Source of the DNA: Tribonema minus
Taxonomy: Eukaryota; Sar; Xanthophyceae; Tribonematales; Tribonemataceae
DNA: 64,000 bases
Reading direction: 5' to 3'
NCBI GenBank assembly: GCA_017506865.1
Contig: JAFCMP010000025.1
Location: 124,001 to 188,000, forward strand
Positions 1-64,000 of this stretch are shown piece by piece; the first letter of the stretch is position 1; each line of letters starts with the position of its first letter. Below the pieces are notes generated by a model. It saw nothing but the letters and a program-made list of their open reading frames with translations, had not been told where the DNA came from and did not search any database. The position numbers and the translations under genes are program-made.

Positions 1-147
1 CAAGGTGTCCAGCCCCGTTGCAGCGTTGCGATCAGGGTGAACTTCAAGTTGAAGTAGTCCTACAGGCGCGCGCCCCATGGAACTGTTCAGGGTGTGCAGC
101 CCCGTTGTATCGTTGCAATCAGGGTAATGTAGTCTTGTAGTCCTGTA
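1..147. repeat. Two-unit tandem repeat of about 87 bp
   Basis: Both units carry AGCCCCGTTG followed by TCGTTGCAATCAGGG or a close variant, and end near GTAGTCCT. They lie in an IFT122 intron, or touch an exon edge that is off the window. Confidence 0.6.
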
Positions 148-502
148 ACGCATGCGTATACCTGCCTATCATATACTTCGGAAGTACACCTACCTGTTGC
201 TAACGCTGGCACACTGCATGAGTAGCAGCAATGCCGCCATTGTGAGGTTCTGCTGCTCACAGGCGCCCGTCACAGCTTAAGCTAATCACCGTACTTTGAC
301 AGCGATGACGCAATTAGCACTGTTCCTCCACTTCTGATGTGTCATCGAGCGAGGTTCAAAGCCAGAGTCAGCAATTGTGCGTCGCCCTGCTTTGTGTGTG
401 CATGCAAATGTGTTGCGCGGCGCCCGTACAGGTCAACACAAGTGCCTGTGAGGCCTCCAGTAACAGATGCAGTTAACAAGCCCTGCGTCCCCCCCCCCCC
501 CC

Positions 503-562
503 CCCCCCCCCATGCACAGGTGGACGGTGCCGTGGCGGCGTGTGACATCAGCACTCTTCCCC
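503..562 (+). repeat. Partial copy of IFT122 exon 1 start with acceptor
   Basis: A C-run, the acceptor ATGCACAG and about 40 bp matching the first codons of the 623-761 exon (CGTGTGACATCAGC) occur upstream of the real exon. The real exon has the same C-run and acceptor in front of it. Confidence 0.8.
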
Positions 563-622
563 ATGTCTGCTTGAAGCTAGGATTAACGTTACCCCCCTTC
601 CCCCCCCCCCCCAAATGCACAG

Positions 623-3600
623 GTGGATGCTGCCGTTGCGGCGTGCGACATCAGCTTGCGGCGGCAGAGCGTGGCAGTGCTCGACTGCAACGAGAAGCTC
701 ACCGTCTTTGACCTGGCCACGCGCAGCGTCACCTTCCAAGAAGCCGGCGTCACCAGCGTCGGTGCGTCCCTGGTGCATGTTGAAGTGGAATAACTTCAAG
801 TTGCTTTGTGGCAGTATTATGGGACATCTTCAAGTTGACTTTGTGCGTCTCTGAGACATGTTGAAGTGGAATGGGACATCTTCAAGTTGACTTTGTGAGC
901 GCACGTGCGCCATCTCAAAGGCCAATGGTCAACATTTGCGAACCTCAAGGTTTTTGAACGAGTACCATGCAGGCACCTCAGCGTGGTGTTCTGTATTTAC
1001 TAACCCTAACCCTAACCCTAACCCTACCCCTCGGGCACCTTTTCTGTCGGTATGTTCAATGAGCAGCGGACGCAGCGACGCTTGCCCCTTTTCTAAAAAT
1101 TGGTGTGCTACCAGTTCTGCTGTCAGTCCAAGGCGTGTATACATTGGATAAGCGTACGGCAGACACCGCCCCTTCATGGAATGCTGTAGGTATCGTGACC
1201 ACATACCACAATAGCCCTCAAACATTACTTGCGGTATGATAACATGCTTATGTCCTTTGAACTACAACACATTGGTACTTTTGTGAAACGTATACACGTG
1301 CATGTACTCATGTAAATCTGTGTTGGTATCCGCTCGTGCACAGCCTTCAACAGGGAGGTGGAGGAGATGCTGTGCTTCACCAGGAACGCGCCAAGTGGCG
1401 GCGGTGGCAGCGGCTCAGCTGGAGCAGCACTGCTCATCAAGACGGCAGACTTCCCTGTGCACCAGCAGAAGTTCGGCGGCACCGTTGTGGGCTTCGCTGG
1501 CAGCAAGGTAGGGACAGCTGTGCAGTGTGGATTCACAGACTTGTTCTTTGAAGTACATTATCCACAATGAGCGCAAGGTAGGCACAAGCATTGCAATGAG
1601 GAGGCAACAGTTTGTGGAAGCTGCAAAGACACTTCAAGTGCAAGGTACAGACAGGTGTGAGGCGTACAACACACATCCTTGTGATGTACTGTGAAGTACA
1701 TGCAATGTGTTGTGCAGTGTATGTGTAGTGTATGCATAATGTATGCACAAGCACCTCAATGTTGATGCAACAGCTCATGGATTTTTGCAAAGGTGCTTCA
1801 AGAGCAAGGTTCCAGGCAGCCGTGAGGTGTGCAGCACTCTGTACATTTCAACTATACTCAAAACGGGTATGTACTTTGCACCAGTGTCTACCCTTGTTCA
1901 GCTGTGAAAGCAAGTGAAGTGCCCTGTGTGGTAGGCCTTGAATAAAATCCACTAGCGAAGCGAATGAAAGCCACTGGCAAAGTGCCATTGATGCCCATCC
2001 TTGGTCGATGCGAGCCAGGATACGGTTGATATGTGCATGCCTCAAACCTGTACAGCAGGTTTATTACCATGTTCAAAATGCAGTACCTCAGCAGTGCATG
2101 CTAGCAAAGGCAGCAGAGGAGGCTGAGAGGCATCGCCACACTGCAAGTGCTGGGCTTATGAGAGTGAACTGCAGTATTACACAACACAAAGAGCACAACG
2201 TGAACTTCATACGGTAGGAAGTAGCGTCAAGTTTCGTACAACACGCCCGATACGCGCTTTGAAGCTGCTGGTTCTGAATCCCCTGTACCAGATGAAGCAG
2301 CAAGTGTCAATGTCTGGCAATGACCCCTGGGGGCGTGCCACAGACACATGAGGTACACCGTGTACTCCTCGTGTGATCACTCTGCACCCTTTGTGAACTC
2401 GCGTGAGGCCAGGTGTACTCTGTCAGCGGACGCGCGATGACCCCTGTGGACATGCCACAGATGATGAGCATGTGCCGTGAACTCCTCGTGTACTCACCCT
2501 GCACCCCTTTTGAACTTGCTTGTGAACTCACGTGAGGCCAGGTGTACTCTGTCAGCGGAGGCGCGATGACCCCTGTGGATGTACCACAAACAATGAGCAT
2601 GTATCGCTACATAGACAGGGGCGACTTTGCCGCTGCGTACAAGGTGGCCTGCCTGGGCGTCACGCAGGGCGACTGGCGGATACTGGCAGTTACAGCGCTG
2701 CAGGTACGCAAGTGCGCAGGATTGCAGGCATTTGCAGCAAGAACCACATGACATTGGCACATCGACTTTGAACTGGTGCTTGGCACATGCATGTTGCGCA
2801 TACATGAAGTGCTGTCAGCATTTATTGGTACTGTTTTCTTTGCACTGCCCGTGCTGCGTAGTTTAGAGAATGGGGCATGATCGGCGATTGATGGTACTTC
2901 CATACCTGCAGCGTTGCTGCCAGGCTTGAAGCAATTGCGTTGCCACTGCCGATGTGCCAAATGCCCAGAATAACGCAGGGTCAGGGTCAGGTTCGGGGTT
3001 GGGGTCAGCTGGAAGTCGTGAGAGTCAGGGGGGTGCTGGAAGCTACAGCAGGTGTTGCCCTGACTGTCCGCTGACCGAAGACGGTCAGGGTTAGGGCTAG
3101 GGTTAGGGCAAAAGAGCGGTCCACCGTTAATCGCTCCCCCCAGCATCTGCTGTCCGCTTGTTCAAAGAGTAATCAGGGATGTGAATTAACCAATATCGAT
3201 TCACCTCTTATCTTCCGCGAGCTTCCTTCTAGGTGAAAGCAGAAGTTCGGGTTAGGTAAAACGTTAGCCTGCAAGACCTGCATCTTGATATTTGCCTCAG
3301 TCATCCCATAGCTTTCTGCTGTATGTACTTCTAGTGCCATCTCAAAGGCAGTAAACGTTGAATTGCGCATTGTGGGCAAGGTCACATCAGGGTGTACTTC
3401 CAGTAGGGGCACTTGAACTTTGTGGCATCTGCTCACTGACCTTCAGGGTGTGTCTCTAATGTTGTGTAAAACTGCTCCAGTGGTGGTCCAATGATCATGC
3501 AACGCGTTCAGGCAATGCGGCTGGATGTTGCCGGCACGTAGCGCATGTAGTCCCATCCAAATTACTTCACCATACACAAAGGTGGCCGTTGCAGCTTCTG

Positions 3601-6600
3601 TTGACCGATCTGCGTTCTGCCTCCACTTTCTCCTCGATTGCCACAACATGCATGCAACTTGCGCAGGCGGTGCGGCTGGACACTGCACGCAAGGCCTTCA
3701 TACGGCTACATAATTTCAGCTTTTTCTCCACACTTTTGTACATGGTTGTGCAATTGATGCAGGCAATGCGGCTCGACATTGCACGCCAGGCCTTCATACG
3801 CCTGCGCGACATGCGCTTTGTGGACCTGCTGGCCAGCATGGCTCAGCGCCAGGCGCAGCAGCAGCAGCGCTCAAATGATCCACAGGCCAAGGCCGCCATG
3901 GAGCAGGATGCGGTGAGCATATAATGCATAATTTTTAATGAACTCATAAAGTAGTTGAATGATAATGCATGGTTTTTGATGAATCCATGAAGTAGTGGAA
4001 TTGTGGACCTGCCAGGCGCAGCAGCAGCAGCAGCGCTCCGTGGATCCGCAGACCAAGGCCACCACGGAGCAGGACGCGGTGAGCCGATAGTGCAGTTCAT
4101 ATTACTTAAATGGAGGCCATGCACACTTCAGCCGCAGACCAAGGCTGCCGTGTCGGATTAAAGTCATGGTGAAACTGACACTTTCTGTGACCCCCTTTTC
4201 AATCACTGAGCTGACCCGCAATCTGCGGTTAGGGATAGGGTTGGGGTCAGGGCTAGGGTTAGGGTCAGGGAGCACTCAGCACATGTGAGCCGCGGAACAC
4301 AGTGTTGGTGTGGCTGCTGTCATGCTACTTGGCATGTATGCTCCTGAGCGTTTATCATGCTGGCTGTCTACTTAGGGTTAGGGTTAGCTAACCCTAACCC
4401 TTCTGCGTTCTACCGTGCTGAGCGCAGAGACATGGCACTCAATTTACATTCCGCTGCACCCGTGCGCAGCTGGCGGAGGTGCTGGCATTTCAGGGTATGT
4501 ACCAGGAGGCGGCGCTCGTGTGTGGGTACTCGCTTGTGTCCTAACCCTAAACCTACCCCCCTAACCCTAACCCTAACTCCAACCCTAACCCTGCGCGCAG
4601 CTGGCGGAGGTGCTGTCGTTCCAGGGTATGTATCAGGAGGCGGCGCGCGTGTGGGCGCGCTGCGGCATGGTCGGCAAGGCCGTCCACATGTACGTCAGCC
4701 TGCGCCAGTGGGAGGAAGCCAAGGTAAGAAAGACAATGGCATTGCAACGTTCATAATACTTTCTGCCGAGCACTGCGCTGTAACGTGTGTTCGTTGTGGA
4801 CAGGTGTTTGGGTTACTTATGTGCGCCAGTGAGCCTGCGCCAGTGGGAGGACGGTGAGGGAAGAGTAGGATTGATGTTTGCGTCAGTGAGTACGTATGCA
4901 CAAGGGCTTTTGTCGTTGATGCAACTAGGGTCAGGGTCACATGTGCCGGCGATGGCCAGACGCATGTACGTTAGCCTGCGCCAGTGAGAGGAAGCCAAGG
5001 TCAGGGCTGTAGCATTGTGTTTTCTCTCAAGGCAGCCTGAGAACTACACCGCAACGTGCACAAGTGGTCGTATTTTAACGATGGGTGCAGCTAGCGGTAG
5101 GTATAGGGCAAGACCATGCACATGTACGACATCCTGTGCCAGTGGGAGCAGGCCAAGGTATGGACGATTGTTGCATCGTACCGCTTATGAACATTTTCTA
5201 CACTGCTATAGCCAACCGAGCACTGCGCTGTTATGTGTGTATGCGTCGAAATTGTTACTGCCGTTATGGTTGCGGTCAGGGTGTCTGGGTCACACATGCC
5301 TGCGACAGATGAAGGCCAAGGTAAGGAGTTGATAGCAGTACTGTACAGTACTGTAGTCATTATCACGATTTATGCTCAAGGCAAATTGGAGAAAGTACTG
5401 ATCGAAGCATTTTGCAGTAGTGCTCACTTGTTCGATTGAGTAAGAGTGATCATTTTACGGTATGCATGAGGGTCACAGTTGCTTATGTGATCGCTGGGTA
5501 GCGTCAACGCCAGGGTTGAAGTTAGAGCTGGCGTGACATCCACCGACTTTGGATAATGGGCGTGTGAAGCCCCAGTACAAATTCCATGAACTTTCCGTCA
5601 AATAGCCACAAATGTCGCAGTAGCATGGGGCATCGAAGGCAAAGCATCTGATCCTTTCTGTGATAAGCCCCGTCTCGTGAATCGTGTTGTGCAGAATGTG
5701 CTGAGCATTGAGTCTCACCTGTTTGGTCACGCAGGTGTTTGCTGCCAACGCCGGCAACGACAGTGGCATCACCGTGCAGGACCTGGTGCGGCAGCAGGCC
5801 AAGTGGGCAGAGGAGGTGGGAAAAACTTCAAGTACATGAACTTGAAAAAGTGGGGGATTGTGCTAGGGCTTCGCACCTCATGCTAGGGAACAGTCAAAAC
5901 TTGTTGTGGCGTGCAAAGTAGGCCAGGCAAGCACCAGTGCGTTTCACACAATTATGCCGTGCAGCTGAAGAGGTCAAAGTTCAGTTTGTCGCCTGTGTGC
6001 TTTGCCTGTCTGGACTGCAAATACATTGTTTAATCACTATTCTATGTCCAAAGAGCGAATTGTTTTTCATCAATTTCAATACTTGTACTAGTTTTTGTTA
6101 TATTGTGTGTGACTGAATAAGCAGACCGAAGAAGTGGCGCTGTGTTGCTGACTCGAACTGACTCGTGTACCTGACTCATCTACCCAACTCGTCGCCTGAC
6201 ACGCAGAGCCTCCTCGTCATGTAACGATGATGCTACAAATTCAATCTCATTTTCCATCGACGCCCACTGATATAGCTGCCCTGCGCTACTGCTTTTGCAT
6301 TTGTATGAACCCACATCAACGATTGGTGCGGCTCCGCTGACATGTACCTGACTCATGACCTGACCCGCGCTGTGCCAACTGCTCCCTTGTATTGTGACAA
6401 TGATGCGACAAATTCATTTTCTTTGTCAACAGACGCCCGCTGATATAGCTGCCCTGCGCTGTTTTTGCTGTCGCAATTGCGTAAACCCAGACCAACGACT
6501 GGCGCGGCGCTGCTGACATGTACCTGAGTGCTGGGGACGGTATGAGCGCTGCCACAATTGTGTGTCAGCAGAGCACCAAGGACGCCAAGGCCAGGGAGGG

Positions 6601-9600
6601 GTGGCAGACGGTGCTGATTGAGGTGACGCATACTTCAATTGTCTACTTGAATTTACATTTTTCTGCTGTGATGGTATGAGCGCTGCCACAATTGTGTGTC
6701 AGCAGAGCACCAGGGACGCCAAGACCCGGGAGGGGTGGCAGACGGTGCTGATTGAGGTGATGCATACTTCAACTGTGTACTTCAATATTTTTTTTGCTGC
6801 AATGAAGCCTGAGTAAAAGTGGCTTACCTGCCTAGTGATGCCGGAGTAAAGGTGGCTTACCTGGCTAGTGTTGGGGTGTAAGTGGCGCTTGAACTCAAAA
6901 AGTGCTTCAAGTATGCGTACATGCAAAGTGGTGGGCTGAGGTTGCAGATGCGGACGACAAAGTCTCAATGGTTTGCCGTGATGTCAGCTGATGACACATG
7001 TTATCGATGGCGCATTTCGGCACAGTACAACAAGCATGCGCAAGTAAACTCGGGCAGCTTGATGCGGGTGCATAGCTCATTGAGCCTCTTTCCCGCAGCC
7101 ATTACGAGCTGCTAGGGCAAGGTGAGGTATTGCTGATGCGCCTTTCAATACTTTTGACCTAGCCTTAGGGCTGCCAATTGGTCTGGTGATACACGATGTT
7201 GTCGTAGGTGAGGTATGGCTGATTAGCCTTCCGATAATATTGACCCTAGTCTTAGGGTCGCCAACTGGTCTGGTGATAGGCGATGCTGTCGCAGGTGAGG
7301 TATGGCTGATTAGCCTTCTGATAATATTGACCCTAGCCTTCGGGTCGCCAACTGGTCTGGTGATAGACGATGCTGTCGAAGGCGCGGAGACCAGTTTCTC
7401 ATCAGCATTGGGTTTGGGTTAGGATTAGGGTTAGGGTTAGGGTTAGGATTAGGGTTAGGGTTAGGGTTAGGCGCTTCTTTGACCGAATCATGATGCAGCC
7501 GCTACCAGACACAAATCAAGTGTTGAGCACATCGGGCGTCGCCAAAATCCACTTGACGGCATATGAAACAGAGGCAACGGTTACCGCAGCGAACGGCGCG
7601 GCGTCGGAGACACTGCCTGGCCCACTGGCAGTTGGAAACAGCCCGCGGGGCTGCGTCTGACTCATTGCCATCGACTCGAGCTGTTGTATTGAAGGCAGTG
7701 GCCGACCCTGAACGCACAATCCGCATCAGCCGAAAAGGTGGCAACCGTTACAGCGCGCACGACACGCAGAGCGGCTTCTCAGGCTGCCGCGCCCGCAATT
7801 GCCCGTGGCAGGAGGTTTAAAGCTGTACTAGGCTAGGGCAACATGAAAGACAGCAAGGATAGAGCATGCACACGACGACCAATTGTGCCACCACCAGGTA
7901 TCGTCTTGAGCGAGGAACACGGAGACTTAGATGAAAAGGACCACCTGTGTGTGTGAGTGTTTTTAGGTCCGTCTCCACCCGACGACCGTACTCCACCAGC
8001 ATCTCTCTCTCTCCTTTTCATCCAAGGTTCCATGTCCCTCACTCAAGATGATACCAGGTGGTGGCACAATCGGTCGTCGTGTGCATGCTCTCTCCTTGCT
8101 GTCTTTCAAGTCGCCCTCGCCTAGTACAGCTTTCAATCTCCCGTCACGGGCATTTGCAGGCGCGGCAGCCTGGCGAGCGGCATCGTGTTCTTGTTTGTGT
8201 TGTAACGGTTGCCACTTGTGCGGCCAATGCGGATTGTGCAGTAAGGTTGGCAACTGCCTCCGATGTGGCAGCTTGAGTTGACGGCAATGAGTCAGACACA
8301 GCGAGCGGGCTGATTTCAAGCGCCAGTGTTGACGTCTCGCATGTGCGCGTTGGAACACATGGTTGGGACCAAGATTGAGTGATGATCTAGGGTTAGGGTG
8401 ACTGTGCCCCATTACTTTCTGGATTTAACACAGTACTTCATAGATGATTCCCTGCAAGCCTTGAAGCAGCAACGCCACATGTTGGGCACTGGCAGCGGCT
8501 GCCGGCCTATAACCACCGAGGGTTGAGATTGGAATGAAGGTTTGGTAATCTGTATGCCTTGGACCTAACGCTAACCCTCGCCCCAAGCTAGCACTGCCGA
8601 GAGTTTAATACTATGACTGATACGACGCCCTGCGTGCGTTCCTTGCACATTGCCCACAGATTGCGCGCAACGTGAAGAAGACCGACACGGACGTCCTCAA
8701 GGTGAGCCGTACGCTTAGGGTTATGGTGAGCCTTGCTAGGGTTAGGGTTAGGGTTAGGGTTAGCATTGGGAAGAAGACCGACACTGACGTCCTCAAGTGA
8801 GTTTGCGGCTGCTGGTGTTGCACTGCATGCGGTGACAGTGCTCATGAAGTTGCTGGTGCAGTGGCAGCATGCCTTAGACCAAATGCAACGAATGTTATCT
8901 AGTTGCAGCGTGTTGGAAGCCCAGCTGATCAGCAGAACTGATGCTTGGCGTATGGCATAGAAAGAATTCGATTACGGCCAGAATAAACGAGTAGGGCTGA
9001 GTAGAGGATTAGGTCTGAAACTGAATGCACATTGTTGTCAATGCCCAAATGCATGGTGGACTGCTAATGTGTGAACAGCAGTATTTCAAGCGACGCCTGC
9101 AACCATTGAAGTGCCGCTTTGATGAGAACAGAAGAAGTACTGTTCAGGATGTGACAGTGCCCCGCAGCTCTTACCTCCCTTTTGGCCCTGGAAGCGCGCA
9201 GCACTGGGGGCCACAGTATAGCGTTAGGGTCAGGGCTAGGGCTAGCCCGACGCTAAGTCTCGTCAGCCTGATGCGCTGTTTGGTGGTTGCTGGCGTCAGT
9301 GCAGTCTGATCGCTGCAGAGCAGTCAACCCTTAGGAACTCATGGACTAGGACACCTGCGCCCTCCATGAAAAAACAACATAATATGGGACAATGCTGGCC
9401 AAGGCCTTACTGCATGATCCAGCGTTGGACCGGTAAGGTTAAGGAGACAGTGCAACTGCATGCCATTTGTCATCAAATGTTTGCGCGGCTCTGCGGCGAC
9501 GCATTTGTCGCAGCCGGAGAGCATGAGTCAGTGCTCAGCCCAAACCTACCCTACGCAAGCTGGCAGACCACAGCCCTCGATCAGGTTAAGGTCAAGGGTG

Positions 9601-12600
9601 AACGTTAGCCTAAGGGTAAGGGAACACTCAAATCCCTGCGTCCCACTGGCATGAGCATACCCCGCCGCATTGCCGGGTCTTGCGTCATTGCAAACAACAT
9701 TTTGTTATCCTTTCAGCGAGGCGATGCACACATCGTGGCCGGCGCGCACAAGCTGGGCTTGGCAGTGCTGACTGCTCAGTGCTCAGCAAGCTGGAGGCTA
9801 CAGCCCTCACTTAGGGTTAGGGTTTTGGATCACTCCCAACTCCACGTCCCACCGGAATGCTGTACTTGACTGGCAGTCTTGTCACTTCAACAGCACCAGG
9901 TCTCATGAGCTGAAGACCTGCACCGCTTGCGAGTGACTTCAGTCTCATGAGCTGAGAACCTACACCGCTGCAGCAGCGCTGTGAGTGACTTCAGTACCAC
10001 GTCGTTTCACCTGTGACTTCATTGTCCCCTCAGCTCTGCGGCGACACGTGCGCCTCCACTGGCAAGCACGAGCTGGCCCTGGAAGTGCTCAGCAATCTCT
10101 GAAGGGCTATAGCCCTCACTTGGGATTAGGGTTTCAGATTATTCCCAACTGCACGTCCGACCGGAATGATGTGTTTGATCTCGTCACTTCAACATCACCA
10201 GGCCTCACGCCCTTTCAACTGTGACTTCTTGATTGCTCCCTCAGCTCTGCGGCAACGCACTTGTCACTTGAGATTGCCAGGTGTCACGTCGTTTCAGCTC
10301 CTATAAAACGACACAGTGTCACCTGGCACAGTGTGACTGGCGGTCTTGTCACTCCAGCATCACTACGTCTCACGTCGTTTCAACTGTGCCTTCTTGATTG
10401 CCCCCGCAGCTCTGTGGCGACACGTTTCTTGCTGCGGGCAAGTACGAGCTGGCCCTGGAATTGCTCAGCAAGCTAGAGGACTACAGCCCTCACTTGGGGT
10501 TAGGGCTTTGGATCACTCCCAACTCCACATCCGGCCAGAATGACGTGCTTGGTCTCATTACTTCAACATCATTAGGCCTTACATTGTTTCAACTGTGACT
10601 TCACCGTCCCCTCAGCTTTGCGGTGACACATTCGTCGCGGCCGGCGAGCACGAGCTGGCCCTGGAAGTGCTCAGCAAGCTGGAGGACTACAGCGCACTCA
10701 TGGCGCTGCACGTGCAGCGACAGGACTGGGTCGCGGCGGTGAAGCTCAGCGAAGAGCACGCCGGCAAATTTGACCAGGTTAGTGCCAAAAGGCTTTGTTG
10801 TTTACGGTATGTAGGGGTTATGTATTTTTATTAGGGTTCAAGTTGGGGTAGGTTTAAATTGTCGTTGCACGTGCAGCGCCAGGACTGGGTGGCAGCAGTG
10901 AAGCTCAGCGAAGAGCACGCCGGTAGATTTGACCAGGTTAGTGCTGTAGGCTTTATTAGGATTGATTTAGAGCTTAGGGTCGGGTCAGTATAATATTGCA
11001 TGAACCCGCAGTAGGTCGCAGCGGTGAAGCTCAGCGAAGGACACGCCTGCAAATGCGACTCGGTCAGTGTTGTGCGCTTACTTAGAGTGGGGAGTGATTT
11101 GCTAGGCTTACGCACTAGGATAAGTATTGCACGAAACCTCACCAGCGCAGCGGTGAAGCTCAGTAAAAAGCACGCCGGCAAGGCAAATATGACCTGGCCA
11201 GGGCTGCCTAAGGCTTTTGCGCTGAGGGCAAGAGCTTAGTGGCTCGCTGCCACTAGATGCAAGTGACTTAGGAACTGCAACATGTAGTTGCAACATCTAT
11301 TTATTGGTGGAAGGCACTTGCGGCTAACCATCCCTTGTCACCTAGAGCTCTACGATCTTTTGATTCCTTTCCATCTAATTACCAGTGCTATTGAACTGCA
11401 ACATGTAGTTGCAACATCTAATTACCAGTGCTATTGAACTGCAACATGTAGTTGCAACATCTGATTACCAGTGCTATTGAATAATGCGCTCAAGGACTTG
11501 GTTCTGCTGCATCATCGTAGAAAGTGTTCCTGATTTATGGTGTGAGTGGCGCCTGCTTGAATACAACGACAACAAAGAACCTTCGACATTTGTGCGTTAC
11601 ACGCATGGATTGTGCTGCCCCTTGAGATTTATCACTTGCTCGTGAGCTGCTGCATCCTCACTGTGTCGCAACAGAAAGCGTTCCAGCCATATGCGGAGTG
11701 GCTTGCCGCCACAGGCCGCTTCGATGACGCCTTGCTGACGTACCGCTGCACCGAACAGAGTTTCTGCATTCATTTTTGCCAGTTGCTACCGCAAAACTTT
11801 CACTGTCGCCATGATGTGTGCTGCCTCAAGCACCCTGTGCAAAATCGCTTGCTGCCGCCTGATTGCAGAAAGAATTTCTGCCATATGCAGTGTGGCTCAA
11901 GCCTCCGCACCCTGCAACATTGTCACCTGCAAAAAGCTTAGGGTTAGGGTTAGGGTTAGGGTTAGGGTTAGGGTTGTGCACTCAGAAGCGTTCTGCCTCA
12001 CCGACTCTTGAACATGCACCTGCGCCCCATTGCAGAAAGTATTCCTGCAATACGCGGACTGGCTCGCCGCTACGGGCCGCTTCGACGCCGCTTTGGATGC
12101 CTGCCGCCGCGCCGAACTGAGCCTCCGCACGCTGAATTCTCATCAACCCCGATACCCCCTGCCTGATGCACCCAGAACTGTTCTGGTCAAAGACTCCCTT
12201 CAATGCTCACTGCCGCGCCATCACAGAAAGTGTTCCTACCTTATGCGGAGTGGCTCGCCGCCACGAACCGCTTCGACGACACCCTGGATGCCTACCGCCG
12301 CGCCGTCCTGAGCCTGCGCACGCTGCGGCAGCTCCTCAACTTCAAAACCCTCCGCCTGATGCACTCAGAGCCATTTTGATAAAACCTAACCCTAACCCCC
12401 AACCCTCATCCTCGCTGCCGCGCCATCAAGGAAAGTGTTCCTGGCATACGCGGAGTGGCTCGCCGCCACGGGCCGCTTCCACGATGCCCTGGATGCCTAC
12501 CGCCGCGCCGACCGTGACGACTTATGCCCTGCATTTTCATCAACTTCGATACCATGCGCTTGATGCACGCAGAGCCATTCTGATCAGACCTCACCCTAAC

Positions 12601-15600
12601 CCCCAAACCCTAATCCTTGCTGCTGCGCCGTCACAGAAAGTGTTTTTGCCGTACGCCGAGTGGCTCGCCGCCACGGGCCGCTACGACGACGCACTAGACG
12701 CCTACCGCCGTGCCGGCCGTGCGGATCTGAGCCTGCGCACGCTGCGGCAGCTCATCGAGACCAGCGCCGTCATGCAGCGCTACAAAGACGCCGCGCACTA
12801 CCACTGGCTCAGCGCGCGCGAGGTGCTGGGGGGGCTCAAGGGGGGGGCACGCTCAGGGTGGGACCAGGTGAGCTGGTAGAGAGCTAGCGCCTCAGTTTTA
12901 GCGGCCTTGGAGTGAGGGTGGTGGGACCAGGCGAAATTAGTGATGCCTAAGTTGACAGACTGGCACATCTGGTGCGACTGTCATCTTGAAGGGTCTTTTG
13001 TGATGACGCTAACGCGCGGGAGGTGTGGGGGGGGCGCAGTTGAGGCAAGACTCGGTGACCGGCACTCAATTGGCGGAGCCAGTGCTCAGCACTAGCACCG
13101 GCATGCCCTCAGGCATACGGCTCGAAATTGCAGGAGAACGTCTTTCTGGGTGAGTTCGAAAAGCAGGTCTTCCTCCAACGTTGACCAAGTTAGCAGTTGA
13201 CGTGCTTCAAGATTATACACACACGCAACCTGATTGTGGCCTGGTGTCCGAGTATGAGGTCAGCTTCACAAGAGCAGCTGCGCTTTCTGTGGTAATTGGA
13301 GAGGAAGGCAACGTATAAACATGTGTACCTACTTAGGATATGTATGCACCCGCCTTTGTTTCGGGGGTTTATGGTCGCCTTCGTTTCAGGGGTTTATGGG
13401 GAACCTCAAGTTACAGTAAAAGTCATAAATTTATTGACGCTGGCGTCGTTTGCAGGCTCTGATGCAAAAGGGTCACACTGTGTTGCCTGCTGTGTCATTG
13501 CAGGAGGAGAGGGCGGCGTACGCGGCCTACGAGGCGCACTCCCTCAAGGCTGACCTGTACTACGCTTTCTATCACGTGCACAGGTGAGCGATGCCACCAG
13601 TGATGAGCGTTGCCAACAGTGAGCCACCAGTGATCAGCGATGCCGCTATTGATGAGCGATGCCACGAGTGATGAGCGGTGCCACTATCGTTGAGCGGTGT
13701 CACCAGTGATGAGCCATGTCACCATTGATGAGCGATGCCACTATTGTTGAGCGATGGCACCAGTGCTGAGCGATGGCACCAGTGCTGACCGATGCCACCA
13801 GTGATCAGCGATGTCACCATTGAGTAGTGATGGTACCAGTGATAATCGATGCCACCACTGCTGAGCGATACCGCCAGTGATGAGCGATGCCAACGATGAG
13901 CAATGCCACTGGTGATGCCACACGTGATGAGCAATGCCACTGGCTATGAGCGATAGGGCTAGGGTTAGTCTGGGCAGGGGGGTGAGGTGACTGCCACATA
14001 GATTAGCACAGCGATTCTCACTTTAGCAGTTATTTTAACAGAGTCGCATCAGCACTCAGGGCGTCTCGTCCTGCTTGCTCCCACAACCTTTGTGCTGACC
14101 TGCCTGCTGACACTCATATGCTTTGACCTACGTGTATTGCAGCCCATGTAGTACTCGAAGGCCTTACGCAGTCGCAACACTGGACCCTTCTGTATGTGCA
14201 TTCTCTCAAGACCCTACCCTTCCGAGCGTGCCCTTTACATTTTCCAAAGAGTCCACTAACACCATCAAGTCAGTCAGTGCTCAGCGCTCGTACACATCAC
14301 GCAATCACAATGCCTGGTGCCTCCTGACCGCCCACGTGATAAGTGCGCATCTACACGTTCAACTGACTCATACATCATGTATGTACGTATCATTTGCGTA
14401 TGCGCAAGGCAGTGTTCAGCGCTGATGCGCCTCATGCAATTGCAATGCGCGGTGCTCGCAGCTTCACAACGGACCCATTCACGAGCCTTCAGCCCGAGAC
14501 CCTCTTTCAGGTGGGCGATGCTTGGATGAGCTGCGGAGCGCTGCCGCAGTGTGTTCAGATGGCATGCCCGTGTACGATTTGAGGCTGACGCTACATCGCA
14601 ATAGACTTGAACTTTACCTGAGGCTGCTGCGGCGCCTGTGCAACACGCGAGTGACGTGAGTTCCTGCATATTGTGATTTTCTGCAGCCCGACAGGTACAG
14701 TATTTGTCGATTACACAGCTCGCAGGTCTTGGGAGCGGTGAGCGCGCTGCTGAGCACTATTGAGATACGTGTGTTGGAAAGTAGGATACTTGGACAAGTC
14801 CGGAGAGGAGGCAGAGTGCAGACTGGAGAGAAGTATTATATGCTGTAAAGCGCGAAGTGAATATTTTAAATGCACAGGTCCAGGCAAAGCACGGTAGAAG
14901 TACTGGCGATAAAGCCAGTGATGTCATGGGGAGACCGAAGCTCCCCACCAGGAGACTGAAGCTCCTCACCCTAACCCTAACCCTAACCCTTACCCTAACC
15001 CCAGGGGACTGAAGCTCCCCGGCTCACCCTAAAGCAATTCCAACAACGTATATACTACAGGACCACAAAGTTGTGCAAGGAATGGTGCCCACATTGTCTC
15101 TAAACCTAATGCTCAGCCCTTTTAGTATAAGGATTAGGGTTACACTGACCCTAGCCCTGACCCTAGGCTGCCGTGGTGCCACTGTGCGGCTCTGGGGTCA
15201 GAATTAGGGCCAGGCTTAGGATTAGGGGACCTTGAAAATATGGCGCTCGTGCCGGGGAATCAGCATTATATTGCTGAGGGCCAATAGGATTTGGCCCTGT
15301 CACGTATGTGCACTGCCCTGTTAGGTAACTTCAACTCTCACCTCCGTCACCCAAGCTTGGTGATGCGCAGACATGAATTTGTACGCTGAAGGTGCTCAGA
15401 CTCGAGTAGCTAGCGATAATGTTGCGCACTCACAGTGATGCCGCTCACATTGCTGGCGTCTGCTCTATCCCTACTGGTGTTATCGCTACTGCAGCTGCTA
15501 GTCTTGTGCATCCCAATGACGCGGATCACATCAGTGCCCCCCCCCTCGCCCCCCTTGGCGTTGAGCGCTGTTGCTGCGACATTATTATAGTCTCGTGCAT

Positions 15601-18600
15601 CCCAATGACGCGGCTCACATCAGTGCCCCCCCCCCCGTCCCCCTTGATGTTGACCACTGCTGCCGTGACAGGTGTCCCGATATCTCATCAACATTCTTGG
15701 CACGGAGGAGCCCCCAGAGGGTATCAGCAGAGTCCATACCCTCTATACCCTGGCAAAACAAGCAAAGGTCAGTGCTCAACATCCTGTCTCTGTGATTCTG
15801 GCAGCTTCATGAGCAGCGCTTGCGAACGCGAGAGGTCAACGTGCTGATGTCTGGAGGTAGAAAAGTTTGAGCAATGCAGAAGTGTCGGATCGGTTCTTGT
15901 CAATCAATGTTTTTAGGCATGCACCCTCGGGCAACATACATTGTGGTGTATGACGATACATTGTGAAATACGTGCTCTGTCTGTAACTCCACTACTCTCT
16001 CCTTAACTGCAGACCAGTCTTGAGAAATCTCTGACTCCCAGATCACCACCAGGACTACCTGTTTTAGGGCGCAGTGCAGACCAGGCTGCTGTGTAGAAGC
16101 ACTTTTCGCGATTGCATAGGACACCCGCCTCCTTTTTTGGCCTTCATAATACGAATCCACAAGCGCCTGATTACGCTGATGCCGACTCAGCTGCTGCACA
16201 TGCCCTTCTTCACATTTGCAGTCGCTAGGAGCCTACAAGCTGGCGCGCTCTGCCCTGGAGCTCCTACAGCGACACCGCATACCGGCGGCGTGGCAGGGGC
16301 AGGTATGTATCAGAAGCCAGAAATGCACTAATAAGCACAACAGCGCATCACCCACCCACAGGGGCACAACGTCGCATACATACACTGATGACCACAATGT
16401 ACACAGCAGCCGTTTTGTACTAATAAGCACGACAGGCAGGGGCAGGTATGTATTGGAAGCTAATCAATTGCGTGGGCGGGTATGTAGGCATGAGAGGCAT
16501 GCAAACCGTAAGCAGCGCCACAGCACATGTCTCAACAGGCACAGGCAGGGGCAGGTATGTATCAGAAGCCAGACATGCACTAATAAGCACGACGGCGAAG
16601 CACAACGCCACATACATACACTACTACCCGCAATGTACACAGCAGCTGTTGTGTTGTTGTCATTTAGGCACCCCCGCGCAGCAGCTGTTGTATTGTTGCA
16701 CATGTAGACACTCTACGGCTCTCCCACGCGAGGCATGGGGACATTGACCGAGAGCGAGCTCACTGCTGTTGCTGGCTACTCATATTTTTTTCCTGTTGTA
16801 AAGACTTGGTACACACGTTGTGCTTGCTATGTGAATACATGGACATGTGCAGGGAGAAAATCACCCATCAATGACGCTCCTAACCCTATCACGTGCACGC
16901 GCATGAGGATCCGCGCATGCCCAACCCCAATACAAACCCTAACCCTCCCACCCTAACATGCGCATACGCAGGTTGACATGGACATGCTATCAGTACATTC
17001 ATTTAGCAACCCCTCACCGCGCACGCGCACGTGGACCCAATCGCATACTCGCCCTAATCTTCGTGACCCTCAAATGCACATGCGCAGGTTGAGATGGACA
17101 TGCTATCAATACAGGCGCGCCCCGTACGCGACCCCCAAGAACTGCTGCCCGTCTGCTACCGATACTTACCCCTAACCCTCCTACCCCTAAAATGCGCATA
17201 CGCAGGTCGACATGGACATGCTATCAATACATTAATTACCCCTCACCCTATACTAGCTCTAACCCTCATAAGTTATATCCCTGTCGCATACACACGCACG
17301 TGGATCCGCGCATGCCCAACCCCAATACTAGCCCTAACCCTTCTCTTGTACCCCTAAAATGTGCATACGCAGGTTGACATGGACATGCTGTCAATACAGG
17401 CGCGCCCCGTACGCGACCCCCAGGAGCTACTGCCCGTCTGCTACCGGTGCGGCAGCTCCAGCCCCCTTCTCAGCACGCGGGGGGAGGGGGACACGTGCGC
17501 GAGTTGCAAGCACCCGTTCGTGCGCTCTTTCCTCACGTTTGAAGTTCTGCCGCTGGTGGAGTTCCGCCCTGCGGACGGCATCAGCGACGAGGACGCGCTG
17601 GGTATGATAAGGTATGTAGGCTTAGGGCTAGGGCTAGGGTTAGGGTTAGGGTTAGGGTTAATACTAGGGTCTGAATGTGTTTGGGCTAAGGTTAGAACGA
17701 GGGGGCTGTGCACACGACAGGTACATCCGCCGGGGTGCAGAGGTCAGGAAAGCAGCAGATGAGGACGCGCTGGGTGATCAGGTGAGCGGAGGTGAATGCT
17801 GGTGGTAGGCTTAGGGTTGGGGCTAGGGCTAGGGTTTGGCTGTTTAGGGTCAGGGCTAGGGTTGCTTCTGCGCACACAACTTGGAAGTACATCGGCCGGC
17901 GCAGCAACACAGCATGCAGTTTCACAGGGAGGTTTGTGAGGCGAAGGTGTGCCACATGTCATGCACTTTGGTGCGCACGAATGGGGGTGATGCACAGCGT
18001 GCAGACCTGACGTGCGGCAGAAGACCTGCTGGTCGGCATGGCGCACGCGGTGCTTGCATGTAGAGAGTTGCCGCCAACACCACCCGGCTGGGCCTCTGAG
18101 CTGGTGCCGCCGTGTCATATTCCGGGTGATGTGCCTGTGCAGTTTGGGATGAGGGCACGTCCTGCTTGGGGTATGGTTTAGGGGTAGGGTTTCACCTAAA
18201 TGGCGGGCGCGCTGAAAAAAATGTTTAATCACAAAGCAGTGCAGCGTGGTCAGGCGTTTAAACATCGGGCATGTGGTACTTGTTCAAGTAGCAATCTTCA
18301 CACTTACAGAAATGGCGCATGTATGTGGTGCAGGTTCAAGACCTTCAATTTTTCAAGCACAGCATCGCAACCTGATCAACAAAAGTACCATCGCATCATG
18401 CTGAACTGATGCAGCCTTGGAAGCATGCACAGGCTGCGCAAGGTCAAGGTACTTCAACGTGTCGACTGCCATTCGCAGAACCGTGGTGCAGATGCAAAAG
18501 TAGGGTTGGTGTATGGTGCCATGGGCTTGGAGTGGTGTCGTGCCAAATGACATGCTAGATCTCTAACAGCACGTATGACACAGATAAGAGTAAAGTCGAA

Positions 18601-18902
18601 GCATTGCTTCACGCACTAGAAGCGATGTCATGCTACGTGACGTTTCAGAACTCCAACAGCACGCATGCGCAATGTGCGCACTTGCAGAGCGCGTCCACAC
18701 GACCCCAAGTTCCGCCGCAAGGGCGGCAACGCCAACCCCTGGCAGGAGTCCAAGGTCAACGGTGCAGACGTAATGAACCTCGCAGACGACAACGGCAACG
18801 ACAACGACGACGACAACGACTACCGCAACGGCAGCGGCGGCGGCAGCAGCGATCCGTTCAACGCATGCATCAACGCGGCGCTCGACAGGCAGGAGGCCGG
18901 CA

Positions 18903-18942
<40 letters not shown>

Positions 18943-19207
18943 CAGCAGCGGCGGCGGCTACGCCATGGTGGTCGCTGACGCGCGCGCGCTCGCGCGGCTG
19001 CGGCGCAGCGACGTGCACTACGTTGCACCGCCGCCGCCGCTGCGCACGGGGCGCTTCTTCCGCAACATGATGGCGGACATTGCCGTCGCGGCGTGCCCTG
19101 CGTGCGCGCGCTTCTTCCACGAGGACGACTTTGAGTTTGCGGTGCTGCGCGACCGCCAGTGCCCGTTCTGCCGCGCGTCGGACGTAGGCGACTACGGCAG
19201 CTGCTAG
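623..19207 (+). CDS. IFT122: Intraflagellar transport protein 122 (IFT-A subunit), 3' part of gene, 16 visible exons
   Basis: IFT122 is a core subunit of the IFT-A complex for retrograde ciliary transport. The translation follows animal IFT122 from the end of the second WD40 propeller to the C-terminus. Exons: 623-761, 1344-1507, 2542-2703, 3763-3912, 4601-4723, 5735-5815, 6491-6622, 8660-8701, 10616-10777, 12637-12867, 13504-13583, 14462-14510, 15672-15767, 16222-16302, 17373-17611 and 18688-19207 (last acceptor could be 18649). Introns are GT-AG and all phases agree, giving about 816 residues. Diagnostic stretches are VEEMLCFTRNAP, MYRYIDRGDFAAAYKVACLG, VFLPYAEWLAATGRY (TPR-like region), and two Cys pairs in exon 15 (CYRCG...CASCKHPF) with a second set in exon 16 (CPACARFF...CPFCRA). 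Exon 16 carries an Asp/Asn-rich and poly-Gly insert before the final zinc-binding motif. The first WD40 exons lie left of the window. Confidence 0.93.
1001..1030. repeat. Interstitial telomere-like CCCTAA tract
   Basis: About four uninterrupted CCCTAA units lie inside the intron after IFT122 exon 1. Confidence 0.85.
2305..2478 (+). repeat. Two partial copies of IFT122 exon 3 start
   Basis: The copy at 2405-2475 repeats the acceptor and the opening codons around GATGACCCCTGTGGA. An older copy at 2305-2355 keeps AATGACCCCTGGGGG. Both diverge after about 50 bp and lie only upstream of the real exon at 2542. Confidence 0.8.
2960..3110. repeat. Degenerate TTAGGG-like tract
   Basis: Runs of GGGTCAGG, GGTTGGGG and GGGTTAGGG lie in the intron between IFT122 exons 3 and 4. 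They read as a telomere-like tract decayed by point changes. Confidence 0.6.
3650..3722 (+). repeat. Partial copy of IFT122 exon 4 start with acceptor
   Basis: GCAGGCGGTGCGGCTGGACA and the next 40 bp match the start of the exon at 3763, including its acceptor. The copy would encode AVRLDTARKAFIRL against AMRLDIARQAFIRL in the real exon. Confidence 0.85.
3995..4152 (+). repeat. Copies of IFT122 exon 4 end with donor
   Basis: The Gln-rich end of exon 4 and its GGTGAGC donor recur at 4005-4087. A shorter piece (CCGCAGACCAAGG) recurs at 4133. Both lie downstream of the exon, unlike the exon-start copy at 3650. Confidence 0.82.
4200..4270. repeat. Degenerate TTAGGG-like tract
   Basis: GGTTAGGGATAGGG and related units lie in the intron between IFT122 exons 4 and 5. 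Confidence 0.65.
4372..4402. repeat. Head-to-head telomere-like palindrome
   Basis: TTAGGG units run directly into CCCTAA units. The 28 bases from 4374 to 4401 are a perfect palindrome centred on the AGCT at 4386-4389. Confidence 0.85.
4462..4545 (+). repeat. Partial copy of IFT122 exon 5 start
   Basis: CGCAGCTGGCGGAGGTGCTG and about 45 further bases match the exon at 4601. The copy then decays. A CCCTAA tract (4541-4592) separates it from the real acceptor. Confidence 0.85.
4541..4592. repeat. CCCTAA tract forming the end of an intron
   Basis: Seven or so CCCTAA-type units fill the last 60 bp of the intron before the exon at 4601. They supply both the pyrimidine-rich stretch and CTAAC sequences that fit the branch-point consensus CTRAY. 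Confidence 0.8.
4800..5330 (+). repeat. Four decayed copies of IFT122 exon 5 end with donor
   Basis: The exon end (CTGCGCCAGTGGGAGGAAGC, AAGGT) recurs near 4835, 4970, 5140 and 5310, each followed by a GGT donor-like sequence. Spacing is roughly 130-190 bp. All copies lie in the downstream intron. Confidence 0.8.
6125..6450 (+). repeat. Decayed copies of IFT122 exon 7 start
   Basis: Short matches to AACGACTGGCGCGGCGCTGC and CTGACATGTACCTGA occur near 6140, 6320 and 6430, upstream of the exon at 6491. Confidence 0.65.
6661..6752 (+). repeat. Copy of IFT122 exon 7 end with donor
   Basis: About 90 bp nearly identical to 6540-6630, including the end of the exon (CTGATTGAG) and its GGTGA donor. 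It lies just downstream, so it is a recent tandem duplicate. Confidence 0.9.
7411..7472. repeat. TTAGGG tract
   Basis: About nine TTAGGG or TTAGGA units in the intron between IFT122 exons 7 and 8, immediately before the long inverted repeat at 7620. Confidence 0.85.
7620..8325. repeat. Long inverted repeat (fold-back), arms about 310-320 bp
   Basis: Sequence at 7620-7942 reappears in reverse complement at about 8012-8325 with a loop near 70 bp. Matching blocks include AGCATGCACACGACGACC (7863) against GGTCGTCGTGTGCATGCT (8072), AGCTGTACTAGGC against GCCTAGTACAGCT, and CTGACTCATTGCC against GGCAATGAGTCAG. It is in an IFT122 intron, so the primary transcript would carry the whole hairpin. No transposase frame is visible inside; family unknown. 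Confidence 0.85.
8735..8763. repeat. TTAGGG tract just after a donor
   Basis: Four TTAGGG units lie 34 bp after the exon 8 donor and just before the partial copy of that exon's end. Confidence 0.85.
8764..8800 (+). repeat. Copy of IFT122 exon 8 end with donor
   Basis: GAAGAAGACCGACACTGACG and TCCTCAAGTGAG repeat the end of the 42-bp exon at 8660-8701. Confidence 0.85.
9478..10510 (+). repeat. Array of five exon 9 start copies in IFT122
   Basis: Copies start near 9478, 9712, 10029, 10232 and 10406. Each carries an acceptor, CTCTGCGGCGACAC or a variant, and most continue to GGACTACAG or the equivalent. Several switch to the same intron sequence (CCCTCACTT, then a TTAGGG-like run) at the same exon position. 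The copy nearest the real exon (10616) is the least decayed. Confidence 0.9.
10865..11205 (+). repeat. Three copies of IFT122 exon 9 end with donor
   Basis: GTGAAGCTCAGCGAAGAGCA and following bases recur near 10900, 11030 and 11150, downstream of the real exon end at 10777. Confidence 0.85.
11380..11480. repeat. Short tandem repeat of about 55 bp
   Basis: GCTATTGAACTGCAACATGT and TAGTTGCAACATCT recur in direct repeats, with an extra copy near 11275. Confidence 0.7.
11672..12520 (+). repeat. Array of five exon 10 start copies in IFT122
   Basis: Copies begin near 11672, 11862, 12031, 12226 and 12426 at a period close to 195 bp. Each has CAGAAAGTGTTCCTGCC-type acceptor sequence and the GAGTGGCTCGCCGCCACG region. 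Translated copies still read like YADWLAATGRFDAALDACRR. The unit nearest the exon is the best preserved. TTAGGG or CCCTAA tracts sit between units (11937, 12385, 12590). Confidence 0.92.
11937..11972. repeat. TTAGGG tract
   Basis: Six TTAGGG units at the junction between two exon 10 copies. Confidence 0.85.
13585..13955. repeat. Minisatellite beginning at a splice donor
   Basis: An 18-20 bp unit close to GATGAGCGATGCCACCAGT is repeated about 18 times. The first unit overlaps the donor of IFT122 exon 11 (GTGAGCGATGCC), so every unit contains a GAGCGATG donor-like core. Confidence 0.88.
14967..15000. repeat. CCCTAA tract
   Basis: Five CCCTAA-type units in the intron before IFT122 exon 13, followed by a short direct repeat of GACTGAAGCTCCCC. 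Confidence 0.8.
15497..15660 (+). repeat. Two-unit tandem repeat before IFT122 exon 13
   Basis: GCATCCCAATGACGCGG, CACATCAGTGCCCCCC and a C-run recur at a period of about 105 bp. Confidence 0.75.
16058..16178. repeat. Dispersed repeat, copy 1
   Basis: About 120 bp here (GCAGTGCAGACCAGGCTGCT and following) resembles 47,195-47,315 along its length. On the minus strand it is an open frame in both places. Family unknown. Confidence 0.6.
16430..16600 (+). repeat. Copies of IFT122 exon 14 end with donor
   Basis: GGCAGGGGCAGGTATGTAT recurs at 16435 and 16542 together with downstream intron sequence (AGAAGCCAGA, TGCACTAATAAGCAC). The unit of duplication therefore spans exon end and intron. Confidence 0.88.
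16880..17372 (+). repeat. Three exon 15 start copies with CCCTAA-type tracts
   Basis: Copies at 16968, 17084 and 17203 repeat CGCAGGTTGACATGGACATG and CTATCAATAC. The middle copy keeps 80 bp of the exon, including the first Cys of the zinc motif. Degenerate CCCTAA tracts precede each copy and the real acceptor at 17373. Confidence 0.9.
17618..17665. repeat. TTAGGG tract just after a donor
   Basis: Starts within ten bases of the exon 15 donor. A second tract (17806-17862) follows a decayed copy of the exon 15 end at 17755-17790 (GAGGACGCGCTGGGT). Confidence 0.85.
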
Positions 19208-19566
19208 GGCTGCGGCGGCGGCGGAGGCACCAAACCCTAGATGAGCGTCGCGCGTTATCGCTGGTGGTTGTGCGGGCAGGGCGCGGGCGTCGGGGCTGGG
19301 TCACCACCGCAGGCGGCGCAATGAAAAAAGCAACAATTGACCTTCAAGTTACTGTCAAGGTTGATAGAGTTGTCTGCCTGTTTGCCGTTTTTTTATTCAT
19401 GCATTGTCGGCGTGTGTGCACTGTAAGTGGGTTATACATTGTAAGCCTACACCAAGTTGCTCCTTGCTGCGCAGCTGTTGCTGTGCGCGACGGATTGGAT
19501 TTGGCGATGCCCTAAATTGATGCAAGTCACAACAGTGTGCGTGTGAATTGATGAGGATACTGTAGG

Positions 19567-19640
19567 TTTGCTGGACAAGTTGAAGTTGTGTACGCTGCAC
19601 TTGCGCATCAGGTGTGCACAACTTCATCTTGTCCAGCAAA
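19567..19640. other. Hairpin, 24-bp stem
   Basis: Arms 19567-19590 and 19617-19640 pair with a single mismatch over 24 bp, with a 26-base loop. It lies about 360 bp after the IFT122 stop codon, possibly in the 3' untranslated region. Confidence 0.8.
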
Positions 19641-20080
19641 AATACAAATATGAACAGATCAAATCAACCAGTTTCATATTTCAGGAGTACAAAACTTACA
19701 TGTACGACAGGTTGGGTTACAGACTCTGATGCTGAACGTGACACCAGCAAAACCGCCATGTCACTGGCACGATTATCACCCCCACCTCAACCCGAATGGT
19801 ATCGCTGCCGCGCACCTGTTAGCGCATGATCTTGGCCAGCACAAAAAAAATCATGCATGGCAGTTGAATTTTGAATCAACTCTCAGTTGGTTCTGATGCC
19901 AGTCATGCAAATTTCTCCGTCAGCAGGGACAAAACCATGAAAGCCATGGAACAGTTACTTTACCTCGCACTGTCAGATGCTCAGTTGGGTTTAGGCTCAG
20001 CAAAATTTAGGAAAACAGACCACAGTGCTGCTGCCCCTGCACACTGCCATTCAGGGGCAGCATGGCAGACTGCAAGCATT

Positions 20081-20146
20081 GTGCGCCCAGGTGTTGTCTG
20101 CACAACGCATCTCGGTACCTGTACGATCGAAAACACCTGGGCGCAC
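20081..20146. other. Hairpin, 15-bp perfect stem
   Basis: GTGCGCCCAGGTGTT at 20081 and AACACCTGGGCGCAC at 20132 are exact reverse complements, with a 36-base loop. Confidence 0.75.
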
Positions 20147-21244
20147 GGGGTCAGGACTTGGTGATTGTGATCTCAATGCCATGACAATACAGCACAAAAG
20201 ACATGGGTGCAATCGAGCAGGGGATGCATGCATTCACCGAGGCAAGAGCAGGGGATGCATTCACTGAGGCAAATTGCATGCATCACAATGCATGTACATA
20301 TTCATAGCGATTGCACAAGGCATCAAGGCACAGAGAAGCAGTGCTGCTGTGCAGGCCTCTCTCTATGACAATTCACCATGCACTGTCCCTCTTGAACAGC
20401 ACCGCAAAGCGGATTCGGCATGACAGTCGCAGCGGCCCTTCGAGCTCGCCTGCCGCGTTCCCTTCCCGTGGGCTGCTTACCAGCTGCAAAAAGCGCACAA
20501 CACAAACATGAACAGGTGCTGCCGCCGCTGCGGCTGCCAAAACTGCCCTTACCGCAGCCACAAAATTTCCCCCCGACGCTTGCGTAACAATGCCGTAGCA
20601 TATTAATCACGTGCAGCGCCGTTCTTGAAACCCTGCTGCCCCCCCCCCGATTTCTCTTCAGCGATTGGCAATGTGCATACCATACTCACGTCAGGCAGCC
20701 AAAGAGTACAGAGCAGCCCTGTTTTGGCTGAGGGCGAGTTCCTGGCACGATGGTGTGCGCAGCCATGGCTGAGCTCTGCCGCAGCACGGCACAAAATACC
20801 ATGGCAATGCGCCTCTGGCCGCGGCTATCATCTGTGCCGCCAAGGGACGGAACAGTGGACGATCAGCCTTGCAGCTTGACCAAATGCCTTTATCGTTCCA
20901 GCCCCCGAGCCGATGTCCACAGAGTTGGTCCCCCCAGCCCCCCCTCCCCCCCCCCCAGCTCTGCTGAATGCACAACGCGCCAGAGGGCATCGCAGCAGAT
21001 CTACCGTTGATGCCGCTGATCCCCTGCCGCTGCTCCTGCATCCGCGGTGCACCAGACTTTCTGCAGCACGAAACCCTCTCCGCACCGTCCTGCCCCTCCC
21101 CCGTACGTGGCAGTGGCCACTGTCCCTGCTGCTGCCCCCGCATCCGCGGTGCACCGGACTTCCCACAGCACAGACCCTCTCCTTACGCCCTGCCCCCCCC
21201 CCGTGCGTGGCAGTGACCGCCGCGTGCTAAGACGTGCTGCCGCA

Positions 21245-23006
21245 TCACCGCACCCCCTGCAGCATGAACCTGCTCGCACAGTCGCGTTCATCCACATGGC
21301 CGAAACGGTCGCCCGTCCACTGCAGGTAGCCGCCGGCGCTGCGCGCACGGCAGTCAGGAACGGCAAAGTAAACAGGGTAAGCCAGCCATTACAGCAAAGT
21401 TTACAACTAGAGCAAAGGGGTGTTGTCGTTCTAGTGAGCAGCATGAAACTGCGGGCGAAGTGGCGTTTGTCCACATGGCCGAAGCGGTCGCCCGTCCACT
21501 GCAGGTAGCCGCCAGCGCTGCACGCATGGTAGTGAGGGATGGCAAAGCGACCAGAGTGAGCCAGCCGTTACTGAAAAGAAAACAAAAGAAAAATTAGAGC
21601 CAATGAAGGGGCTTTGTTGTTTAGGTGAGCAGCATGAACCTGCTCGCACAAGGACGGCTAGTCCCGTCTACTATGGGTAACCGCCAGCACCCAAGGATGA
21701 CAAGGTAACCAATGTGGGGTTACAGGTACTGCAAGGTCCAGAATCAGAGCCAACAGGTCATTTGAACCGTTGTACCTTGGGACCATGGCCACTATACGCC
21801 CCTTAACCATTACTGCCCAGGAGGCAAAATCCTGAATCGACGGAGGGCAAATGCGATACTGACTCGCTCACCGCTTGCATGAGATCACCACGTGGCCATT
21901 ATGCTCCGGGCACCATTGATGCGCATGTCCTCCCAGTTGCCATTCGTTGCCATTCGCAAGAACGAAAATGGTAATACAGCAACCGTATTGCCAACACCCT
22001 CACCATCTGTAACAGTCGATATGGCCGACATTATACCCAACGAAAAGAATCGCTCACCGCTTGCACGATATCACCACGTGGCCGTTGTGCTCCGGGCACC
22101 ACTCGATGCGCATGTCCTCCCAGTCGCCCCCCGGCACCTCCCTGTCCCACGCCACGAGCGTGCGCGGCTTGCGCAGCCCCAGCATGAAGAGCAGCGTGTT
22201 GGTACCCCGGGAGCGCAGCCAGACGTGACCCGATGCGCGCCCCGGTTCGCACTGGAACAGCATGCGGTTTGCTGAGCGGTGTGGAGCGAAATGTGCACGC
22301 GGAGAGAGAGGGGGACATGCAGGGTGAGTTGAGTGGGGAAAGTGATGCTCTCGCAGGCATCTTCAAATTGGCTCACATTGGAAATGCGTGCGGTTTGCTG
22401 AGCGATGAGGAGCGCGATGTTCACGCGGAGAGAGGGGGGCTTACAAAAAGATGAGGCTACGTTGTGGGTGAAGTTATGTTGAGGGTGAGATGAAGTTAAG
22501 AGAGGTGACGTTGCAGCTGGCATCTTCAAGTTGGCTAGCGCTGGGACAGCATGCGGTTTTCTGAGGGGTGTGGAGCGCCATGTGCACGCAGAGAGAGAGG
22601 GACATGCAGTATCATGAGGCGATGCGGAGGGTGAGATGAAGTTAGCAGAGGCAGCGATGCTGCTGCTGGCATCTTTAAGCTGGCTAGCACTGGAACAGCA
22701 TGCGGTTGGTTGGCTGAGAGGTGTGGAGCGCAACAATAGAGGGGAGAGGTTAAGTTAGGAGAGGCTATGACGCTCCTGCTGGCATCTTCAAGTACGCACG
22801 CGCGGAGAGAGAGGGGGGGGTGTGGTGATGTGAAGTCAGGAGAGGCCGTGACACTCCTACTGGCATTTTCAAGTTGGCGCGCGCCGGAATGTGATGCAAT
22901 TTGCTGAGCGATGCAGACAGTTGCGCGCACAGGGAAGGAGGAGTCTAGACTAGTGGAAGACATTAGCAGTGGCGCTGTTGCTGGCAGCGTCGAGATCATC
23001 CTGCTG

Positions 23007-23037
<31 letters not shown>

Positions 23038-26000
23038 TCGCATGCGACTCGCTGCGCATAGAGGTGCGCACTTGGTCACGGCAGAGTCGTAGAGAGTGAA
23101 GCAACTCACGTGACATACGCAAACACGGAGTTCCACCAAGGTATACAACTTCCGTGAAGTGTGCTAGGACAAAATACACCTAAGTGCTTGAAGTACTGCT
23201 GTGGCTCACCATCATGCGGGTCCACATCCCCCGCGTAGCGCACGCCAACCTTGTACCCCCTGTGGAACAGGTTCATGGCCCACCCCAGACCAGCGCCCTC
23301 CTGCCCAACATCAAGTTCAACATTGAGGTTGCTCAGCTTTGTGAAGGATTCTGACTCATATCACCCGACATCAAGTTCAACATTGATGTTGCTGAAAATC
23401 TTGACCCAATAAATTCCTCTTGGTGACCGATGCGTGCAGCCATTGAAGGGAGATCTGCATGCATCTGTTTGTGAACACGTGCTCATGTAAGCGCGCTCTC
23501 GCAAGGTGTGCCACTGTTGCGTAGGGATTAATTTCAACAAGCCACAACGATGGCAGCATTGAAGTGTCACATATGACTTGTAGGCACGTACTGTTTCGTC
23601 AACAGGTCAACAAGTGACGCGCGAGCGTGGCACCACAACGTACCATTATTGCTCATTACTATGGTACAGCACTTCGATATGCGAAAACAAACTGTGTTGT
23701 GTAAAATTACATTATGAAATATAGGCAAAAATAAACACTGTTGTTTAAAAAAAAAAACACATATGAAGTCTATGCAAAAACGGTGTTATTGAACGCACAT
23801 CATATACTTCGTATTGAAGTATATATATACATACATACCTGCGACTGGTCAGGTTGTGCTCCACGTACACCCCGCGATCATCAGTATGCACGCAACCCCT
23901 AATCATCACAATGACACTGCCTGTTACTTTGTGTTGTCTTATTCGTGGTCTGATTCAACGATGAACTTGAAGTATACACTTCAAGTACATACATACATAC
24001 CTGTGGCTGGTACAGATCGTGCTCCACGTACACCCAGCTATCATCATCCACCACCCGCATGAAAAACAGGCTGTCCATGAGCTCATGCGCCGTGGCGCGC
24101 GTAAACAGGTACGGCTGCAGATCCAGCCCCCCCTCGCTACGCCCCCTCTCGATGCCGCCGTGGCGCCGCCGCCGCCGCCGCGCGGTGGCGAGCGTGGGGC
24201 TGTCCGCAACAGGCGGCTTTGGCGCGCGGTGATGCTCCGCCTGCGTACGGTATGTATTGAGTTTGGCCATTTAGTTGAATGGATTGGGATGCACAGTACT
24301 ATTGATGAAGAAGCAGTACTTGTACTTCAACAGTCCATGTATTTGAAGGCTGCGCTGTGACAACGTCAATACTCCTGCAACGCTGCCACTCACAGTGCGG
24401 CTGTCAGCAACAGGTGGCCGCGGCGCGCGGTGCTGAAAAAATTAAAAATAGTATGATTTCATTGGTTTGTTTCGTCTAGTTGATTGGATCGGGGCGCAAA
24501 GTACTGCTGATGCGTACACAGGCGGGGCACGAATGCTGCACTGTGTCGCAGCGCCGGTGTTGAAGCTCTTAGTGGAAGTTGCAGACTTGGCGTTAGGGAT
24601 AGGGCGCGGGGCGCGGTGATGCGCCGCCTCCTTGTCGTATGATTTGTTGTCTGTTGAGTTGAATGAATCGGGATGCAAAGCACTTCTGATAAAAAAGAAG
24701 TGCTTGTAGTTTGCATGAATTCTGTTCGAGTGGTAGATGTCCAGTTCGCAACGGGCGGCCGCGGCGCGCGGTGATGCTCCGCCTGGAAATAAAGAGAAGG
24801 GTATCAGTTTTGTCCATCTAGTTAAATGGATTGGAATGCAAAGTACTGCTGACGAAGCACAACGAGTACTAGTACTTCAGCACTACATGTTTTTGAAGGC
24901 CGGGCTGCAACGGAGCCAGCAAATCCGCGACGGGCGGCTGCGGAGGCGGTGATGCTCTGCCTTAACAAGAAATGACGGTTTGCATGTGTCTATTTAGATG
25001 AATAGATTAGGACATAAAGTACTCCTGATGAAAAAAGAGAACTTGCACTTTTTGTGACTTCTAGCTTAAGTGGCAGACGTCCAGTTCGCTACCAGAATGT
25101 ACAAATGTCATGCGTCTTGTGACAACTTGTATTTGAAAGTGCCTCAATGCGCATTTGACAATCACTCTTAAACAACTTGTACTTCCAGACCATGTATTTT
25201 GAGGGCCGCGCTGCGGCAGAGCCAACACTCCCGCAACGCTGCCATTTGAAGTAGCACCCTGCGCTACAGCTTTACCTAAGTGTGTGGCGTACTCGGCATG
25301 TGCACATGCCCTGTTCCAGTCTCAACCCTGCATCAGCAATCACACACGCTTCAACTTCTTCACATCCCTCATACATCACTTCATCTTACTGTCTGACACT
25401 GTTGCCTCAAAAGCCGGATGACATGAGTCAGTCGCAGATAGTCAGGCGCAGATGTCAACTGTTCGCACTTTTGCCAAATGCTCTGCACTCTTCCTCCATG
25501 TCTGTGAAGGCCACGTCACACCATCAGCAAGCCACTGCAACCACTCAAAGTGGCACTCAAACTTGAACTTCACTTGAATGGCTGTTTGGCGGCGCGGTGT
25601 TGGTCACCACCTCCCCCCCTCAGCAAGCCATGACTACCGCATACAGTATATAGAGCCCACACTGCAGCTTCATCTGCTCGTTGCAACACGAACTAACGAC
25701 ACCTGGGCTTTCAATGAGGCGTGCACATGTGAGGGCCTCGGTGTCAGAGGTCATGCACATCACTACTTCACCATGACTCATACTTCAACTCCACCTGCGC
25801 TGCATGCGGCGACTACCTCCGTCAGCAGCAAGTCCACCACTATTTCAAATACATTCCGCCCCCCCCCCTCGACACCAACTACTTCAAGTTGACGATCTTA
25901 CTTCACCTCCAGCGCCACCTCCGTCAGCAAGTCTACCACCCCTTCAAGTACGAACCAAACAATGACTTTCCTTGCCAACACCACATGTGTCAGCAAAGTC

Positions 26001-29000
26001 TACACCACTTCATGACTTGAAGCTTAAGTACAACCCAACTTCAACTTCACCTGCGGGTCCAGCGCCGCCTGCGGCGCCCCCGGCGCCTCCGACACCACCT
26101 CCGTCACCAAATCCCCGGGCCGCACCGCCGCAGGCTCATCAAACGCCCCCCCCTCGGCGCTGCGCGGCGTTTCCCCCCCCTGCTCCCCCCTGAGGGGGCT
26201 CAACCCCCCCCTCCGCTGCTGAGCACTGGTGCTGCCGCCGTCGCGCGTGCTGTCCAGCGGCGCGGGCTCCGTGTACGACTCGTCGAGCGCTGCTGTGAGC
26301 GGCTGCGGCGGCGCGGACGCGTCGACGATCTTGGACTTGCGCGAGTAGATGAAGGCGCGCGGCGCGTCCTCCGCGGTGGTGGGCGCGTCGGCGTCGGTGC
26401 TGGCGGAGCCCGAGCGCTGCCGCGTCCTGCGATACGGGCTGTCACTGCAGCAGGAGGAAAACGCAGCCGCAGGCAATCGTCAGGCATTGCGTGTTGAAGG
26501 TACAGTCGTACTATGTGCCATGGATGATGGTGAGAGAGTTAGTCGATGCTGGCGGAGCCCGAGCGCTGCCGCGTCCTGTGATACGGGTTGTCGCTGCAGC
26601 AAGAGGAAAACGAGGGGGGGGGGGGGGAGGGATGGTCAGTCATTCAGGCACACACAGGGTGATGAAATACAATTCATCGATCAGACAAAGTGTGCTGGCG
26701 GAGCCTGAGCGCTGCCGCGTCCTCATATACGGGCTGTCACTGCGGCCGGTGACAGATGCAGCGGGGCGGGGGGGGGGGGGTCACTCATTGGATGTTGCAG
26801 GGCACAATCGTTGCAATAAGAGCGCAAGGCGCCATGGATAGTGGTGGGCGCGTCGGTGTCAGTGCTGGCGGAGCCTGAGCGCGCTGTCGCTGCAGGAGCA
26901 GACCAGATTGTGGGGGAACAGAGGCAAGTCACCGGGCACACCATGGGTGTTTAAGTTGGAGCTTCACTGATGAGGCAAGGCGTGCTGGCGGAGCCGGAGC
27001 GCTGCCGCGTCCTACGGTACGGGCTGTCGCTGCAGCGTCAGGGGTGTTGCGGTGAGTAACGGTCAGCAGGACATGGAACGTGTGTGTGTGTGTGCGTGTT
27101 GAAAGTAGATCAGCACTCAGAGGACAGGGGGCGCCGCGCAACGCTCAGGCACCGCATCACCCGTCGGTGCGCCGACGCGCATTGCCCTCAAATCGCGCGC
27201 CGCGCTACGTGCTGTGCTGTGCTGTATTTGCTACAGCAGCGCTCATACACAACACCGCCACAGTTGCTGCAGTCACCCCATCATCCCCTTTGCCGCGTTC
27301 GGCAGCAATCACACACCGCCCTCGAATCACGCGCTGCGCTGTGAGCTGCGCTGCGCTGCGCCGTGCGCTGCGCCGGAATCATGCGCTGCGCTACGTGGTG
27401 CGCTGTGCGCTGCGCTGTAGTTGATGCTGCAGCGCTCATCACAACACTGCCACACTTGCCTGTGCGGGGCAGTGCCCCACGGCCACGGCTGCTGCAGGCA
27501 CCCCATTATCCCCTTTGCCACACTCGGCGTGCAAATTTATCATGCGGCACCCTCGAATTGTGCGCTGCGCAATGCACTGCGCTGTGCGCCGCGCTGTGCT
27601 GTATTTGCTGCAGCAGCGCTCATCACAAAACTGTCACACTTGCCTGCATGAGGCAGTGCTCCACGGCCACGGCTGCTGCAGTCAACCCATCATCCCCTTT
27701 GTTACACTCGGCGGCACCCATGCACCCCTCTTGAATCACGCGCTGCACAATGTGCTGCGCTACGTTTTGTGCTGTGCGCTGCGCTGTATTTGCTGCAGCA
27801 GCGCGCATACATAATGTCACAACACTTGCCTGCGAGGGGCAGTGCTCCACGGCCACGGCTGCTGCAGCGCCGCCTGCACGACCCCTGCCATACCCCCCTC
27901 ACCCCCCTCGCCGCCGCCGCTGCCGCCGCTGCCGCCGCCGCCAGCCGGGGTGTGCTGCCGCGCGTAATCGCGTGTCGCAGCCGCTGCCGCCACCGCCCAC
28001 CGCGTCACCAGATTGGGCCGGTCGTCTGGCATGAAGCTGCCCTGGACCACCTGCGTGCGCGCGCGGCAGCAATGATCGGCAGCGGGCGCTTCAGGCCTAT
28101 AGCATCAAGCTGTATGCGCGCGTCGTGGTCGCGCGCAGGCAAGTCTGGTTCTGCTGATCAACAATGATCATGATGTCTCACGTGGCACCACCGTTCACCG
28201 CATCACCCAAAAGGCATGAAGCTGCCCTGGACCACCTGCGTGCGCGTGCGCAGCGGCGGTGTGTAACGGCAAGCGCGCTTTAGTATATGGTGCAGGGCTA
28301 CGTGCGTGCGTCGCGCTTGCCGATGGCATGTGGTGCTGCTGAACGACAATGAGTAAAATCTGGCGCGCGGCAGCAGCCGCCGCCACCGCCCGCCGCATTA
28401 CCAGAGTGGGTTCGTCGTTGCGCCTGAAAGTTGCCCTGGACCACATGCACATGTGGTTAGAGTTAGGGTTAGGGTTAGGCGGCGATGGGCGTCGATGGTG
28501 CGCGGTGGCGCTTGATGCTTCTGCGGCAAGTGCGCGCATGACACCGCAGTGCTCAACCTGTGGTGCTACTGTAGCATGCTGCTTTGATGCGTTGCTGGTA
28601 GTGTGACTGTGTAGTGGGGCCGGTCGCCCTCTGCGTGAAGCTGGCCAGCACGACGCGCGTGCGGCGGCGGCGCGTTCATCAGCGCTGGCAGTGACAATCT
28701 ACAGAGCGGGCCACAGCACAAAGCAGCAGTGCTCTGCATGCGCTGCCAACGCCACCTTGATGCGTTGCACGCGTGGTGTGGGGGCCGTTGGGCTGAGCGC
28801 TGCTGCGTGAAGCTGGCGAGCACTGACGCAGGCGCCACCACTATGCAGCAGTGCTCGGCCTGTGCCTGCTTAATAAGCTGGTTCACTACGCTGTAGGGGA
28901 GAGCTGTTGTGAGTCGTTGTTGGTATGCGCAACTCGAAATGGTGGTCCCCTCAACAGTGCACCATAGCTACTCCTGGGGTACAACTTGCTGAAAGCAGAG

Positions 29001-29583
29001 GACAAGCGCGCTGCTGACCGCATCACCGGTTTGAGCATCATCAGGTGCAGATGCTGCTGCTCCGCCCCATATACGTACCGAGCCACATGTGGGAATACAG
29101 AAAACAAGAAATTAATTGATACTTAGAGGGACGGAGCAGCAGTCTAGTCTGCAGCAGAACATGATGCTCAAACCTCAACTGACGTATGCCAGCGCAGCAG
29201 ATTATGCCCAATGGCTGCAGCACTCACTCACATGCACGGGCAGCAGGTTTCTCAATGACGTCCGTGCAGCGCAGCCATGTCATTTCTGCAGCACAGCTGC
29301 ACAACAACAATCGTTTCCTGGAAGCTAGCGTGACCCTACTTCTTCACCCTCAGCCTAACGCCATGCATACATGCCCTATGTACCTGTGTAATGTGCCAGC
29401 GCAGCAGCTTCGCCAGCAAATGGACCAGGGTTGCGGCAGCGATGTGTTTGGGCAGGCACCCCAGCCCCCCCACAAAACCAAAGCGCTGGTAATCCGTGCA
29501 GATGCCAAACATGAGGAGGCAAGCGCCAAAGCCGCTGACCATGATGAAGGTCATGTTGGAGGTCACCTCCGGGAGCTTGCGCT
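21245..29583 (-). CDS. Unrecognised multi-exon gene with a membrane segment, 7 visible exons, 5' end not found
   Basis: Exons in transcript order: 29384-29583, 27830-28041, 26051-26444, 24001-24240, 23210-23336, 22058-22271 and 21245-21338 (stop TGA). Phases agree at every junction. About 490 residues are visible. The first exon has two hydrophobic stretches (MTFIMVSGFGACLLMFGI; HIAAATLVHLLAKLL). Exons 2-3 are a low-complexity Gly/Ala/Pro linker. The last four are globular in composition (ATAHELMDSLFFMRVVDDD, GLGWAMNLFHRGYKVGVRY, WLRSRGTNTLLFMLGL, GYLQWTGDRFGHVDERD). The intron after 27830 appears to use a GC donor (AG/GCAAGT), kept in two exon-end copies. I cannot assign a family. The first exon was chosen by phase only and may be missing upstream partners. 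Confidence 0.7.
21440..21700 (-). repeat. Copies of the last-exon start of the unknown minus-strand gene
   Basis: The unit at 21440-21530 is nearly the same as the real exon 21245-21338 plus acceptor (GGTCGCCCGTCCACTGCAGG on the plus strand). An older unit lies near 21620-21700. Both are 5' of the real exon in transcript sense. Confidence 0.85.
21775..21960 (-). repeat. Copy of the 22058-22271 exon end with donor
   Basis: CGCTCACCGCTTGCATGAGA and the next 60 bp on the plus strand match 22051-22125. It lies 3' of the exon in transcript sense. Confidence 0.85.
22272..22935 (-). repeat. Array of four exon-start copies plus intron
   Basis: CAGCATGCGGTTTGCTGAGC or variants recur near 22372, 22545, 22695 and 22890, each with CACGCGGAGAGAGAGGGG-type sequence. 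The period is about 150-190 bp. They repeat the start and acceptor of the exon ending at 22271. Confidence 0.85.
23004..23042. repeat. CCCTAA tract
   Basis: Five units on the plus strand. This is TTAGGG in the sense of the minus-strand gene whose intron contains it. Confidence 0.8.
23350..23400 (-). repeat. Copy of the 23210-23336 exon start
   Basis: ACATCAAGTTCAACATTGAT and following bases on the plus strand repeat the exon start region at 23308-23335. Confidence 0.75.
23810..23890 (-). repeat. Copy of the 24001-24240 exon end with donor
   Basis: CATACATACCTGCGACTGGT and GTGCTCCACGTACACCC on the plus strand match 23993-24045. Confidence 0.85.
24385..25100 (-). repeat. Array of five copies of the 24001-24240 exon start
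   Basis: GGCGCGCGGTGATGCTCCGC or variants recur near 24425, 24615, 24765, 24945 and (remnant) 25085 at about 165-190 bp spacing. Intron sequence such as GTTGAATGGATTGGGATGCA is repeated with them. Confidence 0.88.
25555..26010 (-). repeat. Copies of the 26051-26444 exon end with donor
   Basis: CTTCAACTTCACCTGC- and CACCTCCGTCAGCAAG-type segments recur near 25570, 25665, 25787 and 25905. They repeat the donor region at 26041-26110. Confidence 0.75.
26545..27045 (-). repeat. Array of four copies of the 26051-26444 exon start
   Basis: GCTGGCGGAGCCCGAGCGCT and the following GCCGCGTCCT...CTGTCGCTGCAG recur near 26550, 26695, 26865 and 26985. Confidence 0.9.
27180..27829 (-). repeat. Array of copies of the 27830-28041 exon end
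   Basis: CAGTGCTCCACGGCCACGGC and TGCTGTATTTGCTGCAGCAG recur at roughly 190-200 bp. The units at 27450 and 27640 keep the GC-type donor (ACTTGCCTG on the plus strand). Confidence 0.88.
28205..28870 (-). repeat. Array of four copies of the 27830-28041 exon start
   Basis: GCATGAAGCTGCCCTGGACC recurs at 28215; weaker copies lie near 28425, 28635 and 28805. The 28425 unit is flanked by a TTAGGG tract (28457-28478), which is CCCTAA in the sense of the gene, directly before its acceptor. Confidence 0.85.
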
Positions 29584-31700
29584 CTGGTGAGAGGGGGGGG
29601 GGCGGGGGAGTTGGCAACTGAGCATTACCTTTGATATGCTTGAGATTATTACATCAGAATGCCCACGTTCTCGTGCGCCGGTGGCATACACAGGGTCACA
29701 AATGCAACTGTGGCAGATAGCATGCTGCGATTAAGTTTAAAGAGGTATAAGAGGGGAAGTTGCTGGCCGTGATCACGGTGAGGTGGCAGGAGCTCGAGCT
29801 TCGTTGCGCAAGCGTAGCGGAGTGGGCAGAAGAGTGCACAAGGGCAGATCCCAACACAGTGATTGTTGATGGGCTGCAGGCATTGGGCCAAGCCCCACGG
29901 GCACTCTTACTCTGTGCCTGGTGTTAGCCAGCCGAGACGAAGGGATGCACGAGGGTGGTCACAATGAAGCTTACAATGCATAGACAATGCGGTCTGAGTG
30001 AAGGTGAGTCGAGGCCGGAGCCCCCTGAGCTTCTCTGTAGGCGACACGTTGTGGAGCAGATGGTCTGAAACGAGGTCGCTCCGACTCATGTGCATACTAC
30101 ACATTGGAGAGCAAGTGTTGCTCGAAGTAGGCCATCAGAAAGTCTTGAGCTCGTCAACAGCCTCCTGCCAGCCAGCTGGCCAATCACATGTTGTGCGATT
30201 TCTGGAGCAGCATGACACAAAAGAGTTCTTGCACTTTCTCAAAAAAACCAATTCTCGCTTAGGCTCAGGCGCAAGCCCAGACGGCGGATATGCAGCTTGC
30301 TACTGAAATCCACTCGTGTCTTGTGAAAATTTGATGAAAGTGTCTCAATGCGCAAATGACCACCTCTCTACACGACAATTGCAAATTGAGTTCTTGCTTT
30401 CAGAACGTGCAGATTCTGGCCCATGCATGATGAGACTTGCCTATCCATCGTCTGCCTTGCGGGCCGAAGAGCGAGCGATCTACAGCGACGGTCAGGGGAT
30501 TGATGTCCACCAACGCCTGCAGCGCGCGAGCGACAAGACAGGACACAGAGTGCGTGAGGGCGGGGACAATGGAGATTTCAGTTCGCTATGAACAACTGGC
30601 CAGTATCGAGCAGCACACGTACCATATGACCAGTCAAAGCCTGCTGTAGGCTTCAGAGGCCTTGATCGCACTGCTTTTTCGAAGCTATGAGCAACCCCAG
30701 CAAGATGTTCTGACTTTATTGAGTTGAGGTTAGGTCTCGGAAGTTAAAACTGAACTAGTTGAAGTTTACGTTGTCCTTCTGATGCATCACACGTAAGCAA
30801 GATCAGCGATCGAGCGGCGCCCTATGGTGATCACTGAGGCATAAAATGCATCCATAAAATGCAAAGTCTCCGCAAATAGTCTCATGCAGTAGGTGAAGTG
30901 ACTGTATTGATGTGTGTCCTAGATGTGCCATGGCTATGTGAACTCAACACTTGCTGATGCATCAGAAATGTGCACAGAGGGGCACACCTGCCCAAGGCAT
31001 AACATACGATTACATAGTGCATGGTACTGGAAGCACTGATGCGAGCTCTATTGGTCCATTTGGCACCCCTTACCAAAAGTCCAGCACGCCATTTCTTGCT
31101 TGGTACAGCAGCAGCCAGCCCCCGATGCCTGCGTGTAAACATCCGCAGCGCCAACTGCCCGAGCCGGCAAACCTGAGTGCTGGAGATTGGACAGCTGCCT
31201 GGCGCAACAGAATGATGTGCTTGAGGGTCAAGCACCATAATTGGCCTCAAATCTCTGCTGCCTTTTGCGTGTGCACCTTGGACTATACCATATGTATGGT
31301 ATATTCCACACCTCATGGCGCCTGTCGTGCCCTGATGTCCCGATTGGCTGCGCAACATGGGTGCAGTGCTGAGCGCTTTGCTGCAGGGCGGAGAACCAAT
31401 TTGCCGCATCGCAATGATCGCGTCTGTCCGCTTTTCAGCAGCCACCGCAGCAGGACCCCCACGGGGCAGTCAGGAGGACGCCCCGCCTGACGTGTCCGTT
31501 AGTCGCTAGTGGCAAGCAGGGCCCCTGTTGACACCAGTGGCGCAGCTCACGACGACAAAGCTGACGTACTGCCGTGCAGTTCTCGCAGTCGTGCTGCTCG
31601 CATTGCTGACGCTGGGGCTGAGGCTGTCACTGCCGCCGCTGCGGCTGCCGCTGCCGCCGCCAAGCTGTTGCGTCCGGATCAAGCAACACTTCAGCGGTTC
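29584..31700. other. No gene assigned
   Basis: Open frames of 60-190 codons exist on both strands, the longest overlapping antisense pair lying at 30882-31490. None resembles a family I know or shows convincing splice structure. The 5' end of the minus-strand gene that starts 3' of here must lie in or beyond this stretch. Confidence 0.4.
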
Positions 31701-34700
31701 TCATGGCTGAGCACTGCTGTCATCGGCGCTGCCGCCACCGCCGCTGCCGCTGCCTACTTCAACTTCAAGCGCCGCGCGCCGCGCCTCCACCACCGCCGCC
31801 AGCCTCTCCAGCCCCTCCTCCAGCCGCCAGCGCGGCAGGCCAAAGTTGAGGCGGACGTAGCCGGGGGCGCCGAAGAAGCGGCCGTCCGTGAGCCCTACGC
31901 CGCCGCGCTCAAACTCGAGGACGGGGTCGCGCCACGCGAGAGCGCGCACGTCGAGCCATGCAAGGTACGTCGCGGCCATCGGGTGTGCTATAACTTCCGG
32001 CGCGCGCGCGCATAAGAAGGTGTAGACGAGGTCGCGGTTGCCGCGCAGGCGCGCGCGCAGCGCGGCGCGCCACGCTGCCGCGCCGCCGCCGCCGCCGCCC
32101 CCGCCGCCGCTGCTGCGCGTAGCGTACGCGGCCTCGCACGCGACGTAGCCGAGCGTGGGGTTCTGCGTGATGATGCCGCGCGCCTCGCGCAGGAAGCGGC
32201 GCCGCAGCGCGCAGTCCGCGATGACGGCGTAGCTGCAGCCGAGGCCAGGCACGTTGAAAGTCTGCGGCAGCGATCGGGGGAGGGGAGGAGAGGGGGGGGG
32301 GGTAGCGGGTAGGTGCGGGGGTGAAGTGAATGGTGATTTGCGGATGCCATGTAGGGGCGGGGGTGGTGCGCTGGAGCAGTGCAGCGCGGCGGTGGCAGCG
32401 TGGCGTGTGCGCGAGCGACTGACGCCAAACGCCCCCCTCGCTTGCAGTCAGTAAATCATGCGCCCCTCACGTGCGCGCCCTGCTGAGCGCGTTGACGGCA
32501 ATATGATGTGAGGCTGGTGGCCACGCTCTGTGCACTACGTATGCGTTTTCAGTCTGATCACGCACTGTCTCAGCCTCTCGCCGGCTGCGCCTCCGCATCT
32601 TACGCGGCACGTTGACGTTGATGGTGCGTGCGCGCCTGCCATTGAGCGCTGCCATGGGCGGTACGCAGTCAATGCATGTACGTACGACACACATGCGCAC
32701 TATGCGTACTCAGTCAACTGCTCACCTTCTACTGCATGCATGTACAATACACATGTGACATGCGCACTACGCATACCCAGTCGCACGCACCTTGCTCGGC
32801 GTGTAAATGGTGATGGTGCGCGCCGCAAAGCGCCCATCGTCAAGCGCTGCCACGGGCCGTATGTACAATGGTCGATAAAGTGCATGTATGTACGCATTGT
32901 GAGTAATCGGGCAATCATGCGAGCCCTTTCCTTTCCGCACCTTGCTAGGCGCGTTGACGGTGATGGTGCGCACTGCAAACCGCCCCCCGTCGGGCGCTGC
33001 CATGGGCATGTATGTAGCCAACATACACTATGTATGTACGCACTTTCATTATGCATCATTAAGCCAGCATCCGACCCCGTTTCGCACCTTGCTAGGCGCG
33101 TTGACGGTGATCGTGCGCGCCGCAAACCGCCCTTCGTCGAGCGCTGCCATTGGCACGTGCGCCACCCCTTCCTCCAGCACCAGATCGCAGTGGATCTCGT
33201 CCGAGCAGATGACCACGTCGTAGCGCTCGCAAAACTCGCCCAGCCGCCGCAGCTCCGCTGCGCTAAACACACGCCCCACGGGGTTGTGCGGGTTACACAG
33301 CAGCAGTGCTCCAATGTCTGGCTTTTGGCTGATCGCTGCCTCCATCGCCTCCCAGTCAAACGTCCAGTCCTCCTGTTGCTGCTCTAATGGGGCAAGGGGG
33401 GTGCTGCTGGAGAGTGCTCCAGGAGCGTTCTCAGAGGCGGGGACCGGTCCGCGGACCAGTGGAACAGTGACGAGCGTGCGACCGGTGTACTCGGGGGCGC
33501 TGAGAAATGGGGGGTAGATGGGGGTGAACACCTGCGCAGGAGAGGAAATAGGGGGCGATGCTCAGCGCTGGTGCCATGATTGATGGGGTCGTGGCATGGG
33601 AGTTTGGTGCGCCGTCGAGTGCAGGGGGGGGGGGGGGGCAGTACTCAGCGCTGGTGCGCTATTAACGGGGTTGTGGCATGGGAGTTTGGTACGCTGTCGA
33701 GTGCGGGGGGGGGTTGGGGGCAGTGCTCAGCGCTGGTGCGCTATTGACGGGGTTGTGGCATGGGAGTTTGGTGCGCCGTCGAGTGCAGGAGGGAGGGGGC
33801 AGGTCTCAGCGCTGCTGCCATTATTAATGGGGTTGAGGCATCGGACTTTGGTGCGCCATTGAGTGCCACAGTTTGGGGGCGAACGCCCGCGCAGATGAGA
33901 GAGGGGGGGCAGTGCTCAGCGCCGTTGCATAGTCAACGGGGTTGTGGCATGGGAGGTTGGTGCGCCGCCGAGTGCAGGACGGAAAGGGGCAGGTCTCAGC
34001 GCTGGTGCGTTATTAATGGGGTTGTGGCATGGGAGTTTGGTGCGCCACTAAGTGCAACAGCTTGGGGTCGAACACCTGCGCAATGCTCGGGGGTGGTGCA
34101 GTTTTGATGGGCTTGTGGCATTGAGTCTGCACGACGCTGCGCATCATGACCTAGACTCTGCTCTTATGCAGCCCTTCTCAGGCTATCGCCAATGAATGCT
34201 GTTACAGAGTCAGTGGCCATGTGCAAAAGTCTTCATGAGTCCGGCACGATTCCGCACTTGGGCCACGCACTGACCCTAACCCTAACCCTAACCCTACTCC
34301 TTAACTACCCAAACCCTCAAGTTGGTGTCAAGTGATGGGGGAGTTTTTGAAAATTGGCGAGAAATTTGCCTTCCAGATTCGCCAAGCTGCCTCTTGTGAT
34401 TGTGTGCTGCACAAACCGTACAAAATGATATGCATTTAAGTATCCACTGTGTACAGATTTTATATGCTGCAAGTAGCATCCAAGCACAGACGCTGTGCTC
34501 ACCATGATGCACGCCCCTAGGGGAGCGGCCGCCACACAATTGCATATACCATGTACTTTGAAGTGACTGCTTCAAAGTACATACTTGAAGTATATATGAG
34601 CACCCGTGTTGCCCGGTCGAACAATTTTACTGTCAACAAAAACGGTGCACGTACCATGACGCCTGCACCTGGCGGCAGCAGCCGGCACACAATGTTGAGC

Positions 34701-36164
34701 GTCTGCACCGCGCCGGGCAGGAAGATGATCTCGTCCTTGGGGCTGGTGATCTCTATGCCCATCCCCCTAAGGTACCCCGCAACAGCGCTTGTCGCCCCCT
34801 CCGTGGGGTTGGTATAGCCATACACACCGTCCTGAACGTACTCCTGCAACGCTGTCTGGATTGCTGGGCACGTCTTGAAGTCCTAAAGAGACGCGGGCCG
34901 CAAAGCGAAGCGGCTTTAGCTATGGTTAAGGAGATTTATTGCTTTACACTGGGTAGCAGCGCTCAGCATTCATGTTGTAGGGTTGATTGGTACAGCCGTA
35001 TACGCCATCTTTGATGTACTCCTGCAGCGCCATCTGGATCACTGGGCACGTCTTGAAGTCCTAAAGAGACGCGCGCAGCACAACAGAGCGGCTTTAGCTA
35101 TGGTCAGGCGATTTGTCAACAGTGAAGCGGCTGTAGCTATGGTAAGGCGATTCATCATCAGCGGCGCTGTCTGGATCGCTGGCACGTCTTGAAGTCCTAA
35201 AGACACACGGGCCGCACCGCGAAGCGGCTTTAGCTATGGCGCGGCGCTTCATTAATGATTCACACTGGGTAGCAGCGCTCACGTTTCGTGTTGTAGGGTT
35301 GGCTGGTGTAGTGATATTTGGCATCTATGACATGAGTGCCGTACAGCGCAGTCTGGAGCGCTGGGCACGTCTTGCAAGACAGAGAACACGCAGGCCAAAA
35401 AACAAAGAAGTATAGCTACAGTGCAGTGCTTCACTGGGCAGCAGCTTTTGACTGGATTTTGGCACGGTGGGCTGGAATACGCATACACTGTCCATGGTTT
35501 GTGTATTCATTCATATCAGATTACATTCTAGCAGGGGGTGTCCGCAGCAAGCGCCGCTCATGGATTGGCACACGCTAGTACAGCTGCAGCGTATTACGTA
35601 CTGGCAACAGCGTAATAGAATTTGCAGAGGATAGCATGCGCTGCTGCTGTCACATGCATTCTCACTGTGATATGCGTACGTCGATTTTGAGGTCAAATTT
35701 TTGAAAGTGGTGCGTCCACGTTTTCATTCACGACCCCTGCAGCAAGCTGGTCACGGCCACGACAACGCTGCATTTTGAGGTCACAGATCTTGCATATTAC
35801 TTACCATGTCTGCCACCCAGAGTGGAATGATGTCCCTGCCAGCGTATTTGTCCCACTTGAGCGCTCCAGTGCCAGACCGGTCCGGCAGCGTTTCGAAGTC
35901 GAATTCGTCTTCTGCGGGCGCTGCTGCCGCCGATGCACCATTTGCTACTGCAGCTGCTGGTTTGCCTGCCGTCTCATCCCTCGCCGCTGCATGCAACAGT
36001 CGGCTGACCGAGGGCCTTCTGACATTGGGCAAGACCTGGTATAAGCTCGGGAGAAGGCGATGCTGCCCTTGCAGTGCAGCATGGCTGCGTACAAGGCTGA
36101 TGGCAGTGAGCCGCCGCAGCAGCGCCGTACCGCCCCTCATTCCTCTCTCTAGCAACTGTGTCAT
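31701..36164 (-). CDS. MalY/PatB-type PLP-dependent C-S lyase or aminotransferase (fold type I), organelle leader
   Basis: Four exons: 35805-36164, 34655-34882, 33088-33531 and 31701-32261, all phase 0, giving 530 residues. The family splits cystathionine or cysteine by beta-elimination, or acts as an aminotransferase. Seen: IIPLWVADM/DF near residue 118, NPHNPVGRVF, SDEIHCDLV, and APSK at the end of exon 3, where Lys344 should bind PLP; exon 4 opens TFNVPGLGCSYAVI. The first 90 residues are Arg-rich without acidic clusters (RRLTAISLVRSHAALQGQ), which suits a mitochondrial presequence. Family members are usually near 390 residues; the extra length is the leader, a Ser/Pro insert in exon 3 and a poly-Gly insert in exon 4. 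Start ATG at 36164 is the first in frame. Substrate cannot be told from sequence. Confidence 0.9.
32600..33012 (-). repeat. Three copies of the PLP-lysine exon end with donor
   Basis: Units near 32606-32665, 32785-32850 and 32935-33010 repeat the last 60 bp of the 33088-33531 exon. In the sense of the gene they still read MAALDDGRFAARTITI or MAAPDGGRFAVRTITV and end in PSK before the donor. All three keep CACCTTGCT(C/A)GG-like donor sequence or a close variant. Confidence 0.92.
33540..34110 (-). repeat. Minisatellite-like array with exon-start remnants
   Basis: CAGCGCTGGTGCGCTATTAA and GGGTTGTGGCATGGGAGTTT recur about six times at 80-120 bp. GGGGCGAACGCCCGCGCAGA (33875) and GGGTCGAACACCTGCGCAAT (34065) repeat the acceptor border of the exon that ends at 33531. 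Confidence 0.88.
34269..34297. repeat. CCCTAA tract
   Basis: Four units in the second intron of the PLP enzyme gene. Confidence 0.85.
34551..34582. other. Hairpin, 13-bp perfect stem containing TTGAAG
   Basis: ATGTACTTTGAAG (34551) and CTTCAAAGTACAT (34570) pair with a six-base loop, about 70 bases past a donor of the PLP enzyme gene. Confidence 0.8.
34977..35385 (-). repeat. Three copies of the 34655-34882 exon start
   Basis: GGGCACGTCTTGAAGTCCTA with its acceptor (AAAGAGACGCG) recurs near 35045 and, shorter, 35185 and 35365. Intron text such as GCGGCTTTAGCTATGG is carried along. Confidence 0.9.
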
Positions 36165-36224
36165 CACACGTCAACAAGAACTTCAACAAATATCTTAAGT
36201 GTGGTGTGTGCTAACTTGGTGGTG
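36165..36224. promoter_or_regulatory. 60-bp divergent promoter region
   Basis: Only 60 bp separate the ATG of the PLP enzyme (minus strand) from the ATG of the plastid-targeted protein (plus strand). Both 5' untranslated regions and core promoters must overlap or lie inside the neighbouring coding exon. No TATA box is evident. Confidence 0.6.
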
Positions 36225-37607
36225 ATGCATACCTCAGTGCTGCTGCTCCCACTAGCGCTGCTGGTGGACCACGTCCGAGCCTTTACCGCTCCTCTGGCCC
36301 GCCAACAGCATCTGTACAGTCATCACCTTCAACTACGAGCCGCCTCGGATCCATTCAGGCCAGCCAAGGCGAGCATCGATCCTCTAGTGATCAATGCGTT
36401 GCAACGAGTGCTATTCAAGGACGAGCCTGCGGATGCAGCAGTGTCGGCGCTGTTGCAGTCAAGGTGCGTGCAGCTTCATATGCTGGTCATGTGTAACATG
36501 CACGCGCATCAACTTCCCTGCTGGAGCCGCCTAGGATCCTTGTGCGTAGCGATATGCTGTGAATTATTCCTCATATTGTCGGGAACCTGGCTGTGGCACA
36601 CTGGTTCAGCCAGTGCCAATGGTGATATGACCGCTCTCCCACACCTGCGACAAGGTTCAACTCCACGACCATGCAGTGGCTGAGCACTTGTGCGTTTGTA
36701 TGACTTGAAAGCACCGCGATAAGATCACACAAGTGTCTCTGCGCTGCCAAGCTCACCCCCCCTCACAGCACAGATGATGCGTGAGCCCCACAGAAAGACG
36801 TGCTGGCTCTGCAGTAGGCGTCCCAAACCACTCGCTCCCACGTGCAAGCGCTTCACGTCAATTGCAACGGACACACTTGCATGATGTTCGCCCATAGGAC
36901 ACCATCCAAAAATGGCAAGCCTGTGCTAACGCTGCTGAGCACCAGTCACTGCAGAGATGGCGCGCTGACACAGGAAGGGCATACGCTACATCGTGCGGAG
37001 CCAGTGCATGGCTTGGGGCATCGTGCTCAGGAACCGCGCTTGACGCTCGCACCTTGTTCTGACTCACACTCAGAGGATCACTTTAAGGATCACCAAAAAA
37101 AGTTGCGCTTTGCCGCTGCCGAATACTGCAGAGGCGACGCTCTGACAACGGAGGAGGACGCTCTAGTATGAAGCAGCGTGCACGGCGTGGTGCACAGTGC
37201 TCAGGAGCTGCGCTTCACACACTCACATCCCATATAACCCCCTGCTCACACCCAAATTCTAACACATACACAACAAAACTCCTCCTCTTCGTGCTACTGC
37301 CGAGCACTGCAGAGACGACGCCCTAACACCGGAGGAGGACGCTCTAGTACGAAGTCGGGTGCACGGCGTGGTGCACAGTGCTCAGGAGCTGCGCTTCACG
37401 CTCGCATCCGCGGTGTCGCGCCACGCGTTCATCGCGAAGTACGGCATGCAGGGCGACTACGGCGTATCAGAGGATCTGGAGTCGAATCCGCTCGCGCAGC
37501 TGAATCACGCGGAGTGCCTGCTGGCACTGTACATGCTGCACAGGGAGGGGCGAGGGGAGGAGCCCGCGTTTGTGGATGCGGAGAAGCTGGACGTCTTGCG
37601 TGGGTGA
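36225..37607 (+). CDS. Small plastid-targeted protein of unknown function, two exons
   Basis: Exons 36225-36463 and 37313-37607 join in phase 2 to give 177 residues. The N-terminus is a signal peptide (TSVLLLPLALLVDHVRA) followed by FTAPLARQQ, an ASAFAP-type motif with Phe at +1, then a basic stretch: the bipartite leader of complex plastids. The mature part is soluble, alpha-helical in look (FRPAKASIDPLVINALQRVL; AECLLALYMLHREGRGEEPA) and matches no family I can name. The second exon has two upstream start copies, which supports 37313 as the real acceptor. Confidence 0.75.
36930..37235 (+). repeat. Two copies of the 37313-37607 exon start
   Basis: Units at about 36940-37050 and 37120-37225 repeat the CTGCAGAG acceptor and about 90 bp of the exon (GCACGGCGTGGTGCACAGTG, CTCAGGAGCTGCGCTTCAC). 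The nearer one is better preserved. Confidence 0.92.
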
Positions 37608-37648
37608 CATCGGCAATACCACTTGTATTGATTGCAATATACATGAAT

Positions 37649-37650
<2 letters not shown>

Positions 37651-37729
<79 letters not shown>
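37651..37729. repeat. (GT)n microsatellite
   Basis: About 39 uninterrupted GT units, 45 bp after the stop codon of the plastid-targeted protein. Confidence 0.98.
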
Positions 37730-37733
<4 letters not shown>

Positions 37734-40296
37734 CTCTACACCTACATTGCATGTGCCTACATACTTGCACAGGTTCGCACTACAGTAAAAGTTGTTCCTG
37801 TTAGTCCACCATGGACTGGACCAGCACCAGTTCAGCACTATTCCGACCCTGCGTCAAGACTGTTTCTCCACTTGCACAAGCGCCTACACAATAATCCACT
37901 TCTTTGCAATCCAGTCTGCCCTGGTCTAGTGCTGTTCTGCACTTTGCATTGGATCCACCTTGGGTGTCCTACTTTGCCACGGTGTTTAGTCTCGTCACCA
38001 CCAATCCGCTGGCGCAACCGTTCTTCTCTGCCAATGCCGTATGTGAGCCTCTGTCATTGCTGCCGTCTTTGATTCTTTTGACGCTGTAGCTGCTGTGTGC
38101 ATGGTCTGTCAAACTAGCACTTGATTTAGGCTGAAGTAGTGCTTCACGGCCATAATTGCACACGAGCGATGTAGCACTGATGCTGATCAAGCTGAAAAGC
38201 GCGCGTACAGTGGCTGGAGCAGGCTGGGGCTCCTGCGGGGATCACAACTGACGTAGAGGTACCCTGCTTGCTGTACAAGTACTTGTATTATATTTATATG
38301 TATACAAGTACCATTTGAAGTACCTCACTTGTGGGATATTGGTAGTTGTGTAAAAAATGGAAAGCTTGATTGCGCTTGAGTCTCTTTTTGCGTCTAGGTC
38401 ACAATGCAAGCGTGTGTTGTAGTTTACCCTATACCAATGCCATGTGGCACAGCACTTGCTCACAGCTCACATGAACACACACATACAACACAAACACACA
38501 CACACACACATGTGCACGACAGTGTTATGTTGGTCGAGTAGCATTGCCTTTTCGGAGGAGAGGGGAAAGAGGGGGGGAGCCTGCTCCTAACCCCCTGTGG
38601 GGATCCGACGGGGGCCGAATTTGCCGCTCCCCCAAACCCCACTCCTCTCCTCCCTCCTCCCCCCCCCTTAGTCTTGACCGAAATATAGGGAGTGGTGGGG
38701 GTGGGTATCTCTCTTTACGCTCCGTCGCCTGGCTGTTGCTCCTCGCGTGCCTCGAACACTACGTAAGTGAAGGTACATGCAGGCGCTGCGCGTTCCACAC
38801 CAGCATTGCCATGAGGCGGCAGCAGCAGTGGTTGAGCGGCTGCCCCTCAAGCGGACGATTGCCACCAGCTGCCGCATCCTACGTGAGGCAACAATGGAGG
38901 TTGGGGTCGGGCGTACTTCGTATAGTGCGTCATACATCATGAGATACAAAGTGCTACATACGCGTGCTCCGTATATGGAGCCAGAAAGCATGCATATATT
39001 AGCTTCATTGCCTCTTTGGCCACCCTACTGTAGCGAACCTGGGTGCCTGGCTGTGCTGTGGCTGCTTTTGGGAGCATTTTCGCCGAATGAGCCAGATGAC
39101 AGCTTGCTCACGCACAAGCTGAACGACAAGCAACTGCAGATCAGCAAGTGACCCAGCACCTCAGGTGCATGTGTTGGTTGAAGGAAACCGATTGTGCCGC
39201 CACCGGGGGTTACACGATCAGCTTCGCAGTAGCAGACAGCTGTGCATGAGCTGTACAGGCTGTGCGGTGTGTGTTTGTGTGTGCCAGGAGTTGCCCGTCG
39301 AGAAAGGAATAGCACCGATGTCGAGGGGCATCCAACGGGAGTCATTCGCAGCATAAGCAACTGGCTTTGGCCATCAAGCGGTGCTTGCCGCTCGACAAGC
39401 TTACAAGTGTGGCACAAATCGAGCTCTACAGTGCAGACGCACAGATCAGGGCCAAGCTATGTAGGCGCACGAATGCAATAGCTTGATTTATGTCCACATT
39501 AGCACATGCATACATAATTAAAGTGTGTTGGTACACTGATGTCATACTGCACCACTTCTGAGTAGTTGTTCGTTGTGGGGAATCGCCTGCTCAAGCTGCT
39601 GGCAGAGCGCCATGGTACCTTGCGGTAAGCTAGGGACGTCAGCTATAAGGGTGCGGGTGTGGCGGTGTGGCCCTTGATGTGCACCGCAAAGCTGCCAACT
39701 TGATGCATTTGCAATTGTTATGTTTGCGATGCGCATCTGGCACATACGCTATTTATGGCATACCTAGAATATTATAATAGTATTACATTATTATGCAAAT
39801 ACGCATTGTATGTATTTCAGAAATTCCATAGACGACCGACCTCATCTTTACAATGGGAAAGCTGGAACATATCAATATGGTATCTCCTGCCACCAACCCT
39901 GTTGCCACTGCAGCAGCAGCAACACCCTGAGCAGCAGCCGCCACGGCCACGGCCGCCGATTAACCCATGCCTCCCTGAAGGCGACACTCCTGCATCACCC
40001 ATGCTTGAAAGCAGCTGGCAGTGCGCTGCTGGAGCCCTGGGTCGAAGTACTCGGACCAAGATCCAACCTCGGGATTTGTGTGCGGCTGAGCATGCATGCG
40101 ATTGTACCTTGTTTTCATTCAATGTCACTGAATGAGTTGAGGGGCAAACAAGCCTGTGTCATACAGAGCATATGCAGTTTTGATACATTACCGTTAGTGA
40201 CTGGCTATCAGCAAAAAAAGCGCAAGCGCCTAAGCGCATCCCATTCCCTTCTAACTACAGCCACCACAACCATCAGCACATAGCCCTCCCCGATAG
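37730..40296. other. Intergenic stretch with a LINE-like fragment
   Basis: No host gene assigned. It holds a short CA repeat (38478-38512), a G/C-rich low-complexity patch (38560-38670) and the retroelement fragment at 38776-38895. Open frames at 39755-40283 overlap on both strands and lack support. Confidence 0.4.
38776..38895 (+). mobile_element. Fragment of the LINE-like element found at 44.5-46.1 kb
   Basis: ATGCAGGCGCTGCGCGTTCC and the next 100 bp match the N-terminal part of the long minus-strand frame at 45770-45885. The peptide here contains ERLPLKRTIATS against ARLPLMRTIATA there. Divergence is clearly greater than between the copies at 44-55 kb, so this is an older insertion. Confidence 0.8.
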
Positions 40297-40455
40297 TTAC
40301 AGAACTCCCAGCAGCTGCTTCACTGTACTCAAGTTGTAGTACACATGTCCGCCCTCAGCTCGCGGGCACCACTCCAGGCCGTTGTGGTTGTAGCAATCGT
40401 TGGGGCCATCAGGCCCCTCAAACATTGTGCCGTAACACGTAGGTCCAGCAAAGCT
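40297..40455 (-). CDS. Last exon of a Cys-rich protein of unknown function
   Basis: A frame ending in TAA at 40297-40299 reads CYGTMFEGPDGPNDCYNHNG then LEWCPRAEGGHVYYNLSTVK. It has no methionine start of its own, so it is a 3' exon; the right border is approximate. Evenly spaced Cys with Trp and Gly suggests an extracellular or lumenal disulphide domain. Support comes from at least three start copies upstream (40,495-41,000), as seen for other real exons here. I found no convincing upstream exon. Confidence 0.55.
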   Translation of the reverse strand, partial: SFAGPTCYGTMFEGPDGPNDCYNHNGLEWCPRAEGGHVYYNLSTVKQLLGVL

Positions 40456-40494
40456 GCTGCTGTTGTTGCTGCTGGCCAGCGTGCAAGGCTTGAC

Positions 40495-41000
40495 GCGCTA
40501 CAGCCCTGCACTGCATCCTGATGCGGGCAACACTCCACAGGAGTGGCTGTAGCAATTCGTGGGTGCTATTATACCCTATAGGCCCCAATATAGTGCCTCC
40601 GCATGCAGGTCCTGCTGGCGCAGCAGCAGCTGCTCCACACAAGCTCTCTCCAATCCCTGGCGCCGCCCTGAGAGCGCTACTGTTGCTGGCAGCAACCCAC
40701 AGTGCGCTCCGGCCCCAGCTCTGTCCTGCGCATCTGAAACACTCCAGCGGCGTGGATATAGCAATCCTGGGCGAAAACAGGCGCCTCTGCACACCGCTGC
40801 TGACACTCCAAGCGCGCTCCACTCCATAGATCCATCCTGAGCTGCCGGCACTGCTGCTGCCGCTGCTGGCGGCGATCCCACAATCGCGCCCCATTCACTC
40901 CGGCGTCTGCATCATGGCAACGCTCGAGGAGCGGATTAGCAATCCTGGGCATCATCGGGAAAAAAGCAGGATCTGCACATATTTCTGGCATCATCAGGCC
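40495..41000 (-). repeat. Three copies of the 40297-40455 exon start
   Basis: Blocks such as GGGGCCTATAGGG, TAGCAATCCTGGGC and TAGCAATTCGTGGG recur near 40560, 40765 and 40945. They align with the region coding for EGPDGPNDCYNHNG. Period about 200 bp. Confidence 0.75.
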
Positions 41001-42245
41001 CCAGAATAGTCTTGTGCACGGAGGTGCAAGAAAGCTAATGCTGGTGCTGCTGACGCTGTTGGCCTTGCTGCTGCGGCTGGCATGGCTGCTACAACGACTC
41101 CACAAGCGCACGCCAACATCCAGCTCCATCTTGACCTGCTGGCAATGCTTTCCACCACAAAGGCGCTTTAGCTTCCTCCGCATTGGATGCCTAAAGCTCC
41201 AGGCTAGTGACTGCACGGACGTCGCTCGGTAGTGCTTTCCTGCCTGAAGGTGCAGGCAGCGCCAGCCTGCAGGTCTAGAAGAATTTTTTTTTGCACCAGC
41301 CTCCGTCGTGTGCGGGAAAAGTTTTTTCTTCACAAGCAGAAGCAAGTGGCACAGGTTTCGCTGTGAGACCGTGGCCCCACACAACGAGTGCGATTATTCC
41401 GGCAGCATCAGGCAGGAGCAGCAGCTCGCAGGTCAGTCCTACACACTTGCTGCGCCGTTTTCATCAAAATGAGTGTTGCGGATCGCGCAAGCGACTGGCA
41501 GCGTCAGCCTGCTGTGTCTTCCTGACAGCACCGAATGTACGCCCAAAGGTGACAGCCGCACTCTGTCGCAATTTGACATTCAGGCCGTCATTGCTTCAGC
41601 AGAGTTTGTCGCACATATTGCACATCGTACACCAGCCCACAGTACCACAAGTAACATGCGGGCTGGCTGTGCGTTGTGCTGCAGCTGAACGTCGTCGAAA
41701 GGGCTTTCGTTTGTGCTATGAAACGCGTTGTAGCTGCATGCGTCCCTTTGCCTATGTTCGCTGAGGTTCGCGTAGGTGCTTTGTAGCTGTGCTGTCTGCG
41801 GCTCTTGGATTGCCTAGAGTACATGCCAGATTCTGCACTGGCACATCGGAACCAAAGTGGGTCAGCATGGAGGCTCTCCTGTCTACGGGTGCACTCTCCG
41901 GTCGGCTAGCTTCTTAGTGCCTAAACCGGTGTGGTCGCAGTGCAGTCAATAGATGCGCCGCGCCCTCGAATCAACGTACTGGCCTCGTACACTCAGGCTT
42001 GGGCATACTACGTTTGTACTGAGCAAATTGTGTTTTCATTAGCCTGATGTGTCTCAATCAGTTTTTTATGCGTTCATTCTTGTTGAGCTTCGATTGTGAG
42101 AGTGTCCTGGTCGTGTGGCACTTTACGATAGAAATGGTCGTGGTCGGGGCTTATCCCTCGCACTTGTTATGCAGCCCAACTTGTTTTCACTTGCTGACTG
42201 CGCACTTGCATGTCGTGTTTTTTGCCCTGTTGCAGCAGATGAAGT
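41001..42245. other. No gene assigned
   Basis: Open frames are short and conflict between strands. The upstream exons of the Cys-rich protein may lie here. Confidence 0.4.
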
Positions 42246-43133
42246 ATGTCTATGCATATGCGAGCCAAGCTACGTTTAATCCGCTTTCTGGACCACGCCT
42301 ATTGGCAGCGAAGCTACGACAGCCGCACTCCCGCAGACTTTTTGGAGGCCATAGAGAGCATCAACGCAGCTCTTAAGGCGGAGGAGGCGCAGCATCCTAC
42401 TGTTGGAGATGACATGCGGAGCGCTCTAATGTGCGACTTTCTGCAAGACGTGCTGGTCACCGAATCGGCGGCATCTGATGCTGTCCTCGACCAGTCAATC
42501 ATCGATGGGGTAGTTGTGGGCTATGTGTCTCAAGAGGAGTTTGTGCAACAGTGTGGGTGGTCTGGTGACACCCATAAGTTGTACCTCAAGCTTCGCAACC
42601 TTGCTCAGTGCGCGTCCTATTTGCTCAGCCTGCCAGATGACGAGCAACTTTCGCCTGAGCTAGTGTGCAAAACGCACAGCATGGTAATGCAAGATCTGTG
42701 TTCACAGGATGGCCGCGGCGTATTCCGCACCATCAATGTTGCGCCCGCAGGCAGCTGCACTATCCAGTATGCCCGTTTCAGGTTCATTGAGCGTCGTCTC
42801 CAGGATTTGCTTGAGTTTACCAACGTGGAGCTTTCTGCGTGCACAACGGTCGAGGACTGCATCAGACTTGGCAGCTTTTTCCTCAGCGAGTTTCTCCTGA
42901 TCCATCCATTCAAGAATGGCAATGGACGCGTGGGGAGGTTGCTGCTACAGCGCATTGCCCAGAAATTTGTCCTGGTGCCGTTTGGCGTATACCTGAACTC
43001 TCAAGGCAGAGATTTGTACATAAGTGCGCTTGAGGACAGAGGTGCAGGACTGCCCTGCTCCACATTGGCCACTCTGCTCCTGCATTGCATACACAAGTCG
43101 GCATGCAACATGCAGAATGGGTTCTTGTTATGA
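42246..43133 (+). CDS. Fic-domain protein (putative AMP/nucleotidyl transferase), intronless
   Basis: A single 295-residue frame carries the full Fic active-site motif HPFKNGNGRVGR at residues 220-231 (His220 catalytic; GNGR binds the nucleotide phosphates). Fic enzymes transfer AMP or related groups to Ser, Thr or Tyr of target proteins. Upstream, QSIIDG (83-88) sits where the inhibitory motif (S/T)xxxE(G/N) is usually found, but with Asp for Glu; this alignment is tentative. No signal peptide, membrane helix or TPR is present, unlike animal FICD. The ATG at 42246 is followed closely by two more in frame (Met3, Met5). A TTGCAG just upstream could be an acceptor, so a 5' exon is not excluded. 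No exon-edge copies flank it. Confidence 0.88.
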   Translation: MSMHMRAKLRLIRFLDHAYWQRSYDSRTPADFLEAIESINAALKAEEAQHPTVGDDMRSALMCDFLQDVLVTESAASDAVLDQSIIDGVVVGYVSQEEFVQQCGWSGDTHKLYLKLRNLAQCASYLLSLPDDEQLSPELVCKTHSMVMQDLCSQDGRGVFRTINVAPAGSCTIQYARFRFIERRLQDLLEFTNVELSACTTVEDCIRLGSFFLSEFLLIHPFKNGNGRVGRLLLQRIAQKFVLVPFGVYLNSQGRDLYISALEDRGAGLPCSTLATLLLHCIHKSACNMQNGFLL

Positions 43134-44053
43134 ATACAAGCCGTATGCACGCCTGCAATGTTGGTTTCACTTAAGCTGTTTGATCGCCGCCGCTGCCGCT
43201 ATTGCTACTGATTCTGGAGCGCATACTTGGCGCCATTGCTGCACCAAAACTGATTTGGCTATGCAGCAAAAGATGTATGAAGTGTGATGCATGCTCAAAT
43301 CTCTTGGCACGCATCCATGCAGGATGCAGGCATTTGCTGTCTGAATGAAAGTGATGAGGTTTTACTGACTGTTGGTGCCTGTTGATCAATGATAGAAATT
43401 TGAGCAACACCTGGAAGTCCTCAGCGTGACGAGGCCAGGGCGCATGTACGCCATGCATGCTTCATTCATCAAACTGGCAAATGGCTCAGTGTGGCAGATG
43501 TAATGCCAGCCTTAACAAGAAAATTACAGGCATGAAAACACTAAGGGCAACATGGCGCAAAGCAGGTGCCGCACCAATGTTTGGCACAAGTGCCTCTGCA
43601 CACGGCAGCAATACATTCAATGAACGACTCGCTACACCAGTTTTCTGGCAACAGGTGTTAGCCTCAGTCACAACTGTCGTAATGCTGTGCTAGAGTCTAC
43701 ATCAGCTCCAAGAACTCCCATGCCTACCATGTGTTGCATGAGAGTCTCTTGAAAGCATTCGTGCTTGATGTGCTTCTTGCTTTGCCCCGCAGCCTGCATT
43801 TTTGCAGATCTCGCGCCCATGTATACACGACTGCTCGCGTACATAACCCACTGTACACGTGCCACATGCACTAGTTTACAGCACCTTGAATCATGGTCCT
43901 ACATTTGACGCATTTCGCCATGGTGCTCTGTCGCAGGATACAAATGCTCGGATCTACCTGCCAGAGACTGCATTACCACTGCAACATGAGGTGCTGTGTT
44001 GCTACGAATGAAAATGGTACTCACACGAAGCGAAGTTAATGAAAGTACTCACA
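43134..44053. other. No gene assigned
   Basis: Short conflicting open frames only. The right end (44,027-44,047) carries a retroelement-like tail, GAAGCGAAGTTAATGAAAGT followed by AC. Confidence 0.4.
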
Positions 44054-44197
44054 CCGAGATGCCATTTGGCGGCGGTGGCGTTTGAGTGGTTGTCGTTGCG
44101 ACACTTTCAGACTGTCATACGGCATGTAGATTCCTTACAGCTAGATGCCAATCATCTGGGCTTTTTCGCGCCCTGAGCGAGAATTAATAAAAAGTAC
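44054..44197 (+). mobile_element. 3' tail of LINE-like element, copy A
   Basis: Contains the last codons of the element's protein, a 3' untranslated region and the terminal AATTAATAAAAAGTAC. Nearly a perfect inverted repeat of copy B across a 31-bp spacer. Confidence 0.85.
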
Positions 44198-44228
44198 TCA
44201 AACCTACAGGCGTAATGTGTCTTGCGTT

Positions 44229-44520
44229 GTACTTTTTATTAATTCTCGCTCAGGGCGCGAAAAAGCCCAGATGATTGGCATCTAGCTGTAAGGAATCTAC
44301 ATGTCGTATGACAGTCTGAAAGTGTCGCAACGACAACCACTCAAACGCCGCCGCCGCCAAATGGCATCTCGGGGTCCTCCCCTACGTCCTCCTCCATGTG
44401 CCCCCCCCCCCTGGATTCTGCCATGTGTGTCATGACACGGCCAGAGTACGCCATGTGGAGCGCTGCCGACAGTGCCGAGCGTAAGCGCGCCAGGGCGATG
44501 CCCTTGAGAGCTTTAGGGCG
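44229..44520 (-). mobile_element. 3' part of LINE-like element, copy B
   Basis: Identical to the 3' 290 bp of copy C apart from C-run length, and directly abuts it. The 296-bp offset and the shared GCG at the joint suggest a tandem duplication of the copy C end rather than a separate insertion. Confidence 0.85.
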
Positions 44521-44524
44521 CGTT

Positions 44525-46067
44525 GTACTTTTTATTAATTCTCGCTCAGGGCGCGAAAAAGCCCAGATGATTGGCATCTAGCTGTAAGGAATCTACATGT
44601 CGTATGACAGTCTGAAAGTGTCGCAACGACAACCACTCAAACGCCGCCGCCGCCAAATGGCATCTCGGGGTCCTCCCCTACGTCCTCCTCCATGTGCCCC
44701 CCCCCCCTGGATTCTGCCATGTGTGTCATGACACGGCCAGAGTACGCCATGTGGAGCGCTGCCGACAGTGCCGAGCGTAAGCGCGCCAGGGCGATGCCCT
44801 TGAGAGCTTTAGGGCGCGCTCCTCCGGGCACTGACATCCTGCTGGCATACTCCGTCGCCACAGCCTCCAGCAGCTTCCGCCCCTGCTCCCCGATGCTGCC
44901 AAATGACCCTATTGCCAATGTGGCAAGTTTGTAGCAATTCTGATCATAATGACCAGAATAGTGGGTAGTCTTGGCGGCCTCTTGGTCGCGGCAGCATCGC
45001 TCGGGGTCTGCTGCAGTCTTCGCCGCCCGCGACGCCACCTGTGCCTCGAAGCAGGTAACGTCCACCATGAGCGGTAGGTGGCGTGTCGGGTCGTCGTAGC
45101 CGGTCACCGGGAAGGCGTCGGCAGGCAGCACGATGTCCATCCTGCGACTCCCCGGCGGCCCGGCGGACCCCAGAAACGGCGTGTAGTCCTCGTCCACCAG
45201 TCCCGTTTTGAGGTATTGCCGCAGGAGGCGCTGCGTGGCCCTCTTGACGCTATTGTGGACAATGGTGTCGTGCGCCTTGACGCGTGGCGCTTGACACAGC
45301 CGTGCATGCAGGGTGCCGCCCGGCGACTTCCCGCACAGCTTGCAGCCTGCCGTCTGCTCCTCTACTCCGATGGCGCGTTTGACGGCCAGCTGCCAGGATA
45401 GGCCATCGAACGAAGCCGTTGTGGAGTACATGGGCTCGTTGAGGAATGCCATGCCGATCGAGTGCATGTGGCGCTGCGACCGGAATCGAGCAAGTGCTTG
45501 CGTGCGTTGCGTGCCCTGCGGCAGCTGTTGCAGGTCCGCCTCCACCTTATCTGCAAGCTCGGTAGCGACGGCATCTGCAAGCGCACTCTGATTGGGGCGC
45601 TTCAGGCTACACTGCAACTGCAGAGCACTGGCGTCAAGTACGCAAGCAGCATCCGCACCAGTGCCACCACCTGCTGTCGGCCGCAGCGGCGGCTGCTGCG
45701 TAGGTGGTTGCTGCTGCAGTGGCGTTAGCGCTGGTGGCAGTATATGTTCCAGCTTGTCACCTGTTGCTGCACGTAGAGATGTGGCAGCTGTGGCGATCGT
45801 CCGCATGAGGGGCAGGCGCGCCACCTCTGCTGCTGCTGCGCCTTGTAGCATTGCTGGTGTGGAACGCGCAGCGCCTGCATTGACGGCTGCCGCTGCTGCG
45901 TGCGCTGTACTTTGAGGCCTGGGTGACACTTGCGCCATCTCAAGACTGATGTGATCAATGTGGTCTAGAAACAGAAACGTTGGGTTGCAGTTCGCCCAAA
46001 TCCCCGTACAAACATGAACAAATTTTTGATGCTTATAATTAGGCCTGGAATTTAAATCCAAGCGCAA
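44525..46067 (-). mobile_element. LINE-like element copy C, with C-terminal restriction-like endonuclease frame
   Basis: An uninterrupted frame of 476 codons (first ATG at 45938) ends at 44637. Its C-terminal half has a zinc-knuckle-like CKLCGKSP...LHARLC, RRMDIVLP, PLMVDVTCF (acidic residue of a PDDEXK-like site), then Lys in a QEAAKTTHY context, and the IGSFGSIGEQG block. This layout matches the region after the reverse transcriptase in non-LTR elements with a restriction-like endonuclease. The reverse transcriptase itself is absent, so the copy is 5' truncated. It ends in a 3' region with AATAAA and AAGTAC. Near-identity with copy E implies recent activity. Confidence 0.75.
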
Positions 46068-46073
46068 CGAGGG

Positions 46074-46781
46074 CTAACGCGCGCTCAGCGCGCGCGCACC
46101 GCGCGCAGCTCGCGCGCCGTTGCTGTGAAGAGGGGTAATGTCAGAGAAGTTGATGTACACAGATTGGGATAAATCATGATTATGACCACGCAGTGCACGC
46201 AGAACTGCAACATCAGGACTTGCCTGGACCAGCTCGATAGTGTGCTGCCTGGAGAATCCACAGTTGTTGCATATGCGTGACAATGGAAATCTGAGGCTGC
46301 TGCAAACGGCATGGGGGACATGGTGGCCAAACAGGACAATTTTGTCAAGGCGCACAACAGCTGCTGTGACCTCATTGCCCACAGCCTTGCCACGAATCAC
46401 TTGCCTGCAAGGCATCATGCTTCTACATGATACATATGTCCAAAGGCTAGATGTGAGCCCGCAGGCCTGCCCGGACCGCCGCCGGGCGGCATCTTGCTTC
46501 TCGCTGAGGAAGTTCAAAGGTGCAGTTCGAGCGCGCGCATCTGCGCCACGCCAATAGGAGGAGGCATTTAGACGCGTGAAGCCAATGGGCTTGCAAGGAA
46601 GAAATATGTGAATATTTACGCAAGCCCATTGGCCCGGTTTAACCGAGCCAGATTTGACCAATGGGCTTGCGTAAATCTGTCCCCAAGCATCGAGGACCCG
46701 CCCAAACAGACAAACATGTGCGTGGACGCAGCCCACAAACGTGGGAAAGTCATAATACAACACCCATGCTTCTTTCTTCAT
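46074..46781 (-). CDS. Intronless frame of 235 codons next to the LINE-like copy, function unknown
   Basis: Starts ATG at 46781 and ends seven bases before the LINE frame begins. It contains a possible metal site (CNNCGFSRQHTIEL) and a basic Ala/Arg tail. It may be 5' flanking DNA of the element, a piece of another element or chance. The hairpin at 46613-46675 lies inside it, which argues against a conserved protein. Confidence 0.3.
   Translation of the reverse strand: MKKEAWVLYYDFPTFVGCVHAHVCLFGRVLDAWGQIYASPLVKSGSVKPGQWACVNIHIFLPCKPIGFTRLNASSYWRGADARARTAPLNFLSEKQDAARRRSGQACGLTSSLWTYVSCRSMMPCRQVIRGKAVGNEVTAAVVRLDKIVLFGHHVPHAVCSSLRFPLSRICNNCGFSRQHTIELVQASPDVAVLRALRGHNHDLSQSVYINFSDITPLHSNGARAARGARALSAR
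46613..46675. other. Hairpin, 19-bp perfect stem
   Basis: ATTTACGCAAGCCCATTGG (46613) and CCAATGGGCTTGCGTAAAT (46657) are exact reverse complements with a 25-base loop. A partial third copy (CCAATGGGCTTGCAAGGAAG) lies at 46573. Confidence 0.85.
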
Positions 46782-47329
46782 TTAGCCTTACAAAACCCGC
46801 ATTTTGCAGCATCATAATACGAAATGTGATCGTGATGGTGGGGTGATGATGTGTGATGTAGGATGAGTGAGATGCTACGTTGAAGGTGACTCTTGGTTGC
46901 AGTCTGAGGGAAGAGAGCGAGAAACACACTAAGACAAGTTAGTAATTAGGGATCACCTCTATTAGTATGGGTGTCCTTGGCAGCTAGATGCACAGTCCAA
47001 TGCTTGGGTGAGGGCTTCCCTCAGTCTTGCTCCAGCGGGTTCCAGGTAACTTTCTCAATCTCTGGCCAGCTAGGGCCTAGAGGGCTACAAATGTGAAGTT
47101 GTATACACATAACTAGAGATCATATAGGATGGCCTAGTACTTTTGGAGCGCGAATGCTGGGCTGTGTTGCGGCGCCGGTATCCAAGCTCCTAGGGCACAG
47201 CGCAGACTAGGCTGCTGCGTTGACGCAAGCTTTTCGATTGATAGGCAACCCGGCCTCCCTTGGGCCTTTATAAGTACAAGTCCAACACAAGCGTCCCAAG
47301 CTCGTTAACGCCGAAAGGCGTGGCAGCGA
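46782..47329. other. Non-coding stretch with dispersed repeat, copy 2
   Basis: 47151-47315 resembles 16058-16178 and, in its first 45 bp, 24529-24575 (GAATGCTG, then GGCGCCGGT or GCGCCGGTG). No gene is visible. Confidence 0.5.
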
Positions 47330-48352
47330 ATGCGGCTGGTTTGGTGGGTGGGCTGGGCTGCAGGGCTTGCAGGAGCTAGCACCAGCGGCCCTCAGGTGAT
47401 GCCAGCGTGCGTAGCCCCTTCGAGAGAACTTCAAACGTGTGGTGGTGTCTCGGAAGCCCTGGCTGGCGTGCGGAGGAGGGACAGGCAGCGGCTTGGCGTG
47501 CTTGGAGAGCAAGCGGAGTCGGCTGCACACCACGGCACCAACCACAAGTTACTCGCAGCGGTAAATGGCAATATCTTGTCAGGCTTGCAGCCTGCGGTGA
47601 GCCGTGACCTCGCTCATCAAGGAGGCGATGCTTTACTTAGTTATATAGCCTTTCTCTCTAGCGTCAGCGCCTGGCGCCCAGTGACTCCCTCTGCTTATCT
47701 CTATGATATCGGGGTTCACGTAGATAGCCACAATCTCCAGTTCAGGGCCCATCATGGTGACCTTGGCCTGCATGAAAACTTTGAGATGGAGTCTGCGTGG
47801 AGCTGGGTGGCCCTTAGAAGGGTCTGTCTGTGGGGGGAGAGTCTTGCAGCTTTGTTTGGTATCCCTGCTAGTGTGTGGGGGACAGTCGCTTGCGGATGCT
47901 TTGTTGGGGGTGATATGGGAGGCCCGGTGAACCACCGTCCCGCTCATCAAGGAGGCGATGCTTTGCTTAGTTATATAGCCTTTCTTTCTAGCGCCAGCGC
48001 CTGGCGCCCAGTGACTCCCTCTGCTTATCTTTATGATATCGGGGTTCACGTAGATAGCCACAATCTCCAGTTCAGGGCCCATTATGGTGACCTTGGCCTG
48101 CATGAAAACTTTGAGATGGAGTCTGCGTGGAGCTGGGTGGCCCTAAGACGGGTCTGTCTGTGGGGGGAGAGTCTTGTAGCTTTGTTTGGTATCCCTGCTA
48201 GTATGTGGGGGACAGTCGCTTGCGGATGCTTTGTTGGGGGTGATGTGGGGGGCGGGGTGTGGCGTGCAAGCTTTGCATGCTACATCCAAGAGTGAGAACA
48301 AGGCGACACACCTACAACATGGCATTTCCACAGCCACAAGTGGAATATAATA
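47330..48352 (+). mobile_element. Element fragment with a 330-bp in-frame tandem duplication and AATAAAAGTAC end
   Basis: Units 47611-47940 and 47941-48270 are about 97% alike. Both keep one open frame (321 codons from 47330), so the 110-residue unit is repeated (AHQGGDALLSYIAFLSS, ESAWSWVALRRVCLWGESL). A more decayed relative occurs at 54,715-54,900. The segment ends in ATATAATAAAAGTAC, like the other element ends here. Family unknown; whether the frame is translated is uncertain. Confidence 0.6.
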
Positions 48353-48369
48353 AAAGTACAAGTCCATAC

Positions 48370-48479
48370 GTACTTCTTATTAATTCTCGCTCAGGGCGCG
48401 AAAAAGCCCAGATGATTGGCATCTAGCTGTAAGGAATCTACATGTCGTATGACAGTCTGAAAGTGTCAACCACTCAACC
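48370..48479 (-). mobile_element. 3' tail of LINE-like element, copy D
   Basis: About 110 bp match the terminal untranslated region of copies A-C (TTAATTCTCGCTCAGGGCGC and on), inserted head-on against the tail ending at 48352. Confidence 0.85.
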
Positions 48480-49609
48480 TAGTACCTGAAACGCTCTGAT
48501 GGCATGTCATCCTCTCAATCAAGGTGCACATACCCAACACCGTAACAGTCGCGCGCGCGTCTGGGGTCCAACCCTCCATGCGTGGCGGCCTGGCATGGCA
48601 TCGTCAAGGCGTTAAAAGTTTATGTTGCTGCACTCAAGTACATTTGATAGGTGCGAGCTTTAGCGCCATGTGCAGCAACATCAATGCGTATGCACATGCG
48701 CTCATAGCTCCTTCTGTGGTCACGTGCTCGATTGACGCTTAAAGTCCTCAGAGGCGCCCAACCTTGCTCTATGCACACAACCTACTTGAGAAAACGAATA
48801 GAAGTACATGATACCACCAGCACTTGCCGCCGTACACCGCATTAGCTGCCCCAGCACCTCACATTTGGACACTATTTTGGGACCTAGCGGTACCCTTGAT
48901 TGTTGTTACACTCTTTCAGAGTCTTGTCCGTGGGGAGGGTTAGCGATGCGGCGACGGCGCAGGCAGGTGGCGGCTTCGCCTGTCTGGTGGCCGGCGCCGA
49001 CGCAGCGACTGAGTGTCAAGCCTGCTGCCTGCTGCACCAAGATCATCAACGCGAACGCCAACACCTGCAACCACAACGTCGAAGACTGGAGCCTCTCCGC
49101 CGCCGTCCCTGCCGCCGGCGACGGCGCACGCTTTCAACCCACAACCGACACGAGGACACTATCTTGGGGCCTCGCGGCACCCTTGATTGTTAGTCATACC
49201 ACTCTGCGGAGTGTTGTCCAAGGAATGTGGTTAGAGAGCGGCGCCTGTGTGCGGCGACGGGGCAGGCGGCGGCAGCTGCTTGGCGGGAGCGGCGCGGAGG
49301 AGCAGGAGCAGGAGCAGCAGGAGGAAGGAGTTCGCAGCAGGGGTTCTAATGTGCGGTTGTGATCCGCAAAGAAGCTCTTACAACTGCATCAAGACTAGAT
49401 CCAGACTAGCACAAGCATTACTTGCAACAGCACCATTTTTAGAGCCATACAAGCAGTGGCAGCAGCATGTGTTGCAATCAGCAGCAGGAAGGCACAAAGC
49501 AGGAGAGGAGAGGAAAGGCAGTATCTGTTGGTAAGAAGAAAACAGAAATTGAAATTTGCGGGAGTAGCAGCAACGCACAACCGTTTTCGCTTGGGATAAC
49601 ATGCCTTAC
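48480..49609. other. Non-coding stretch with a two-unit tandem repeat
   Basis: 48862-48980 and 49156-49275 share ACACTATTTTGGGACCT-like and CACCCTTGATTGTT-like blocks plus GTGCGGCGACGG, at a period of about 300 bp. It may hold exon-edge copies of the downstream end of the neighbouring minus-strand gene. No gene assigned. Confidence 0.45.
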
Positions 49610-52442
49610 TCTGTCGCTGAAGTTACCCAGCGACCGTTCCTTTGTGGGTTGGCGCCCACTCTCTGGCATGCGCACCAGCGGCTTGTTGCTAACAAGCGCG
49701 TCCGCGGCGTCGGGGGCAGACAACTTTCGGTGCCTGATCAAAGGCTTGCAAGTCCTGTCCGTCTCTTGCCTGTTCCAAGTCATCTTGCGAGGAACTGATT
49801 CGACTGCAAAGTGCGGCATTGATGCCTCGCAAAGATCCGCCACTTCACGCATGGCCGGCAAAACCTTGTCTAACTGGGCTGGCACAACCAACTGTGCATT
49901 GTTTGCAAACTGGCGAAAAACTGCTGCGCAGCGCCTGACCTCTTTTACCCCCTCAGGCAGCGCGCCTGCCTCCCCAATTCCACTGCTGGTGGACTTGGCG
50001 GTCTGTGTCGCCTCCATCAGTGCCTTCACCGCAGCCTCCCCCCCAAACCTGTTGAGCGGCTCCTCAACGTCCAGCGGCATTGCTAGGGGTGGGAGTCGCC
50101 GCACTCCAATGCGCTCATTGATGTCAGCAGGCGCCGGAGGATCGTAGGTGGCGAGGTTGCACCTGGTCTTGAATGTATCGTGTAGCTGTGCTGCCAGAAG
50201 ATGGGCGCATGTGCGGAACAGCTGCGAGTCCAGGCATGTGCAGAACCAGGTGTAGATGTTGAGGGTGCATGAAGCAGCTGTTGGAGCCGCTGGGCAGAGC
50301 CGCCTGGGAGAAGGCAGACGGGGAAAGCCATATGTCAGCATGATATTGCTGACAGTACACTAAGTATCTGAGAAGCTCTCTGCAGCGGAAGGTTGATGTT
50401 TACAACTCAACAGTTGATGCTCATCATGTTTGTGCACAAATTTCAACAACAAATGTTGTCAAGTGTACGTGGTGACATGACACCCCATAAGGGGGGACGG
50501 GGGTGCCGCGTTTACTACTGGTGTGCAATAAAAATACAGCTGCATCATAAAATCACAATACGCAATATGCTACTTCTAGAAGTAATATGTCAAGTATTAC
50601 AGTCCCATCACACACCAAAAAATAATCCAAGTACTACCTGCTGTGGTGACAAAGCTCCTCTTTCTTCGAGCTGAACGCAAAAAAAAAATCAATAGTACTT
50701 TGCCATGACCCACCAGTATGGCAATCGCTGTGTTGAAAAAAATAGTTTCCCCAGCCGTTACCAGCGCAACGGCAACTTAAAAACTGAGTACCAAAGCCAA
50801 GAAAAAAATGGCCTACGACCGTCATGGCCATCGCTGCACCACTACAACCAGTATGCGATTTATGAGGGCCACTGTGACAGTTGCCCTGCTCAAGCGGAAT
50901 TGGTGACGTCCAAATCGCTGCCCTAGCAAGGTATGCTAAATACTATTGAGGCCAGTGAGTGAGTGTAAGACCAAAGTATTTCTCTTGCCTGCATTGAAGT
51001 ACACCGCTGCTCAAGTCGACCTCCTCCAAGTGGTCCACGAGCGCCTCAGCAGTGCGCAGCCGCATAGCGTGCGTGAATCCGATGCTGGTGGCGGCGGCCT
51101 CGAGGTGCTTGCATACATTGCGGCATGCCTGGGGGCACGAGCAGAAAAGCTCTCCCACATGTCCAGAGTAGCTGGTGGAACCGGGGTGCTTGACGCTCGT
51201 GCATGTGAATCCCCCCATGGCCTTGTCTCCAGTTGGAGTGACGTAGCCGCACTTGAGTATGAACTGGACTTGGTGCTGGTGGCGCTGCAGTGCTCACATA
51301 GCAGCTGCGTAGAGACGCATAATTTGGAAAGACAACAATGTTAGTGTACTAGCCTACATGCCTCAACATTAGAGCGTTCATACTGTGCTATGCATCGCAC
51401 GCCAAAACGCGTTGAGCACTGTCATTGAGTTGCATCCTACTTCAACAAGAAGCGGTAGCGTCACCCTCACAGCCAATTCAACATGAAGGTTTGGGGCGCT
51501 GCGGCAGTGCTGCTCATTTTCAAGCATTAAATAGCAGTTGCACGATGGCTTGATCATGGCAGAATCAACAAAAAATTTGTGGTGATGTTAGCGCTGACCG
51601 CGGCTGCACTTAACAGGCATTCATGCCATGCAAAAAACGTATGCGTGAAGTATACTTGTCACGCTGGCAAGGTCTTCAAGTGCTGGGGCCATGTCAAGCC
51701 TATGAATTAAAGTAATTTTGCTCACCTGATGATTCCAGGCCGGCCAGCTTTTTCTGACGGTCATGAATGTAGTGAGGCATGACTTCGGTGACAAGCAGAG
51801 AGAGCAGCTGCGCCAACTGCCGAGCCTTCACCAAGAAGACGTACTTGAGAGTCCCATTCCAGCGCTCCAGGTGGTTGTTGGTGTTGATGTCCATAGCAGA
51901 CACTGCTTTTCGCCCATAGAATGCCCAATGCTCAGCACAGCACGCCCAGTTGTCGTTGTAGTATTGAACCACCGCTGCATGGTGTGCCCACCTGCACAAC
52001 ATACACATGAGAAAGTGCGTGCTGCAATCATCACGTCTAGTTGGACAGAAAAAAAAGTAAAGGTTTTCTTAGTGCTGCTCAGCATCATCCGTCAACATGG
52101 CAGTGCAGACAGCAAACAGGGATGGACATCACAAGAGCTCATTGATGCGACTCAAGGAGCAGTTACATGCTTGCAACAGAGGAAATTAAGCCTTCAGTAA
52201 CGTTGAGCAAGCAAACGCTTCTGTGTATATGTTAGGTAATTGGCTGTTGAATAGGCTTGGTGCAGAAAACCTCAACTTGAAGTAGTTGTGGTGACGCACC
52301 ACTCGTGCCCATTACCTTTTAAGGTAAAACATATGTGATGTTCGCATTCATCATACCTGTGCTGCCACAGTGGCTGACACATGAACAAACCAGTTGTCAT
52401 TAAATGTTGGCACGATGTACCGGGAACATCTTCAAGTTCTAG
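49610..52442 (-). CDS. MULE-like transposase C-terminal half with two SWIM-type zinc fingers, four exons seen
   Basis: Exons 52357-52442, 51726-51991, 50989-51292 and 49610-50303 join in agreeing phases (0/2, 2/1, 1/2, 2/0); the third donor is GC-type (TGCAG/GCAAGA). DINTNNHLERWNGTLKYVFL is the conserved block after the DDE core of MULE transposases. SWIM motifs follow: CSCPQACRNVCKH (CxC...CxH) in exon 3 and CTCLDSQLFRTCAH in exon 4. The DDE core should lie upstream; fragments at 52.7-53.5 kb on this strand may belong but I could not connect them. Frames are open and spliced, so it may be a young DNA transposon gene or a domesticated host gene. Confidence 0.65.
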
Positions 52443-53640
52443 CTGCGACATGATGACACAGAAAATAAAGCATAAAATGCATGTACCCGTTGCCAATTGC
52501 ATATAAATTGTCACAAATGCATGCCCTCATTGCCAAGTGCATAAGAAATTGTCACAAGGGCATGAGCAAAAGTGCTCGCAAACACGCATTTGCAATATAT
52601 ATATGTCAAGATGCCTCAATTATGGCAGTAATACTGTCAGCCTCTCTGGAGATGTCCTGCACATAAAAGGAGTTGATGCATCGTAGTTCCTGAGGTACAT
52701 GCATTGGCAGCACCGATACCGCAAAGGCAGCCTGCGTCAAATGGTAAAACAGCACCAGCGATTCGTCACGGTAATTCCAAACTGATGAATCATAAGCAAA
52801 TCCATTAATGACGCCTGGCTAGTTAACACAGCTACATAGATCGACCAAAACGCAACTGCAAATAAGTGCCATGCAACTGGCGATAGCATCAGACTTGTTT
52901 CATCACATAATGCAACAATGAATACATAGAAGGGACTGACGACCATGCTAACGTATGAGCTGGCCAAAAGTGATCAGAGCTGTCGACTGGGCATCGCGCC
53001 AAAACACGATCTGTTTATTTGCCAAGCGAGGCAGACTTGACGAATGCCTTGTGTGGTGCAGAGCACAGGCGCATCCAAAATACCAAGCTGATGGCTGTAA
53101 CTTGGTCTTACTTTGGTAGCATCGCTCCACCAATGCAATGATGCCAGCCTCACGTTGCCTGCTGCATGGACGCATGAGCGTCAAGTCCACCTTGTCCCCT
53201 GCACAAATACCACAATGCAATCACCAGCACGCACTGAGTAATTGCATTAAAAATGTTTTTGTGCCACTACGTCAAGTCCGATTATTCCGCAATGGTGCGT
53301 GAATACTTCAAGCTGCATGTGCAATTTCTGTGCTGGTGCCTGAGTACATGAGATCACAAGCCAATCTGCACCATGGCAGCCAGCAAGAAATACCACTGAA
53401 AGTAAACTTGCCTTGGTATGTCTCCATCCATGAAGAGAAATCGGACAATCGGCCCACCAGTTCCTCATTTGGAGGCAAGCTCGCTGGCAGATTAGCAGTG
53501 GCAGCAGCCTGCATATACACGTGCATACAGAGCACACAATGTCATGCAGTCCATGTGTGTCATGCAGTCAATGTGCCGCAAACATTCAGTGTGAACAGTG
53601 CCAAGGGGCACTTGTTCAACGCACTAACTCATAGTCGACA
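52443..53640 (-). other. Probable upstream exons of the MULE-like gene, unresolved
   Basis: Coding-like stretches on the minus strand include LMRPCSRQREAGIIALVERC near 53150 and NYRDESLVLFYHLTQAAFAV near 52760. I could not fix their borders or phases. No terminal inverted repeats were found. Confidence 0.35.
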
Positions 53641-54423
53641 TGCTATTAACAATCGAATGACGCACCTGTTGCTGCTGCTCTGACGTGGAACTGGCGCCGC
53701 TGCCGCTGCCGCCCTCAACACCCACGCCGCTGGCCAGGACATGCAAGTTCTTGTTAAAGATACTGATGCCAGCGGCTGATGGGTCACTGACATCGGAAAA
53801 TGTCACTGTGCTCTTAGGGCCAGTAATCTTCCGTACAGTTCCTCGGCGACCCATATGCTGACCATTCACGACAATCACCGCTTAGTTAACACTTGATGAC
53901 TCAATCTGGTCATCTTGAAGATTTATTGGCACCACACGCAGCTGCGCACATTGCACCGCTCGCTGACGATGTTGCTCTCCTGGCCAGGTCACATAAGCTG
54001 ACCCGTTGTCTACCATCTGCAACAGAGGAACATGCAGCCAAGAGTGAACATCGAAGCTCTCAATTCAGTCAGCGTCTGCGTGCATGCAAATACACCGCTC
54101 CCAACCCCGCAACACAGTTGTAGAAGCAGTACTTGGCTCACCGTTGTAACAATGCCGATCCTCTGTGGCTTATTTTGATACACCACAGGTTTGCCGACAG
54201 CTATCGTAGGCGTGTTTATAGCCGCGCCCCCCACCCGAGGCGGCGTGTTTGGCTGATGGAAGTTAGGACCACTAGGAGGCGCAGGCGGATGCAGGGCCAG
54301 ATCTGTGCCGCGTGAACTCGCATCAGGCGCCCTTGAACACGAATCTGTAGCTGTCAGCAGTAACAGGGCGCCCGCAGCCGCACTCCTGTGTCCATCACCT
54401 AACAAACTCAAAAGTGGATCCAA
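53640..54423 (-). CDS. KOW/Tudor-like domain frames, function unknown
   Basis: An exon ending near 54145 (VGKPVVYQNKPQRIGIVTT) splices in phase 0 to one at 53886-54015 (MVDNGSAYVTWPGEQ; LRVVPINLQDDQIESS). That frame meets a TAA, and the same frame goes on at once with VIVVNGQHMGRRGTVRKITG, a KOW-like beta-barrel signature. Either two genes abut, or a stop interrupts one gene of small beta-barrel domains. It may be the 5' end of the MULE-like gene, since strand and spacing fit. Confidence 0.4.
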
Positions 54424-54714
54424 AGATGCTGGTGCACGTCAGCAGGAGCTGTTTCTACAGCGCAGCGAGGACACGTAAATGTTCGCAAGCACTTACTTTG
54501 TCAGTACACCGGCTTATGCGGTACGCCTCATCCACGCTCAACCGCACCAGTCGCACATGAGTAGGAATGACAATCGAGCGCGCAAGCACCCTGGGGGTTT
54601 CGGTCGGGGGTCGGGGGTAGGGGGCTTAAAGCTGGGGGCGACCGGTATGTGTTATGGTGCAGGTGTTATGGTGCTTGGGGTTGGGTCGGACTCTTCGTAG
54701 CAACAGCATTGATA

Positions 54715-55045
54715 CCTTTAGCCCAGTGCCTGGTGCCCAGTGATCATTTTGCCTAGAGGCGTGATTCAGACGTGTCAGCATGGTCCTCAGTTCTGGGCGC
54801 TGTCAACGGCGACCCAGGCCTGCATAAATCATTTCCAAGACGGGACAAGGGTGCCTCACGGCTGGGCAACCCTAAGTAGGGTTTAATTGTGGGGTGTTGG
54901 TGGTAGTGTGAAGAAGCCTGTTTGCGTTTGAGTCTCTCTTCGGAGAAGGAATGTTGCATTGAGTGCACATCCAAGTGCACATCCAAAAGAAAGGGCTTTT
55001 CGCGCCCCTTGCGAAGCGAAATTAAGTAGAAGTAATAAAAGTACA
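54715..55045 (+). mobile_element. Decayed relative of the 47.6-48.35 kb element, with AATAAAAGTAC end
   Basis: GCCTGGTGCCCAGTGA and CCAGGCCTGCATAAATC echo GCCTGGCGCCCAGTGA and CTTGGCCTGCATGAAAAC at 47.67-47.78 kb. The end (AAGTAATAAAAGTACATG) follows GGGCTTTTCGCGCCCC, a block shared with the LINE-like tails. Confidence 0.6.
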
Positions 55046-55049
55046 TGAC

Positions 55050-55604
55050 ACCTACCGCTCATGGTGGACGTTACCTGCTTCGAGGCACAGGTGGCGTCGC
55101 GGGCGGCGAAGACTGCAGCAGACCCCGAGCGATGCTGCCGCGACCAAGAGGCCGCCAAGACTACCCACTATTCTGGTCACTATGATCAGAATTGCTACAA
55201 ACTTGCCAATTTGGCAATAGGGTCATTTGGCAGCATCGGGGAGCAGGGGCGGAAGCTGCTGGAGGCTGTGGCGACGGAGTATGCCAGCAGGATGTCAGTG
55301 CCCGGAGGAGCGCGCCCTAAAGCTCTCAAGGGCATCGCCCTGGCGCGCTTACGCTCGGCACTGTCGGCAGCGCTCCACATGGCGTACTCTGGCCGTGTCA
55401 TGACACACATGGCAGAATCCAGGGGGGGGGGGCACATGGAGGAGGACGTAGGGGAGGACCCCGAGATGCCATTTGGCGGCGGCGGCGTTTGAGTGGTTGT
55501 CGTTGCGACACTTTCAGACTGTCATACGACATGTAGATTCCTTACAGCTAGATGCCAATCATCTGGGCTTTTTCGCGCCCTGAGCGAGAATTAATAAAAA
55601 GTAC
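55050..55604 (+). mobile_element. LINE-like element copy E, 5' truncated
   Basis: Its 143-codon frame differs from copy C by one residue (ANLAIGS for ATLAIGS). It ends in the same AATAAAAAGTAC. It was inserted directly after the tail ending at 55045 and points opposite to copy C, which makes a large inverted pair about 9-11 kb apart. Confidence 0.88.
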
Positions 55605-56521
55605 ATGATAACAATGCATAGAAGAGGCACTTTTGTGTAGTGCTGCCGCTTGCACGGTCGCCAGGACGGAGCAGCTGCGTGTGCTACGATTGTGTAGGCT
55701 GCTGCGTGCGAGAGTGGCGGATCGCCGTCCATACACACATTAGTCACGATAGCTTTTCAGTTTTAACCTACTTGCAAAAAATTAGTGTTGTATGTGCAGA
55801 ATGGTGCGTGAGGTTCTCCGTTCTATAAATTCATACACACGTGCCAGGTTGTAGATAGCACCTGTTGTCTTACACTGCCACACTGATCCACATGTGTTGT
55901 CTGGCAGCAAGTATTTGTCACTGGTTAAAGCGCGCCTCTGACATGACACAAAATGCTGGCAAACTTGCGATGCACATACGTGTATGTCCACCAGTTCACT
56001 GCTCACATGCCGTGAGTGATGCACTGTGCACTGACGCACATTGGAACGCTCAGAACGCCAATACTGGTATCTTCCTGGAGCGCTCATGCTCAACTTCACT
56101 TTGTCATGCACAACGGTGTTCCGCACTTCGGCGACTGTCCTAGGGTGCTGTAGAAATGCAAGTCAATATTCATGATTGAGAGAAGCTTCGCAAGTGCGGA
56201 ACCATAAGTACTTAAAGATACGGTCAGGATTGTGTGTTGGAACGAAGTGCAATGTAGACGGATGTCAACAGCTGTCTTGCAAGGTCTACCACATTTCTAA
56301 AAAGCCCTTGCATTCACACCTCAGAGTGAATATACACCGCATGACAGCCCTTGGAACATGGGCGAAGGCAGGGCTGTGTCCCGTCGCACACCACCGGCAC
56401 AACAGCACCACCACACACGCCGCAAACAGCTTTCAATCACCATACACACGCACAAGCACAAAACAATGCACCAAAACACACAGTGTACACAACCAGCGCC
56501 GCTGACCTCGTCTCGCAAGCT
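55605..56521. other. No gene assigned
   Basis: A 114-codon minus-strand frame at 55782-56126 overlaps a plus-strand frame; neither is recognisable. This is the 3' flank of the XRN gene. Confidence 0.4.
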
Positions 56522-59320
56522 CTATTCCGCGGCTTTCTGCTGGCTGGCGCCGCCTGAGCGCTGCTGCTGCCGCGCATCCGCCTCCCGCCGCGGCGGCCTA
56601 CTCAGCGTACTCCGCACGCGCCCCCCCCCCCCGTGCCCCCCCCGGGCCCTGTACCCCCCCCCCTGCTCCTGCTCCGGCCCCCTCTCCCCCCGCGCGCGCC
56701 GCGCTGCGCCCGTACCCTCCCCCACTGGTCTGTACTCCCAGACCTTCCCCGCAGAGTTGCGTATCCGCTCACGCACCTCCAGGTCCGCCTTGTGGTCTAT
56801 CGATTCCAGCGCCTCGATGAGCTCGCTCTCCTGCAGAAGCAGAGGGGGGAGGGGGGGGGTTGGGGGTTGGGGGGGGGGGGGGGGTGCTGAGCACTGCGCC
56901 AGGTAGGTACTTGTGCATGTGGCGGCGGGTGCGGCGCGTTGCACATGCCGATTTCGAGCGTGTAGTGGAGGTAATGAGGCTGGGTGTTACTAGTCTACAG
57001 GCAGCGATGCAGTATGTGGCTGCATGCGAATGCCCTCTACCTCTGACCCTTACCCCAGGTCACATCTTATGAGGTCGTGGAAGTGCAACGGTTTCGTCAC
57101 AGCAGCAGAGCCCCGCTTGACCCGAACCGCACAATCGCCCCGCAGCCACTCTAGCGCTGAATGCAAAGCGCAAGACACGCAAGCTGCAGAAACGCTCACA
57201 GCACCACACGATAAACACCTTGCTTACGCAAGCGTAAGGGGTAGAGAGGTCAGCACAGCGCTGCGCATTGTGGCAGCGCTCGGCGCTCACCTCGATGAAC
57301 GGGATCTTCACGACCGTCTCCCAGCTCTGGCGCTTGCCGTTGGCGTCGCACTCAAAGTCCTGCGGGTAGAAGTGCAGTATCGGCGACTGCTCCCCGACCA
57401 TGAGCTCCTGGTACGGCTTCGGCAGAAAGGGCGCGCTTGCGCCCGGCAGCACGCTGAGCAGCTGCATGAGCGGCGGGAAGGGGCGTCCCCTGTTGAACTT
57501 GATGTCGAGCGCCGCCAGGTCCTTGAGGTCGCTGCCGAGCGGCGCGTACAGGTGCGGGTAGTACCAGCTCCACGAGCTGCTGTCGACGCCGCGGTGGTAG
57601 TACTGGAGGACCCAGTACAGGCCCTCGATGTAGTGCGTGACGAGCGCGCGGCGCGCGGCGGCGTCGTCCGCGCGCAGGCCCAGCTTGCTCTCGTAGTAGC
57701 GCTCGCGGTACGTGTCGGGCGACTGCAGCGCCGCGTCGCTCTCCTCGATGCCGCGCTGGCGGAAGTACAGCGGCTCGCGGCGCGCGACCTCGTGAAGAAA
57801 CAGCTCCAGGCGCCCCCTGTGGATCTGGAAGGGAGAGCGGAGAAAATAGCGTGGTCGCGGGCGGTGGTTACGATTGCGAATGTGGGAACAGTTCCAGGCG
57901 CCCCCTGTGGATCTGGAAGGGAGAATGGAGAAGATAGCGCGGTCATCGCGGGGGCGGTGGTTACGGATGTGAATGTGGGAAGAATCGCAGTCGCGTCACC
58001 AACTGTGAGCACTGTCAGCAGCTGTCAAGTACCACTGCAGCACTTCCATGCAAAAGTTCAACGCAAAAGTTCAAGTCATCCGCCAGCGGCGAGCGACGCT
58101 CCGCGCCTCACCTCGTCCTTCTTGGTGAGGTAGCCGCCGAGCGCCGGCAGCATGTCCCTGTAGATGGACAGCATGGTGTTGAGCGCGCCGTCCGCTATGT
58201 CCAGGTGCGGCATATTCGGCAGGAAGTCATTTCCCACAAACATGCACATGAAGACGAAGTCGTCGATGACGCGCTCCAGGCTGAAGGGAAACGGCAGCGG
58301 CGCGGCGCCGCTCGCCTCCGCGCGGAACTGCAGGCGCAGCATCTCGCGCAGCATGGACACGCGCAGCAGCTCAAAGTCGTCGCGCGTGTAGTGTATGGGG
58401 TCCTTCGGGCGCCGCCGCCGCGAGTGCCGCACGCTCATCTTCTCGCGCAGCAGGTTGAAGTGCGGCTCGTGCGTCACGAGGCTCAGCATGATGAGGTCCG
58501 CGTCGAGGCCGTACAGGCAGTGGCGCAGGTCCGGCTTCCAGTCCGGCTCCGTCTCGCGCGCGCTGCGGATGTAGTCCATGACCTTGTGCTCCCCCTCCCC
58601 GGGGACGTCCGGGCCGCTGAACACGATGCGCGCGCCGTCGCGCCAGAACGGGTCCTCCTCTATCTTCGTTGCGATCCACTCGCGGAACGCGCGCCCCAGG
58701 TTGTACATGAAGTCCGTTCCCGGGGTGATGCAGTTAGAGTCAAACCTGTCCCCCTCCGGGAGGGCCCCCTCCCGCGCGACCAGTTCTGCGAGGGTCTGTT
58801 CCGCCTCCTTCGCGCTGCGGAAGCGGCGCGAGCGCTGCTGGTTCATCTTGGCCCGCGGCGCCACGCCGTCGACTGCCAGAAACATGAGGCGCGTGGGGGC
58901 CACGAGCTTGTACAGCCTGTCCGTGTAGATGAAGATGCGCTTGAACATCTCCTCCTCGTTCAGCTCGATGAACGAGTCGGCGTTATTGTGGGTGGCCATG
59001 TGGATGATGCCGTTCATATCTAGGTAGAAGTTGTCGATGGGGGCCGTCTCAGTGTTGAACCCATCGTTGATCTTCTGGTTAATGGCTGGGTATTGATCGG
59101 TCAGCCATCGGAACAGTTTGGGAATACCCATCGTCACAGTCCGACGGCCTCTGCTGCTCGCAGCCCTGCCATGTTCCAGGGATCTGCGGCTGCTGGCACC
59201 ACAGCAGCAGTGGCTGACGGCAGCGCCGAAGATGGCTGACGGGGTGAACGCCACAGACACCTCTCCTGGGCACACCACCGCTGCCAGCGCCACTGCATAG
59301 GCTCCACGCCGCGCCCTCAT
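56522..59320 (-). CDS. XRN-family 5'-3' exoribonuclease with plastid-type N-terminal leader
   Basis: Exons 58112-59320, 57291-57824 and 56522-56830, all phase 0, give 683 residues. The conserved start MGIPKLFRWLTDQYPAINQ begins at Met64 (59131). Further family blocks are LDMNGIIHMATHNN, MFLAVDGVAPRAKMNQQRSR, FSGPDVPGEGEHKVMDYIR, GLDADLIMLSLVTHEPHF and VGNDFLPNMPHLDIADGAL, which hold the acidic metal-binding residues. Exon 2 has SPILHFYPQDFECDANGKR, typical of the segment after the nuclease core. The C-terminal extensions of Xrn1/Xrn2 are absent. Residues 1-63 form a hydrophobic signal-like stretch (AYAVALAAVVCPGEVSVA) followed by FTPSA, then a Ser/Arg-rich part: a plausible complex-plastid leader. 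Initiation at Met64 would give a cytosolic or nuclear form. Confidence 0.9.
57880..57936 (-). repeat. Copy of XRN exon 2 start with acceptor
   Basis: CCAGGCGCCCCCTGTGGATC and TGGAAGGGAGA repeat 57805-57837. As in the other genes, the start copy lies upstream of the exon. Confidence 0.93.
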
Positions 59321-59585
59321 CCCAGCACCACCCAGTCACCGCTTTGCAAAGCGTCTCGTCTCGTCACTTCACTTCTGGTCAGACTTCAGGACTTGAACTA
59401 CAAATGTGATCTTGAACATCAAAGAAATTCAACAAAAACAGATCTGCAGAGAAGGGTGCTCGCGAGGAGGCAGGCGCAGCAGACGGAAGAGGCGAGCTTT
59501 TGGCGGGAGACCTGGATGTTGGGAGGGCGATGTCAGTGAGCCAGCAACGCTAGCTGACGGAGCAGAAGAGCACCGCTGCTGCACC
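59321..59585. promoter_or_regulatory. 265-bp divergent promoter region
   Basis: It separates the XRN ATG (minus strand) from the plastid membrane protein ATG (plus strand). Both products carry plastid-type leaders, so shared regulation is possible. No clear core element was seen. Confidence 0.5.
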
Positions 59586-62384
59586 ATGCAGCGCAGGCAA
59601 GCCGCATCATTATGCCTGTTGCTGTGCTCGTGCTCTCGTGTGAGCGCATGGCAGCCACACGTGAACGCCGTTCCGCTGCTGAGACGGGGCAGCCACCTGC
59701 GCATGGGCGTGGCGCAGCCGCTGGAGGATAGATCCGTCGCGAAGGTTCAGCAAAAGAGGCCTCGGCGGCCCGAGCAACCTGCTGCAAGCCCAAAGCAACA
59801 ACGAGCGCCCAGCAAATCCAAGCCAGAGGTGAAGACGCCTCTGCCTCCCATGCACAGATCCTCCCTCATGGGCGGGCGGAAACAGCCCCTGCCGCCGCCG
59901 CAGCCGGAGGAAGATGTAGTCGACGGCTACTGCATTCTTGGAGACGTGTTTGCGCTGGCGACCTACTCCGCAGTGTCGGCCGGAGCGGATGTAATTTTCT
60001 CATGGGCTCAGAAGATGGAGCAAGTCCGGAATTCCGCCCTCCACGCCTTCTTTCAGCCCATGGGTGCCCCCGAGCTGCTAGCTATCAACGACCCTTTTTT
60101 GACGGGCACGCTCCTCACCACGGCGTGGCTCGTGGCGGGATCCGCTTTGAAAGCCTTCAGCCCACGGGCGACGCAGGGCACCGTGTTTGAAGCTCTCATG
60201 GCCACAGGGAGGGTACGTCATTGCGATGGAAAACCACTAAGAATGTAGGCTTCCGGTTGCAGTTGCGCTTGGATTCGAGTTCCCTCATTGAGCTACAGTA
60301 CACCAACCTGAAGGCACAGGGTGTGGGCTGGTGATTTGCGGTGCTGTAGCAACTCGTGCAATTCAATAGCCTGTACTGTGTTTCTGATGTTAATTACGCG
60401 GTATGGAACTGCCCTGTCGCACGCCTATCAGCATGTCCAGTAATGGTCACTCTGGGCGACCTGTTCTGTATTTGTCAGTCAGAGCTAGTGTCAGGCTTTG
60501 AAGCAACCAATCTCTGCACCCTTCTCGCTGTCGACAAGTAGGCCTGCTGCGTCCACTGTCTGTTACAGCAGTGGCCAGTCGGCCGCTCCATCAGTGACGC
60601 CATGAATCATGTGCTAGAAAGTACACCAGTAGCTGTGCTTGGATTCCCTGTATAGCGTCCTCGGATAGACTAGTACGCTCATCGTGTAATGTCTGGCAAC
60701 AATGACAATTTGTCCTTTGAATTCATCGTTGGCCCCGCCTGTCGCGTGCACAGGTGTGGCTGGGGAGCGCCATGCTGGTGCTGGGGTGCCTGCTAGTTAA
60801 TGGTGTTATCAGGCGGGACATTGGCCTGAATGAAGCGGTGAGTGTGTAACGGACGTACCTGATGTGTAACTGCCACTTGAGGAACAAAGTGTTTGGTGTG
60901 CCGCATGCATGGTGGACCGTCTAGCTCCATCGCAAGGCAACGAGCTCGGAGGGATCGCCTGCCGAGCAGTCTCACTTGTTTGTAGAAAAGTTTGGTGGTG
61001 CTACGCATCAATGGCATCAGCGTGCAAACTGTACAGTGAAAATAAACTCAGACGTCGTGAATTACAGCAGCTTGAAGTTGCTCGCGAAATGGCATTCGTT
61101 GTCACAAGGAAGACTCGGATATCAGTGTTTCTTAGAATTGTGCACCGCAAAGTAGGCGAAAGCCAGGATCTGGCGTGCCAAGTGCATGGATTTTGCTCTG
61201 ATCCTGTGATGGAGCTGCCGACGCCAAAACCCTGCTTTCAGCGACCGCACACCTCTGTCTGTGCTGGCTGCGCTGCGTTGCCGCACCAAGAGCGCGCAAT
61301 GCGTTGCTACGCGCAGCAGGCAGGATGCGTAGCCCTGAGGCGTTAGGGTTAGGATTAGGGTTAGGGTTAGGGTTAGGGTTAGGGTTAGGAGCTTCGCCCC
61401 GACCTCAAAGCGGCAGCAATCACGTCGGAGCGTAGGGCGCTCTTGTGTCGGTTGTGAGGTGGCAGTTGGGCGTGTTTGCCAGACCAGGCTCCAGCGCAGC
61501 CAGTGCAGCGCTCTGTGAACAGCTCTGAGTGCCATCAACTGTGCATTGCAAGGTTGTGCCGACATAGTCAGGGATGAAGATAGCTCCAGTGCCAGTGTCT
61601 TCTTAGGGGTTAGATTTAGGGGTAGGGTTAGGCTGACCTTCCACGGCGCTCGCGCGGAATGGTGGCCTGCTAGATGTTCCTGTAAGACGTGCTGTGATCA
61701 CGTGTTGGTTTAACGCCGCAGCTGCAACGGCACTACGCAGATCAAGTTCTCACGCGTGTACCGCAAGCATCTGGCAAGCAATTCAGTCAACTTCAACTCT
61801 CCCACAACTGCACAGAGTCGACACGCTGTTCATGGCTCAACTGTTGTGAGTTGCAACATGCATCTACGCAGCTCATGGCTCAAGTCTCTCATGCGTCTAC
61901 CGCAAACATCATCTGGCACGCAACTCGAGCAACTTGAAGTCTGCGACAGGATGCCACAAGCGTGGGAGACAATATGCAGCTTATGGCTTGACTCCCTCAC
62001 CATACCTCTACCATATACCCTTGCAAGGTCTCCAAAACAGTTCAACTCTACAACACAAAGTTCAACTTGCCTAATACAAGTTTCACACGATGCGAGACAC
62101 TTGACAGCTGATTGGCATATGACGTATTTGCCTGCGGGCTATGGCCGTGCACTCACTCGCCTCGGGCTTCAAGAGATCTAGCAGACATGTTGCTCAACAT
62201 CTGGCCGTCAAAGAACAAAACTAATGCACCGCACTGTATACTGCCTATCTGAAGTTGGCATTGAAGTCTCAATACACTGCATGCTGCTTGCTTGCTGCAG
62301 GACTTGGAGTACATTGTGGGTTCACTCACTGTGCTCGTCATGTGGCGCAGCATGTACGCCTACCTGTTTGGCACCGGCGATTAA
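59586..62384 (+). CDS. Plastid-targeted membrane protein, DUF3054-like, three exons
   Basis: Exons 59586-60212, 60754-60837 and 62301-62384 join in phase 0 to give 264 residues. The start MQRRQAASLCLLLCSCSRVSAWQP is a signal peptide ending in an aromatic cleavage motif; ATGs further upstream would hide it. A basic Pro/Gln-rich region follows. The C-terminal half has ILGDVFALATYSAVSAG, then NDPFLTGTLLTTAWLVAG, WLGSAMLVLGCLLVNGVIRR and YIVGSLTVLVMWRSMYAYLF, which gives four hydrophobic segments. Order and spacing recall the DUF3054 family of cyanobacteria and plastids, whose biochemical role is unknown; that match is from memory of the pattern. The 1.46-kb last intron holds a TTAGGG tract. Confidence 0.7.
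61345..61390. repeat. TTAGGG tract
   Basis: Seven units in the last intron of the plastid membrane protein gene; a degenerate run follows at 61604-61632. Confidence 0.85.
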
Positions 62385-63701
62385 ACAGCACCGCTCTACA
62401 CACACACCCAGTTAGCCTTCCACGTCTCCCATCTAGCGGCCGGCGACCACGTCTAGCTTTACATTATAATGTTACGGGTATACCACGCTTTTTATATGTT
62501 TGGTCTGAGAGGGGCACCTGCGGCGTCGGCGGCGGCAGCATGACTGGGGTTGCAGTCAGGGGCGCATATAGCGCGCCCCGAGCCGCCCCTCCGTGAATTC
62601 ATGAAAATGGCAGCCCTTCTGGTTACTGGTCACAGGTATACACGGCCCCTTGCGGGGGAGGTAGGGGGGAGGGGGGGGGGAGTGCTGACCGCCGCCGTTT
62701 CCGCAGCTGTTGGCGGTGCGGCCCGTGCTGCATTTTCGGTACATGAACACTAGTAGAAGCATATCCTGCAAGGCGCCATCGTGACGTGTCTTGCTTCGTC
62801 ATTCTTCAACTTGATGTTTGCTGTCGCTCGTGCGCTGCCTCGTGCCTGCATGCCAACCTGCGCGATGTGCAGCTTTGCAATAATCAGTGCGCACGCCAGT
62901 GACACTTCACAATAAGTCTGGTCTTGCGTCCGCTGCTGCGCGGATAGCGACCGTTGCGAAGCCTAGGCCACGTCGCCGTCCATGCCTGTGGCAACTTCAA
63001 GTGGGAGCACTGGTGACTTGCCTTTGCTTACACCGCGTATGGCGCACATCACGTGCAGCATGCTGCCAACCAATGTACATGTAAGCAGTGCAAAGTTTTC
63101 ATATTTCAATGTCAACTGGAAGCGGCCCAGCTTCATCAAACGTGACACGCTGTTGCCGCAGCTAGTTTATTCTTCTCGAGTTGAATGTGCCTCACTACAC
63201 ATCACGAGTTTTTGTGTTGAGATCACTACCCACGCCACATGTTGCCGCGCGCATTTACCGGTCAGTGCGCCGCAGATTTCAAGCTGCACCAGCAATCGCA
63301 TCAATAGCGGCATGCACGTGTCTTGTCTGCGGAATTTGCACGCGGCGATTGCGCTTCTGTTAGCATGCTTGCAACTGTCATAATCACGAAATTCAGGCGT
63401 CATACGCGTACGTCAACACACAGTCAGGCAGACACTAAAATACACGGGCAACACCGCGACTGAGTTGTTCATTCAGCATCGATGCAAATCTGGCTGGAAG
63501 CCGCCGCCAAACACAACACCGCTTTTCGAAACAACGAATGCACAAACTTCAACTTGCAGCGGCTCATGCCAAACGGCGCTCTTCAAAACACGATCAGCGC
63601 GTCTCTCTCCGGCGTAGACTCATCGCTCGCGACGGCCTCCGCCAGGGCGCACCCACAAGTTCAACTTGCAGTAGAGCATGCAAAGTGACGCCCCACGCGC
63701 A
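62385..63701. other. No gene assigned; one exon-end copy at right
   Basis: Short conflicting frames only. At 63590-63650, GGCGTAGACTCATCGCTCGC and flanks repeat 63722-63760, the 3' border of the minus-strand exon that follows. Confidence 0.45.
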
Positions 63702-64000
63702 TCACGACCCGCGCGTCTCTTCCGGCGTAGACTCATCGCTCGCGCCGACCTCCGCCAGGCGCGTCACCTCCGGAGGCGCCCCGCCCCCCCCGCCCCGCCG
63801 TCCCCCCCCTCCCCCTTCCCCCCCACTCGGCGCAGCCCGCGCCGCCGCCGTCGCCGCCGCCGCCGCCGCCGATGCGTACAGCGAGCCGCGCTGCGTGCGC
63901 GCGTACTCGCGCAGCTTCCAGTCGACGACGGCGCGCCACAGCGGCGGCGTCAGTGCGCACGCGTCGGAGCCGTACGCGGCGGCCTGCGCGGCGAGCACGA
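63702..64000 (-). CDS. Partial gene running off the right edge, function unknown
   Basis: An open minus-strand frame reads SDACALTPPLWRAVVDWKLR and EYARTQRGSLYA followed by poly-Ala and Gly/Arg-rich linker, then VTRLAEVGASDESTPEE. Because an exon-end copy lies 3' of it (63590-63650), the exon probably ends at a donor near 63,708 rather than at the TGA at 63702. Confidence 0.5.
   Translation of the reverse strand, partial: VLAAQAAAYGSDACALTPPLWRAVVDWKLREYARTQRGSLYASAAAAAATAAARAAPSGGEGGGGGRRGGGGGAPPEVTRLAEVGASDESTPEETRGS

Follow-up and report, generated by a model that had tools for sequence, protein, structure and literature searches.

Decaying local copies of exon edges suggest that introns of Tribonema minus grow by short tandem duplication

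The introns of Tribonema minus contain degenerate direct copies of the edges of the exons they adjoin, and we propose, with a probability of about 0.78, that short tandem duplications, arising often, lengthen these introns, their one-edged copies staying intronic and decaying. The window analysed is a stretch of 64,000 nucleotides (positions 124,001 to 188,000 of contig JAFCMP010000025.1). In three of its genes, encoding IFT122, an XRN 5'-3' exonuclease and a PLP enzyme, 32 direct exon-edge copies (hereafter echoes) were counted, 20 of an exon start and 12 of an exon end. All 20 exon-start echoes lie upstream of their exon and all 12 exon-end echoes downstream, which bears out the direction pattern described in the initial annotation. 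That annotation had placed such copies in every multi-exon gene it could resolve and put their number above 50. The first statement holds for these three genes, and the 32 come from them only; the small plastid, unknown minus-strand and Cys-rich genes lie outside the count. What had been presented as a strict rule is not an additional regularity. It is a necessary outcome of the geometry of tandem duplication, because duplicating an acceptor with its exon start leaves the downstream copy joined to the remainder of the exon, and vice versa. If one breakpoint falls in the intron and the second inside the exon, the copy attached to the exon remainder would stay exon while the detached edge copy would become intron and decay neutrally.

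IFT122 occupies 16 exons on the forward strand (623..19201), its upstream part lying beyond the window: 623-761, 1344-1507, 2542-2703, 3763-3912, 4601-4723, 5735-5815, 6491-6622, 8660-8701, 10616-10777, 12637-12867, 13510-13583, 14462-14510, 15672-15767, 16222-16302, 17373-17611 and 18688-19201. These exons were set independently of the echoes by tblastn of homologs and profile spliced alignment with GT-AG introns. A predicted exon at 74-91 was removed as spurious before the count, and the less certain edges are the acceptor at 13510 and the donor at 3912. No T. minus IFT122 protein was among the protein matches listed. The XRN gene has three exons on the minus strand (59320-58112, 57824-57291 and 56830-56525; span 56525..59320), and their spliced translation is identical to the deposited Tribonema minus protein P0081. 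The PLP enzyme gene, also on the minus strand (32124..35909), has coding pieces with approximate edges at 35909-35805, 34870-34610, 33486-33088 and 32261-32124; the last two rest on frame matches to Pfam Aminotran_1_2 and the first two were assigned from open frames by eye, without a search.

Along the forward strand of IFT122, the start of exon 623-761 is echoed at 520..552 (88% identity, acceptor AG kept) and that of exon 2542-2703 twice, at 2317-2352 and 2413-2473. Exon 3763-3912 has a start echo at 3671..3707 (89%) and an end echo, with donor GT, at 4011..4078. Exon 4601-4723 is echoed once for its start (4470..4522, 91%) and three times for its end (4829-4851, 4940-4999 and 5107-5157). 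For exon 6491-6622 the start echo at 6317..6351 carries AC instead of the acceptor AG, and the end echo at 6664..6756 is 94% identical. The end of exon 8660-8701 is echoed at 8763..8797, covering exon positions 8-42 of 42, with the donor lost (TG). Four start echoes (9183-9216, 9720-9804, 10034-10123 and 10410-10497) and three end echoes (10860-10936, 11014-11059 and 11146-11181) flank exon 10616-10777. Four further start echoes (11675-11753, 12036-12134, 12227-12337 and 12432-12516) form with exon 12637-12867 an array spanning 11675-12867, in keeping with the long arrays that had been claimed. Exon 17373-17611 has three start echoes, at 16972-16997, 17088-17161 and 17206-17231. On the minus strand, the start of XRN exon 2 is echoed upstream in the sense direction at 57887..57912 (26 bp, 96%). 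PLP exon 34870-34610 has two start echoes, at 34987-35048 and, weakly, at 35344-35367, and exon 33486-33088 has three end echoes, at 32941-33011, 32791-32857 and 32599-32659. Alignments shorter than 20 bp or of low complexity were left out.

These echoes come from queries consisting of exon sequence only. In IFT122, 17 copies were found upstream, every one from the 5' part of the exon, and nine downstream, every one from the 3' part (Fisher p 3e-7), along with one inverted match; exon starts were thus copied 17 times upstream and 0 times downstream. XRN yielded one upstream copy, and the PLP enzyme two upstream and three downstream. The threshold for these two genes was E 1e-2 (weakest copy 7e-3), and at that threshold neither gave an inverted match. 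Listed copies are present at 13 of the 31 IFT122 exon edges. When 15 IFT122 exons were compared with non-adjacent introns of the same gene, no match appeared in 180 tests. The 1.3-kb echo array of IFT122 exon 10 matched itself alone in the assembly, in a search that skips very common words.

The same organization was found elsewhere in the genome. Kinesin genes provided 71 exon matches in 20 other loci, where 80 of 80 direct copies follow the direction rule and one match is inverted. Three low-complexity loci (L041, L051 and L053) swamped the unmasked kinesin comparison and masking was applied; the masked count, made in a separate run, comprised 49 upstream copies of 5' parts and 37 downstream copies of 3' parts, one direct exception (in L041) and two inverted matches. 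For splice-site counts, 45 of the 71 exon starts and 43 of the 71 ends were taken as reliable edges. A first control against foreign introns (134 direct, 0 inverted) was invalid, kinesins being paralogs. A second, against the introns of other loci, gave 24 direct matches and one inverted in 284 tests, which we put down to putative unrecognised paralogous exons in those introns. The control relied on is therefore the IFT122 comparison with non-adjacent introns, not the kinesin controls. At eight WD40 loci (L001-L008), four matches in three loci, two of them contrary to the direction rule, were set aside as WD-repeat similarity. With a longer exon as query, nine copies in L006 and L008 conform, and one interior match in L008, at 68%, is probably the next WD exon. 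The proposal of repeated duplication across intron-exon borders, with the outer splice sites still working and the introns becoming longer, is supported and extends to the 20 kinesin loci and to L006 and L008. These two paralogs also differ in downstream exon-end echoes (two in L006, none in L008), so that the expected copy-number change between sister loci is seen in one pair.

Local duplication accounts for much of the intron sequence. In a self-comparison of the window (E 1e-3, unmasked), pairs no more than 1 kb apart numbered 70 direct against 15 inverted. With masking, stricter scoring and offsets of 60-800, local direct repeats cover 33.6% of positions 1-19600, 37.5% of 19601-31600, 37.2% of 31601-36500, 14.9% of 36501-50500 and 3.0% of 50501-64000, while inverted local repeats cover 0-0.5% of the segments. 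Dinucleotide shuffles gave 0.0% coverage, against about one third for the introns. That the echoes reflect an assembly artefact or chance similarity can practically be dismissed: a few pairs are 100% identical, but 91 of 106 edge copies are less than 95% identical to their exon (median 88%) and frame-breaking indels are present, which together with the empty shuffles already contradicts it for the diverged copies. Among 41 sampled introns about one third of the sequence consists of local direct duplications, 13 introns having none. Duplicated bases increase with intron length (rho 0.53, p 4e-4); the duplicated fraction shows no significant rise (rho 0.20, p 0.21). Duplication units have a median length of 158-167 bp, with aligned units mostly of 120-220 bp.

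Exon borders are not special targets, contrary to the idea that introns are built from them in particular. Coverage at exon edges is 0.48 in IFT122 (n=31) and 0.33 in kinesins (n=88), near exons 0.40 and 0.31, and at distances above 100 bp 0.34 and 0.32, respectively, so that intron interiors are covered about as often as edges. When the comparison is restricted to pairs at 80% identity or above, edges exceed interiors (0.29 vs 0.07 in IFT122; 0.15 vs 0.06 in kinesins), an excess we put down to slower divergence where one member of the pair is constrained. The duplications could instead be specific to introns, with transcription, R-loops or splicing-coupled breaks concentrating them in the introns of long genes, as opposed to a mutation bias acting genome-wide. 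Coverage is indeed 0.28 within the kinesin motor-domain span and 0.10 outside it (the flanks being unannotated), and 2-kb bins at 38-44 kb and 50-60 kb of the window have zero coverage. However, much of that empty stretch is young repeat or coding sequence: 50.5-54.7 kb matches copies elsewhere at 94-95% identity and about 55.0-55.6 kb does so at 98-99%, and about 40-41 kb belongs to a repeat family at 70-78%. Moreover, the 15 C1 loci, whose selection was based on telomere-like arrays and not on exons, show 17% coverage. We consider intron specificity rather unlikely.

A young example of the presumed event is a perfect 296-bp head-to-tail duplication with 3-bp microhomology at 44224..44818. 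Only a minority of the well-conserved pairs show such a plain head-to-tail event. Among pairs of at least 90% identity (stringent scoring), 18 of 129 lie head-to-tail within 20 bp; the remaining 111 are blocks set apart by a diverged spacer (40 touch a known exon, 47 do not and 24 belong to loci lacking exon calls). Raising the cut-off to 95% leaves 32 pairs, 13 of them head-to-tail and 19 spaced (9, 4 and 6 in the same categories). Where the exons of a locus are known and the pair touches none of them, 10 of 14 pairs at this cut-off lie head-to-tail within 20 bp. Of the 40 kinesin edges with copies, 23 have a pair whose alignment spans 90% or more of its offset; at the other 17 no pair aligns over most of the offset. 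To accommodate the spaced pairs and these 17 edges, one has to assume that indels, insertions or exons not recognised as such have blurred the pattern, and the number of spaced pairs lowered our confidence slightly. Eight clean junctions, from 12 pairs of at least 95% identity chosen for lying within 20 bp, have microhomologies of 0, 0, 0, 2, 3, 3, 3 and 7 bp.

The spacers that part many conserved blocks might suggest another source, namely transposons that resemble introners and leave long target duplications, or telomeric repeats inserted interstitially. TTAGGG-type arrays are common, and some of them sit on or close to a duplication junction (L036, L056, L039, and 4559 and 8736 in the window). 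Yet flanking duplications occur at 17 of 61 arrays and at 95 of 400 random points, and with both ends within 25 bp at 3 of 61 and 17 of 400, on which grounds telomeric-array insertion was rejected as the cause; that no echo sequence turned up in the remaining introns of IFT122, nor the exon-10 array at another place in the assembly, also argues against an insertion source, which appears very improbable.

In line with the preferred reading of tandem duplication followed by decay, echoes evolve as dead sequence, although a few may occasionally be used in RNA. Weighted identity between exon and echo is about 0.85 in exonic and 0.74 in intronic parts, and between echoes 0.80 and 0.72. Echo-specific changes are nearly even across codon positions (0.072/0.067/0.096), in contrast to exon-specific ones (0.020/0.013/0.073; Fisher p 0.001), and 45 of 50 echo indels break the frame (length modulo 3 of 1, 2 and 0: 34, 11 and 5). 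An in-frame stop precedes the first indel in 5 of 106 copies, and the deposited XRN protein lacks the XRN echo. The suggestion that echoes could serve as alternative exons is therefore not supported, and there seems only a slight chance that they are alternative or decoy exons under selection. Their splice dinucleotides are often kept (AG 35/41, GT 20/23), but about 0.82 is expected by our own arithmetic from divergence at codon positions 1-2, so that retention would fit neutrality. An exon-echo dN/dS of 0.27, where about 0.5 is expected, also speaks for function and against our explanation, and is partly a GC3 effect. Five exon-end blocks of L001 share 93-97% identity beside strongly diverged flanks; this similarity exceeds what simple neutral decay would give, and it likewise counts for function and against our explanation.

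Whole-exon copies are under-represented: no more than 2 of the 106 copies extend to within 10 bp of the exon's two ends, against about 15% of exon-touching events expected (P 0.0075). We infer that this shortage arises because of exon definition, under which an acceptor or donor standing alone, with no matching site on the far side of a short exon, would be ignored and the duplications tolerated. Judging from the eight junctions, the duplications may arise by end joining of staggered-end breaks, through fill-in and ligation; arrays may extend by repeated events or unequal exchange.

Intron lengthening is usually attributed to transposons. Intron gain by tandem duplication of AGGT segments is reportedly treated by Rogers 1989, Hellsten 2011 and Gao & Lynch 2009, and tandem duplications from staggered breaks are said to be covered by Vaughn & Bennetzen 2014 and Schiml 2016. 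A precedent for border-crossing duplication is the potato RdRp gene, where one tandem duplication of intron end and exon start copied the parental acceptor and branch site and made a new intron (PMC4974935); in Tribonema many loci and arrays are involved, and the copies are absorbed into an existing intron and decay. In the AGGT model, exonic AGGT segments are duplicated and introns created (PMC2891723). Short tandem duplication alters gene structure through copied splice sites in both cases, but the IFT122 copies carry the intron side and sit inside an existing intron, which lengthens. Staggered double-strand breaks joined by NHEJ yield tandem duplications that an excerpt describes as single repair events, not as the bulk builder of introns (PMC5730883). 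The Tribonema duplications are likewise direct, with 0-7 bp of microhomology at the eight clean junctions, and NHEJ is here a putative pathway. Introners spread by inserting their own copies in many genes, thereby creating introns (PMC9860276). Echoes resemble them as a source of mutations that change intron content on a large scale; unlike introners they are local and gene-specific, with the exon-10 array matching only itself in the assembly, and no new intron was seen in our analysis. Tandemly duplicated or mutually exclusive exons also place exon sequence in tandem, but as whole, used exons (PMC9013439), whereas here single edges are copied, lack coding constraint and look dead. No report of such echo density was found among open-licence papers.

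Xanthophytes are close to brown algae, whose introns are long. In Ectocarpus their median is 524 bp and they make up about 46% of the genome; in the portion of that source seen, long brown-algal introns are described and not traced to tandem duplication (PMC12477816). It is conceivable, and we offer it tentatively, that a lineage-specific tandem-duplication bias, not transposons, is the main builder of long introns in Tribonema and perhaps its brown-algal relatives, the ignored echo splice sites then allowing strict exon definition to be tested in a natural setting. With about one third of intron sequence still identifiable as locally duplicated, and earlier layers presumably faded, the process becomes datable, countable and tied to a mechanism. 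Exon edges act as slowly changing anchors that expose otherwise invisible duplications, and the survival of one-edged copies beside scarce whole-exon copies is a natural experiment on splice-site choice. Separately, viral contigs that were searched held no relative, and a search for rbcL returned two broken nuclear pieces.

In the 158-Mb assembly (554 contigs) of Tribonema minus, a yellow-green alga of the Xanthophyceae within the PX clade, the window corresponds to C25:124001-188000; about 320 kb of this one eukaryote genome were analysed in total. The XRN gene lies on the minus strand (58112-59320, 57291-57824 and 56525-56830), and its spliced translation of 683 residues is a 100% match to P0081, which is on deposit for Tribonema minus as 'dhm exonuclease'. 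IFT122 was modelled without reliance on the exons of the initial annotation. Its exons were placed via five homologs (34-44% identity). Spliced alignment with a purpose-written, profile-based program, which recovered XRN exactly, then yielded 16 exons separated by GT-AG introns (17 homologs).

Each IFT122 exon was compared singly with its own two flanking introns (E 1e-3). This identified 26 direct partial copies ("echoes"), 17 upstream of the exon, all from its 5′ part, and 9 downstream, all from its 3′ part, together with one inverted match. No match was found in 180 tests of 15 IFT122 exons against non-adjacent introns of the same gene. One copy in XRN and five in the PLP enzyme gene followed the same rule (6/6; E 1e-2). 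Twenty kinesin loci elsewhere in the genome (183 kb, 71 exon hits) produced 46 upstream 5′-part and 34 downstream 3′-part copies; no direct copy broke the rule, and a single match was inverted. At least one copy accompanied 35 of the 71 exons. Under other settings, 86 of 87 direct copies fit and two were inverted. Thus, the strict direction initially claimed was borne out by IFT122 (26/26), XRN plus the PLP enzyme (6/6) and the kinesins (80/80 direct copies). The presence of echoes in window introns held for IFT122, XRN and the PLP enzyme; the wider wording, "every multi-exon gene", is covered by these three only. The paralogous WD40 genes L006 and L008 added nine conforming copies and one interior match (68%). 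When the eight WD40 loci were all tested with the hits alone, four matches emerged, two contrary to the rule, which we attribute to WD repeats; this set was left out of the counts. Kinesin exons compared with introns of other kinesin loci gave 24 direct and one inverted match in 284 tests, a control that we think was spoiled by hidden paralogous exons.

The direction rule follows from tandem duplication combined with survival of a working gene. Duplication of a segment comprising intron end, acceptor and exon start would leave the rest of the exon attached to the downstream unit only; duplication of exon end, donor and intron start would leave it attached to the upstream unit only. Exon fragments inserted in a dispersed manner could end up on both sides of the exon, so the rule counts against such an origin.

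The proposal that introns are built from exon borders in particular was not supported. Local direct duplications cover introns alike in the 100 bp next to an exon (0.40 in IFT122, 0.31 in kinesins) and farther away (0.34 and 0.32), about one third; for exon edges the values are 0.48 (n=31) and 0.33 (n=88), respectively. When the pairs are restricted to 80% identity or more, edges exceed distant intron (0.29 vs 0.07 in IFT122, 0.15 vs 0.06 in kinesins). This is expected, since divergence is slower where one member of a pair is constrained, but the correction for age is not exact. Shuffled loci contained no local direct duplications. Echo exons are thus what can be seen of a wider process in which introns grow by duplicating their own sequence. 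Duplication was detectable in 28 of 41 introns (median 1,034 bp), with 32.7% of their bases within duplications and 21.3% having a further copy downstream. With numerical settings taken over from the Ectocarpus analysis, Tandem Repeats Finder reported 6.2-11.4% across seven sets of Tribonema minus sequence, against 3.35% tandem repeats in the Ectocarpus genome; the comparison is rough, as the latter figure also uses RepeatMasker and gives transposons precedence (PMC12477816).

Between exon and echo, weighted mean identity was ~0.85 for exonic and ~0.74 for intronic sequence; between echoes it was ~0.80 and ~0.72. Changes were polarised in 25 families, each with at least two echoes. Those private to echoes were nearly even over codon positions 1, 2 and 3 (0.072, 0.067, 0.096), whereas those private to exons were uneven (0.020, 0.013, 0.073; Fisher p 0.001). 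Among echo changes, 126 of 269 were C to T or G to A. Indels broke the frame in 45 of 50 cases, and 5 of 106 copies had an in-frame stop ahead of the first indel. Splice dinucleotides were kept (AG 35/41, GT 20/23) at close to the 0.82 computed from neutral divergence. By these sequence measures the echoes appear dead, evolving without coding constraint; the even codon-position changes, frame-breaking indels and near-neutral splice sites argue against their suggested use as alternative exons. The exon-echo dN/dS of 0.27 falls below the simple expectation of ~0.5, partly because of the polarised counts and high GC at third positions. At the WD40 locus L001, a 58-bp exon-end block occurs five times (~146-733 of the sequence as retrieved, antisense to the gene). 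Its copies share 93-97% identity beside strongly diverged flanks, a conservation above that due for neutral echoes.

Duplications clear of exons had a median unit length of 158 bp (n=55; 167 bp for all 92). Random placement of these 55 lengths predicts that ~15% of exon-touching events should span the whole exon. At most two whole-exon copies were found against 54 edges with echoes, fewer than predicted (P = 0.0075). One-edged copies persist and two-edged ones are rare. We infer that this reflects exon definition, in which a splice site lacking a partner would be passed over and one with a partner would be used. Mammal-like exonic splicing enhancers have been reported in Ectocarpus (PMC12477816).

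How the duplications originate is the least secure part of this account. Pairs of at least 95% identity were separated by 20 bp or less, i.e. head-to-tail, in 13 of 32 cases, and in 10 of the 14 touching no known exon (loci with known exons). Eight of 12 selected head-to-tail pairs had clean junctions, with microhomologies of 0, 0, 0, 2, 3, 3, 3 and 7 bp. These would fit end joining of staggered breaks, which has been shown to yield tandem duplications in mouse cells (PMC5730883). Permissive scoring gave 23 of 40 kinesin edges a pair aligned across at least 90% of its offset; stringent scoring (at least 90% identity) showed 111 of 129 pairs as blocks with a diverged spacer between them, 47 of the 111 touching no known exon. 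Such spacing could reflect faster intronic decay, exons beyond the partial annotation, or later insertions. Some arrays, such as that at locus L044 (period ~108 bp), probably grew through unequal exchange or further rounds. A perfect 296-bp tandem duplication occupies 44224-44818; a 98-bp stretch close to its start is found again 4 kb further on, at 48370-48467 (99%).

The process is recent, because L006 (C533:317698) and L008 (C533:302920), ~15 kb apart and 96% alike in their exons, differ in downstream exon-end echoes: two in L006 (92-93%), none in L008. This one pair bears out the anticipated copy-number change between sister loci, and such differences could be used to date duplications. 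Matching hit patterns in C385:13917-16275 and C146:867248-869626, likewise in contigs C349 and C29, suggest haplotig or recent paralog pairs, which could reveal allelic echo differences.

As in one potato gene, where a duplication spanning an intron-exon border created a new intron (PMC4974935), the Tribonema minus duplications cross such borders. Also related is the AGGT model of intron gain, in which, however, the duplicated segments are exonic (PMC3443670; PMC2891723). Since related events are known, and searches of the open-licence literature brought up no genome with introns so filled, the novelty is the density: individual events are ordinary, their density extraordinary.

Telomere-like arrays were considered as a source of the duplications; they are frequent but without association. 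Introns often contain interstitial TTAGGG-type arrays; the association test covered 61 arrays from the sequence sampled. Those of the window include 4540-4592, 8737-8763, 11938-11975 and 17617-17660. Genome-wide, (TTAGGG)4 has 3071 + 3991 overlapping matches, and a terminal array starts contig C2. A C-strand array stops 8 bp ahead of the IFT122 exon start at 4601, and a G-strand array begins 6 bp past the exon end at 17611. The density of duplications may be a property of introns or of all old DNA in this genome, since the parts of the window free of them consist mostly of coding sequence or young repeats. A young repeat at 50500-54660 is 94-95% identical to copies on contigs C18 and C74, which are longer by ~4.8 kb mid-element; another (~55043-55617) occurs at 98-99% identity in at least 33 places (40 scored among 2025 candidates). 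A repeat family at ~40004-40959, found in dozens of places at 70-78% identity, is older than the 50-55 kb repeat. An open frame at 42243-43133 encodes 296 aa with a Fic domain.
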